Below the pieces are notes generated by a model. That model was not told the DNA's origin, did not search any database, and saw only the letters and a program-made list of their open reading frames with translations. 64,000 nucleotides of DNA from Tribonema minus (lineage: Eukaryota; Sar; Xanthophyceae; Tribonematales; Tribonemataceae): assembly GCA_017506865.1 (NCBI GenBank), contig JAFCMP010000053.1, positions 1 to 64,000 of the forward strand, written 5' to 3'. The translations under genes and the position numbers were made by a program. Within the stretch, counting starts at the first letter, position 1. Each line of letters opens with the position of its first letter. Shown in pieces: positions 1 through 64,000 of the stretch.

Positions 1-3000
1 GCGCCGGCCTGGCGGCCCATCATACCCACCATACTCCCCCCTCGGCGGATAATACCCGGGGGGGTCATCGTACCCGCGCCCACGCCCATATTCATCGCCA
101 GGGTGCCTCCTGCGGGGGTAGAACTCATCGTAATCGTCGGGGCCACGGCGCGGGTCGTACTGGCGGCGCGGCGGCAGCGGAATGGGGGCGCCGTCGTCCG
201 CGTAGCGCTGCGCGCGCGGGCGCGGCGCCGCGGTGGTAGCGGTCGTACCTGTGCGCGCGCGTGGTGGGGGGGGGCGAGGGGGGAGTTGCACTTGCTGTTG
301 AGCTCGGCGTACAAAGCGAACATGCCGAGGGGCAGAGGGGGGAGGGAAGATTCGCTCTCGCTGTGTCAAGCGCAAGTGAGCATGCAGGGGGGGGGGGGGG
401 AGTGTTGCCAATGGTGCTGCGCTAGCTCTGTGTGCGAGGCGTGAGCACGCGGCAGGGTGCACATACGCATTGTGCAGCGCGTCTGCGGGAGAGAGTCGGC
501 GCCAAAGGGGGCATGGGGGGCACAAGCGCAGGCGGCGCGATGAGTCGCGGCGACGGCCGTGAAAGCGGCCCGATCGCCACGTGGACGCCGCCACAGGCGG
601 CGCAGAGGCCATTTTCAATCGCGACACAGCATGCTGGCGCTCGCATCAAGTCCTCTTACATGTTGGCATCCTGTCAGAGCTTTCACAGCAACATCATCAT
701 GGTGCCAATGCCAGACAGTGTTGTCACTAAGTCAATTTTTTGACAGCAACATCGCCGTGCTGCCACGGCCTCGACAGCGACGTCACTCAAGCTCCTGCAA
801 GCGTAAAGCAACGCAGCAACGCCGTGCGCATCGCCGCCGCGCCACGAAACGCGCGCGCACCCACCTGTCGTCCCTCGGCGCAGCGCCGCGGTGGCCGCGC
901 TCCAGCTCCGGCCCATAGTACCGTCCGCTGCCGCCGCCGCTGCCGTACCCGTACGCGTCCCCCCCAAAGTCCCCATTGTAGCGCCGGTCGCCGCCGCCGC
1001 GGTAGTAGGCCGGGTCCAGCGGCGGCGACGCGCCGCGCGGCGCCGCCGCCGCCGCGTGCTGCGACGCATGGAAGTAGTGCGCGCTGCGCGGGACGGGGCG
1101 GCCGTAGGCATCCACGGCGCCGCCGCCGCCGTATTCATCGCGCGCCGCTGAGACGAAGTACGCCGACGCTGCGGCGGCGCCGCCGTCGAAGCCCGCCGCG
1201 GCGTCGTACGACGCGGTACTCGCGGGCGTGCCGTGCACCGTGTCGGCGGTGCTGAGCGAGGACGCGCTGGGGCGCTTCGCGCCGAGCTTCGGCAGCGCGT
1301 CCGGCTCCTGTCGCAATGGGGGAAAGAGGGGGGGGGGGGGGGGGTGTAAGGGGTTTTGGTGTCAGTTCTCCGTCGATGTCAACCCGCGGTGAAGGGAGGC
1401 AACGACACAGGGGGGTCAGCTGCAACCCCCATGTCGCAAAATGGTGCATGGCTACGGAGGAAGGGACGCCCTGCCTCATCCATCAGCAGCGATGCTCGGC
1501 GGCTACTTGCTGCGTCCTAGCTGCGAGCAATGTGTCTGTGAGAGATACGTCCCGCTGTTGGCAGCCGTCTGTCCTGCGTCCGCGGAGGAGGCGGCAACGG
1601 GTTGCCGAGCCGCTGCTGCGTGACCCTAACCCTCATTCTAACCCCTAACCCTAATTCCAACACCCAACCCTCATCCTAACCCTAACCCTACCCCTACTTC
1701 CACCCCTAACCCTAGCCAGCACTTGAAGCTGACACGCCAGTGACAAAGAAATCAGTCACGGCGGCATCTGCATGCGCTCGCGGCCGTCCTGCCGCTCCCT
1801 TCCCCTACTTTCCGAGCGCTGCGACGCACCTGCGGCGGCGGCGGCAGCAGCTTGTTGAGCAGCTGCTGCGTCTTGGACGGAAGCGCCGCGGCGGCGGCAG
1901 GCGGCACCGCGAGCGCACTGAACCCCGCCTGCTGCTGCGGCCCGTGCGGCGCGCTGGCGAAACCGCCGCCGCCGCCAGATGATGATGCGTGCCGCGCGGC
2001 TTGCGGCGCCTCGGGGTTGCTGCGGTGCAGGTGGTACTGCGGCTGGGGGTGGCCCGCAGGGATGATGCCGGCGCCGGTGCGGTCGAGGTGGTTGGTGGCG
2101 TTGCTGCTTGAAGTGGGGGGAAGAGGGGGGGGGGTGAGCCACTGTACCAGCAGCACAAATCATGAATCGAGCGTTGCTGCTTGAGGTGCGCGGGGGGGGG
2201 GGGGAGGGAGCGGGGCGGGATGAGCCACTGTGCTGGAAGCAAAACCAATCGTTCAGCGAGCAGTGGTCCCGATGGCGGGTGGCGTGGCTGGTACAACGTT
2301 CGTCGGAAGCTAACGAAGCAGGTCATTGTCGCATTTAAACATGTCAGAACATAAATTGCAAGGTGACGTCTCAGGGCGGGAGATGCATGAAGCTAGCTGC
2401 TCGCGCTGCAAAACCCTGCGCAATGGCCGCCGCGCCGCTGTCACAGGCGCGCCATGCCGCTGCTGCCTCGCACTGGGCCGACCGAGCGCAGACGCGCACG
2501 CCGCTCCGCCACCGCTGCCGCCCGAGCGGCGCGCAATGACACTGCAAGCACAGTCATCAGGCACATGACAGGCATCCCATATGCCGGAGGCGCGGCGCAC
2601 TGCTGCTGCGTGCGCGTGTGGCGTCAGCGCTCGTCGCTGATTGACTGAGCGTTGACACAACCGCCGCGAGGCACTCGCCGCCTGCGCCGGCAACAGCAAT
2701 CCGGGAGGGGGGGGGCAGCGGCCGATGGCAGCGCCGCCGCCGCGCCGAGCCCCGAGCGTGCACCGCACCTCACGTACTGCAACCGCAATCATGGACGTGC
2801 GTTCATGAAGTCCCCAAGGGAGGCCGGGTGTCCCGCGTGTTTGCCTACCGTTCGAATTTGAACTCCGCAAACTGGTCTGCGCTGTGCGCCCTCAGAGCGC
2901 GGGCGCCGATGACGCAAACCTGCACGCGCGTGCGCTACCTATTGGCACTACGGGCGGCTGCCGCCGTGCGCACCTCCTCTAGTCCCACGCAGCGACCTGG

Positions 3001-5130
3001 TCTGCCCCTGCGCACCCTCGGCGCTCTGACCCCTGCGCCGCAACACTGCGCACGCGCGCACTACATATTCGCACCATGAGCAACTTAGGCTCACGGTCAG
3101 AGCTGAAGTTAGGGTCGAGCCGTGCGCACCTCATGCCGAGGCTCTCATTGAAGATACTCTCGAACTGCGGCCCAAGGGTCGTCTCGCCCTCCGGCGGCGA
3201 CGGCACGGCCGGCGGCGGCGGCGCCTGCGCCTGCGGCGGCGGCGGCAGCCGCTCCTCCGCGCCCTGCTGCTGCTGCTGCTGCTGCTCTGGCGGCGGTGGC
3301 GCCATCTGCCCGGCCCGGCTGCGTGTGCGCGACGCGACGCAAGAGATGGGGTATGTTTTGAGCACGCTGACGGTGCACCGCGGCGGTCTCGCGTTGAGAC
3401 CACAGGGACAACTGCAGAAGCACGAATCGCAGATGCCTTCGGTGGGAGCGGCGAGAGTGGCCAGCTCGGCTGCGCGCGCGCGACGCGGCGCGACGAAGGC
3501 GGCAAGAAGTGTGTGCTGTGAGCACTTCAAAGGTACCTCGCAACGGTCGCGCTTCGAGGCCAGGGGGGGGCGAATTTGGCGGTCCGTGCGGAGAATCGTA
3601 CAAGCAGCGGGAGCGGATTCCATTGGCAGAGCCAACGATCTCAGCTCAGCGGTGCTGCATAAAACATTTTTCAGCGCCTGTCAGATGCACATCGCATATT
3701 CTCAAAAGTCTGCCAGCTACGCACCGGTGTGCAGCGGCACCTTGAGGCAGTAGAGTTTGAAGTTACTGCGTCGCGCGTCTGCGCGCGCACCGCTGCCATT
3801 CTGCAAGCGCTCTCTGCGCGGGCCAATGTGGTACCACTTGAAGCTAGCAACCGCACCTTGCGTGTGCGCGCGCGCACGCACTTGCTGATCGTGAGACACG
3901 CCCGCACACTCACACCACTGCCACGGGTGTTCTGAGGGCCTGGTGCAGCTGATTCGGCAGCACTTAAAGTTATCAACAGCGCTTCTTGAAGTTAGCGGCC
4001 GCGCCTTTGCGCCCGCACGCACCTGCTGTGTTTTTGAGGTACGCCTGCACGCGCGCCATGAGCGCCTTGTCGGTGATGGCGACCTTGGGGAAGCCGCCAC
4101 AGGCTGTATTTAAAGTTAGCACTTGGAGTTACTCATCACACTTTTTGAAGGTATTGACCGCGCTTCACGCACCTGCTGTTCTTGAGGTACGCCTGCACGC
4201 GCGCCATGAGCGCCTTGTCGGTGATGGCGACCTTGGGGAAGCCGCCGGGCGGCGGCGGCGGCAGGCGCTTGCCCTCGTACAGCACCTCCACAAGGTCGCG
4301 GTTGTGCAGGTCGTTGATGGACTCGACGATGGGGCCCGACGAGCTGGAGGAGCCGCGCGCGAGCGCCTCCAGCGACACCTGCGCGCAGAGTTTGTTTACG
4401 CACGTACATTATATGATTAGATTGTTGTGGGTGCGGCGTTTCAAATGCATCTTGATGATGATCTAGTCTTCGGAGTATGGCAGAATGCGGTAGGCTGAAG
4501 CTCAGACATGCGCCTCCAGTGACACCTGCGCGCGTCAGCGCTCAGCGGCAGCGCTCAGAGGCAGCGCTGACTCGCTTACTTGCTCACTTACTTGCGTGCT
4601 CAGCATGTGCTTGCGCAGCCGTGACGCTCATGGCGAGCGGCAGGCGAGCCCTGCTTCATCCACTGACCGTTACCTAGATCACGATCAGCAGCAGCATTCA
4701 GCACTCACCTCGCACACCATGGTCAGCCTCTAGCTGCCCCTACGAGAGCAACCGCAGCACTCACCCTGTGCAGTGCAGTTTCAAGGTGAGCGGTACGCCC
4801 TAACCCTAACCATAACCTAACCCTAACCCTAACCTTGACCGTAACTCCAGCCCTGACCCTACACCCATGGCCTGCACTGAAATTAGCAGCAGCATTCCGC
4901 GGCGCCGCGTGCGCCGCGGCGCGATGCCCAAGGTCAGCAGCAGTGCACACCTATCCCTACCAATCCTACATTCAAAACCAGCGGCGGCGCTCCACAGCAG
5001 CAGCAGCAGCAGCAGCGACGCTCACTTGGCAGCAGCGGCGCTCACTTTGCGCAGCGAGATGCCCAGGCCCAAGGTCAGCAGCAGCGCACACCTCACCGTA
5101 CAAACTCAATGTCAAGACCACCACCACCAC

Positions 5131-5161
<31 letters not shown>

Positions 5162-8100
5162 GCTCAGCCAAGTGCGCCCTCACCTTGCGCAGCGTGATGC
5201 CCATGGTCAGCGGCAGGCCGACCACGAGGCAGCACGCCGACTTGAAGTCCGACAGGTTCGCGCCCGTCGTCAGCACCAGCTCCGCCAGCGACACCATCCC
5301 CGGCAGCAGCACGCCGACCTCCGCGACCTCCTCGCGCTGCTTGGCGGCAGCGCGCGCGCTCGCAGACTTGCTGCCACTGCTCGACGACCGCTCGTGGTGC
5401 GGCCGCTGCTGCTGCTGCTGCTGCTCCTGCTGCTGCTGCGCCGCCGCTATCGCCGCCGCCGCCTCGCCTTCCGCCGGCGCCGGCGCCTCTGCTGCTGCTG
5501 CCGGCGGCGCGTCTGCCGCTGCCGCTGCCGCAGGTTGCGCGTTGGTATCGGTGCTCGGCGGCGGCATAATATCCTCCACCATCACCTCCGAGAGCTCGGG
5601 CTCCGGCATGTTCTCGATCTCGCCGAGCGCTGTGGACTCGAGCCTAATTAGGGTTAAGGGTTGGAATCAGGGCAAGGGTTAGGGTCTGAAAGCAGGGTCA
5701 GGGTCAGCGTTGAAAGTCAGGGGTTAGGAGCCTCCGTGTCGCCGCATGGATTGGTTCAAAACCCGCTCATCACCTTCTGCACCACGCGCATTCAAGAGCG
5801 CTGTCACTAGCTGCTGAACAACTGTGTTGGCCGGCTGGAGCTGGCCTACTGAACATGTGAGACCTTTCCAGTACTGAACACCCATGCCTCGAACGCTCAA
5901 AAGCTTGCACACAGAAGTTTTTTTGCCTACTGTGGACATGGTGGCACTGTTTGACTCGTGGCCAATGACTGCAGCAGCGGCGGCGACCACGGTTATTGGA
6001 AGAAGGCACTTGTGGCTAACCATCCCCTGTCACCAAGAGCTCTACAGTCTTTTGATTCGTGTTTATTAGGGTTAGTTGAGGTGTGAGCTGCAGATGGTGA
6101 TGACCACAGCTCACGACGATGAAGCAGGTTGGTGAGACAGAGGCTGAGCGTGTGACACCCGTGTAGGATTACAAAGATATCATGTATTCCGGTGACGGGG
6201 TGTGTCCTCTGCATCTCAGCGGCAGAACGAGGATTTGCCAAAGTCGTTGCAGTGTGCAGCAGCAGCGGCCAAGCTCGATGCTTCTACCTCTAGAAACCAG
6301 GCAGGAAGACTTGAGCCATGGCTCACAGCTGTGCTGAGAGATTTGTTGTACATCGGCGGATTGTTGGCTTGTAGGTGGCAAAGCACAGTTGTCAGGTAAA
6401 CGTAGCACTATGCATCGAGGCGACTGACTGCAACAGACCATGGGAAGTTCAACATACCACTTGCAGTTAATATACTTCAAAAGAGCCTCAGGCCACAGTT
6501 GTTCACCATCCAATCAAGGCAGAAAAGCTTGTAGTGTAAGCATGCCATAGTGTCGATGTGCACTCATGTCCGGGCACTACAAATGAAGGATCAGTGCTTT
6601 GCGACAAGCAGGTTCTTGGCGTACAGCCAAGTAAACTGCCAAAAGCGCATAGCGCTTAGGTTTTTCACAATGATTACTGCCATGCAGTCACCGTTCCCGT
6701 ACTTATCAGAAGCTGCAGTGCGGGTGCATGTCGAATGCGGGGTGACACCCCCCCCCCCCTTCCGGTGACTCCCCCTGCCCCCCCCCCCCCCCCCCCCCCC
6801 ACACACACACACCACCACCATCAATATATTCGAATCCAGGTCAGAGTTTACCAGCCCCGTCATGAACTTGCGTGGTCGTTGTCGCAGTCCAGCGCGCATC
6901 GTGATGTCCGTCATCCAAGCCTAACCCTAACCCTAACCCTAACCCTAACCCTAACTCACTTCCGCAGGCCGTGCACGGCGCGCGCGGCGCGGTCGCGCGC
7001 CGCTCCCATAAACTTCAAGTACTCTTTGTCACCAGTGCACAACTCTCTTGCACCTGAACGGCGGCGGGATTGAGCGCCGCCGCGCTTCTGCGCACGCGCG
7101 CACGCTCAGTCACCCTGAGCGTGGCACCGCACAGCGTTTCCCAGGCCCCAAGCAGCCTGGCTCACCCGAGGTGCGCCACGCGCTGCTCTAACCCTAACCC
7201 TAACCCTAACCCTAACCCTAACCCGAGGTGCGCCACGCGCTGCTCTAAACACGCAAGCACGCGTGCCGCGATCGCGCCTGCCTGCGCACTGCCACCCCCG
7301 CTGCGCGCACGAGAGCGCAAGCCTGCCGTCCGTCTCTCGCTCACCTGGGCGGGAGCATTGAGCGCTGCAGCGCCTGCGCTGAGCGCTGCGCCCACTGCCC
7401 CCTGCCCCCCCCCCCCCCCCCAACCCAGATGCGACTTAACGCGCCCGATTGCTGCAGCATTCCAGAGAGCGCACCGTAGCACTCCATCCCTACCTCACCT
7501 GAGCAGAGCGCACCATACAACAGCCCGACATCCAATTTTTGCTCACCTGAGGGGTGGCGGAATAGAGCGCCGCCGCGCCTGCGCGCCGCCCGCGAGCGCC
7601 AGCGCCGCCGCCTCCGCGGCCTCCTCCGCGTCGCCGTCGTCGCCGAACTGCGGCTCCGGCGCCGCCGCCGCCGGCGGGCTCGTCACAGGCGTCGGCGCCG
7701 CGGACGACGGCGACGGGGCAACGCTCAGCAGCGACTTGGCGGACCCCGGGAAGAAGCTCTTCGGCTTGGCAGCGGGCTCCGCCGGCGCCGCAGGCGCCGC
7801 AGCTGCCACGGGCGGTGCGGCGGCGGCGGCGGGGACGGCCGGCGCCGCGGCTTCCATCGGCGCCGCTGCCAGCGCTGCCGCCGCAGCGGGCGCTGCCGCA
7901 GCGGGCTGCGGCTCGGAAGCGGGGGGAGGTGCCGTAGGCGCGGCCGCGGGCGCCGCCGCCGCCGCTGCGGGCGGCGCGGCCTGCTGCTGCTGCTGCCACG
8001 CGCCCGGCGCCGCCGCCGCCGCCGCCCCTGCCGCCTGGCCCGGCTGGAAGTCGCTGCGCGCGGCCTGCGCGAGCGCCTCCATCGGGTTGCTGGCGACGCC

Positions 8101-11054
8101 CTTGAACAGGTCCGCGACGAGCGCCTCGACGGCTGCGGACGCGTCCTTGTTGGCCGCCGCCGTGCGCGCCGCCAGCGCCTCCGGCGAGAAGTCGCGCGTG
8201 CTGCGGCCGACGGGCAGCGGCGCGGCGGCGGCCTGCGGCGCGGACGCCGGCAGCGGCTGCTTCGCCTCCGCGAGGGCTGTCAGCGCGGGCTGCGCTGCCG
8301 GTTGAGGCGCTGCCACCGCTGCGGCGCGCTGCGGCGGCGGGCTGTCGGGCGCGAGCGTGGTGGCCGGTACGGGCTTGGCGGGAGCGCCGCCAAAGAACGC
8401 TGCCATCTTCTTTTTGATGCTCAGCTTCTTCTTCTTCTGCGCGACCGACGGCTCCGGCGAGCCCGGCTGCGGCTGCGGCGGCGGAGGGTAGGCGGCAGCG
8501 GCGGGTTGCGCCACCACTGCCGCTGCTGCCGCCGCTGCCGCCGCCGCTGCAGCGGCCGCCTTGGCCGCAGCGGCTGCCGCCGCTGCCTCTGCCTCCTTCG
8601 CAGCTGCCTGAGCGGCGTCTGGCATAGCGTCCAGGGGCGCGCGCTTTGCCTCCGGCTCTGCTGGCTTCGGCGCGTCCGCCACAGCAGGCGCGGCGACAGC
8701 AGCAGCAGCAGGCGCCGCGGGTGCTGCCGTCGCTGGCGCCACGGCGGCGGCGACTGCGACAGGCTCTGCCTCCGCCGACGCTGCTGGCGCCAGCTTCCGC
8801 ACGGTCATCGCGGCGGGCGCCGCTGCCGGCGCCGCCGCTGCTGCCGGTGCCGGCGCCGCTTCTGCCGGAGCAGCCGCCGCGGCGCCGTTCACCGCTGCCG
8901 CCGCCGCCGCGGGCGCTGCGGGCGCCTCGGCCGACTCTATCGCGGGCGGCGCGTGCACGTCCGGCGCGGACACCCTGCGCAGCACGACCCTGGGGAGGCC
9001 GCCGCCGTCGCCGCCGACAGTGGTGGTGGCGGCGGCGGAAGCGGCGGTGCTGCCGGTGAGGCCGGGCGCGTACGGCGCGGACGCTGAGCGCTGCAGCTCC
9101 TTGCTCGCGCGCGCGTCGGCGGCGGCGCGCGGCGACGGCGCCGACGGCAGGTTTGCGCAGCCCGGGCAGGCCACGGCGCCGTCCTGAGGGGGGAGGGGAG
9201 GGGGGGGGGGAGGGGGGGGGGGGAGGGGGGGGGGGGGGGAAGGCGCGGAAGGCGCGTTTGAGGCAGTGCAAGGAGAAGGGCTTGAACGCCGCCGTGTGTT
9301 GTACGGGCAATGCGGCCATGGTGGTTGTCGTAGGTGTGGCGCACGGAGCGTGGCGCGACAGCAGCGCTGCGCGGGGAGAGCGTACGCAGGGGGCAATGGC
9401 TTCACAGCAAGGCAGGGACAGCTTTGTCATCTGAGATATCATAACACAGAGTCGCGTGCATTCCGCCGTGTTCAAGCTGGCAACACGATACATATGCACG
9501 CTCAGTTTGGATCTGTAGTTCGCCACGCTGCCGCTGTCTGTATGCTTTCTGTAAAGTGCAGTATCTTGTCACAGCTAGTGCGAGAGCAGCTCAGGAGCTG
9601 ATGCTTGTTGCCATTGGCTTGATTACTGCAACTGCGCGCGCACGCGCAACTTAGCCTCACCCTAATCATAGCCCTCAGTTTTTACTCGTTCAAGTTCAAA
9701 AACAAGCGGATGAGCAAACGGGCACTGGCTACGTTTGGACAGTTTGTGCAGGGCCGCGACAAATATACATTATTCACGTATAGGTGTGCAAGTATGTTCG
9801 TAATGCCATGGCTGCACGCAGCACTGAACAACTCTGAGGGTCATGGCAGCAGCAGCGGCGCACTGCACGGCTTCAGACAATCAGGCGCATGCGATGGCAC
9901 TCTTTGCGTGTGAAGTCCCGGAGTTGATGAGAAACAAAATTGGGGTGAAAAGGGACTCTGCGCAGCACATTCACAAAACCAGGCGCGACATTCCTGCAAA
10001 GGAGGAGGAGGTTGAGAGTGGCAGTTGAAGAGATTCACTGACTCTGCACGGCCATGCCGACCGCTCATGGTGATGATGTGCAGAAAGTGACATTTTTGCA
10101 TGTATCTGCATTTTGTGCTGGAGTCAGTTTTTAAATGCAAGGAGATTGTTTACAAATTGATGAAGAATATCCGGCTTGCATGCTGAAACCTGCAATGAAA
10201 CGCATGACGGAGCCAATTGAAGAGGCACAGCACGGTCGTGACTGTGAAACTTAGCATTCCAAGCTGGAATTCGTTGTTGGTAGTAAGAGGCATGGTTTGC
10301 TGAGATTGTGTTGTTGAACTGTGTTGGTGTATTGAAAAGTCGGAGGACAACAACCTCCGATACCACGAACCAGAGCTACTGCGCCAACATAAAACTGATG
10401 ACCACAGATTGCATGCACCCACGTGAAGGTACACCAACGGTCCACAACTCAATCAGTGCATCCTGCAGAGCTCGTGCTGAGTAACGGCTGCAAGAAGATG
10501 TTGTTTTAAAAAGCTGCATATTGGCACGTGCGAGAGCTCACCTTCGAATTGACACTGTGGCGTGCGCACATGACGTGCTCGCCCTTCTCGCACGGCACAA
10601 CGGACACCGCTGTGGTGACGCAGCCGCACGTGGCGCAGCGGTACCGCATGCCGCTATTGCCAGCCTGGAGAGCTGCCGAAGGCAGCGTCAGGGGGCGCTT
10701 CTCCAGCTGCTCCAAGTCCTTGCCATTGCAAATATACAGGCAGCCTAAGGGCACTCCCAGCTCCTTTTCCACCGCCTCAGCGCTGCTCTGCTTGAGTTTC
10801 TGCCAGAGCCAGTGGCTGCGACACTTGGCGGTAGCCAGACTGGGGGAGTCCAGGGCTACGCACAGGTGCAGGTCTCCCAGGCGAGCACGCTCGCTCCAGC
10901 AGAGCGCCAACACGCCTTCTCCGGCAGGGGTCGCCACACGCATGCCCTCCTTGAGAATTGAGCCATCCAGCAGCATGTAGCCGGTGAGGCGCTTGCGCGA
11001 GCCCGAAGACAGAAACTCCAGCCATACGTCCTTAAGCTGGTGAGACTTCGCCAT
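1..11054 (-). CDS. Large low-complexity protein with N-terminal RING-like Cys/His cluster (8 exons, 3' end beyond window)
   Basis: Exons in transcript order: 11054-10542, 9183-7547, 5643-5184, 4378-4173, 3318-3130, 2106-1830, 1307-865 and 248-<1. All junctions are GT-AG and every phase matches, giving at least 1324 codons. Residues 1-171 are ordinary sequence ending in a Cys/His-rich segment completed by exon 2. Exon 2 is an Ala/Pro-rich stretch of 545 codons with a Lys-rich patch (QKKKKLSIKKKM). Exon 3 has poly-Gln and a hydrophobic end (SACCLVVGLPLTMGITLRK). Exon 4 has a folded-looking piece (VESINDLHNRDLVEVLYEGK). Exons 5-8 are Gln-, Pro- and finally Tyr/Gly/Arg-rich (GGYDGPPGRR). I do not recognise the family. 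Seen: the ORFs, splice sites and composition. Inferred: a zinc-binding, disordered scaffold or RNA-associated protein. The start is the ATG at 11052-11054. The junctions most open to revision are exon 2/3 and exon 4/5, where I chose the acceptor that keeps phase. Confidence 0.72.
1621..1730. repeat. Degenerate CCCTAA telomere-like tract
   Basis: Irregular CCCTAAC-type units lie within intron 6 of the RING-like gene. They are interstitial, flanked by unique sequence on both sides, and so are not a chromosome end. Confidence 0.75.
2090..2260 (-). repeat. Duplicated 3' splice site of exon 6, RING-like gene
   Basis: The acceptor region of exon 6 (exon starts at 2106) is repeated about 70 bp upstream. 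GTTGCTGCTTGAAG on the plus strand at 2100 recurs as GTTGCTGCTTGAGG near 2172, and both are followed by a G-run (a C-rich tract on the coding strand). Only the inner copy continues into open exon sequence. Confidence 0.5.
3980..5100 (-). repeat. Partial copies of exons 3 and 4 of the RING-like gene
   Basis: About 4020-4110 repeats the 3' half of exon 4, including the motif PKVAITDKALMARVQAYLKN and its GTGCGT donor. About 5030-5090 and 4885-4940 repeat the 3' end of exon 3 (the 'GxxLRK' end and GTGAGC-type donor). They lie just downstream of the real donors at 4172 and 5183, inside introns, and are degenerate. CAG/CAC triplet runs occur at 4995-5016 and 5116-5160, and a CCCTAA-like tract at 4797-4850. 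Confidence 0.6.
5644..7546 (-). other. Intron 2 of the RING-like gene with repeats
   Basis: It holds a degenerate copy of the end of exon 2 plus its donor (about 7045-7090), CCCTAA tracts at 6919-6953 and 7186-7225, a duplicated 20-bp unit flanking the second tract, a C-run followed by CA repeats at 6772-6812, and one reverse-oriented copy of a dispersed 190-bp element (5870-6062). The 3' splice site itself reads CCCTAATTAG, so a telomere-like repeat supplies the acceptor. Confidence 0.5.
5870..6062 (-). mobile_element. Dispersed ~190-bp element, copy 1
   Basis: Read on the minus strand it begins CAAAAGACTGTAGAGCTC and contains CCGTGGTCGCCGCC, CATTGGCCACGAGTCAAAC and GCGTTCGAGGCATGGG. The same order recurs at 33155-33300, 36236-36400 and 61728-61895. 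No ORF or terminal inverted repeat is evident. GTTCGAGGC resembles a pol III B box, so a SINE-like origin is possible but unproven. Confidence 0.65.
7547..9183 (-). CDS. Ala/Pro-rich exon 2 of the RING-like gene
   Basis: 1637 nt with no stop. The acceptor follows a pyrimidine tract of more than 50 nt (9184-9240, C-rich on the coding strand) and the donor is AG|GTGAGC at 7546. Alanine and proline dominate, with runs of alanine. Recognisable non-repetitive islands are KLSIKKKMAAFFGG, RDFSPEALAARTAAANKDAS and VEALVADLFKGVASNPMEAL. A long plus-strand ORF across 7070-8305 is a GC-bias shadow of this exon. No known domain is recognised. Confidence 0.68.
9184..10541 (-). other. Intron 1 of the RING-like gene
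   Basis: This 1.36-kb intron ends in a long C-rich tract before the acceptor. The middle (9400-10500) is AT-richer than the exons and I see no gene, RNA or repeat array in it. Confidence 0.55.
10542..11054 (-). CDS. First exon of the RING-like gene
   Basis: 513 nt, phase 0, starting MAKSHQLKDVWLEFLSSG and ending ARHSVNSK before a GTGAGC donor. Joined to exon 2 (DGAVACPGC) it forms a cluster spaced C-x2-C-x11-C-x4-H-x2-C-x2-H-x10-C-x2-C. This is RING/treble-clef-like, but the Cys/His order differs from both RING-HC and RING-H2. The last Cys pair lies on the next exon, so the putative zinc site exists only after splicing. Without splicing the frame runs on 11 codons to a stop at 10506. The first 54 nt are repeated at 15102-15155 by the tandem duplication. 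Confidence 0.7.
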
Positions 11055-12104
11055 GGTGGTGCCTTGTCGCGTTGGCGTTGCCCCGATTATGTGGGGCCTC
11101 CAGTCCTACTGCTGCCAGAAACGGCCTCCCCTTGCAGCTGCTGCTTGCTGTGCTAGCACCCGGGCATGGCAGCTTCGGCAGTCATCACACAGGGACTTGC
11201 CGGGCGCTTAGTGCCCGCCTGACGACCAAAGTGCCTGCTTGAGCAGGAGGGTCTAAAAAAAAGCTTTGCCCTAAGCTTAGGGTATCCGCTAACTTTGCGA
11301 AGAGGCCCGGAGAGCTCGGATACGAGGTGGGACAGTGAGAGGCAAGTTGGGCCATCATTTTGCCGCCTGCGGTGCCGAGCGTGTCACAGGCGATGAGTAC
11401 AGCCATGCAGGAGCAGGAGTCGCTGAAACGAGAACGCAAAGTCCTACACAGCACCATTGCTCGCTTTCTGCTTGTAAGCCAAAATATGTCAAGATTGACA
11501 GGTGGTGAACAAAGAAGGTTGAGGAGGTGTTGAACACAGTGCTCAGCAAACAGTACTCGAGATTCAGGCAAGCACGGTTTCAAGCAAGATTCGCAGGTCG
11601 CAGAGAATTTCAATTTGGGGCACATCACCAGGATTTGTCTCACGTGCACTGTTCAGAGGCGCCCCGGCGCTGCACGAGAACGCAAAGTGCTACAGCACAA
11701 ACTTTATCGCTGTCTGCTTTAAACCCAAAATATGTCAGAATGACAGGTGGTAAAACAAACGTTGAGGAGGTTTTTGAACACATCTAGTTACCCAGTGCTC
11801 AGGGTGCAGTACCAGAGGTTGACATCCCCTGCAAAGCACAGCAAAGCAAAGCGCGGTTTCAAGCATGATTTTGCAGGTCACAGAGATTTAAACTGGGGGC
11901 ACATCACCAGGATGTGTGTCACGTGCACTGTCAAGCGGCGCCCCAGCGCTGCACTCAAATGCTTTCCAAGACAAACGCACATGTCGATCATACCGCGTGG
12001 TCACGTAGCAAACATTACAATGGAGCGAGCAGAGAAAGAGAGACGGGCGCGCATCACATGTTTCGTGTTTATGTTTACAAAAAACATGTGTGCCAGGCGC
12101 GCGG
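11055..12104 (-). other. 5' flank of the RING-like gene, with internal tandem repeats
   Basis: This non-coding spacer lies between the RING-like gene start and the unc50 pseudogene. Two roughly 250-280-bp units (around 11424-11680 and 11670-11960) repeat shared blocks, such as GAGAACGCAAAGT at 11430 and 11676 and CACGTGCACTGT at 11641 and 11921. Short ORFs here are repeat-derived. The promoter presumably lies in 11055-11300, but no TATA box or other element is clear. Confidence 0.5.
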
Positions 12105-15101
12105 TCACAAGAAGTAGACGTGCGCCATGACGCGCGTCATGTTGACGCGCATCCCAGCGCCGCCAGCAGCACGTTGCGAGGAGCGTCACCACCGCCACCA
12201 CGGGGTAGAGGAACGTCTCCGTCTTGCACAGGAACGGCAAACTGCGTGGCGGCGGCGGCGGCGGCGAGCAGCGTGCATGCAGGCGGCGCGTGTCAGCATC
12301 GCTCGAGTGCTTGTCGTCAAGAGACTTTTGACACTGTGCAATGGCCGGCGCCGCGCGTGTCATCACAATTCTGCTGCACAGTGTATGTAGCTTGAATTGC
12401 TCACTTTCATAGCCTGGCCCATGCAGCGTACGTACTGGATGGAGGCACCTCATGTGACTTCAAGTTAGGGGCCACCGCATGATGTCTGCTAGCAAAGGAG
12501 ATCACATGACCACTTTCAGCAGCACATCAGTGATTTTGTGCTGTGGTGCAGTGGCACATCTTGTGATGTGAGCTGAGGATGACTTGGCACAACATATGAT
12601 GTCAGTATGATGCGTTACATACATGATGCACCACGAGCGAAAGTCGCGATGTTCCTGTTTCACCATATGACTCCAAGGCCATGATGTTCAAGACGTTCCA
12701 TGCACCTGACAACTTGTGGTATCATATGGGGCCCCAACAGGTCCACCTGTGACATGTCATATGCAGTATCATAGCGCCCCCCCCCCTCTCCTCCGCACAC
12801 ATCATGTGAATTGCTTACTTTCATAGCCTGGCCCATGCAGCGTACATGCAGCATCATAGCGCCCCCCCCCCTCTCCCGCACACATCATGTGGAGCCCCCC
12901 CCACCGCCCATTGGCTTGCGCCCCTGACCATTGCAACCACTGAGGCTGCAATAACCTCTCCGAGAATTGCTGTGCTGCTGCATGGCGCCCGGGAGGCTCT
13001 GAGGGGGGTGACCCATGGGGGCGAGAGGGAGTAGACAACACGATCGACGGCATGTCATCAAGCTACTGTACAAGGTAAAAGGCGACAACAGAAGATGCTG
13101 AAGAAACAGAAAAAGTTCATACCTTTTGAGTATGAGGCGAATGCGCGTGCGCACCTTCTGTACCCCAGGTGCACGCGGGATGTAGCAGTACGCGCCGAAC
13201 CCCAGCGCGTACAGCGCGTTGCTGAGCAGCAGCGCTCCGGCCGATCGCCCCAGCAGCACCGGCAGCAGCAGGAACTTCTGGCCCACGTACACCGCAATGA
13301 ACAACTGCGATAACCAAAAAGGCAGCGCAAACACGCGTGCAGGGCATGTGACCAAACACTGCTGCCATGCGCAACGCGCTGAGACATGCAGTTTCATGAG
13401 TGTCACCACTTTGCGGAACTGCCCCTAGGTGGTGAGTGCGCACAATTGTTAAGTACTTGTAATGAACGCGGCTTTACGTTTTGAGGATGACAGAGTACAC
13501 GTGAACGGGGGGATGCATTGCGCTGTACCGTACGCACGCACTGCACGACACAAACTTCAACCTTGCGCCTCTGCAGTGAGTTAGCACCTAGCATGCATGC
13601 GCGGTGTTGTTCTGCTCCAAAACCTCAAGCTCCCGCAATGTTTCCCAACAAAGCTGTGTCTCACGCCTTGCGCATATACCACATTGTGTGCATGACCACT
13701 ACATAGGCGCGCGCAAAGAACGCGGTTGCAGCGCGCACGCACCGTGCGCGGGCGCACTGGCCACCCGCTGATTTTCTGAGCTTACAAACAAGCGGAGCGA
13801 CTATTACCGCCGAGCACTTGCTGTACAGGCGAAACAGTCCTATGACGCTCCAGTACACCATCGTCACACTATCTTGCCTGCCCTAAGACATTCGCCGGCG
13901 CCAGTTAAGCGCTGCACTGCTGCCTCACTATGAAGGATCTATGAAGGATGCGTTACAGTGTATATTGTCAGCGCTGCTGTGCCAGTAAGACAGTCCCGTA
14001 AAGCCCCAGTCAGAGGATCCGTTGCCCCAGCAAGCACTTGCGCGCCAGCTAGCGACTTTGCATCATCTTGAAGAACGCATTACAATACATGTCTGATGCA
14101 TGAGGCCACTGCACGCGCTGCTCCACGCTATGCCCGCGCCCACATTCACACTCTGCCTCGCACTCACGCTCTCTGCTGCCCTGGAAAAGCACACTGCCAA
14201 GTTTGACGTCGAGAGTGCGCCAGCCGCCTCACCATGATTAACGCGTCACAGTGCATGTCGATCGAGTACAGCCGCTCCCACTTGCTGTTGAGCGCTGCTG
14301 TGCATCGCATGCAACGCTCCAGTAAAGTAGCCAGCGTCACTGAACACTCTACAGTGCCCGCGGGCTGCGCGGTCGGTACGCACAGGTCTTCTCTCTGTCC
14401 GGCGACGCTGTTGTATAGGCAATTGAACCTTAAGGAAGGGTCAACACTCTACAGTGCCCACAGGCTGCACGGTCGGTACGCACAAGTGCCGCCCCGCCAC
14501 AATGAACGCGCGCCGCACACTTCTCTGTCCGGTAGCGCTTCCGCGTATACTCAAGGGGTTCGCATCGTCGCCTCACCATAAGGAACGCGTTACAGTGTAT
14601 GTCGAACGCGTACAGCCACTTCACGCGCTGCTCCACGCTGTGCGCACGCCGCACGAGCATGTGCGCGTCGGCGAGTGCGCGCCCCGCCGTCGCTGCCGCC
14701 ACGCCGAACAGCAGCCAGTGCAGGAGCACGGCATTCGCGATCAGCGCGATGTAGCCCTGCGCTTGGAAGTGGAAGGCGTGGGCAGCGAGCAGCGCATGCG
14801 TAATATGTGAGGGGGGGGTGGGGGGGGGGGGGGAGCGCACGCTGTGACAACAGTCTCATCGCCGCCGCCACGCCACACAGCAGCCAGTGCAGGAGCACAG
14901 CGTTTGCTATTAGTGCGGTGTAGCCCTGCGCCCGAAACGCGCGGGCAGCAGACAGCGCATGTGCAACATGGGGTGGTGGTGAGGAACACTCACCCAACGC
15001 CATAATCTAATGCACTGACTCACTCACTCACTCACTCACTCACCCAGAACGCGCGCAGCCCGAGCGCCATGCCGTACGCGACCGCGCCTAACACGGAAAA
15101 C
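12105..15101 (-). pseudogene. Truncated unc50 copy
   Basis: The left copy of the duplication lacks UNC50 exon 1 and the 5' part of exon 2. It retains the end of exon 2 (about 15045-15101), an intact-frame copy of exon 3 (about 14577-14756, HCNAFLM before GTGAGG), exon 4 (about 13150-13305) and exon 5 (about 12105-12245). Compared with the right copy, exon 4 has an extra 3 nt and a 4-nt insertion that replaces the YITHLGY reading. Exon 5 has lost 1 nt and 4 nt at two points, which destroys the C-terminus. With no start exon and two frame breaks it is a pseudogene, though its splice sites survive. Confidence 0.82.
12396..12890. repeat. Internal duplication in the left unit
   Basis: A block including CTTTCATAGCCTGGCCCATG occurs near 12405 and again near 12820; the right unit has it once, near 16516. 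The added roughly 400 bp holds nothing else I recognise. Confidence 0.5.
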
Positions 15102-15155
15102 GCCCGAAGATAGAAACTCCAGCCATACGTCCTTAAGCTGGTGAGACTTCGCCAT
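15102..15155 (-). pseudogene. Remnant of RING-like gene exon 1 fused to unc50 sequence
   Basis: 54 nt encode the first 18 residues (MAKSHQLKDVWLEFLSSG) with the ATG and the whole duplicated 5' flank preserved. The frame then crosses into UNC50 exon-2 sequence one base out of register, so the chimeric reading is not UNC50. It could still be transcribed from the copied flank. Confidence 0.75.
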
Positions 15156-16204
15156 GGTGGTGCCTTGTCGCGTTGGCGTTGCCCCGATTATGTGGGGCCT
15201 CCAGTCCTACTGCTGCCAGAAACGGCCTCCCCTTGCAGCTGCTGCTTGCTGTGCTAGCACCCGGGCATGGCAGCTTCGGCAGTCATCACACAGGGACTTG
15301 CCGGGCGCTTAGTGCCCGCCTGGCGACCAAAGTGCCTGCCTGAGCAGGAGGGTCTAAAAAAAAGCTTTGCCCTAAGCTTAGGGTATCCGCTAACTTTGCG
15401 AAGAGGCCCGGAGAGCTCGGATACGAGGTGGGACAGTGAGAGGCAAGTTGGGCCATCGTTTTGCCGCCTGCGGTACCGAGCGTGTCACAGGCGATGAGTA
15501 CAGCCATGCAGGAGCAGGAGTCGCTGAAACGAGAACGCAAAGTCCTACACAGCACGATTGCTCGCTTTCTGCTTGTAAGCCAAAATATGTCAAGATGACA
15601 GGTGGTAAACAAAGAAGGTTGAGGAGGTGTTGAACACAGTGCTCAGCAAACAGTACTCGAGATTCAGGCAAGCACGGTTTCAAGCAAGATTTGCAGGTCA
15701 CAGAGAATTTCAATTCGGGGCACATCACCAGGATTTGTCTCACGTGCACTGTCAAGAGGCGCCCCGGCGCTGCACGAGAACGCAAAGTGCTACAGCACAA
15801 ACTTTATCGCTGTCTGCTTTAAACCCAAAATATGTCAGAATGACAGGTTGTAAAACAAACGTTGAGGAGGTTTTTGAACACATCTAGTTACCCAGTGCTC
15901 AGGGTGCAGTACCAGAGGTTGACATCCCCTGCAAAGCACAGCAAAGCAAAGCGCAGTTTCAAGCATGATTTTGCAGGTCACAGAGATTTAAACTGGGGGC
16001 ACATCACCAGGATGTGTGTCACGTGCACTGTCAAGCGGCGCCCCGGCGCTGCACTCAAATGCTTTCCAAGACAAACGCACATGTCGATCATACCGCGTGG
16101 TCACGTAGCAAACATTACAGTGGAGCGAGCAGAGAAAGAGAGACGGGCGCGCATCACATGTTTCGTGTTTATGTTTACAAAAAACATGTGTGCCCGGCGC
16201 GCGG
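15156..16204 (-). other. Spacer in the right duplication unit (copy of the RING-gene 5' flank)
   Basis: Near-identical to 11055-12104, with the same internal repeat units (around 15530-15780 and 15770-16060). It now forms the 3' flank of the intact UNC50 gene. I see no separate gene. Confidence 0.55.
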
Positions 16205-19200
16205 TCACAAGAAGTAGACGTGCGCCATGACGCGCGTCATGTTGACGCGCATGCCCAGCGCCGCCAGCAGCACGCTCGTTGCGAGGAGCGTCACCACCGC
16301 CACCACGGGGTAGAGGAACGTCTCCGTCTTGCACAGGAACGGCAAACTGCGCGGCGGCGGCGGCGGCGGCGGCGGCGGGCAGCGTGCATGCAGGCGGCGC
16401 GTGTCAGCATCGCTCGGGTGCTTGTCATCAAGAGCCTTTTGACACTGTGCAATGGCCGGCGCCGCGCGTGTCATCATACTTCTGCTGCACAGTGTATGTA
16501 GCTTGAATTGCTCACTTTCATAGCCCGGCCCATGCAGCATACATGCAGCATTATAGTGCCCCCCCCCCCCCTCTCCCGCACACATCATGTGAAGCCCATT
16601 GGCTTGCGCCGCTGATCACTGCAATCACTGAGGCAGCAATAACCAATAGTCTCTCCTAAAATTGGGGTGTGCTGTTTTATGGCGCCCCGTGGGGCATTGA
16701 GGGGCGGTGACGCATGGGGGCGCGGGGGGGGGGGGGGGATACAACATGATAGACGGTATGTCATGAAGCTACTGTACATGGTGGAAGGTGACAAAGAAGG
16801 ATGCTGAACGAAGCGGGATGTAACAGCATACCCTTTCAAGATTGAGGTGAGTGCGCGCTCTCACCTTCTATACCCCAGGTGCGTGATGTAGAAGTACGCG
16901 CCGAACCCCAGCGCGTACAGCGCGTTGCTGAGCAGCAGCGCTCCGACCGATGGCCCCAGCAGCACCGGCAGCAGCAGGAACTGGCCCACATACACCACAA
17001 TGAACAACTGCGAGAAGCGAGGGGCAGTGTGGCCACGTAGGTAGGGCATGTTACATGCGGTGCTGCCTGGAGCCACAATTAGCAGCTGCGACGATCAAAG
17101 GGCGGTGCAAGCACGCATGCAGGGTACGTTGCAAATGTACACCACAACCGCACAACTGCGAGAGACGAAGGGCAGCGAACGCATGACGGCATACGGGGCA
17201 TGTCACATACGGTGCTGTCATAAGCGGCGCGTTGAAACATGCGTGTTCCAAGGATGTTCCCGCTCAGGGGGTGCGGAGTTGCCCGTGGTGGCGAGTGCGC
17301 GTGTGTACTTCTGATGTACGCAGCTGTGCCTCTTGAGAACGCACACGTCAACAGAGGAATGCACCACGCTGTAACCGACGCGTGCATCGCATCACTCGAA
17401 CTTCAACTCAGCGCTCCTGCAGTAAGCTTGCACCTAGCGTGCATACGCAATGTTGTTCTACTCCGAAACCTCCAGCGCCCACATGAGTGTCAAGAAAGCT
17501 GCCATCACCTCGTGCATATCCCACAACGTGTGCATGTCGCTGGTGTCATATATATAACGTATTTGGGCGCGTGAAACGCATTTGCAGCGCACACGTATCG
17601 TACGCGGGCGCACTGGCCACCTGTTTGCTCTCGTCCAGACTCACAAAAAAGGAGAGCGACAACGTTACAATTGCCGCTGAGCACTGCTGTGCAGCCGATG
17701 CAGTCATGTGATGCCCCAGTGCAACCAATGTCGCACTTACTGACTGTCTCGTGCCCTACGACGTTCGCGCCCGCCAATCCGTGCTGCACCGCCGCCGCAC
17801 CATAAGGGAGCGCATTGCAGTGTACGTCTGGTGAGCACTGCTGTGCATCGGAGGCGGACACAAGACGCCCCAAACACACGTGTCCGCTGCCCCAGAACAA
17901 TTTGTGCGCCAGTTTGCAATTGCTGCTGAGCGCTGCTGCGCATCCTGCTTTGCATCCGATGCAGTCACGAAGCGCCCCAGACGCTGACCCTCCGGTGCCC
18001 GAGAGCAGCATGTACGCAAGGGTTCTCGCAGCCGCCTCACCATGAACAACGCGTTACAGTGTATGTCGCACGCGTACACTCACTCCCATCTGCTGTCAGG
18101 CGCTGCTGTGCATCGCATACGACGCTCAAACGACCACTGTCACTCAATATACTCTGTTGTGCCCCCCCACAAGCTGCGGTCGTACGCGCAGGTGCTGCGG
18201 CCCCCCACAAGAAACGCGGCACGTACTCTGTCCGGTAAACACTTTTGCACACATGCGCAAGGGGTTCGCATCATCGCCTCACCATAAAGAACGCGTTACA
18301 GTGTATGTCCCAACACCATTACCGTCTACACCCTGCAGCATTCACCGCAGCTTGCCCTTGGATTGGGATTTCAGTTGCGTGTGACGCCCGCCGTCGGAGC
18401 TCATACGCAAGCAAAGGTTCGCGTGATTGCCTCACCATAAAGAACGCGTTACAGTGTATGTCGATACGTACAGTCGCTCACACTTGCTGTTGAGCGCTGC
18501 TGTACATTAATGCGACGCTCCAGTAAAACGACCACTATCGCTCAACACGCTACAGTGCTCTCGGGCTGTATTCGATACTCTCTGTTGTGCCCCCATGAGC
18601 TGCGATCGTACGCGCAGCTACCGCCCCGCCACAAGATACGCGCGGTACACACTTCTCTCTGTCCGGTAGACGCTTTCACACATACGCAAGGGTCCGCAAC
18701 ATCGCCTCGCCATCAAGGCAACGCTGTTGTGTACGCAAGGAAGGGCTCGCGTCATCGCCTCACCATAAAGAACGCGTTACAGTGTATGTCGAACGCGTAC
18801 AGCCACTCCACGCGCTGCTCCACGCTGTGCGCGCGCCGCACGAGCATGTGGGCGTTGGCGAGCGCGCGCCCCGCCGTCGCCGCCGCGACCCCAAACAGCA
18901 GCCAGTGCAGGAGCACGGCGTTCGCGATGAGCGCGATGTACCCCTGCGCTCGGAACGTGCGGGCAGCGGTCAATCCAAACGCAACAGCGGGGGGGGGGTG
19001 AGAGGGTCAAAGCGACGACATGCCGTGTTCAACGGCCAGGGCAGGAGCAGAGCATTCGCAATGAGTGCGATGTAGCCCTGCGCTCGGAAGGCGTGGGCAG
19101 CGGGCAGCGCATGCGTAATATGTGAGGGGGGGGGGGGGAAGCGGATGCTGTGACAACAGTCTCGCGACTGCCACGCTAAACAGCAGCCAGTGCAGCACCA

Positions 19201-22120
19201 CGGCGTTCGCAATGAGCGCGATGTTGCCCTGCGCGTGTGGAACACACGGGCAATGAGCGGAGCCGCAAGGCCGGCAGTGGGCGCCGAAGCGATGGCACGC
19301 TGCGCTTAAGGTTGAAGTTGATTCAACCTAACCCTAACCTTATGCACATGCATATGCGCAGTGAGCACGCCGCTGCGGCCTCTGTCAGCCGCGCTCGCCG
19401 GCCAGCTTAGGAGCACGGCATTCGCGATTAGCGCGATGTAGCCCTGCGCCCAGGAGGCGCGGGCAGCGCGCAGCGCACGCGCAACATGGCGTGGGGGTGA
19501 GGGGCACTCACTCACTCACTCACTCACTCACCCAGAACGCGCGCAGCTCGAACGCCATGCCGTACGCACCCGTGCTGACAACGGAGAAAGCCGGCTGCAG
19601 CGCGGTGAACGCCGGGTCGTTGCGCGCCCATTTCAAAGCATGCATTCACTCACTTACTCACTCACCCAGAACGCACGCAGCCCAAACGCCATGCCATTAC
19701 GCGACCGCGCTGACAACGGAGAAAGCCGGCTGCAGCACGGTGAACGTTGAGTCGTCGCGCGCTCAATTTACTGCAAGCACTCGCTCACTCACTCACTCAC
19801 TCACCCAGAATGCGCGCAGCCCGAACGCCATGCCGTAGGCCACCGCGCCTGCCACGGAAAACGCCAGCTGCAGCACGGCAAAAGCCGGATCGTCGCGCGC
19901 CCACTGGTTCTTGGTCTGCTTGCGGTAGTACGCTGTCTTGTACACGCGGCCGGGGTTGAGGGACAGGAGCGTCACCATCTGGTCGCACGCGGACTCCATG
20001 TCCAACTTCACATGTGGTGGGGGGGGGGGGGTAGGGGGGGGGGGGGGGTTAAGGGATGCTATAGGGACAAGGGCCACGACCATGTACCGGTTCAACAGAT
20101 TGGGCCATAAGTGTACTTGCCGCTCTGGGGTCTTTCCATTGCTGTTGGGCTCTGCTGCATAATATGGATCGGCGGAGACGGAGATTATTCAACTTGAAGT
20201 TAGGATCGTCGCAGGCGGGGTTGAGGGACAGGAGCGTCACCATCTGGTCGCACGCGGACTCCACGTCCAACTTCACATTGGGGTGGTGGGGGGGGGGGGA
20301 TAAGGGGGAGGGGGGAGGGGGGATGAGTGCTGCTGTAAGTACAAGGGCTGCGACCATCTGCCAGCACAGTCTACTGAGAGCAGACAAGCGATGTGCTCTC
20401 CAGTCTGGGGTCATTTCGTCACTGTTGGGCTCTGTTGCATCAAAATGTACAGGCGGAGAGGGATAATGTTCAACTTGAAGTGGGAAATCGCAGGCAGGCG
20501 CAAGTGCTGAAAGGAGTTGACATGCCGCGGCTGCCATTCTTCCTGCTACTTGTCAGCAGATGAGCTCTGCTGCGCACAGCTACGTTACTGCTGCCTAGTG
20601 CGCAAATAGTTACCTGGTTTCGCGAGTGTGATATTCAACTTCAACTTTGAGGGTTGAATGTGCGGAGTGAAGGCCCTATGCACTTGTGTGGTGCACTGGT
20701 GCTGACACGCAGACCTCAAAATAACCCAATCTACTGTGGAAGTCAAGTTGAAAGCTGACGTTGCTGTTGGATGCTTACCAGTGCATGTAGGTTTGACACC
20801 AATCACAGCAGATCAAAAATCTGGCAGCACGCTGGTCATCCCAATGTACTGAGAGATCATGACATGCATGGTAGCTGCAATTGCTTTTAGCAGCAGCTGG
20901 CCCCTCTGACTGCGCGTATTTGTGACATGCCACAAAACGCTAGCGCTTTGGTGCCTGACAGTGTACCAAGAATGCAATCATGGGATAGACGACGGTTCCA
21001 ATGCTCTTGCTGATGTTAACGGCTTTGATGCAGCTGCTGAACAGCAAAATCCTGTGCAATGCAGCACTTCAATCACAGCGAGCACTGACATTGTGCTCTG
21101 GATGATACACAGCATCACCCGCAACTTGCAACTTCCCTACAAGAAAGCACCCCCCTCCTGAAGGAATGGGGGGCGAGCAACCCGGAAACAGACAGCTTCT
21201 GTAAGTTGCGCTTAAAGCACAGAGACCATCACCTCAACATTTGCTTAAATCTGAAACATGCGCATCACCTCATGTTTCCTGTTTCATTGAGATCATGTTA
21301 TGCCCATGCTGCGGGATTACATCTGCATTGCCATTGAGCCGTCCTGCCACGCTTAGCGCATGAACACCACCACGTGATCAGGGTTTCTGCCCTAACGGGC
21401 TAGCGCCTCAGGAAGTGAAGTTGCACGTAACGGCTTTGAAGTAGACGATAGCGAACGAAAAGACTCGTCTTCAGGAGCTTTGCAGGCCGCGAAGCGTGGC
21501 CGCAGGCTTGTGACTGCAATGCGATACATGCCAAGCGCCAAAACGCTGCATGCGGTCAGCGCCGCCTGTGCAGCAACTCGTCGCGAGCTGCTGTGCCAGC
21601 GCCAGAATCAGCTCGCAGCTTCCTTGGTGTTGCCGATGGAACCGGCACTAAACATGGGTAACTAAACCCCTGCACGCTGATTGGTAAACGGTCGTGCCGA
21701 GCTGCGTGAGGAACAATGCGCCTGCGCTGATTGGAGGCCATGCGCACCATGTCGCAAAAATCAGCATGCTAGTTTTTGCGAACTCAGATGCATCCCTAGT
21801 GCAGAGCCGCGCGCGCTACGTGATTTAGGAAGGCTGGCGCCCTGAAGGGTCCCTCGCCTATAATGCAGCATTTGCAATTTGACGCTAGAACACACTTGGA
21901 AAAACATTTGTGCAATGTTGGACTTTGAGTAAATTACTTCGCCATCGGCGTCTGTCCCAGATTGCGCCACGCTGCACGGCACTGGATCCACAACACGCTG
22001 CCGTACCTGTTTGAAGTCAAAAAGCCGAGCGAAGTACTCCGGCACCGATCTGTCCCCCCCGTAGCTGGAATGTCTCCGATGCGGGGCATATCTTCCGTTC
22101 CTCCCATCAAGGGGCAGCAT
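16205..22120 (-). CDS. UNC50: UNC-50 family membrane protein (complete, 5 exons, 259 aa)
   Basis: Exons: 22120-22007, 20005-19805, 18943-18764, 17007-16865 and 16346-16205 (stop at 16205-16207). All are GT-AG with matching phases. The product is 259 aa, the usual family length. Family hallmarks are PEYFARLFDFKQ at the end of exon 1, YYRKQTKNQWARDDPAF in exon 2, LYAFDIHCNAF in exon 3, and the hydrophobic ALYALGFGAYFYITHLGY followed by LPFL across exons 4/5. About five membrane segments are expected. Known for the family: UNC-50 / yeast Gmh1 act in the Golgi, are linked to Arf-GEF function, and in worm are needed for acetylcholine-receptor trafficking. The start is the ATG at 22118-22120; the upstream frame is closed by a stop 8 codons earlier. 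It is divergently paired with the ankyrin gene. Confidence 0.93.
17008..18763 (-). repeat. UNC50: UNC50 intron 3: copies of the exon-3 donor end
   Basis: The last 25-40 nt of exon 3 plus its donor (plus-strand core CGCCTCACCATAAAGAACG) recur at about 18275-18310, 18430-18465, 18035-18075 and 17795-17830, in increasingly diverged form. The rest has no other recognisable gene. Confidence 0.7.
18944..19804 (-). repeat. UNC50: UNC50 intron 2: copies of both flanking exon ends
   Basis: Next to the donor side are two copies of the exon-2 3' end with its GTGAGT donor (about 19520-19640 and 19660-19770). Next to the acceptor side are three copies of the exon-3 5' start with its acceptor (about 19395-19490, 19185-19250 and 19040-19110). 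The exon-2 donors lie inside (GTGA)n microsatellites. A short CCTAACCCTAACC tract is at 19326. Confidence 0.75.
20006..22006 (-). other. UNC50: UNC50 intron 1
   Basis: About 2.0 kb. It contains one partial copy of the 5' part of exon 2 with its acceptor (about 20203-20276, LDVESACDQMVTLLSLNP in the copy) followed by G-runs. The rest, 20600-21900, shows no gene or array that I can support. Confidence 0.6.
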
Positions 22121-22285
22121 CGCTGCACGCCCCAAACGCTAGCCCCGCCACTCCTCCTGCCTGTGCGCGCTTGACAGAAGCTTAAAATCCAGAAGGTGCT
22201 CTTCGTGTTCGTTGCCCTCCGAGAGCCACCAGCGATGGCGTGGAGGCAAAAGTGAAGACTACGCGCTCTATATGAGAGCTTCGCA
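22121..22285. promoter_or_regulatory. Head-to-head intergenic region, UNC50 / ankyrin gene
   Basis: Only 165 bp separate the two divergent start codons, so any promoter must be shared or overlapping. CTATATGAG at 22268 is a weak TATA-like match just upstream of the plus-strand gene; no motif is decisive. Confidence 0.35.
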
Positions 22286-23536
22286 ATGGTCTGCAGCAGC
22301 ACAGAGATAACACACACAGCAAGATCGATTACGCACTTCAAGTTCATAACTTCAACTTTTGGAAAAGCTGAAGGAGAGCACCAAAGGAGAACACCAAAGG
22401 AGAACACCAAGCTGCAGCACCTTCCCAAGCTGCAGCAGCTCAAGCCCACCTGTGATGGCAAGCGCTTTTTCGGGAGATATTGTTGTTGCAACGTGCCCGT
22501 GCCCATGGCCGACGCCGACTGTCCACACTCGGTATTCGGCCTGGGCCAAAGCATATTGGGCTTTCTGCGTCCATCGCTCATGATCAGGAGCACGTGCCGC
22601 TCTTTCAACACAGCCAACGACAAACACCCTAACGAGCACAGCAGGCATGATACCTGGATTCTTGAGGCAGTCTCAAGCAAGTCTCTCATCCAGTGGGCCG
22701 TCTCGAACGGGATGGATCCAGAGATCACGCAGTTGGCCTGCGTGCGCTGCGGGGATCTGGATGCCGTGCGTCTGATCCACACGGTGTGCTCGATTCCGCT
22801 ACGCCCTGAGCACACCCGCGCGGCCGCTGAAGAGGGGCACCTGCACCTGCTGCAGGGGTTGCTGGATGCAGGCTGCTCTTTGGACAGCTGGGCCTGCGCG
22901 TGTGCCGCTGCGGGCGGACACCTGGAGGTGCTGCAATGGCTGCGCAGCAAGGAGTGCCCCTGGGACGAATACACTTGCAGCCACGCTGCGTACGGCGGTC
23001 ACCTACAGGTGCTCCAGTGGGCGCGCGCGGAAGGCTGCCCCTGGGGCAAGTTCACCTGCAACAGCGCCGCGGAGGGCGGGCACCTGGAGGTGCTGCAGTG
23101 GGCGCGCGCCAATGGATGCCCCTGGGGGGCGTGGACGTGCGTCTGCGCCGCCGAGGCCGGGCACCTCCACGTGCTGCAGTGGCTCCGCGCCAACAGGTGT
23201 CGGTGGGACTCCCACACGTGCCAAGGCGCAGCGGTGAACAATCGCCTCGAGGTGCTGCAGTGGGCGCGCGCGAATGGGTGCCGGTGGGGCGTCGACACCT
23301 GCAGCGGAGCCGCAGAATACGGGCACCTCGAGCTCCTCCAGTGGGCGCGCGAGAACGGGTGCCCCTGGGACGCCAGCACCTGCGCGGTGGCGGCGCGCGG
23401 CGGGCACCTGGAGGTTCTCCAGTGGGCGCGCGCCCAAGGCTGCCCGTGGGACGCTCAGACGCTGCGCGCGGCGGAGACACACGGGCACCTGGAGGTGCTG
23501 TGGTGGGCGCGTGACAACGGCTGCCCGGACGCGTGA
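22286..23536 (+). CDS. Ankyrin-repeat protein (27-residue repeats, single exon)
   Basis: Open frame of 416 aa. The N-terminal 120 residues include a short repetitive stretch from three copies of a roughly 13-bp unit (22371-22411). From about residue 170 to the end there are about nine repeats of 27 residues with the consensus GGHLEVLQWARANGCPWD plus xxTCxxAA. This is an atypically short ankyrin-like unit common in stramenopile and large-DNA-virus proteomes (family knowledge). Such repeats bind other proteins; the partner is unknown and there is no second domain. The start could instead be the ATG at 22505 (MADADCPHSVFGLG, good CCATGG context), giving 343 aa. No intron is needed, unlike its neighbours, so the gene may be a recent retro- or horizontally acquired copy (inference). 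Confidence 0.85.
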   Translation: MVCSSTEITHTARSITHFKFITSTFGKAEGEHQRRTPKENTKLQHLPKLQQLKPTCDGKRFFGRYCCCNVPVPMADADCPHSVFGLGQSILGFLRPSLMIRSTCRSFNTANDKHPNEHSRHDTWILEAVSSKSLIQWAVSNGMDPEITQLACVRCGDLDAVRLIHTVCSIPLRPEHTRAAAEEGHLHLLQGLLDAGCSLDSWACACAAAGGHLEVLQWLRSKECPWDEYTCSHAAYGGHLQVLQWARAEGCPWGKFTCNSAAEGGHLEVLQWARANGCPWGAWTCVCAAEAGHLHVLQWLRANRCRWDSHTCQGAAVNNRLEVLQWARANGCRWGVDTCSGAAEYGHLELLQWARENGCPWDASTCAVAARGGHLEVLQWARAQGCPWDAQTLRAAETHGHLEVLWWARDNGCPDA

Positions 23537-24856
23537 CAGGGCGCCGCCGCAGCCGCCGCCGCAGCAGTGGGCATCACGGAGCCTCTGGACCCGATGTGGT
23601 GGTTCCCTCATGGCGCGGCGGGAGCGGCAAGCGCGGACGCCGCGCCGCCTGGGTCAGGATCAGGGTTAGGGTTAGAGCTCGGAGGCTTTCTGGTGGTCGG
23701 CGCAAAGGCGGCTCTTGTGGCTCGTGACAGCGATGAGCCGGCAGCTCTCGCAGCTTGTGACGGCAACGAGCGTGTGGAGAGGGCTGCTGGCGTGGCTGCG
23801 TCGAGAGAGCGGAGGCGTTGTCGGGTGGGCACCTGTAGGGCGATGCGTGCCGCGGAGAGAGCACTTGTGACGCGCAACTGGAAGCTGGCTTGTCTGGCTC
23901 CACGACACTGCCTAGGATCAGAGTACGCGCAGCAGCGCGCGACTGCATGTCATGCTGCACAAGTTCTGTCCTTTTCGAAGTCTGGATTGGTCCTGTTCAG
24001 CCTTTGGTGCATGAGACTGAGCACACGCTCAGATTGCAGAGTGCTAGGTCATACATACCTTCCTGGTGTGTGTGTGTGTGTGTCTGCATGCTGCACTGAG
24101 CTGAATCTCATGTTCAGTTATTGTGCGTTTGCCACAATGTGCTTGCTGTTCCAGGCTCTGTCTGCCATGCAGAAGACAAGGTGGGTTTGCACCTTTGTGC
24201 ATGCATGACTTCAGCAACCAGTGGTGCCATCTCGTGCAATTATCACATTCTCACATCGGACGTCATCCTGGAGCATCAGCTAGCGTTTAGAGAGTCGCAG
24301 AACCCACCATGGTGCATGTGCAAGGCACACAATGCTGATATGTACTGCACAAACTGCTTACGCGTGTAAGCTGTGCAGGAGTCGCTTGGCTCAGCTCCAG
24401 GCTTTGTGCATGCTCTGGCTGCATGCTGCGCTAGACACACAGGTTGGCGAGCGGTTTTGCGTTGGTTGGGCGAAAGCCATTCAGCTCCGTGCCATCCACA
24501 GTGGACAAGGACCATGCAATGCAGAGACAGCCATGACGCCAGTTGAATTCAAGCATCCAAAGGCAACGCAGGTGCTTCGAAGTACTTTGATCTACAGAGC
24601 TTCGATGCTTTGTGCAAGGACTCCGAAAACAAAAGCCATGTGTGCTATCGTGGGAAGCCACCTGCTGTGCCATCCATTTAACCCTAACCCTAACCCTAAA
24701 GGCGCTCGTGATGCATACTGAACCAGACGCGAGACACCTGTGCTGGTAAAGGAAAGAAGATGTACGATAAGCCTGCTGCAGCCTACTTGTAACCCACTGG
24801 ACTGGACGTCACGGTCGCTTGTCCTCGTAAACATCAGGATGCACGTCCCAGCCGTG
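23537..24856. other. Convergent intergenic region
   Basis: It lies between the 3' ends of the ankyrin and mutarotase genes. It holds a short TTAGGG tract (about 23661-23673), a (GT)n run (24066-24082) and a CCCTAA tract (about 24679-24699). The ORF 23567-24208 has no recognisable protein features. I see no clear gene or RNA. Confidence 0.5.
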
Positions 24857-27800
24857 CTAGAACGTCGAGAACGTGTGCCGGCTCACGTGCCAGTACTTCT
24901 GGCCCCTGCGCAGTATGACCTGCGTCGCCCACGCCGGCACATTCACCGCGTTCGGGAACGCCTGCGTTTCCAGGGCGACGGCCCAGTGCTGCGAGGCGGC
25001 GGACACAGCAGCGCAGCAGCGCTCAGCACAGCAGACAGGCACATGCCTCGTCCATCTCACAAGTATTTCACATGATAGCATCCATGTCAGGCGCGCGCCA
25101 AGCATTTTGACAGGGCGTGGAGCACTGCTGCATGCAGTCCACGCGCCCAGGAACTTGAAGATCACGCAATGGGTTTCAACAGAACAATGGGTGGCTTCCT
25201 CAAGGCTGGCTTTGGACTGGGTGGAGTTGCGGCGTTGACGAAGCATCAATCTGAGAGCATCATGGCTTGTGATGGAGCCAGCGGAATCAGCCCCGTGTTC
25301 CCAAGCACGTGCGCGGGGCACATTGAAGTTTTGCGCGCTTTATGATCTGCACCGCTACTGCCGTCTCATTTGCGCACCAGCGCAGCACATTTGCCATTTG
25401 CGCACCAGCGCAGCACGTAAAAGCACACAATGTGGTTACTGTTACGCATATAAGTTGCGTGCTTGCTCCCGCTCTACGTCTCATTCTGACGTAGGCATGG
25501 CGCGCAGCCCCCCCCCCCCTCCCCCCCAGACAACTTCCACATGCGTATGAGGGGCAAGCATGAGACACATAGAGCCAGCGTGCTGAGTCACTGATGTCGC
25601 AATGACCATTCACGATGCACATACATGCAAGCAGTTCGCGCGGCGGTTTTTGCGTACCTGGCAATGCGGCGCGTCGCCCTCATCCTCCGACCCCCAGTTG
25701 TTGGTGTACACCTGGGGCAGGTGAAGCGCAGAGCCGCAGGTCAAGCGCATAACAGCAAGTCACTCACTCACTCACTCGCAGTGGGGCTGCACGCTTCAAG
25801 CGGAGATTGACTGTGGTGCGTAACCTACTTAGGGTTAGGGTTAGGGTTGCGCTAACCTTACCCTTGCCCCTATGCTCACGCCCCCATCTCATATGTGCTG
25901 AACGAGCTGCATGGGCAGAACCGCCGCAGTGATGGCGCAAACTTTCACCCCTTGCGACCAGTGCACTCAAGTGCTTGGATGGACGCACAATCGACAACAC
26001 ATATCTTGTTGCAACAACAAGAGCACCGACATCTCGGGGCATGGCAGATCATGAGTTCTCAATTGCCTGTCGGAAACATTGCTCCTCCAGCACCAGCTGT
26101 GGGCCATGGACCTGCGTCCGGCGACCGGTGCACACGTGTGTCATACTGTGGTCCTCACGTGGAGCACTGACTCTGGCAACCTGGACATGTGGCTGTGTAC
26201 AAGTGCCAGGGCTGAAGAATCACCAGCACACAAGCCTTCGCCCGTGGCATGCGCACAGATGCAGCCCCAGCTGTGTGCACCGGCGCAGTCGGCGCGCGCG
26301 CAGCACGCAGGCATGGGCCTTATTTTGAGCTGAGCGCTGCCAGTGAGCACTGACGCGGGCGACGATCTCATGCGCAAGTGGCAACGCGCTGCGCCGCCCA
26401 CGTCTCTCTCCCCGGGCCTACGCTTACGAACGCGTTCATTCGAACACCTGCGATGCACTTGCCGGTCTGTCCCCATCAACTGCTGTACCCCCAGCCCCGG
26501 CTGCGTGCTCTCTTGAGGAATCATACATGCGTACCTGCAGCCCCGGCGCTGACGCCGGCAACGTCATGAGCAAGCTGTGGTGCACTGCGCCACCCCCGTT
26601 GACCTCAGGCCTACACTAGCAAACGCATTCGTGCACACACTGCTACGCGCTTGCCGTTCTGTTCCCATTGACTACTGTACCCCGCAGCCCCGGCTGCGTG
26701 CGTTGTCTCGGGAAATCATGTATACATGCGTACATACCTGCAATTCCGGCTGTTTGCCGTGCAGCTGCAGTGCGCTGCACCCCCCCCCCCGTCCTGAGGC
26801 CTACGCTAGCAAATGCACCCACGCACACACTGCGAAGCGCTTGCCAGTCTGAGTCAACTGCTGTACCCGCAACCCCGGCCGCATCTTGTCTCGCGAGACG
26901 GGAAAATCATTCGTACATGCATGCGTACCTGCAGTCCCGGCTGCGTGCCGTGCAGCTGCACGCGGCGGCCGCTGGGCGCGTGCGACAGTGTGGCCATGGG
27001 GCGGAGCGCTGGCGCGGAGAGCGCGTCGGTAGGCGCGCCGTCCACCACAAAGCAGTGGTCTGCGTGTCAACAAAACACGTGAAAAATCAAATACTTGTTT
27101 TCAAGTATATAGAAATTGGTGTGACAGCGCTCATCAAGAATGGTTGGGACAGCGCTCGACAAGAGGCCATGGGGCGGAGCGCTGACGCGGAGAGCGCGTC
27201 GGTGGGCGCGCCGTCCACCACGAAGCAGTGGTCTGCGCAACAGCAATACATGCACAAAAAAATGAGGTTCTGTACTTGATAAATTGGTTGTGACAGCGCT
27301 CGACAGCGTGGCCATGGGGCAGAGCGCTGACGTCGAGAGCGCGTCGGTCGGGCGCGCCGTACGCCATCAGAGCAGTGAGACGACTAATATGGGGTGCAAT
27401 GATAGTGTGACAGTGCTGCGGCTGGTGTGGAATGGGGCTGAAATCAGGGAGCGGCTGCGCTCAAAAGGCGAAGTGGCCATGGGGCGGAGCGCTGACGCCG
27501 AGAGCGCATCAATTGGTGCGCCGTCCACCACGAAAGCAGCGGTCTGCCAGACGAAGAGGAATACGGGGTAGGGTTACAGTGAGGGTTAAATCTGGGTATG
27601 ACAGTGGAGGCCATGGGGCGAAGCACTGTCTCCTGAACTTTGTGGGCGGCCGCCACAAGCACTAATCTGTATCAAGTACGGGGGGGGGAGGGGGGGGGGA
27701 CTATGAGCGTGGCCGGCAGATACTGACCACTGACTCAGATGTACTTAGCTGCAGCGTGATCACGCTCTCGCACATGAACGCTAAAATTGGCATGCCGTTC

Positions 27801-30800
27801 AGAACCAATCAGCCCCAAGCGCGGTGGTCTGCGGAAGAGCGCTATGCGGGGTGGCATCGGGGGGCGCGGGCACGGCAGCAGCGCTCATCAGGGTGGTCAT
27901 GGACCTCTAAGAGCTCGGCAAAGCAGTGCTCCGCGGACGAGGGTTGTGAGGTTGGAGGATCCGGGTGAGAGCACACCTGCCCCTTGTGTACAGTACCTTT
28001 CAACTTAGAAAATGTATTGAAAGCTTAGAAAACGTAAACCCTGAGCAGGTGGCTGCAGTGCTCGGCAGATGTGCGCATGGCTGCGCATCCCTTTGCGCGG
28101 CGCTTTCGCGTGCGCGCGCCGTGAGCATGCAGCCGCGTCGCTCACCGTGGACTCTGAGCGATCTCTGAGCTACGGCCTTGTGAAGGGCGACCCGCTGTAG
28201 CAGTCTCTGTGACGAACCCTCAGTATGTACAGGCAGTATCTGGCCCAACCGCACGTGCGTTCTTTAAAGTACGCGTGAGAACGCTGGATGCTCGTTTGGA
28301 CTTCAACAGCTCTGAGCGCTGCTGCCGCTGCTGAGGGTGATGTCACCGAGTCAATGTGCATCACCTACATACATAGACCAGGCTTTCCACCTCCTTTTCT
28401 TCACACTTGGCGGAACCGTACACGGCTGAACGATCAGCAGCGATGCGGAGGACACCACTCAAACGTGGAGGAGTAGCACCAGCTGAGCATCACCGACCCA
28501 GGCAGCAGCGCGTCGACCGGCTGTGCACCTCCCCTCTCTCACGCTTTGCAGGCCCGAACACGGCTGAATAAACAGCGCCACTGTTCGTATGGGAAGGGGT
28601 AGCACCAGCTGAGCATCACCTACCGAGGCCGTGGCGCATCGGCTGCCTTTGCACCTCCCCCCTCTCACGCTTGGCGGGCCCAAACTTGGCCGAATGACAG
28701 GCAGCAATGCGGAGCGCGCCGTTCTTATGTGGAGCGGTAGCATCAGCTGAGCATCACCTACCGACGCAGCAGCGCGTTTTGGCTGCGCCTCTCCTGCCTC
28801 ACGCTTGGCGGGCCCAAACACGGCTGAACGATCGGCAACAACGCGGAGCGCACCATTGCTGTGTGGTAGAATAGAATGAGCTGAACATCACGTACCGAGG
28901 CCGGGCTTGCCGCCCCCCATCGGCGCGCGGAATGACATCCCAGACGCTGAACGATCAGCAGCGACGCGCACCGCATGTGTGGACGAGCGGCAGCAGCTGA
29001 GCATCACCTACCGAGACCGGGCTTGCCGCTCCCACTGATAAGGGGAATGGCGCCCCCAAGTCGGGTCGGCTGCAAAATCAGCACCAACGCGGAGCACCAT
29101 TCTTATGGGAAGGGGTAGCACTAAGTCTAGCTGAGCATCACCTACCGAAGCCGGGCTTGCCGCCCCCGTCAATGCGCGAAATGACCCCTCCGAGTTCGGT
29201 CGGCTGCGCAAAGTCGAAGGGGGTGCCCGCGACGGCGGCCAGCTCCCCCGTGGGTATCTGCAGCGCGCATGAGGCAGGTATGTATGTATAGCATTGGGGT
29301 CGCGATGAGCGCTGACGCGCAGAAGCTCGTATGGGCGTGCCGCCGCGCGACGACGCGTTGCAAAGCGGTGAGGATGCCTGTGAGGTAGGGGTGCATGAGA
29401 GGCGACTGGCTGGCTATCTGGTTGAGAAAGTCTGACCAGATAGTGCGCAACCCCTTATGGTACGGCTGGAAGTGCCCCTGACTTAACATGCCCCGCATGG
29501 CACTGAGGATGACGTGTCGCGCTGTTTGATTTTAGATTGCGGTGACGACGGATCTGCATTGCGCGAGGCAGTCGGGCGAACGTAACACGCTCAAATCTCG
29601 GCGAGGGGGATGACAAGCATACATATGTGCAACGCACTTCTCAGGGCTAGGGTTAAAGTTAGGTTGGGGTCATGATGACAATCCCATCTGCAGCACGCGT
29701 ATGCCGGCAGAAGAGCCGAGAAAACCAAATCAGACAACGCTTTGGAGAAACTGTGAGAAGTGTGGCCAAGCGCCATATGGGCTGTTGTCGCGATGAGACC
29801 TTGCCCGCCCAAAAATTTTAATACAGCCACCTTGAGCCCATACTTCTACTTGAAGATGGCGACGCCCCCGGTCGAGCGTCAATGCAGTAGATTGACTTGA
29901 ATAAAACCGAGGATTGACTGTAACGTCAGACATGTGCGTAGAGCTGTTGTGCACTGACCGGATGTGTGTTCAGGCAGTGCGGCGGTGCTGGCATACATTG
30001 GAGGCACTCGCAAGTCAATTGCAGCTGTATGTCCGGATACCCGACCGAGAGCCACCTGCTTTCGCGTTGAAGCCGGTCCATGATTGGTTGATCAAGTAAA
30101 GCCGGACAATTAGCCGCGACCGGGTCGGTCAGAAGCTTTACTCATGATTGAACTAGATGACATGGCAGTTAAGGTAGATTCAGGCGAGCGCACGAAAGTG
30201 TGTGCATTGCAGCCAGTGCATTGCTAGGCCGGCCTACACGTTATCAGGTGGCACAAGGCGATGAGCTACAACTGCGGGTCTGATGGCGCTACCCCCAATG
30301 GCGTTGTCAGAAACACAAGGCATGATTGCGCTCCTAAGTGCGTCAGCATCCGCAGAAAAAAAAAAGACTCCGCAGAGAGAGCGCGGGGGGGGGGGGGGGC
30401 GTGCAGACATGTGTGCAGACAAATTTTGTCTGTCATTGAGGAGGAGTGCCAAGCCCCCCCTTGGTGTTGCTTTGCACAATGTATGACACCACTGACGTGA
30501 TCAGGCATACAAACCTACACGACTGTGTTCCATGTGCGTACACACCTACTAGCAGTACGCACCTGTGCTGCATGAATCGGCAGATACCTGCTGCAGTGCA
30601 GCTGCAGCTCGTGGTCGGTGACGTCGCCCTTCAGCCCTCCTGCAGCAGCGCTCAGGCGGAGCGAACACGTGTATGTGCGTCAGGGGGGCAGCGCTCAGTA
30701 CCCTCAGGGGCACATGAGTCTTGATGACAAATTTGATGCACGTAATCACGACACTGCGTGCACCGCAGTGGCAGATCATTTCGAAACTGAAAGCTCGTGG

Positions 30801-33800
30801 TCGGTGACGTCGCCCTTCAGACCACCTGCAGCGGCAATCACGCGGGACGAACAAGTTTGTGCACGCCAGCAAGGGGAAGGGGGGGAGAGGCGATGCTAAG
30901 CAGCCCCCTCTGTGTCACATAGGCTGTGTCGACGAATTTGGCCATAAACACGACAACAACTGCGCAGTTGCAGGTAAACTCAAACTGCAATGCCCTCCGT
31001 GTCACATGTGCCGTTTCGACGAATCTGAGGCCATGAAACACCAATGCGTGCCGCAGTGGCAGATCAGTGCAACATGAAAGTGCAATGCAACTTAAGCTCA
31101 ACAACTGTGAAGCCGCAAACAGAAGTGGAATACTCCTCACGAAAAGTGTTGTTAGCGAGTAGTAGTAGTGAATAATGCGCACAGGTTTAGCGCAGACGAC
31201 CCCCCCACCCGCTCACCGCTGAGGTTCCAGTAGGCGTGGTTGGTGAGGTTTATGGGGGTGGCCTCGGCGTCGCCCGTTAGGCACGCCTCGTACTCCTGCA
31301 GCGCTCAGCACAGCAAACGGCACGTCACTGACTTGAATTTGCTTTAGTGCTGGCCTCGGCACTGTAAGCCTCGTGCGCAAGCCACTGAGTGTATTCATTG
31401 ATATTGGGGTTTACTTGCAGGGAAGTTTAGTGCATACCCGCACACAGTGGTGCGTGAAGGGCACTGTGTATGGTTGCACCGGATGACTGAATGCAATGTC
31501 ATGCAAGTCGCGGACCCATTATGCGTCGCAGCATAACATTGCCATACTGCTCGTTGCATGAACACGAGCACTGGGTATGTACACATATATATTAACTGAG
31601 ATCTTGCGCACAAGGGGCGCGAATCGAATTGGATGGCTGGATATGCGATGCCATGCGAATCGTGGACAAATTCCGCAGTGACAGGCACCAGTTTACTGAG
31701 GAAGCCCGCCACGACGTAGTGCTACATATATTATTTCCGAATGTGCAAAAGTTCACACCAGCACTACCCTGGCGCTCCTGTTTCAAGACTGCTTTGCGGC
31801 ATGCTCTTGCCCCATCAAAGCCGACACAACATGACCGCGGACACATGTAGCCCTGACCCTAACCCTAAACCTAACCCTAACCCTGAGATTACTCGATGTG
31901 CGGGGAGAAAGCGCCAATGAGTGCGCTACCGAAAGATACAGCATGCAAATGATAACGCAGTGCGGTACAACAACCCTTCCCCAGTCCCAGAAAAGCCGTA
32001 CCCTCACCCTAAGGTATCATGGGCACCCACCGTCAGCAGCTCGTTCTGCATGGTGATGCTGCGCAGCGGCAGCAGCAGCAGCAGCAGCAGCAGCAGCGGC
32101 GGCGGCGGCAGTGGCAACAGCAGCAGCAGCAGCAGCAGGGAAGGCAGCAGCAGGGAGAGCAGCAGCGGTGCGCTTTGGTGATCACCAAGCGATGTGCCAC
32201 ACTGCGTGTGTGATTTGAAGTTGTCACGATCTGTCGCCAAGAACAGCCCTGGCTGGGATTGGTGGCGTGAGGACGAAAGCGTGTCTGATGTCATGCGCGA
32301 CTTGACCATGTATGGTATGTATATATTACGTGTACCATATCTACCTACATGGCATTTTTATAATGATGGAAAGCGTGCAGCGGCAGAGCAGCAGCATCGC
32401 CAATAAGGTCGGTATTTTGTGCAGCTGCTGAGAAATGAATACCTTTTGTACTGCTGTCCTAGACCATGGTAGCATCGTCATTGACTGCACGGAGGTGCGG
32501 AAATGGTGCCGCAAGGAGAGAATGGAATGAACGGTGGGTACAACTTCAACTTGGCACGCTGAAGGACGATCTGACTGCGTGCGTGACATCACATTCAAGG
32601 CAATCGCAACTGCGAATCAACTTTTCTGCACAGCACATGTGCTTGCCATTGATTCTTGGTTGGGGCGCGGAAACGCCCAGATCGTGGACGTCCAGTCAGC
32701 CGCCAGAGTCCACGTGTATCTTGTGACAGCTTGAAAGCCTCAGTGCCTCAGTGCGCATTGGGCTTTACTTCTCAACGGAATCGCCAAGTTGCATGTGCTA
32801 CTGATCGCGACAACATATCATGCAGAGTGCGCTTGGCAAGGACCATCTGCAGTGCGTCGGAGCCTCTTGCCGCAGCCTGCTTCCACCGAGTATGGATATA
32901 GCACACTTGTGTACGTAGAACTGACGCATGCACATCTGGGTGGCAGCGCTCGACACAGTTCCCCCCAAAAACACATCATTGCTACATCTGGGGCATACAA
33001 GGCACCAGTGAGCCCATTCTGCGGGACAGACGCTGATGAGTAATTGCGCGAAACACTTTATACATATACTTCAAAATACTTCAAGTATAGGGTCGTTTGA
33101 AGTACATGAATGGAAGGATACACCCATGAATATATATATTCATGGTATATATTATGGAAACGAATCAAAAGATCGTAAAGCTCTAGTCTAGGTGACAAAG
33201 GATGGTTAACCGCAAGTGCCTTCCACCAATAAACGTGGTCGCCGCTGTTGCAGTCATTGGCCACGAGTCAAACAGTGCAATATCGTATGCATCTGTTTCA
33301 TACCTGTAGGTGGCAGTGACCCGCACAGCCCCCGGAAACCCCTCCTCGCCATCGGGGCTGCTGTAGCTAAAGCGCACGCCCACCGAATTGCTGTCAGAGA
33401 CCGGCTCGTGACTCCACAGCTGCTTGTCGAAAGCCTTGACGCCCCCGTGCAGCCTGGTGGCAGTGAGTACACAAGGTGTACACAGGCAGGCTGTACTCAT
33501 CAGTACAGGTGTACTCACGGCCGAGCTTAACCGTACTTGAGGTCTCAACTGGACCCCCACAGCTTCACAGCTGCTACTTAAACTATGTGAAACGCTTGCC
33601 CTGCTGCACAGCCTGTGGCAGGATGTACAACTGGTGCACCCCTACTCTTCAGTACACGTGTACTTGCAGTCGTAGTCGCTTCATCGCGTCGAGGCTCACC
33701 CTACGTCAAACACATTGTGCGACTGTGCAATCCTACTCAAGCCAGAGCAGTCACATGCGTCATGTCGCATACAAAATCGGGGAGCTAGTGCTGCAGGCAA

Positions 33801-35289
33801 AGCAGGGGTAGCTAGTGCCAGCGGTGCAAGCACGCAGCGCGTTGCGGGGAATGAGGGGTCAGGCGCCGACTAGATGTTACCTATCATGTGATTTATCAGC
33901 CTGTACTTTCTTACATTAGTGACGCCTGGGAGTCAGCTTGCTACCTGAAGCTACATGCACCTCGTTACTTCACATGGAGAGCTACGCAAACTGCAGGCGC
34001 CGCACTCACGTATTAGGGCCGTTGTTCCTCTCCAGCTGGAAGTCTCTCCCGTCCAGTGCGAAGCGCCCCCCGGCAATGCGGTTGGCCACCCTCCCCACCG
34101 TTGAACCTGATTGCAGCAGCGCTCAGATGATAGCAGCGATCAGCAATGCGTGCACCGCTCAACAAACATCACAGTACATAGGTATACACAGCAGCACTCA
34201 GAAGAACGCAGCGGCGCTCAGCATGGTATGCGGCAGCGCTAAGCAAGGTATGGAGCAGCTTTCAACAAGGTGTGTGCGGCACAAATCCGCAACATATGCA
34301 GCAGCGCTCAAAATGGTATGCAACAGCGCTCAGCAAGGTATGCAGCAGCGCTCAGCAAGGCGGTGGCCAACAGCGCTCAACAAGGTGTATGTGGCAGCGC
34401 TCAGAAAGGCAGCATGCAGCAGCACCCAGCAACGTACGCAGAGGCACTCAGCAAGGTCCAGGGACAATACGCAGACAGCGTGTGAAGTGTGCGGCAGCTG
34501 GGCGATGACTACGCCCAGGACGGCGACTGCGCGGGCTGCCCAGAAGATGCGTGCTGGGCAGATGATGAACTGGCGTGCATCGCACGGCAGCGTTCATCCT
34601 GCTGAAATCATCATGAAGCGAAGATTGCGCGCTGCGCAGGCTTGTCAGCATGATGTACGCCAGCTCAACCGCTTTGCCGTGTTTCCAAACAACTACAAGC
34701 ACAAGAGGTTAAGGCAGTCGCTAGCGTGTGGCGTCACAGCCCAGCGCTGCAGTGGGATGAGCGCATTATGTTGACATCAACCACTCACCCACGTGTTCGT
34801 GATTCACGTGCAGTTGCAAGTTTCTGCCTCTCCAAATGTCAGAAATGAACGTACGTCAAACGCATGCGACTTTGCTGTGTGCGTACCATAGTATGGCGAC
34901 TTTTCCTGTATTTCTGGCAGCGTCGGATATTGCAAGCAGACCTCCTCTAGCACACCACTCCTCCCTGGAGCTCGCACGCTCAGCAATGTCGCACCGTAGT
35001 TGATGAAGCTGGCGGTCAGGGATGGGCACTGCAGATCGTAGCGCACCACCTGTCGTGCAACATGGGGGCACCAGCATTTAGAAATCTGAAAATCTACTAT
35101 TCAGCACATATGTTGACACACGCAGTACCTCCTGATAAGCAGCCCATCAGCTGCAATTACTTAAAGTCGGAATGTCGATACTCTGTTGGGAACTGCACTG
35201 GTGGCTGCTTCATACACACCGTCAGTGCGATAGCGTACCTCGGCTCCAGATATGCTACCGAAAACGGAAGTGGCCACGCTGGGCAGCAT
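24857..35289 (-). CDS. GALM: Galactose mutarotase (aldose 1-epimerase), 11 exons, 357 aa
   Basis: Exons: 35289-35239, 35049-34887, 34106-34010, 33453-33304, 32058-32031, 31295-31217, 30639-30563, 29257-29146, 27059-26929, 25711-25658 and 24988-24857 (stop TAG). Every junction is GT-AG and in phase. The enzyme interconverts the alpha and beta anomers of galactose and glucose, the entry step of the Leloir pathway in the cytosol. Motifs seen: FINYGATLLSVRAP; GRVANRIAGGRF; NNGPNTLHGG with conserved His106; SYSSPDGEEGFPG; NLTNHAYWNLSG with His183 (general acid in the family); IPTGELAAVAGTPFDF; FDHCFV with Asp253; TQPGLQVYTNNW; and ALETQAFPN with Glu321 (general base). All catalytic residues are present and the length is normal. 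Exon 5 is only 28 nt. Confidence 0.94.
26440..26928 (-). repeat. GALM: GALM intron 9: copies of the exon-9 donor end
   Basis: Units of about 200 bp near 26465-26545 and 26660-26770 repeat the GTGCAGCTGCACGG...CTGCAG end of exon 9 with a GTACGC-type donor and the following intron sequence. Confidence 0.65.
27140..27660 (-). repeat. GALM: GALM intron 8: copies of the exon-9 acceptor and 5' start
   Basis: Blocks encoding degenerate VDGAPTDALSAPALRPMAT occur at about 27165-27240, 27305-27370 and 27472-27545, with a weaker one near 27605. Some keep the CAG|ACCACTG-type acceptor region. They lie just upstream, in transcript terms, of real exon 9 (27059). Confidence 0.75.
28470..29065 (-). repeat. 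GALM: GALM intron 8: five copies of the exon-8 donor end
   Basis: The end of exon 8 with its donor (plus-strand core GAGCATCACCTACCGA) recurs near 28487, 28613, 28752, 28886 and 28999, spaced about 115-140 bp. Copies keep the GTAGGTGATG donor while the exon part drifts. The longest copy (about 28990-29060) extends back over the GGGKPGF codons. Confidence 0.8.
29258..30562 (-). other. GALM: GALM intron 7
   Basis: 1.3 kb with a poly-A run (30357-30364), a G-run (30386-30399) and no recognisable exon copy or gene. Confidence 0.45.
30780..30850 (-). repeat. GALM: Copy of the GALM exon-7 5' start
   Basis: It repeats the acceptor and first roughly 36 nt of exon 7 (GLKGDVTDHEL) about 190 bp upstream in the transcript. 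It keeps an AG acceptor of the same phase but runs into non-coding sequence after DHEL. Confidence 0.7.
31296..32030 (-). other. GALM: GALM intron 5
   Basis: No gene is seen. It holds a CCCTAA tract at 31853-31885 and otherwise unremarkable, AT-richer sequence. Confidence 0.45.
32031..32058 (-). CDS. GALM: 28-nt microexon 5 of GALM
   Basis: It encodes ITMQNELLT plus the last base of Ser154. It restores phase between exon 4 (ending AG, phase 2) and exon 6 (starting GAG, phase 0), which cannot be joined directly. The peptide fills the expected beta-strand gap between VTATY and EYEA. Its acceptor is preceded by a CTG/GCT triplet run on the coding strand (32060-32165) that may act as the pyrimidine-rich tract. 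Confidence 0.8.
33155..33300 (+). mobile_element. Dispersed element, copy 2
   Basis: Starts AATCAAAAGATCGTAAAGCTC. It ends within a few bases of the GALM exon-4 donor (GT at 33303-33302), antisense to that gene, so its 3' part forms the first part of the intron. Confidence 0.65.
34107..34886 (-). repeat. GALM: GALM intron 2 with a CAGCGCTCA minisatellite
   Basis: From about 34115 to 34460 a roughly 20-25-bp unit of the form GCAGCGCTCAGCAAGGTATG is repeated around a dozen times with variation. It contains the palindromic core AGCGCT, which recurs throughout the window's introns. ORFs here are repeat-derived. Confidence 0.65.
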
Positions 35290-35654
35290 GCCTGCTGTCA
35301 GGGGTGGGATCTTCCAACAAATCTCGCACAGCAGCTCCAAAGGCGGCGTGCTTTCGAGTAAATCGGCTCTGCAACGCGGTGTAGTTGTTCGAGCAACAGC
35401 TTTAGTGATGCAGCAGATTGCGCTGCTGCGAGCCCAGCGCGCCGCCAGGTTGGAGAACAGCGTGAGAGAGTTTTCAGGACCCCGGCTGGGCGGTGAGGTC
35501 CACCAGTTTTTTAGGGTGCTGGATAACGGATAGAAAACACTCACACACACACAAACACCGTTGAAGATATATTACAAGGGGTTGGGCACTGCAGTAGACT
35601 TCAACTGCTAAAAGAACGCTGACACCGCATCACAGAGCGTTGTGATAGCCCAGG
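35290..35654. promoter_or_regulatory. Head-to-head intergenic region, GALM / EF-hand gene
   Basis: 365 bp between divergent starts. No TATA box or other defined element stands out. A shared promoter region is inferred from the geometry alone. Confidence 0.35.
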
Positions 35655-38600
35655 ATGGGCAGGATTGCCTCATCCAGCACAGCCAGCCTGGCTGCTGAGC
35701 GCAAGACGCGAGGCAGCGTGGCCTCGGGGGGCAGACACGCACAGGGCTTCGGCAGCACTCAGTTGCAAGATGAAGCCCGCAGACAGAAGGCGGAGGAGAG
35801 CTTCAATGAATGGCTGCGCTGGAAAGACAGATTTGACAGAGGCCTGGAGCTCTTTGGGCGGCTGGACTCATCACGAGCAGAGTCCGAGGTGAAATTGCGC
35901 CGGATTAGCTAGCTACTGTCACTTCCTAGGTGGTTTACCTGCTGTAAGCAGCCATGTTGCGGGAAGCTGTGGTGCGCTGTGAGTAATTTGAGGCCGAACA
36001 GGACTCTTTGGTACTTGCTGTAGCACACTAAATGCTCAACCAAGGGGGTAAGTCATGATCTCGTGCGATTATGTGATCCAAACGCATGCATGTGCGCATA
36101 TCTGCAACCAATGCGAGAATCTATCAGAAGTGCCATTCATAGCCTTTATTCTCTGCTCGTGATTTCAATGGTGCCACAGCCTCTAAACCGCAGCATTTGC
36201 GTGCCTGATAGCGCGGCAGCAACTCTTATGTAAACTAATCAAAAGATCGTAGAGCTCTAGGTGTGGTAAGCCTCAGATGCCTTCCACCAATAATCGTGGT
36301 GGCCGCTGCTGCAGCAATTGGCCACGAATCAACAGTGCCGCCATATCCACAGTAGTCAAAGGACTTCTGTGTGCAATTTTTAAGCGTTTGGGCCGGCGTG
36401 GTGCCCCCACCATACACCATGCTGCGCACAGCTTGAACAATCAGATATTGCTTTCACGCAGATGTTCGTATTGCTTGACAGTGGAAGCGAAGCAGTAATG
36501 ATTGTGCTGCGCCCCCTGTAATTGAAACCTGACTTACCAGAAGGGACGTTGACTCTGCAGATGTTGACTTGCTGGCGCTTGGGAGGTAGCAGTAAGGCTT
36601 GCTGCGGCACTGCTGCGTGGCGCGGCCTGCCAGTGATCTTGCTTGAATGCTTGCCTGACTATTATGCTGGCGCTGCAACGCCCATGCGGCGTACAGCTGA
36701 TTTGAGACACCGTGCACTGTGGCAAAGCTGAGGCTGTCTTGATTAGGTCACACGTACGCAAGCGGGACACCATGCGAAACGCATCGCTGCTCTTATGACA
36801 TCAGTGCAGCAATTGCGAAGTACGCCAAGGCAGCCTTACCCCGGCACAGCGGTGTCAACGCATGCTGCACACGACCTGTGCCGCAACGTGATCGCGTCCT
36901 GCTGCACCCATGGACTTCAAGCGCTTGGAGTATTTCCCAAGGGCTCCACGACGGGCGGCGCGTGTCTGCACGTGCACGCTGCGCACCGCTGGCCACCAAA
37001 CCGAATCTGACGCCGAATCTGACGGGGGCCGCTTGCGCCTGCACGTACACGTTGCACACCGCTCGCTCACGACCAAAATTCCAATCCCAATTTCAACGCC
37101 GCATCTGACGCGCGCGCGCAGGAGACGTGGAAGGCCGTCGCCGTCGCGCTCGCCGCGATAGACCGCTCCCTCGGCATCGACATCAACGTCGCCATGGGGC
37201 GCACCAGAGCGACTGCCACCGGCGGCAGCGGCGGCGGCAGCGGCGGCGCAGCAGCAGCAGCAGCGCCCGGCCGGCCGAGCACCGCTCCCGCCGCCGCAGC
37301 GGCATCGGCGGCGCGCGCCGGCCCTCAGTCCATGTTCGACGCCTTCAAGCGCTGGTCCATGGAGCACAGAACGTTCTCCAGCGTTGTTCTGACGCCGGCG
37401 GAGCTCGCGACGGTCTCCGCGGGCGTGCGCGAGCTGATGGAGGAGGACCCCGGCGCGGCGGGTCGCGGCGGCGGCGGCGGTGAGCGCTGCTGCCTGCCGG
37501 CGCTCAAGTACTCGTACGCGCCGCCGCCGCCGCGGCGCGGCCTGAAGGCGCGGCCGATGACGGCGGATCAGCGGGCAACGAACGCGGTGTTCGCGCGGCG
37601 GCTGCGCGCGGCGTGGGTGGAGGCGAACGCGGCGATGCGGCGGCGGCTCGCGGACGCCGTGGAGGACGCGGAGACGGCGTATAGGGTGAGGAAGGGGGGG
37701 GGCAGGGGGGCGGAGGGGAAGGGGGGAGGGGGGGGGCGGGGGGGGCGCGAGGACAAGGGGAGCGCGTCGGAGGGTGAGAGGGAGGGGAAGAGGAGGGGGG
37801 AGGGGGAGGGGGAGGGGGGGGTGGCAAGGGGTTTCGCGGCGCGCAAGGATCGGTTTATTGCCAACGCGCTGGACGATATTGGCATCAAGGTGAGGGAGTT
37901 GGTGGGGGGTGCGTGTGGTGGGTGGTCGGATGCGCAGTTGCCTTCTGGCAAGTATGCGTTGGTGAAGTTTATGTGGTGCTGCGTATGGCCGCGTAGCTGC
38001 ACGGCTAGCAGTGGTTGGATGAGGCTCACCTGGGCGCTCACGTATGATGTGGAGTGGCGAAGAGTAACAGATTCAGCAGTGCCTGCTGGGTGTATGCGCT
38101 TTTCCGTCCGACTCCGTCGCTGCTGATGTTGAACATGATCAGAACATCTGATTGAGGAGTTGAAGTTTAACAGACATGGTTCATCTGCTGTTACATGGGC
38201 TCCAGCCGATCGCGGACTTTAATGAATCATGGTGTAACTGCATGAGTCAGCGAGTCAAGTCAGCGGCTGCTGAGCAGTGCATGATGACAAACGGCAAGTG
38301 GAGCTGCGGTGTGACAGTGACAACTCAGCAGTGGCCACTGCGCATGCACTGTACATTGCTGTGAATTACTCTCTGAGCGTAGTTCTACTTGCATTACAGT
38401 GCCACTGCATATGACTACGCATGCTCAGCGAAGTGTGAACGGATCAGGTGGCATATGCTCATGACAGTGGACTGGGTACTTGTGGTGCAAGAGGACAGTC
38501 ATCGATGACGGGTGGCTACTCCCCATGTGCTCAAATCGATGGGCACTGGCACTGACGCTCTCTAGGGTCCAAAGAAGGGGCCTTTCTGTGCACTACTTGT

Positions 38601-41600
38601 CCATAAACGCCAACCTTTGCGTTTTATCTCAGTTGAAGATGGCTGTTGATCTGCTGTGTGCGTGCAGAGTCTGGTGGCGTGGCTAGAGGAGGATGAGGAC
38701 CGCAAGAAAGAACGCGCCAAGGAGCAGGAGGGGGAGAGGGCGGAGGAGGCCAGGTACGCGCATACACGCATGGCTGTTGCATGAATCACTATTGAAAATC
38801 AAAGGTACTTCGTGTAGGATTGCGCCAGTGTTTTCCAATGTAAGTGAGCTGCTGGGCGTCGGTCCACTTCAGCAGGCACCTGGCCTGATAATGCAACGGT
38901 ATGCTAATGTGACGTAGTACCTGCCTGCAAAAAGGAAAGAGCGCGCCAGGGAGCAGGAGGGGGAGAGAGCACATGCATGGTCGTCACCACATTTGCGCAA
39001 CAGTATTGATTCGTGATAATGCAATGGTATGCTAGTGCTGACATAGTACCTGACACACGAAGAAAACGAACGCGCCAGGGAGCAGGAGGGGGAGAGGGCG
39101 GAGGAGGCCAGGTACGCTTCTACTTACTAATAAGTGAATGAAGTTTCTACGAGAATTTATACAACTTCAAGTAATTCAACAGTATCCTCATGTGAGGCCA
39201 GGTATGCACATAGATGCATGCCTGTTGCATGAATCACTCTATTGAAAATCAATGTCAGGAACTTGATGCATTAGCACAGTAGTCTAGGATTGTGCCAGTG
39301 ATTACCGATGTAGGTGAACTGCATGTTCAGGGCATTGCTGGAGAGCGGTTCCCTTCAGCAGGCACCTGGCCTGCTGAACTACGTATGTACTGCATCTGGC
39401 CTGCTGAGCTCTGCGTGTACTGGATATGGCCTGGGTGTCTGCACGTGTTGTGCGCACCCAACCGGCGGCGCTCACCTGGCTATCGTGAAGATAGATAGTT
39501 CGTACTTATAATTACCTAGTACTATCACTACCAAACGCTAGTAGTAGTACGAAGTAGTAGTTTACGAGTGCATGACCACACGTGAACAACCGACATATGC
39601 TTCCACACTCGCATGCCAGTTGGCCTCGCCTCAGGGTTAAGACGAGGATTTATGTATGGATTACGGGTTGGAGTTAGGTTAGGATGAACTCATTTGACCA
39701 CTCCATGTTCACATGCGGTAAACCGTGCGACGGTGAGGTTCGGGCACAACTCAGAACGCGATTTGCGTGCTCGCCCTCAGCGCTGCGGGTTGCGTAGATG
39801 ACACGGCGGGGCAGTGCTCTGTTGTCTGACCCTAACCCTAACCCCTAACGCTAACCCTAACCCTAACCCCTAACCACAATGCAGCAGTGCTGTGATCCGC
39901 TGAAGTTTCGCAGGCTGACTCGGGCCGGCCACCGGTGCCCTTGCCGGTCATTGTGCGGTGCCATGAATGTAGGGTTTAGGGTTTCCGTCAGGGTAGGGTC
40001 AGGTCAGGGTTAGGGTTAGGGCTACTTAGTGTTAGTGTGTTTCTTCGCAAGCTCATTCAACACACGTATCGTCAGGGTGCATCGACGACACTGCGCAACT
40101 TTCTTGTACAGAACCGTGGAGTGGCAGTGCGCTGCTTTCCGCGGGCAAGCGCACCTGGGCTGGGGGATAGTTTGCCATATTTGATGCATATTGGCACAAC
40201 TGCAGACACAGCGGACACAGCGCAAGTCAGCTGCATAATTAATGTTGAAGTTGAAGTACTCTGCTGTGGGGGAACCTAAAGCAACAGTGCTCTGGTGTAC
40301 CATGGCATCCGCAGGCACGCGCACCAGCACTCTTTCACTCACATTAATGACTGAAGAATGTTCGCTGTGGCGGAGTTCAAAGTGCCAGTGCTCTGTCATT
40401 GAATGGGGTTTGCAGGCGAGCGCACCTGGGATGGCGGGAGCGCAAGAAGCGCCTCTTCATCAGGCTGCCGCAGGAGCCAGAGCCGCAGGTACTAATGCCA
40501 TGTTGAAGTTGTCATCCGCTGTATTGTACGTATTCCTTGAAGTACATACAGTATTCTGTGGGCAGGAAATGTGCTGCTGTGTGTGCAAGAAGCGCCTCTT
40601 CGGCAGGCTGCCGCAGCAGCCGGAGCCACAGGCACGTACGCTAGTTGAAGTTGTTGTATGCTGCATGTAGGTATGCACCATGGGTAGGTAAGCATGTGCT
40701 GTTGTGTGTGCGCAAGATGCGCCTCTTCATCGGGCTGCCACAGGAGCCAGAGCCGCAGATACGCATGGTATGTTTTGTATAGTGCAGTAGCTTTCTCTCA
40801 TTCCGTGGGTAGGTATGCATGCGCTGCACACTCGTCGTGTACTCTCTTCTGTACTCCTGTGTACTCTGCCCGTTCCCGTCAGTAGTCAATGACTCGCGAC
40901 TGATGCGCCATCATGCCTGCACTGCGTCAGACAACAGCTCATGGCAATGTGAACACCCTAACATAAACTCCTTACCCTAACCTCGAGGCGCAGTGCACAT
41001 GTTGTGAAACCCACGTAGTGCACGATGCCAATACATTGAACACTTATACACACAATACATTGCTGAATTGTGCTGGCGTTGTTGACTGAGCCGTGCTGCA
41101 GCCGGGCGGGGAGTGGCGCCCCCTGCCATTTGACTTCAGCAGCGGCAAGAGCCTCATGCCGCATTCTGACTGAGCCGTGCTGCTGTTGGGTGAGCCGTGA
41201 TGCCATTGTTGACTGCTGAGCCGTGCCGCAGCCTGCTGCTGAGCCCTGGCACTGTTGTTGCTGAGCCGTGCCACGCTTTGACTGAGCCATGCTGTTATCG
41301 CTGAGCCGTGCCGTTGTCATTGAATGCTGAGCTGTGCCGCAGCCAAACGGGGAGTGGCGCCCCCGCGCTTTGACTTCAGCGGCGGCAAGGGCCTCGTGCC
41401 GCACTTTGACTGAGCCGTGCACTTGACGCATACACTTTTAAGTATGTTTATTTAGGTATGACTTGCGTTGCTGAGCCGTGATGCTGTTGCTGAGCCATGC
41501 CGCAGCCGGGCGGCGAGTGGCGCCCCCCGCGCTTCGACTTCAGCGGCGGCAAGGGCCTCGTGCGGCCGCGCAAGGAGCAGATCGCGCGCACGACCGTGGA

Positions 41601-44600
41601 CCTCATGCGCGGCACGGGGTGAGCGCTGCCACAAAGCTGTTTTATGGAACTCTATTGGGTGTATCTGTAGTGGCACCTTGTTTACTTCCGCTTGAGGGGC
41701 GGAAACCCTATGGGAAATGAGTCGTACTTGAGTACTGCAGTGCTTTCACAGAGTTTGGTCGGCCAGCCCGTTTGCAGAATTTGCCGAAAGTTGCACTGTG
41801 CGCACGACCGTGGACCTAATGCGCGGCACGGGGTGAGCGCTGCCGCAGCGCGTTGTATGCAACTAAATTGTTTGTATTAGGCTAGAACTTCGAGGTACCA
41901 GAAGTTGTAGTTTTACAGAGCTTAGTCGGTCCGCCCGTTCGCAGAGTTCGCCGCAGTTTCGTTGTGCGCATGACCGTGAACCTCATGCGCGGCACGGTGT
42001 GAGCGCTGCCGCAGTGCGTTGCGTGCGATGCGATTGGGTGTGTTTCTCGCAGAGTTTATTCAAGCAGCGTTTGAGCAGAACCAGGAGCAGATCGCGCGCA
42101 CGATCGCGGACCTCGTGCGCGGCACTGGGTGAGCGCTGCCGCAGCACTTCTTGTATGATACGATGTTCTACTTCTGGAGACGTCATTTGTGAGACATTTT
42201 CTACTCTCGCTTGAGGGCCGGAAACTCTATGAATGAATGAGTCGTACTTGAGTACTGCAGTGCTCATACGAAGTTTGGTCGACCAGCCCAATCGCCATCA
42301 GTATCATCATGCGGATGACCGTGGACCTCATGCGCGGCACGGGGCGAGCGCTGCTGCAGCGCGCTTCGTGCCATGTGATTGGGCGTGTGTCTCACAGAGT
42401 GTATCCAATCAGACCATTCCCAAAATTCGCTGACAGACCGCGTGCACGAGCGTTGGGCACAGGGTCAGCGTTGCTGCGCCGTTGCATAAGGAAAATAAGA
42501 TCGGGTGTACTCTTACGGAGCTTTGTCAACCAGCCCGTTCGCAGCATGCGGCGAAAGTATCATTTTGCGCAAGACCGTGGACCTGATGTGTGGCACGGTG
42601 TGAGCGCTGCTGCCGCTGCTGGGATGAGGTTAGGGTAGGGGCTAGGGTTGGCGGTAGCGGCTAGGGTTGGGCCAGGAGTTCCTCCTTAGTTAAAAAGTAG
42701 GTTTAGGACTACCTGATGCGCCGTTGCAGGGTGAGCGCTGCCATCATGTGTGATGAGGTTGGACCAAATAGTTGGGGCTTGTGGTGTCATGCTTCGACTG
42801 CGCGCGCCTGAGAGCTTCAGCAGCAGCAGTAGCATTTTCCGTGGCTCTCTCCTGTGATTGCTGATTTTGCGTAATACAAGGCCGATCCTCGCCAGCTGCA
42901 CCAAGCTATAGCACACGTTCTCACGGCAACTGCATATAGATGTATGACTGTTGCGCGGGTGCATACCCGCAAAATCATACTTCAAACGCTACATTACAAC
43001 AGTCGCGGAACTGAACGTATTTGATTGGTGTTTGCGCGCCTGGTGCAGGGCGAAGTTTGCATACGCCATGAGCTCCGGGCTGCAAGGGCAGGACGGCGAC
43101 TTGGAGAAGAGCAGGTGAACCCTAGGATAAGGGTTAGCAGGTTAGGGATTGCCATCCATGAATTCACATACAGAGCTTATCCAACCAGACCATTCCCAAA
43201 ATTCGCTGACAGTACAGCAAAGTTCAACAGACAGACATGCTTTTGACTGGGTCTGTGTTTAGCTATGAGCAGGAAAAGACGTATTTGTAGTCGGTGCGAC
43301 CTTCCTCGAGAACAAATCATAGCTACTGTAGCTCCACTTGATATTTTCTGCTGATTGTGCGCGTGCCCACTGTTGGACGCTGATACATGGCACATATGTC
43401 TGTTGTCTTCCTTACTGAAGCGTGATTGACAGTAGGAACTCTTTACGTGCATGTTCACATCTGAGGTGGGTCGCAGATGCATCCCATTGGCAACGCTCAG
43501 GCGGTAGCTTGCGGAGCACGTGCACGGCGCGCTGCGTGAGCGGCGCGAGCACGCGCAGAGGCTCTAGAACCTCATTCAACCCTACCCTAAACCCTAATGC
43601 TAACCCTAGCCCTAACCCTAACCGATGGCACCACTCAGGCGGCAGCTCGCGGAGCACGTGCACGGCGCGCTGCCTAAGCGCCGCGAGCGCACGGAGGCTC
43701 TGACCCTGGCCTAACCCTGACCCTAATGACATGCACGGTGGCAACGCTCAGGCGGCAGCTCGCGGAGCACATGCACGGCGCGCTGCGCGAGCGCCACGAT
43801 CGCGCAGAGGCACTTACCCAATCTGATGCTCGTCTGATCTGACCCAAACCCTGACCCTAACCCTAACCCTAAACCTAACCCTAACCCTAGTCACTCTACT
43901 CACCCTAACCCTAACCTTAAGTTGCATACGTGGTGGCAACGCTCAGGCGACAGCTCGCGGAGCACGTCCACGGCGCACTGCGCCCGCGGCGCTCGCGCAC
44001 GGAGACTCTAACCCTAGCCTAACGCTAACCCTAACCCTAATCACATGCATGGTGGCAACGCTCAGGCGGCAGCTCGCGGAGCCCGTGCACGGCACGCTGC
44101 GCCAGCGCCGCGAGCGCACGGAGGCTCTAACCCTACCCTAACCTAATCCTAGTCCTAACCCTAACCCTAACCCTGATTACATGCACGGTGGCAACGCTCA
44201 GGCGGCAGCTCGCGGAGCACGTGCACGGCGCGCTGCGCGAGCGCCGCGAGCGCGCGGAGGCTCTAGAACCTCATTCAACCCTACCCTAAACCCTAATGCT
44301 AACCCTAACCCTAACCCTAACCGATGGCACCACTCAGGCGGCAGCTCGCGAAGCACGTGCACAGCGCGCTGCGTAAGCGCCGCGAGCGCACGGAGGCTCT
44401 AACCCTGGCCTAACCCTGACCCTATTGACATGCGCGGTGGCAACGCTTAGGCGGCAGCTCGCGGAGCACGTGCACGGCGCGCTGCGCGAGCGCCACGAGC
44501 GCGCAGAGGCACTTACCCAATCTGATGCTCGTCTGATCTGACCCAAACCCTGACCCTAACCCTAACCCTAAACCTAACCCTAACCCTAGTCACTCTACTC

Positions 44601-47600
44601 ACCCTAACCCTAACCTTAAGTTGCATACGTGGTGGCAACGCTCAGGCGACAGCTCGCGGAGCACGTCCACGGCGCACTGCGCCCGCGGCGCTCGCGCACG
44701 GAGACTCTAACCCTAGCCTAACGCTAACCCTAACTCTAATTACATGCACGGTGGCAACGCTCAGGCGGCAGCTCGCGGAGCACGTGCACGGCACGCCGCG
44801 CGAGCGCAAGCGGAGGCTCTAACCTCATCTAACCCTAGCCTGACCCTAGCTCTAACCCTAACTCTAGCCCTAACCCTAACCCTAGTAACATGCACGATGC
44901 AACGCTCAGGCGACAGCTCGCGGAGCACGTCCACGGCGCGCTGCGCGAGCGCCGCGAGCGCGCGGCGGCCCTCAAAACTCACTCAACACTACCCTGATTT
45001 GAACCCTAGTCTAACCCTAACCCTCACCCTGATTGCATACATGGTGGCAACGCTCAGGCGGCAGCTCGCGGAGCACGTGCACGGCACGCTGCGCGAGCGC
45101 CGCGAGCGCGCGGAGGCGCGAGAGAAAGGCCGCAAGGAGGCGTTCGAGTCGTGGGCGCAGCAGAAGGACATGGTGGCGGCGGCGCTGGCGGCGCTGGCGC
45201 ACATCGAGGCGCCCAAGGGGGGGGGCGGGGGGGGGGGCGCGGGGGCGGGCAGGGGGGGCGCGGGGGAGGAGATGTGGCTGAAGGCAAGTCGTGGGCTGAG
45301 TAGAGTGGCTCATGAGTGGCCGCGCTTGTGGCATGAGCATGACTGTAAGAGGCCCGGTGTGCTGGCCTTTGCCCATGGCGTGTTTTCAACGACGTGTGAC
45401 CATGGACTCTAGTGCATGCTGCCACCTTGTACCTACCTACCCCATTCATACCTAAGCACGTACTTACGTACCCCTCGCTGTCCTCCGTGCGCAGGACGGC
45501 CGCGCCGACAAGGTAGTCGACGCGCGCCTTCAAAAACTACGTATGTATGTAGAAGTACAGAGTCATGGCATTTCCACAGCCACAAGTGGAATATAATAAA
45601 AGTACAAAGTCGTTGCGACACTTTCAGACTGTCATACGACATGTAGATTCCTTACAGCTAGATGCCAATCATCTGGGCTTTTTCGCGCCCTGAACGAGAA
45701 TTAATAAACAGTACAAAGTACAGCACATACTCAATTACCCACCATTCTCCAGTGCAGGTCGGCCGCGCCCTTGAGGCCATGGGCGCTTCTCTCTCTCAAG
45801 GAGCACGAATGTATGTATACTGTAGTACAGCACGTACTTACATATCCCCCATTCTCCGTGCGCAGGGCGGCCGCGCCCTTGAGGCCGTGGACACTTCTTC
45901 TTCTCAAGGAGTACGTGTGTATGTATGCATGTGTACAGTACATACTCGTAAACATACCCCCCATTCGCCATACAGGTCGGCCGCGCCCTCATGGCCGTGG
46001 AAGGACGCGCGCCTGCTCAAAGAGTACGTATGTACGTCTAGCGCACCTTGTACTTACATACCCCTCATTCTCCGTGCGCACGTCGGCCGCGCCCTCAAGG
46101 CCATGGACTTCTTCTTAAGGAGTATGCACGTATGTGTAGAACTAGTACAGCACGCACTTACATACCCCCATTATCCGTGTGTGCAGGTCGGCCGCGCCCT
46201 CAAGGCCGTCGACGCGCGCCTCCTGAAGGAGTGGATGGACTGGTGCACGCAGAGCGCTGCTGCGGGCGGCAGCGGCGGCAGCAGCGGCGGCGGCGGCGGC
46301 GGCGGCGGCGACGGCGGCGCGGACGCCGGCGGCGGCGACGGCAGGGGCAGGATCACCGCGGCGCAGTGCCAGGCGGTGTGGGACTTCCTGCCGCCCGTGG
46401 CCTGCGATACGCATGCAGGTGAGGTCACAGAGGGTATGTATGCATCTGTGTATGCATGTAGGCATGTAGGCATACGCGGTGAGGGGTTGCCTGCCGAGGA
46501 TTGCCATGCGTTAAAGTAGGTAGTTGAAGTATGTGGCATGTGCATCTGCGTATAGGCGGTATGGGACTTCCTACCGCCCGTGGCCTGCGACATGCATGCG
46601 GGCGAGAATGTCATATGTTGAAGTGGTACCTGAAGTATGTGGTGTATGTATGCAGGTTTAGGCAGTACAGGATTCTGTGCCGCCCATGGCCTGCGCCACA
46701 CACACGGGTGAGAGGGGATGGTCGCCGTGGGTATGTAGGTATATGGTGTATGCATGGGTACGTAGGTATAGGTGATGAGGTAGTGTCGTATGTGGCCTGC
46801 GACACGCATGCAGCGATTCGTTGCCATGTTGAAGTAGGTACCTTGAAGTTGTGGTGGATGCATGTGTGTATCGCTGTGGGACTTCCCGCGACGCACGCGA
46901 GCGAGTCGGCCAGTGTTGAAGTAGATACTGTGGAGTTGCTGCTAAACTTGCATTTTTCCCACTGCGCTGCTTGTACCCCTCTGCGCAGCCGGCTACAGCG
47001 CGCTGCGCGTGGCCTATATAAAGGCGATTGCTAGGCTGTAGTGCTGCTACTAATTCTGGCAAAAGTCTCATCGTCCTGCAACCGCAGCAAGCTTTTATTT
47101 TCCCACTGCGCTGCTTGCACCCTGCTGCGCTGTGTTGAAGTAGCTACTATGTGGTGTATGTATGTAGGTGTAGGCGGCATGGGGCTGCGGCACGCAGGCA
47201 GGCGATATTGTTGGCATATGTTGAAGTAGGTGTTTTAGAGTTGCTGCTGAACTTGCGTTTTCCCACTGCGCTTCTTGCACCCCGCTGCGCAGCCGGTTAC
47301 AGCGCGCTGCGCGAGACGTTCCTCAAGCTGCTGCGCCCCGGCGTGGACTACCGTGCCGGCTTCCAAAAGGTGCTGCAGAGGCGCACGCGACTCAGGGAGG
47401 GGTCGAGGGGCGGCAGCGAAGGTGAAACTTCAAGAAGTGAACTTCAATAAAAGGGCTCATGAGGGTGCAAGTGCGCAGACACACGGAACGCAAGCCACAC
47501 TTTTTGAAATGTGTGTGAGACGTCTGTGGGTTTGAATGATTCAACGCTTGATTGCTCCTCAGGGCATGCCGCTGTTCAGGGGATTGTCCACACTTCAACA

Positions 47601-50600
47601 GCAAACTTGAAGTATTGTCTTGGGGCACGACCGCCCTCTGAAGGGTAAGGGTTAGGGTTAGGGGAAAGTGTACAGGCCACACACGCACAGAAGGCGCAAT
47701 GGCATCAGCGCTCCGCATTCCTGTGCCACAACACAGTACCTCAACCCTACGTTTAGCCTGGTATGCGCTGGCTGCTTGTTGTTGCTCAGAGTTAAGGGCT
47801 AGGAGAGGGAGAGAAACAATACGCAGCCCAAAGCATGTGCCTCCAGGGGAGACCTGTTGTGGATTTGCGCCTACTTAGGGTTAGGGTTAGGACTAGGGTT
47901 GGCAGCAGACATGTCGTACATGTATCCCGGCAGAGTTTTGCAATTCTCTATACACATGTGTGCGCATGCGTGCCTCAATGCAAGTGGCTCACTCTGTTTG
48001 CTAAGGCCTGTGCAGCATTTGAATTGAGTTTCCGTGCGCAGCTTGCCTCATCTCAAACGGCGCGATTCCGGTCACTGACTTACTGCGCACGCAGGCTACA
48101 GCAAGTCCCCGCGTGACAAGGACGACTCAGATCCCGCGCTGACAAGGCCTTGCAGCCACCGATGTCTGGCCTCACAGTTGTGAAACTCACGCTACCCGCA
48201 ACTGTTGCATGACCGCAGAGGCTAAATTTGGATTACAAAATAATTAGTTGATGTATTATGATCTGGTTTGAGTTTAGGCGCGCAGCTTGCCCCATCTCAA
48301 ACGGCGCCATTCCGGTCACTGACTCACTGCGCGCACAGGCTACAACGAGTCCCCACGTGACAAAGACGACGCAGATCCTGCACTGACCAAGAGCGAGCTG
48401 CGCTACCTGCTCACCAAGGAGCTGGGCATAGTCATGGGCGCGGAGGAGATGCGGCGGCTGGTGGACGCATTTGACACTAATGAGGCATGTATTGGATGTA
48501 GATGTTACAAAACAACACACTTCAACTTGTGAACTTCAGTTGCTGACTGAGTATGGAGGAGACGCGGCGCCTGGTGGACGCTTTTGACACTAATAGGGTG
48601 CGTGTACATGACACAAATTAGTGCACTTCAACTCGCGAACTTCAGCTGCTGCATAGGCGCGGAGGACACCTGCTGGACGCCTTTGACGCTAATGGGGTAT
48701 GTGTAGACACGACATGGCAAACTTCAACTCATGAACTTCGGTCGCATGGGCAAGGACAACACGTGGCGCCCAGTGGTCGCATGTGACATTAATAGGGTAT
48801 GTGTAGATGGCACAAAATAATGCACTTTGACGCACAAACTTCAGCTGCTGCATGGCGCAGAGGAGATGCGGCGCCTGGACGCCTTTGACACGAACAGGGC
48901 ATGTGTGGATGACACAAAGTAATTGACTTCAACATGTGAACTTTAGCTGCAGCACGGGCGCGCAGACGAGATGCGGCGCCGGTGGACGCGGTCGACACAA
49001 ATAGGGTGCGTGTAGATGACAGAAAATAGTGCACTTCAACTTGTGAATTTCAGTTGCACGGGCGCAGCAGAGATGCGGCTTGGAGGACGCGTTTGACACT
49101 AATAGGGTGCATGTAGAATGACGCAAAATCGTGCACTTCAACTCATACTTGCTGCATGAGCGCGGAGGACACCTGGTGGACGGACGCCAATAGGGTATGT
49201 ATAGACACGACATGGTGACCTTTAAATCATAGCTTCCACTTTCAAGCAAGAAAAGACTCGACGAAGTAACACCAACGAAGTGCTGTCATTTGTAGAATTT
49301 GGGACGCAAGTCAAACAGAGTGTGGTGTTCAGTTTACTGCAAGCTCAGTGCGGAGATCACTTGTATTTTTACACGAACTTCTCAGAATGCGTCCCAAACC
49401 GCCACCAGAATGGCGGGAAGTGTCCAAGTGTCCGAGGGCTACGGCGCGAGGGGCAGGGTTGGTTAGGTCTAGGTGGCCACCACACAGAAGGTTTTAGAGT
49501 GTTGACTATATCGCGTTTGTACTCCACGTGACCGGACCGCTTGACTGCACTTCGCGAAATAAACGATTGCGCTCAAATAGGTATCATCAGGTGTATCGGG
49601 AGCATGTTGCACTTGCCGCAATTGCTTGTACCGTGCCCGCCTGCCGTTGCACTTGCGTCTAATCCTAACCGTAAGCCTACTCTAAGCGCGCCTCACAAAA
49701 GTGAGGTTTGGGGTTAAGGTCAGGATGAGAGTCAGGGTGAGGGTGCGAGCCTCAAGTCACCAAATCCTGGGAGCACACATCATCAGTTATACACCGTAGC
49801 CTGCTAGCACACATGACAAGCCCTATACTTCACCTTAAACTGAGGATATACTGATTGTTTCACCGCAGTTTTCAGACCTGCAGACACTTTTACGTTTTTG
49901 CAGGCCCCTGCTCCTGGTATCCTTAAAGGCTGTGGTGACTGGCTCTGCTCCAAACCAAATAATGTGGCGCTGGCAACTGACGTCTCCGCCCGCCTGCGTT
50001 ACATCTCATTTACAGGATCAGCACGTCTCGTGGCGCGAGTTTGAGGCTTTCACCGGCGGCACCCGGGACGCCCTGCGCGGCGACAGCACCAAGCGCCTGG
50101 AGCAGAGGTGACTTGCCGCCGGCACTGCTGCAAACTTCAACTTGCTCAAGGTTGTGGGGGGGGGGTCAGGGGAGGGCTGGGATCATGGTTCATTTGCCGG
50201 AAGCACTTGAGCAGCTGTACTCCAGTGTACTCCGGGGTTGAGCGCTACGGCAGCACGCACTTAGGGTTAGGGTTAGGCACCGACATGCGAGCGCAAAACT
50301 TGTGAGGGTTTGGGGTCAAAGGTGAGGAGTCAAGGTCTAAGTAACATGGCTTTTGTTCGCGTCAAGGCTAGGGCTAGGGTCGAGGCGTCCACGCCTCAGC
50401 GCTGAACGACCTTGTTTACGCCACAGGTGCACCTCGGTGACGACGGGCCCAGCGATGCCTCAGTGCTCAACATGTTGCTAATTATAGGCATGTATTGGCC
50501 TAAGTGCCACACGCCCTGAACTGAAGGTTGGAGATAGGATCGAGAGTAAGTGAAAGGATGAAGTAGGTTGAAGTTGGAGTCAGGGTCTGGGCATCCACAC

Positions 50601-53600
50601 CACAATGTTCAACGAACTTATTGGCACCGCTGTCGCACGTGGGAGGCCACGTGCCCCGCAACGGGCATGCCCAACACGTTGTGATTGAGGTTAGAGTCTT
50701 ATGTAAGGTTTACAAGGATAGGGGTGAGAATGGCGGCTAAAGCTTTGATTACATTAGGGTTGAAGTTGGGTCAGCATCGATGCTATCCGCACCGCAGGTG
50801 CACCTGGGAGACCACGTGCCCCGTGACGAGCATGCCCAACACCTTGCGGTCGGGATTTGAGTTGTTTGTAAAGTGTTACAAGGTTAGGGTTTGAACGCAG
50901 TAGGGTTGAAGTTGGGTTGACACCTCAGCGCTCGCCATCGATTTCATCCACACCTTATGTAGGTGCACCTGGGAGACGACCTGCCCCGCAACGGGCATGC
51001 CAACGTGTTTTGATTGGGATTAGAGTGTTGCGTACAGTTGTACAAGGTTGTGGTAAGCATATGGCAAGGATCGAGACTAGAGTCTTATTCAAGAAAATGT
51101 CGAAGGTGTTTTCACATCGATATTGTCCACACCGCAGGTGCACCTGGGAGACGACATGCCCCGCAACAGGCATGTCGAATGCCTACGTCGTCACCGCGTC
51201 GCGCGCCAAGCTCTCACAACCGTCGCGGCGACCGTCATCGACCAGCGTCAACGACGACGATGACCATGGCAGCGGCGCGCAGCGCAGCGGCAGCGGCGGG
51301 CGCACGCTAATCCAGCTGAGCAATGGGGAGACGCGCGTGCGCACGGAGCTGCCGGAGCGGCAGCGGCGGCTGGACCTGCTGGCGCGGCTGGGGCTGGCGG
51401 CGCCCGACGGCGGTGGGTGACGTGCCATTACTTGAAGTCCATCATAATATGTGTGTTGCGCGCTGGCTCAAGTACTTGATTTGCTTCTGCTGGCGGGGCG
51501 GGCATCCACGACGTGCTATACGTCACGTACGCTCCAGTACTGGCTGGACCTGCTGGCGGCGCCCGGCGGCGGCGGTGGGTGACGCGCTGTTACCTGAAGT
51601 TGGTGTGCCGCGCATGTGCGTTAAGTTTGTGTGCCGCGCGCATGTGTTGTGCGCTTCGCAAAGTACTTGCTGGCATGCCCCGCGCGGCTGCGTGCGCTTG
51701 AAAAGATGGCGGAGCGTGGCTTCGCGTGTGCGTTGGAGTGGGCCTGGCGGCGCCCGACAGCAGTGGGTGACGCGCCGCAACGTGAAGTTAATGTGTTGCG
51801 CGCTTGCTCAAGTACTCTGGGCGGGAACCCTAGTCTGCACGACTTTGTATACATAACGTATGCTACAGTACTGGCTGGACCTGCTGGCACGGCTGGAGCT
51901 GGCGTTGCCCCGCGGCGGTGGTGGGTGACATGCCATTACTTGAAGTGTGTGCCGCGCGTGCTGGCTGATGTTCTGGTGCGTGTTCGCTTGTGTCGATGAA
52001 TGCAGCGAGGATACAATCACTGTTCTAATGTTGCGGGATCACGGCGTGCCGAGCTGTCATCTTGTCACCGCCTGCAACAAAGACGTCGAATCTCGCACCG
52101 CAAACCCACCGGCTGCATCAGGGCGCGTGCTGCGGTTGCGAGATCATCGACCGCGAACTGCATCTATTGCTCAGCGCTGCCATCGCGGCAGTGCCCGCAC
52201 CGTCCGCGCAGAAACAACGCCTGTGGCTACAGCAGCCTCAAGCCCAAAGCAGCGGCGTGTCTTGCTGAGCACTGCATTCGCGGCAGTGCCCGCGACAGAG
52301 TGTCATTGCTCGGTCAGCACAAGCACAGCATGGATCAAACCGCGCGGGGCGAACGGCATCGCTCACTGGACGAAATCACACTGCCCGCGTCGAATCAGCG
52401 CCTGTGGCTGCAACAGCCCTAAGGTCAACATGTGACAACGTCTCTTGCTGAGCGCTGCGTGCAGGCGCGGCCAAGGAGGGCACGGGCGGCGGCGGGGCGC
52501 TAACCCTAACTCCAACCCAGTGACAAGCTCCTCACTCTGCACAAGCACTATTGAAACAAGCTCTTCACTCTGCACAAGCACTATTGAAGCAGCGCATGTG
52601 GCTACGACAGCCTTGAGGCCAAACATACACAGAGTATATTGAGACGACGACTCTTGCTGAGCGCTGCGTGCAGGCGCGGCCAAGAAGGGCACAGGCGGCG
52701 CCTACGACGAGGACGGCTTTGAGGACGGCTCCAGCGATGCCTCCAGCGGACGCTACGAGAGCGACGAGTTCAAGGGCCGGTCGCCTTCGCCGCGCGCGCG
52801 CGATGGCGGCGGCGGCGGCAGCGCTCCGCGGAAGCACCGGCGCTGCGCCGCGGTGGCTTGGACCATGGCGGACCGTCAGGTATGGCAGCGGCGCAGCGGC
52901 ACCGCGTGTACACTGCAAAGTATGTTCATGAATATCAACAAGCACATGTCATCATTTAGGAGTATGCATCTTTGGTGGGTGGGTACAAATGACCTATGTA
53001 AACACGACCAAATGGCCTATGTATTACACGAGGTGCACATGTATGTACCGCGTGTATGCGTGTGAACATCTGCTTGGGAGCATGCAGTATATATAGGCAG
53101 CGGCGATCCGCGGAAGCACCGAGGCTGCGCCGCGGTGGCGTGGACCATGGCGGACCGTCAGGTATAACTTCGGTACTCTTGAAGTGTACACTTGTGATGC
53201 ATGACACTTGTAATGCATGACCTCAAGTGTACGATTAGGAGTGACATCCTATATGCACGTGCGCGACATCTGCCTGAAAGCTGATGTCCTTGCGACGGCA
53301 ACAACGGGTACACGTGCGCGCGCGGCGGCGGCACCGGCGCCACGCCTCGGTGGCGTGGACCATGCATCGGCACGCGCACCGGTACAAGGGCAGCATGTGT
53401 ACATATCATTGGCATGTACAGCGGCAGCGCGTGTGTACATAGAAGTATGTCATGTGTGAGTGCATAGACTACCTGTCCTCCAATGCATGTGCTTTAGCAG
53501 GTTTCGACGACATGAACTTCTCCATCGATTCTTGCTGAGGGTACTTGCGTGTGCGCGGGTGAGGGTCGCAGTTCGGTTGAATTCTCGCGTCCTCCAAGCG

Positions 53601-56600
53601 CAGAAACTTGGCAATCTAAGGGTACGAATCGCCAGGGTGAGGGTTAGGTTTGGGCTTACGGTTAGGGCTATGCAGCCCCTATGCAAAGCTTGACCCCAGA
53701 TCCCATCGTGCACACAATACCCCCTGTGAGCAGGGGGGCCTGAGGACCCTGAAGCGGCTGGCCAAGCCCAACCAGGAAGCCGAGGAGCTCAAGAAAATTC
53801 TCAAGGAGGGGGTTCCGCCCCCCCCGCCCAAACTGTGGTCGGTCCCCCTGGGGCACCCCCACGTGGGGGATGGGGGGGATGTCCTTGTGACTGAGATGCT
53901 GCTAAGGTGGAAGCCGCAGCCGGTGAGTCAACTTGCAGTTGTAATTGAAGTTTTCATATGATGGAAAATAGCTCAGAATTGTCAAAATCGGTGTTTCATC
54001 GAAGTGCCACTTTGGAGAGGGTACGCGCTCACTTTAAACACTTGCGATCGCAGCAGTGAACAAGGTTTCAATGAGTGCCCCAAGCCGTCATTGCACACGG
54101 TACAGTGCTCTGAAGTTAGGGCTAGAGTCTGAGACCCTTAGGATTGGGGTTAGGGATGTGTTTAGGTTTAGAGTTAGGTTAGGGCTAGAGTTACGTCTAA
54201 TTTCAACCACGGTGCGGCAACTCACTTTCAGAGATACAAACTAATGTCATGTCTATGTATCGGGTAGCAGCTGCTATGCGCATACCTATCCGCATGCACC
54301 AACTTCAACGCACAGTACTTCAACAGATATTCTTGCAAGTGAAGTCAGGCGCCAGGCAGTTACGAGTTAGGATTAGGTTAACGTAGCGATCGAGCACTGG
54401 TGGCGCTCATTACACACGCAGACGTGCTTGTGCGATGAGCAGGGGGGGGGGGGGGGCAAGCGCAAGCTGTGCCGACACCACCTGCTGCGCTACCTAACCC
54501 TAACCCTAACCCTACAGCTGAAGCGTGCATCGCGATGTGTGTGTGCGTGTGTGTGCAGGGATCACTGGTGGCGTTCTTTTCGCTGGAGATGAGCGGCGCC
54601 GAGGGCTCCAAGGCCTTCAGACAAGCCGACTTCACGGGTACGTACGAAGGGTCTGCGTTAGGGTTAGGGCTACGGTCAGGGTTAGGGTTAGGGTTGGGGT
54701 ACATGTCACCGGCAAGCGGAGTTCACAGGTTCGTACGGGAGGCTCGCACGTTTCTCTGTGCCTGCATATATGCAGTCTCAGCAGCACTTGTCTGTGCCCA
54801 CATGGCGGGCGGCACCTGCGCTCTCCTTGTGCCATTGAAGCTAGGGAATCAGCTGTTGTGCAACGCTAACCCTAACCCTAACCCTAAGACAAGAACGTAG
54901 AGCAGGTCAAAACACACGCCCCACCTGCAGCACAGGAGTTCAACCACAAGTTCTGCTCTGGTGCGCACATCCTTTCAAGCAGTAATACTTGCCCTTGCTT
55001 GGGGTCAGAATGGAAGTTAGGGTTAGGGTAAGCTGTCCAGCCGCCTGCGCGCATGCAGCTCACACACTGCTGCTTGTAGATCACCAACCCTCACCTTCAC
55101 CCCAAGCCTAAGCTACCCTTCAACCCTATCCACACACAGCTGCCGGAGTTTACCAGCACGTCAATCACGGCAGCTTTTGTGCAATGACAAGAGCCCTGGG
55201 CTCATTGCTGGCTCAGGCAGACATGAAAGCACCCGGTATCTGGAGCCACGTGCCCAGTATTGCAGCAGGCGGTGGTCAATTAGGCAGTGATGCATCCACT
55301 TGCTGCCTTGCAACGAGGCGGTAACTGGCGCTGCACACCAATGCTGCTAGTGATGTACACGCGCCGAGCGGTGCTGCTGGTAACACGCTCACATGTCGAC
55401 CACTGCTGCGTCGTGGACGTTGCTGAGCGTTGCTGCTGGTGAAACGCACACATGCTGAGCGCTGCTGCTGGTGATGCGCGACTTGCTGAGCACTGCTGTT
55501 GGTAACACAGGTGAGCACCTGCCGCTGGTGACGCTCACATGCTGAGCGTCGCTGCTGGCGAAAGATGCACACCACATGGCTGAGCACTGGTGCCGGGTGT
55601 GGCGCGCGTACATGCTGAGCAGCGCTGCTTGACGCGCACATGGCTGAGCACTGCTGCTGATGCACATTGCTGAGCAGCGCTGCTGATCAACCTGGCGGCG
55701 CGGGCCCTTTGCGGTTGCAACCCCCGGAGGCGCACCCGTTAGACACCTGTGAAGTACAAGTCGTTGAAGATTAACACGTTTGAAGTACGGAGGCCGCAGC
55801 ATGTGTGTCCATAGCGATTTCAGGCATCTTCGTTGCCCCCGGTAACGCTTTGCAAGCAGAAATTGACTCTTCGTGGCACTCCGTACAGTAGACAAGTTGA
55901 AACGAAATACTGTTAGGTGCGGCAGCTCCATGCGCTAATGCTAACCCTACGCTGAAGATGGCACAGCGAACTGAGGAGCTGCGCTGCAATCAGCTGCCCA
56001 GTCAGGGCTGACGTCAGCGCACCGCTTTGCAGGGACCGCCCTCTGAGGCGGCAGGCGAAACAGCAGTGTTTGACCATCTCAACAGTATGCGCACACTTGG
56101 GTTACGGTTAGGGTTAGGGTTAGTGTTAGGGTTAATGAATTCCACGGCAGCCATTTCAACACCAGAGAGGCACCAGATCCGCGCACTGGGTGCCACAGCG
56201 AACCCAAGCACTGCGTCGCTCGCAATCAGCTGCGCACTCAGAGGGCTGACATCAGCGCGCTCCCTCGTAGAGCTTTGCAGAGACCCCCCGACGCGGAGGG
56301 CGACGCAGCAGTAGGTGTGCATCCTAACAGCGTGCGCACACTAGGTTTAGGGGTAGCGTTAGGTTAGGTTAGGGTGAGGGTTAGAAATTCCACGGCCGCA
56401 AAGCACTGCATCGCTCGCAATCGGTTGCGCACACTCAGGGCCGACGTCAGTGCTCCACCAACCCCCCCCGCAGAGCTCTGCAGGGACCCCCCCGATGCGG
56501 AGGGCGACACGGAGTACGAGTTCTGGGTGAGGGACCTGCAGCCCAACACGGCGTACGCGTTCCGGATACGCGGCTTCAACGGCTTTGGCGCCGGCGGCTA

Positions 56601-59600
56601 CACACACGCCGTCTTTGCGACGCGGCCGTCGGCGCCGCCCCCGCCGGTGGTGATTCGCGCTGCGCCCACTGAGGTATGTGTGTCATGTGAGGGGTGGTGT
56701 GTGAGGAAGCAGTGTGTAGCGACTGGAACTTCGGTGAGTGCTGCTCATGAAGCTTGTGATGCACGGCGATGACTGCTGCTGGGGGGGCAGCAACATGCAC
56801 GCCATGGTTGCGACGCGGCCCTCGGCGCCGCCCGCGCTGGTGGTGATCTGCGCTGCGCCCACTGAGGCTCGTGTGCTGTGTAAGAAGTGCTGTGTGAGGA
56901 AACAGTGCATAGCGGCAGAAACATTGGTGCGTACTGCTCATGAGCCCGGGATGCGCAGCGGCAAGGAATTTGAAGAAGATGGCTATACGCATGCCGTGTG
57001 TGCGACGCGGCCCTCGGCGCCGCCCGCGCCGGCGGCGAGCCGTGCCGTTATGGTGGACGTGTGTCGTACTGTTGTGCCCAATAACTGTGTGTGGGCAGCA
57101 ACGGGGGGTCAGTGGGTGAGTTTGCAATGCGCAGCTTCAGTGGCATCAGCAGCTTACACGCATGCAGTGCTTGCTGAACGGCCGCCGGTGCTGCCTGTGC
57201 CCACGCTGATCGATCCACACTGTGCTCGCTGAGGCGTGTGCCTGTGTGTGTATGTGTGCGTGTTCGCTCGCAGTGCTACATGTTGCCAAAGTCTGTGTGT
57301 GTGTTTGCAGTGCCACGCGTTGCCAGAGAAAGCAGCCAGCGTGTAGATGCTGACACGGCGGGGTACTACCGACAGAATCATGCATCTCAAAAGTACGTAG
57401 GTAGACCATTGCTTGCAGGGCCTGGACGGCTGGCAAGCCATTGGCACGCACTGTTGAGGCGCCTCTGTCTGCAATTTGCGGAAGAGAACGGCGCGCAGCA
57501 GCCGGCATGTCAATGTGTACAATGAGCACACATTGTAATGTCGTCCTTGAGACGCAAGGCAAAGTCGGATACCGCTTACGATCTGGCTGACATGCGAGGC
57601 TCCACAACGGCCGCATGTCTGCCCGCGGCACGGTACCATTGCCAGGATACTACAGTGTATTGGGCAATATAATGTGTAGCCTGTGGCAGCGCACTACTGC
57701 CTCCTACACATGCGACAGCTTTGAAAACTTCTCACAGCGCGCACCCGCTCACGGCATGCCACGCGGCGCTGCCGCTCTGCTGCAGGTGACCCTGAGGTGG
57801 CGGTTTGGCGCGCGCTACCAGGAGCGCCTGCGGGAACTGCGCAAGGTCTTTGAGGTACGACGTTGGAGTACAAGTTGAACTATGAAGTCAAAGTGTGAAG
57901 TTAATACGGTACGCTTTCAACGTGCTCGACCGACGTCAGCGCCGTGTGCTTCTCTCACGGTTGCAAATACTGGAGCGCGTGTGCCAGCACGCAATGCTCT
58001 GTCATGCTGTGTCAATGTGACAACGCTCACCGCTTGCCCTTCAAACTTGACCAAAAACTTCAAGCGGGAGGCAAGCTCTGACGGCACTGCTGACTGTCGA
58101 CGTGACAAAGCTCACCCCAAACCCTAACCTCAGATGCGGCAGTGTTCACCCCAACCCCCTCACCCCCCTACCCAAGCTCGCCCTAAACCCTAACCCCAGC
58201 TGGAACAGCGCTCACCTTAACCCCCCCCCCCCCCTACCAACGCCTTGCACAACGAGGCGGACGCCGACAACTCTGGCGACGTGCAACACAGACGTCAACC
58301 GCAGAGCACGATCCGCAAGTGTGACAGCGCTCGTCCTAGACCCTCAATCTCCAATCTTAAACCCCGACTCGAAGCTTGTGCAGGAGCGGACACAGGAACC
58401 CCCAGTCCCCAATCTCAAACCCCACTTAAAACCCGTGCAGAAGGTGGACACCGAAACCCCAATCTCCAATGTAAAAGCTTAACTTCAACTCAAAACGCGC
58501 GCAGGAGACGGACCTACGGGTCCGGCGAAGTTACACGCAAACTTCAACTATGGATCACAACTTCAAGTGTGACACGCGCTCATCCTGAACCCCCCTCAAC
58601 CTCCAGTCTCGAACCCAGAACTTCAACTCTAATCGCGTGCAGGAAGCGGACACCGACGGCTCCGGCGACGTCTCACGCGAAGAGCTGCTGGCGCTGCTAG
58701 AGGGGTCGCGTTCGGGGGGCCCCCATACGGGGCTGCTGGCCTTCTTGAAGTCGTGCTTCATCGGGGGAGGGGGCGCGGCGGGGGTGTCGGTGTTCGACGC
58801 CATAGAGACCAGCGACGACGAGCGCCTGAGCTGGCAGGAGTTCCTGAGGTATGCATGTACTTTATTCGCTTCCGTTTGAGGGGCGGCAACCGTACGTACT
58901 GTTATGAGGCGTGCAGGTACTGGTTGCGTTCGTACAGGTCGAGCATTTGTGTGCGGCGTGTCTGTGTTCGACGCTATTGAGACCAGCGACGACGAGCGGC
59001 TGAGCTAGCAGGAGTTCCTGAGGTACGTATATGTTGCTTTCATGCCGTCAAACTGCGTGCCCTCCCCTCCCCCCCCCCCTGCTGAATGCGCATCCCCCCG
59101 TCACCCCCCCCCCATACATTGCACACCCGAACTTGTTATTCACGCACTCTCACAAGAGACAGATGAGTGCCTGTGCATGCCGACAAACCACCTGCCCCCC
59201 CCCTCCTCCTTCCCCCTCATCCACTTCCCCCCCCACCAACCCGCCCGACAGGTACTTCAACACCCTCCTCACTTCAACTCTAATGCCCCGCATGTGCAGG
59301 GCCCCCTTGTGAGCGGCCACGAGCGCTCTCTCGCCCCCCCTTGTGGCGTGTGCAATCCTGGCGGCAGTGCTCATCAGGCTTGCGGATTTGAGTACCTCAT
59401 CCATCTGCAACCCCCCACAGGTACTTCAGCAACGCGGGCGTCTTCGACGCGAAGCGCAGCGGCGCGAGCCAATCAGAATGCTGCCGAGGCCTTAACCCCC
59501 CCCTCCTTCATCGACCTTTCCCATCACTTCGGCTGCTGCTGAGGCCTACCCCCCCCCACCCCCCTTCACCCACCTTTCCCCCCATCACCTCCCCCCCCCC

Positions 59601-62600
59601 TTCAGGTACTTCAGCAATGCAGGCGTCTTCGACGCGAAGCGCGGCGGCGCCAGCCAATCAGAATCCACCGCCACCGCCTCCGCCTCCGCCGGCAGCAGTG
59701 ACCCCAGCGGCGTCCGCTACGTGGTTGAGCACTGCGAGGACGAAGGGGGGCCGCGGGGGGGGCGGCCGGGGGTCGGGGGCGAGGTGTGGAAGGAGGCGTG
59801 GAGCGGCAACGCGGGCGAGGCTGTGTTGAAGGGGCTGCTGCCGGGCACGCAATACAGGTTTGTATGTACTTATGCTTAATTCTTGCTCAGGGCGCGAAAA
59901 AGCCCAGATGCTGGATGTCCATGGACCTGCAGCCAGAATCTACATGTGCCTTGCGAACTTTATTTGCTTCCGCTTGAGGGGCGGAACCCCGATGAAAAAT
60001 GGGAGTACGTACATGTACTGCTGGCTGCAGCGCTCAGCAGTGTCCCACGCTGTCATTTGAGGCAAAAGTGCGCGTGCACACTCGCGCGCACTCGTGCTCG
60101 CATCCATGGCGTGCGTGAAGGTCGGAAGTGCGCTGCTTCGAGCGCTGCTGCAACGGTGCGCGGCGAAGTCGCGCGGTGCCACGGCCGGTTGCAGTGCCCA
60201 GGCATGTGGTTCTGCAAGTGCTGATACGCTGCCTGGCACCCAGTACAGGTACATGCGTACACATTCGCACGTACTGCAGTGTGCAGTGCTCAGCAATGTG
60301 CTCAAAGCGGCGTCACATGGGCACCGTCAGCGCCGCCGGGGGTGCTTCAAGACAGTTTGAGGTGTAGTGCTCTTGCAGGCATTCACGCTGATACTGTCAG
60401 GCACTCAAGTGGCACAATCGCGCACGTCTGCCACGTGGAAATGCTAGAATGCTTGAGGCATCATGAAGCCGATTTTTCGGATGAGCGCTGCTGACAGGCA
60501 TGCCTCAGCAATGCTGCAGCATGGCGTGCGCAAGCGAATCCCATGTAGAGTGTCAGCGTTGACTACCCATGGAAGTGTACCTGTGCTGAAAGCTTAAAAG
60601 CAGAGGCTCGGCACATGGCAGCATTGGGAAGCGCGCCTTCTGCAGAGCACATGCGCACTATTTGAATGTATCTTTCACAGTCTTCTAAGTTAATTTTTTT
60701 TGGGACGGCTGCACGGCGAAATGCTGCAACGAAATTCAGGTTCTAAATACTCACAGTTTCAACCTGTTTTGATTTGTCCAATTGCTTGACTGTTTGAACA
60801 TGCTTGCGGCGACTGTTGTTCTAACGCTGTCTGCGGTGGCAAACGCTGCCACGCCCACAGGTTCAGAGTGGTTGGCCTGAATAAGGAGGGTGTGCGTGGC
60901 CCCAACATTGCTTTACCGCTTTTTATGAACATGCTTGCGGCGACTGTCGTTCTGACATTGTCCACGGTTGCAAACACTGCCATGAACCGCAGATTCAGAG
61001 TGGTCGGCCTGAACAAGGAGGGCGTGCGCGGCCCCAATGGCGAAAGCGTCGTCGCCACCACGCTGCTGGAGACGCCGGCCGTGCTGAGCATCGCTGCGCC
61101 CAAAGGCAAGTCACCTGCATAGTTCAACTTATAGTAGCGTCGTCGCCACCAGGCTGCTGGAGACGCCTGCCGTGCTGAGCATCGCTGCTCCCAAGGGCAA
61201 GTCACCTGTGCACTATAACTTGCAGTAGTGTTGGCGGGCTGGCGGGCTGAGCATTGCTGCTCCCAAAGGCAAGCCACCTGCGCAGTACAACTTGCAGTAG
61301 TGGCCGCTCCGCTGAGCACGACTGCTTCCAACAGGCAAGTCACCCGTGCAGCGCAACTTGCAGAGGCGGACACTCCGCCGAGCATCGCTGCTTCAAAGAG
61401 GCAAGTCACCTGCATAGTTCAACGTGCAGTGGCTGCTCCGCCGAGCATCGCTGTTCCAGAGGCAAGTCGCCCGCGCAGTGGCCAATGGCGTGCACATTTC
61501 TTAGGGTTTAGGGTTAGGGTCAGGGTTAGGGTAAGGGGTAGGGGTAGGGTTAGGGTTAGGGTTGGCCGCCCCCAGGGTGCACTGCCAAGCACATGAACAC
61601 TCATGAGCATCAGTGCCACACTCACTATGCTGCGCCGTTTGGCGCTTTCTGCAACCGCCCCCAGGCTGCATCAGCAGGCACGTGAACGCTCATGAATACC
61701 AAAGTCATTCATTTCAATATGCAAACCATTCAAAAGATCGTAGAGCTCTAGGTGGCAAGGTGCGGTTAGCCTGCCACCAACAACCGTGGTCGCCGCTGCT
61801 GCGGCAATTGGCCACAAGTCAGACAGTGCCACCATATCCACAGCAGTCAAAAGACTTGTGTGTACAAGCTCTTGAGCGTTCGAGGCATGGGCTTAATAAG
61901 CTCTTTCTGCCTGACAGGCAAATGCGAGCCCGTCATGGATACGTGCGTGCGCATTCGGTGGGCACCTTTGGGCCCCAGCGGGGGTCTCAAGGGGGACCAG
62001 CGCGTCGCAGCGATGCTCAGCCAGTGGACCAAGGCCGAGAGGGCGGAAGACAGGGGGGTCTCCGTTGCCAAGGCATTCGCCAGGTGCGTTACCCTGCCGC
62101 ACTTCTTATATACCTACCTACGTGTAGATACATACATACCTTGGGCACGAGGAAGCACCCCACGCCTAAAAGAGATTTGCGTTCGCCAGGTGCGTTACCC
62201 TGCCGTACTTCTTACATACCTAGCTTCATGTATACATTTTCATACCTTGTGCACGAAAAAACATTCCATTCTAAAGAGATTGGGGGGGGGGAGTGACGCG
62301 GACAGAGACAGCCAGCCTCCTGTGCACCTTGCGCTTGAAGCAGTCCAGAGACCATCAACCTCCACATTTGTATCTGCCTACATACCTATACCTTGGGCAC
62401 AATGCATGTACCTCTGGCACAGCATGCACGCTCTGCACTGCAACTGCTAGGCTTGTGAGTTGGGGTTGCGTTTTGACAACGACGAGCGTGGTCGAGCGCC
62501 TTGTACCTAACCTCCACCCTAACCCAAACCCTAACCTCAACCCTTATAGCGCTTTGTCGTGATGAGGCGTTGGTCGTGCAAACATCATCTTGGCTTTTCT

Positions 62601-64000
62601 GCGCTGCAGGTGAACAACAGGGATGGTACCTTCAACAACGCACCACACGCCCTGATCCCATGTCTACGCCGGCTCTGCGGCAGACAAGATCCTAACCCTA
62701 ATCCTAACCCTAACCCTCATTCTAACCCTGAGGTCACGCACAGTCTGGGGCACTGCAGTCATGAGGGTGCCACAAAGCATGACACCGAATTGCCCGGGTG
62801 CTGCGGAAGGTCTGTGCTTGCTCTGTTCCGAACAATGATGATATCAATCACACGCTGTCTGCTGCGCTGCGGATCAAAGGCTGCCAGAAGGAGAGTACTG
62901 CACCTGCCCTGATTTATTCATGAACTCTCTATTCTGACGCTTATACGGTAGGTATGATCGTGATGGCAGCGGCGTCATCGACCCCTTGTTGCTTGCCAAC
63001 GTGCCTGTACCTGCTTGATGATCGCAACAATATACCTCCACAATGCTCTGATTCGAAAATCTCATTTCTGGTGCCTATACGGTAGATATGATTGTGACGG
63101 CAGCGCCGCCATCGACACCGTGTTACTCCGCAACCTGCTCCCGGATTGCATCAATACACTGTCTGCTTCACGACAGTGTCAAGGCTGCCAGCAGAAGGAC
63201 GCCACACTGCCTTGATTCATGCAACCTTCTCTCTGGCGCTTGTACGGTAGGTATGACCACGACGGCAGCGGCGCCAATTGACCCCGTCAAACTCGGCAAC
63301 CTGCTCGAACCCGCTATAAGATTTGCAACAATACACTGTCTGCTGCGCTGCGATTCCAAGGCTGCCAAGGAGTAGAACGTAGCGATGGGCTGATTCGTAT
63401 GAAATCTCTCGTTTGGGCTGATTCGTATGAAATCTCTCGTTCTGGGCGTTTATACGGCAGGTATGATCGCGACGGCAGCGGCGCCATCGACCCCGTTGAG
63501 CTCGGCAACCTGTTGGAGGATCTCGGCGTGAACCCCACGGAGGAGCGGCTGCACGCCGCGTTCGGCGAATTCGATCTCGATAGGGATGGGCTCATCTCGC
63601 TGGATGAGGTGACGTGCCATGCTGTACTTCATGTGGACTGTGCACTTCTCAGATTGAAGTTTGTGCTTCACGCTGCACGCCGCGTTCGGCGTGTTTGATC
63701 CCGACAGGGACGGGCTCATCTCGCTGGATGAGGTGACGTGCCGCGCCTCAGAAGTAGAGGTTCGTTTCATGTGGGCTGTTCAATCCTCTAATTGAAATTT
63801 GTGCTTCACGCTGCACGCCGCATTTGGCGAGTTTGCTGATTTCACTCAGTGGTTGAAGTTTACATCATGTGGACTGTGCTTCAAATATGTTCAAGTTCAG
63901 TTTGCAATGTGGTTAGTGTGATCTCAACAGGGACGGGCTCATCTCACTGAATGAGGTGCTGTACTTCACGTGGACTGTTCAACCCTCAACCTGAAGTTTG
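35655..64000 (+). CDS. Giant EF-hand / fibronectin-III-like protein (22 exons seen, continues past window)
   Basis: Exons: 35655-35888, 37122-37889, 38668-38753, 40416-40488, 41506-41618, 43049-43114, 45058-45283, 46187-46418, 47293-47421, 48339-48484, 50016-50107, 51138-51412, 52674-52879, 53734-53922, 54559-54637, 56474-56673, 57786-57854, 58643-58848, 59606-59857, 60993-61105, 61918-62083 and 63461-63608. Together they give exactly 1356 codons with every phase matched; three introns use GC donors. Seen: charged helical segments (FNEWLRWKDRF, FESWAQQKD); EF-hand loops at residues 688-699, 1064-1075, 1116-1127 (weak, E at position 1), 1309-1320 and 1345-1356; and fibronectin-III-like segments around 937-1030 (DLQPNTAYAFRIRGFNGFGAGGY) and 1160-1240 (LLPGTQYRFRVVGLNKEG). 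I do not know a named orthologue. A calcium-responsive scaffold, possibly cytoskeletal or ciliary, is inferred. There is no signal peptide in exon 1. Confidence 0.82.
35889..37121 (+). other. Intron 1 of the EF-hand gene
   Basis: 1.2 kb with one copy of the dispersed element (36236-36400). A small extra exon cannot be excluded, but exons 1 and 2 are both phase 0 at this junction. Confidence 0.5.
36236..36400 (+). mobile_element. Dispersed element, copy 3
   Basis: Starts ACTAATCAAAAGATCGTAG and shares CCTTCCACCAATAA, GTGGCCGCTGCTGCAG and GGCCACGAATC with the other copies. It lies in intron 1 of the EF-hand gene. Confidence 0.65.
37122..37889 (+). CDS. Exon 2 of the EF-hand/FN3-like gene, with in-frame Gly/Arg/Glu-rich insert
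   Basis: Opens after CGCGCGCAG with ETWKAVAVALAAIDRS and contains MFDAFKRWSMEHRTFSSVV. A purine-only G-rich stretch (about 37690-37825) then encodes Gly/Arg/Glu/Lys. The frame closes with FIANALDDIGIK before GTGAGG. The G-rich stretch starts with a GTGAGG-like donor, but no acceptor downstream keeps phase and the sequence is purine-, not pyrimidine-rich, so I read it as coding. Confidence 0.65.
38920..39118 (+). repeat. Copies of the exon-3 donor end (EF-hand gene)
   Basis: Two copies of the end of exon 3 (encoding ERAREQEGERA..., core GGAGCAGGAGGGGGAGAG) at about 38930-38975 and 39058-39112, the second with a full CCAG|GTACGC donor. They follow the real donor at 38754. Confidence 0.75.
39826..39880. 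repeat. Interstitial CCCTAA tract
   Basis: CCCTAACC-type units in intron 3 of the EF-hand gene. A TTAGGG-oriented tract follows at about 39970-40022. Similar tracts lie at 54490-54515, 54656-54697, 56103-56137, 61503-61560, 62508-62545 and 62690-62728, in both orientations. Confidence 0.75.
40110..40770 (+). repeat. Copies flanking exon 4 (EF-hand gene)
   Basis: Upstream are degenerate acceptor/5'-start copies near 40130-40170 and 40300-40330 (GCACCTGGG-type). Downstream are two copies of the exon end AAGCGCCTCTTC...CCGCAG at 40583-40632 and 40710-40760, with altered donors (GCACGT and ATACGC). Confidence 0.7.
41085..42620 (+). repeat. Array flanking exon 5 (EF-hand gene)
   Basis: Before the exon are two copies of the acceptor/5' part (about 41090-41165 and 41335-41410, GGGGAGTGGCGCCCCC...TTTGACTTCAGC). 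After it are at least five copies of the 3' end plus donor (core GACCGTGGACCTCATGCGCG, then GGTGAGCGCTGC) near 41805, 41970, 42095, 42315 and 42575. The array extends roughly 1.5 kb around a 113-nt exon. Confidence 0.85.
41686..41704. repeat. Small hairpin repeat TTCCGC-loop-GCGGAA
   Basis: TTCCGCTTGAGGGGCGGAA forms a perfect 6-bp stem with a 7-nt loop, preceded by TTTAC. Related copies in the same gene's introns lie at 42207-42225 (degenerate), 58869-58888 and 59967-59986, the last two preceded by TTTATTYGC. Confidence 0.6.
43475..45120 (+). repeat. 12-copy array of the exon-7 acceptor/5' end with telomere-like spacers
   Basis: The block CAACGCTCAG|GCGGCAGCTCG...GGAGGCTCT (acceptor plus about 70 nt of exon 7) occurs near 43480, 43626, 43740, 43935, 44053, 44190, 44328, 44440, 44633, 44752, 44900 and 45046. 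Only the last continues into full exon 7. Spacers are CCCTAA-type repeats. Copies 1-5 and 6-10 form a higher-order repeat of about 699 bp (for example ACCCAATCTGATGCTCG at 43816 and 44515). Confidence 0.9.
45490..46135 (+). repeat. Copies of the exon-8 acceptor/5' end (EF-hand gene)
   Basis: Five copies of GCAG|GTCGGCCGCGCCCT...GAAGGAGT at about 45493, 45757, 45865, 45975 and 46078 precede the real acceptor at 46186. Each is followed by GTATGTATG-like sequence, spaced about 105-260 bp. Confidence 0.85.
46550..47220 (+). repeat. Copies of the exon-8 donor end and exon-9 start (EF-hand gene)
   Basis: Degenerate copies of GTGGGACTTCCTGCCGCCCG...CATGCAGGTGAG appear near 46555, 46660, 46790 and 46865. 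A copy of the exon-9 acceptor and start (CAGCCGGCTACAGCGCGCTG) is at 46987, then the real one at 47291. Confidence 0.7.
48025..48160 (+). repeat. Copy of the exon-10 acceptor/5' part
   Basis: A roughly 125-bp block (CTCATCTCAAACGGCG...GACAAGG) matches 48287-48400 and carries its own CGCAG acceptor. It breaks off before the EF-hand helix codons. Confidence 0.75.
48545..49205 (+). repeat. Seven copies of the exon-10 EF-hand end and donor
   Basis: Blocks of the form GAGGAGATGCGGCGCCTGG...GACACTAATAGGGTGYGTG follow the real donor (48485) near 48555, 48655, 48760, 48850, 48960, 49065 and 49160. They are separated by CACTTCAACT...AACTTCAGCTGC. The copies carry GT at the position where the real exon has a GC donor. 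Confidence 0.8.
50420..51010 (+). repeat. Copies of the exon-12 acceptor/5' end
   Basis: Four copies of GCAGGTGCACCTGGGAGACGAC...GGGCATGCC near 50427, 50637, 50797 and 50961 precede the real exon start at 51138. Confidence 0.8.
51540..51950 (+). repeat. Copies of the exon-12 donor end
   Basis: Three copies of CTGGACCTGCTGGCG...GGCGGTGGGTGACG near 51548, 51735 and 51868 follow the real donor at 51413. Each is followed by a TTACTTGAAGT-like tail. Confidence 0.8.
52450..53375 (+). repeat. Copies flanking exon 13
   Basis: An acceptor copy (GCTGCGTGCAGGCGCGGCC) is at 52459. Two donor-end copies (GCGGAAGCACCG...GTGGACCATGGCGGACCGT) are at about 53100-53165 and, shorter, 53325-53370. Confidence 0.75.
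55330..55690. repeat. TGCTGAGCACTGCTGCTGGTGA minisatellite
   Basis: About ten imperfect units of 30-40 bp built on GCTGAGC(G/A)CTGCTGCTGG lie in intron 15 of the EF-hand gene. Minus-strand ORFs across it are artefacts of the repeat. Confidence 0.7.
56020..57210 (+). repeat. Copies flanking exon 16 (FN3-like)
   Basis: Two acceptor/start copies (GAGCTTTGCAG...GACGCGGAGGGCGAC) are at about 56028 and 56268. Three donor-end copies (GCGACGCGGCCCTCGGCGCCGCCC) are at about 56810, 57003 and, weaker, 57160. The copies keep codons of the FN3 C-terminal edge. Confidence 0.75.
58240..59030 (+). repeat. Copies flanking exon 18 (EF-hand)
   Basis: Degenerate acceptor/EF-loop copies lie at about 58250, 58380, 58436 and 58500 (GGAxxxGGACACCGA type). 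A donor-end copy at 58955-59022 repeats GAGACCAGCGACGACGAGCG, but with TAG replacing the Trp codon. Confidence 0.75.
59245..59490 (+). repeat. Copies of the exon-19 acceptor/5' end
   Basis: A clear copy at 59418-59480 (CAGGTACTTCAGCAACGCG...CAATCAGAATG) and a short one at 59250. Both sit after C-rich tracts; the real exon starts at 59606. Confidence 0.75.
60795..61480 (+). repeat. Copies flanking exon 20
   Basis: A roughly 130-bp tandem unit (60798-60926) repeats the intron end, acceptor and start of exon 20 (FRVVGLNKEGVRGPN). Five donor-end copies (GCTGAGCATCGCTGC...GGCAAGTCACCTG) follow near 61175, 61250, 61313, 61378 and 61442. At least three of them keep the GCAAGT (GC) donor. Confidence 0.8.
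61728..61895 (+). mobile_element. Dispersed element, copy 4
   Basis: Starts TTCAAAAGATCGTAGAGCTC and retains GCGTTCGAGGCATGGGC. It ends about 20 bp before the exon-21 acceptor of the EF-hand gene (61917), so it borders the 3' splice site. Confidence 0.65.
62940..63310 (+). repeat. Copies of the exon-22 acceptor/EF-hand loop
   Basis: Three copies of GGTAGGTATGAT...GGCAGCGGCG...ATCGACCCC near 62947, 63083 and 63247 precede the real exon start (63461). Frames are open over the loop but break after it. Confidence 0.8.
63665..64000 (+). repeat. Copies of the exon-22 donor end
   Basis: Blocks of CTGCACGCCGCGTTCGGCG...GGGACGGGCTCATCTCGCTG, with GTGACGTGCC in the first copy, recur near 63674, 63810 and 63915 after the real donor at 63609. 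The array runs off the window. Confidence 0.75.

Follow-up and report, generated by a model that had tools for sequence, protein, structure and literature searches.

Intron lengthening is often attributed to transposons and random insertions, and exon sequence repeated within an intron is familiar from tandem exon duplication and mutually exclusive exons. Closer to the introns of the yellow-green alga Tribonema minus described here are three routes of intron gain. In a potato gene, an intron was gained via tandem duplication across an intron-exon boundary, its acceptor signals being inherited from the parent intron, and that report also mentions an 83-bp duplication inside an intron (PMC4974935). 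In the Rogers/Hellsten model, introns are created from duplicated AGGT exon segments, as outlined in two papers (PMC4974935, PMC2891723), and introners generate new introns by transposition (PMC11453091).

The Tribonema introns have something in common with each of these systems. With the potato gene they share a tandem duplication over an intron-exon boundary; however, the potato case is one event that produced a new intron and added exon sequence, whereas in Tribonema many events have made existing introns longer with the product unchanged (PMC4974935). Local tandem duplication as a source of intron sequence is common to them and to the Rogers/Hellsten model, in which the source is exonic only and the outcome is a new intron, while the Tribonema unit contains an existing junction. 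As with introners, repeated sequence forms introns in protists and algae (PMC11453091); introners, however, are dispersed and make new introns, and the Tribonema copies were found at their own junction only: upstream exon ends compared with one non-adjacent intron each gave no match in 32 queries. Window positions 1830-3000 had only three matches elsewhere in the genome, of 42-50 bp. With so little dispersed similarity in these two tests, both of them small, introners were rejected as the source. An existing intron that lengthens again and again through copies of its own borders is thus unlike intron gain of the exon-duplication, potato and introner types, and an open-access literature search, conducted mostly at listing level, returned no description of such growth.

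The window, 64,000 nucleotides long, is the start of a contig of 376,077 bases in an assembly of 158 Mb. Six genes on four contigs were modelled: GALM (aldose 1-epimerase), UNC50 and an EF-hand gene within the window, and ATG9, a sulfite-oxidase-like gene and a P-type ATPase outside it, amounting to 40 exons and 34 introns (38.4 kb of intron in total, median intron 1026 bp). GALM and UNC50 were modelled by spliced protein alignment to the guides P0001 and P0121, respectively. The GALM model is equal in length to P0001, a transcript-derived EukProt protein from a close relative, and identical to it at 338 of 357 residues; the five-exon UNC50 model is identical to P0121, the NCBI UNC-50 protein of T. 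minus, at 259 of 259. For the EF-hand gene (plus strand, about 38.7-49.2 kb) the guide was the Ectocarpus protein P0241, 37% identical and the sole protein from its protein search. The outside genes came from a Pfam scan of the five most repeat-rich (L027, L028, L035, L039 and L040) among 15 sampled 10-kb stretches, three of which held usable genes: ATG9 in L028, the sulfite-oxidase-like gene in L035 and the ATPase in L040. Given this choice of stretches, copy density in the outside genes is biased, but copy position is not. The exon models of the EF-hand, ATG9, sulfite-oxidase-like and ATPase genes rest on distant homology and in part on provisional guides, that for ATG9 among them. Both Pfam matches of the L040 ATPase, which we take to be ATP13A1-like, are below the Pfam cut-offs. 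Pfam scans gave no usable model on the plus strand at 43-53 kb of the window, on both strands of L027 (where a single HlyIII match close to the end and a weak match to LRR appeared), on both strands of L039 or on the minus strands of L028, L035 and L040, and nothing named on the minus strand of window positions 1-10000. E. coli proteins compared with the sampled loci gave one match only, in L009. Within the window, the gene-based counts below cover the modelled genes only, to the exclusion of regions such as 50-64 kb.

Under the stricter of our rules, the six genes contain 82 exon-end copies, located at 35 of the 68 junctions and in 24 of the 34 introns; ten introns had no copy at the threshold. 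This agrees with what had been read from the letters alone, namely that in most long introns pieces of the flanking exon are repeated together with the splice site. The same sequence-only reading had proposed a count of junction segments against exon interiors and, run in the six genes, this count shows the junctions to be enriched: 40-bp exon ends compared with the intron that they adjoin gave 85 direct matches in 66 queries, versus five in 35 queries with exon middles. Far exon ends gave no match to the intron in 51 queries, and all the exon-end and exon-middle control queries together gave eight inverted matches. Among the 33 repeat pairs of GALM and UNC50, 18 are an exon end copied into the adjoining intron (random shifts give 4.2), 14 are intron-intron and one is marginal, with no other class represented. 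In these two genes, 22 copies align across the exon|intron junction, and for their exon ends the predicted order holds, with donor copies after the real donor and acceptor copies before the real acceptor. The EF-hand gene adds 31 further exon-end copies. The sequence-only reading had counted well over fifty copies in these three genes and a RING-like gene; at the threshold, GALM, UNC50 and the EF-hand gene hold 45, and a number above 50 would need the RING-like gene, in which only two repeat pairs were inspected. That exon ends are copied locally into the bordering introns of T. minus is confirmed.

GALM occupies 24860..35289 on the minus strand in 11 exons (35289-35239, 35049-34887, 34106-34010, 33453-33304, 32058-32031, 31295-31217, 30639-30563, 29257-29146, 27059-26929, 25711-25658 and 24988-24860). 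The end of exon 8 and its donor recur downstream in intron 8 at offsets 134, 249, 384 and 522 (array at 28383..29207), and the other end of this intron carries the acceptor array of exon 9 (26983..27547; offsets -173, -320 and -484). Exon 9 also has a donor array, in intron 9 (26347..26960), and a single acceptor copy of exon 7 is found in intron 6 (30606..30869; offset -186). Intron 2 contains a purely intronic minisatellite of about 22 bp (34189..34457).

UNC50, also on the minus strand (16208..22120), has five exons: 22120-22007, 20005-19805, 18943-18764, 17007-16865 and 16346-16208. An acceptor copy of exon 2 is present in intron 1 (19945..20481; offset about -265). Intron 2 combines the donor array of exon 2 (19504..19903; offsets 138 and 273) with the acceptor array of exon 3 (18877..19504; offsets about -134, -285 and -500), and intron 3 combines the donor array of exon 3 (18011..18817; offsets 328, 481 and 723) with an acceptor copy of exon 4 (16991..17217). 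The position of intron 2 (19804-18944, minus strand) is uninterrupted in two related ORFs of metagenome source, P0142 and P0178, so this intron would be recently gained or lost, provided that no splicing was applied in calling the ORFs. A partial second UNC50 copy, which runs from the end of exon 2 into exon 5 and is followed by the start of the next gene, lies at 11050-15150 (minus strand), some 4 kb away from the intact gene; its UNC50 frame appears broken.

The EF-hand gene, on the plus strand, has donor arrays at the exon ending at 38753 (38704..39373, where two repeat families belong to one junction), at exon 40416-40488 (40440..40826) and at exon 41506-41618 (41573..42616), the last of which also has an acceptor array (41080..41566). 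A two-copy family whose copies are intronic flanks exon 43049-43114 (42394..43212). The exon starting at 45058 is preceded by an acceptor array of 11 copies with telomere-like CCCTAA between them (43488..45123), and the exon starting at 46187 by another (45455..46232). At 46371..47313, the donor array of exon 46187-46418 and the acceptor array of the exon starting at 47293 were merged by clustering. An acceptor copy of the exon starting near 48334 is found at 48024..48387 (offset -244), where the AG reads CA, and the exon ending at 48484 has a donor array with a period of about 102-113 bp (48433..49230). The donor at 48484 itself seems to be of the GC type, and its downstream copies read GT. 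In the RING-like gene (minus strand), an exon end of 65 identical bases followed by a GTGCGTG donor has one downstream copy with a diverged intron part (3959..4246), and a second, less clear pair is perhaps an exon end with a GTGAG donor (4926..5203).

Local direct repetition is common in the window and in the sampled stretches. Self-comparison of the window gave 170 direct repeat pairs, of which 132 are spaced by less than 1 kb, and seven inverted pairs, every one of them more than 10 kb apart. Local direct repeats take up 19.5% of the bases of the 15 sampled stretches, individual stretches ranging from 0 to 53%. These stretches hold 204 direct pairs at a spacing below 1 kb and three inverted ones; two E. 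coli stretches treated identically had no local direct repeats. Inverted or dispersed repeats were therefore excluded as a reading for the window and the 15 stretches by the direct and mostly close pairs. An assembly artefact appears excluded as well, given that most copies differ by several to 30%. Over the 214 kb of the window and the 15 stretches, the array unit has a median length of 138.5 bp, and 90 of 120 arrays have a unit of 100-200 bp, a peak close to the size of a nucleosome or of an Okazaki fragment. The copied exon part is shorter (median 50.5 bp, range 17-109 bp, 36 junctions); its reading as the footprint of a fixed exon overlap was dropped, as capping by exon length may explain the overlap. 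Only one young pair could be aligned over most of its unit under the breakpoint and microhomology filter. The copies are head-to-tail direct copies of one unit, as in ordinary tandem arrays, but their position is not independent of gene structure.

This dependence on position is clearest when the local direct repeats of the six genes are clustered, which yields 39 families. Exactly one splice junction is straddled by 35 of them (20 donor and 15 acceptor), two of which belong to the same junction. The used exon is on the outside in all 35 families that hold the end of one exon, in accordance with the claim that the genuine exon lies without exception on the outer side. Three of the other four families are intronic, the GALM minisatellite and the EF-hand two-copy family among them, and the fourth is the EF-hand donor family merged with the next acceptor family. 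No family is a whole-exon copy, lies inside any of the 40 exons or is on the wrong side of its junction (0 of 39). Tandem exon duplication copies a whole exon, whereas the Tribonema families copy one exon end and never both; copies of whole exons with both splice sites were thus rejected. Sliding the families along the genes gives 10.2 expected junction families among the 38 tolerated ones, versus 35 seen (P about 2e-17, with families treated as independent although two share a junction), and 11.5 expected families in classes that add exon sequence, versus none besides the merged one.

One explanation for this distribution is that duplication occurs evenly across the genome, exonic duplications are purged, and the junction excess comes from introns that were once short or from easier detection of conserved exon copies. 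Local direct duplication is indeed common in the sampled stretches, an ordinary mutational process would suffice, and in the six genes no duplication inside an exon or over a whole exon survives. Selection against duplications in exons would account for the empty exon classes, but most of the survivors should then be duplications in the intron interior: neutrality alone predicts about 28 of the 38 surviving families inside introns, versus three seen, and even duplication about ten junction families, versus the 35 observed. With exons masked, 31 of the 35 junction families are still detected, a loss of only four. After all detected copies were subtracted from the intron lengths, 33 of the 36 testable families are of the junction type, where 12.1 would be expected (P about 2e-14). 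The excess is consequently poorly accounted for by detection bias or short introns. Families in which every pair is at least 80% identical point the same way, although this is a weaker test (eight of nine of the junction type versus 3.8 expected, P 0.002), as do two-copy families (nine of 11 versus 4.1, P 0.001). Older growth below detection may already have been in progress, which leaves the even-duplication explanation weakened, and we consider it rather unlikely. There is strong, though not final, evidence that the junction excess goes beyond filtering; growth too old to be detected may be underestimated.

Alternatively, the GC-rich exons might themselves be breakpoint hot spots, with only those events surviving whose other breakpoint is in an intron, and with splicing playing no part. 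All six genes have a GC step (exons 61-71%, introns 53-57%), and an exon breakpoint with a second one about 140 bp away would nearly always straddle a junction. Such hot spots should, however, also leave copies at the start and stop codon edges, which have none in five cases (five gene ends only), and repeat families within exons, of which there is none in any of the 40; both samples are small, and we regard this explanation as improbable.

The state of the copies bears on whether they are in use. Of the copies that align across the junction, 40 are donor copies, 32 of which retain GT, and 45 are acceptor copies, 39 of which retain AG. It could be proposed that the inner copies are kept since extra splice sites or half exons aid splicing or give alternative products, considering that the GT or AG is intact in 71 of these 85 copies and that the exon parts of copies are far more alike than their intron flanks. 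However, the loss of the dinucleotide in the other 14 is about what a change of 6-7% per site predicts. Mismatches in the exon copies amount to 88 of 1238, 75 of 1234 and 181 of 1242 at codon positions 1, 2 and 3, respectively (7.1, 6.1 and 14.6%), where the surplus at position 3 is explained by the silent change expected in the real exon. The copies thus look unconstrained, from the loss of GT and AG together with the similar change at codon positions 1 and 2, and they seem to decay roughly neutrally. Moreover, the GALM protein of the relative has the same length as the outer-exon product, and the exon and intron columns between inner copies differ little (below). Retention of the inner splice sites for a function was rejected on the decay of GT and AG and on the codon-position mismatches, and we give this explanation very little credence.

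The two sides of the copies have nevertheless diverged to different degrees when compared with the used junction. Across the 82 copies, identity is 0.92-0.94 in the first 20 bp of exon and 0.63-0.73 in the intron beyond 8 bp, versus 0.56 at random, so the intron flanks are above random in the six genes. For the 30 copies whose exon part is at least 95% identical, the intron flank should have an identity of about 0.94; the observed value is 0.69, compared with 0.48 for unrelated intron. The copies are therefore unlike simple young duplications, their intron flanks being far less alike than their exon parts. When inner copies are compared with each other, with the real exons masked for the choice of alignment, exon-derived columns have an identity of 0.88 (0.86 once columns labelled on just one side, themselves at 0.72, are included), with half as many gaps, versus 0.81 for intron-derived columns. 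Faster insertion and deletion in introns is likely to be, at least in part, the cause of the flank divergence. Copies nearer to the exon are weakly more exon-like (16 families versus nine, of 26; permutation P 0.02), which is what an origin of new copies at the junction would produce.

A further possibility is that the introns themselves originated when exon segments were duplicated in tandem, following the Rogers model, and that the copies are leftovers of this origin. Exon-segment duplication is a reported source of new introns (PMC2891723, PMC4974935), and the UNC50 intron position that is uninterrupted in P0142 and P0178 would fit with it. This model, however, predicts exon|exon copies in the reverse order, while the observed copies are exon|intron, and those of donors and of acceptors each lie at the corresponding end of the intron. 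Exon-to-exon copies across the splice position, the mark of intron creation by exonic duplication, were not what was found in GALM and UNC50, where the 22 copies span exon|intron. Since the copies carry exon|intron and not exon|exon, the intron predates the duplication, and an origin of this kind is the explanation to which we assign the least probability, next to none.

We thus lean, with reserve, towards a reading in which introns lengthen at their ends by recurrent local duplications that straddle the junction, in a process biased to exon-intron boundaries. Recurrent duplications, mostly of 100-200 bp, would lengthen the intron from both ends and leave the protein unchanged. The outer junction would be kept in use as the only one that borders a complete exon, as exon definition suggests, and the copied half exons, having no partner splice site, would be ignored and removed with the intron. 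The copies would then decay close to neutrally and presumably be displaced towards mid-intron by the arrival of new ones. The outer exons yield the annotated UNC50 protein of T. minus and match the transcript-derived GALM protein of the relative. Together with the exon|intron copies and the decay of GT and AG, this supports the earlier proposal of a protein-neutral intron growth by duplications across splice sites; as a whole account, however, neutrality falls short, as the scarcity of intron-interior families demonstrates. The excess of junction families over intron-interior ones beyond neutrality suggests that the duplication process is itself biased to exon-intron boundaries, which is the best, though unproven, reading of this scarcity. 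Candidate sources of the bias are replication or repair slippage aided by the GC step, nucleosome position (in view of the unit size), transcription or splicing. More tentatively, and on balance doubtful to us, duplication aimed at boundaries by splicing, transcription or nucleosomes may be a main route of intron growth genome-wide, with introns acting as conveyor belts of their own decaying junction copies. The source of intron length is in these introns directly readable, as copies of their own borders dated by decay. T. minus is thereby a test genome for intron growth and for the choice of splice site among near-identical sites, and a setting in which to ask whether splicing or transcription shapes local mutation.

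Other repeated sequences were observed in the window. Interstitial telomere-like CCCTAA/TTAGGG stretches occur at 1623-1714, 4798-4866, 31851-31884, 39829-39875, 43842-44885, 61501-61563 and 62691-62729, several of them intronic; the CTAAC within them resembles, we presume, a branch-point sequence. A near-palindromic motif like CAGCAGCGCTCA / TGAGCAGCGCTGCTG recurs at 34189-34457, 41170-41274 and 55421-55686. Between UNC50 and GALM, on the opposite strand, an uninterrupted frame (22256-23536, plus strand) has repeats with a period of about 81 bp and GCPW motifs, which we take to be ankyrin-like.
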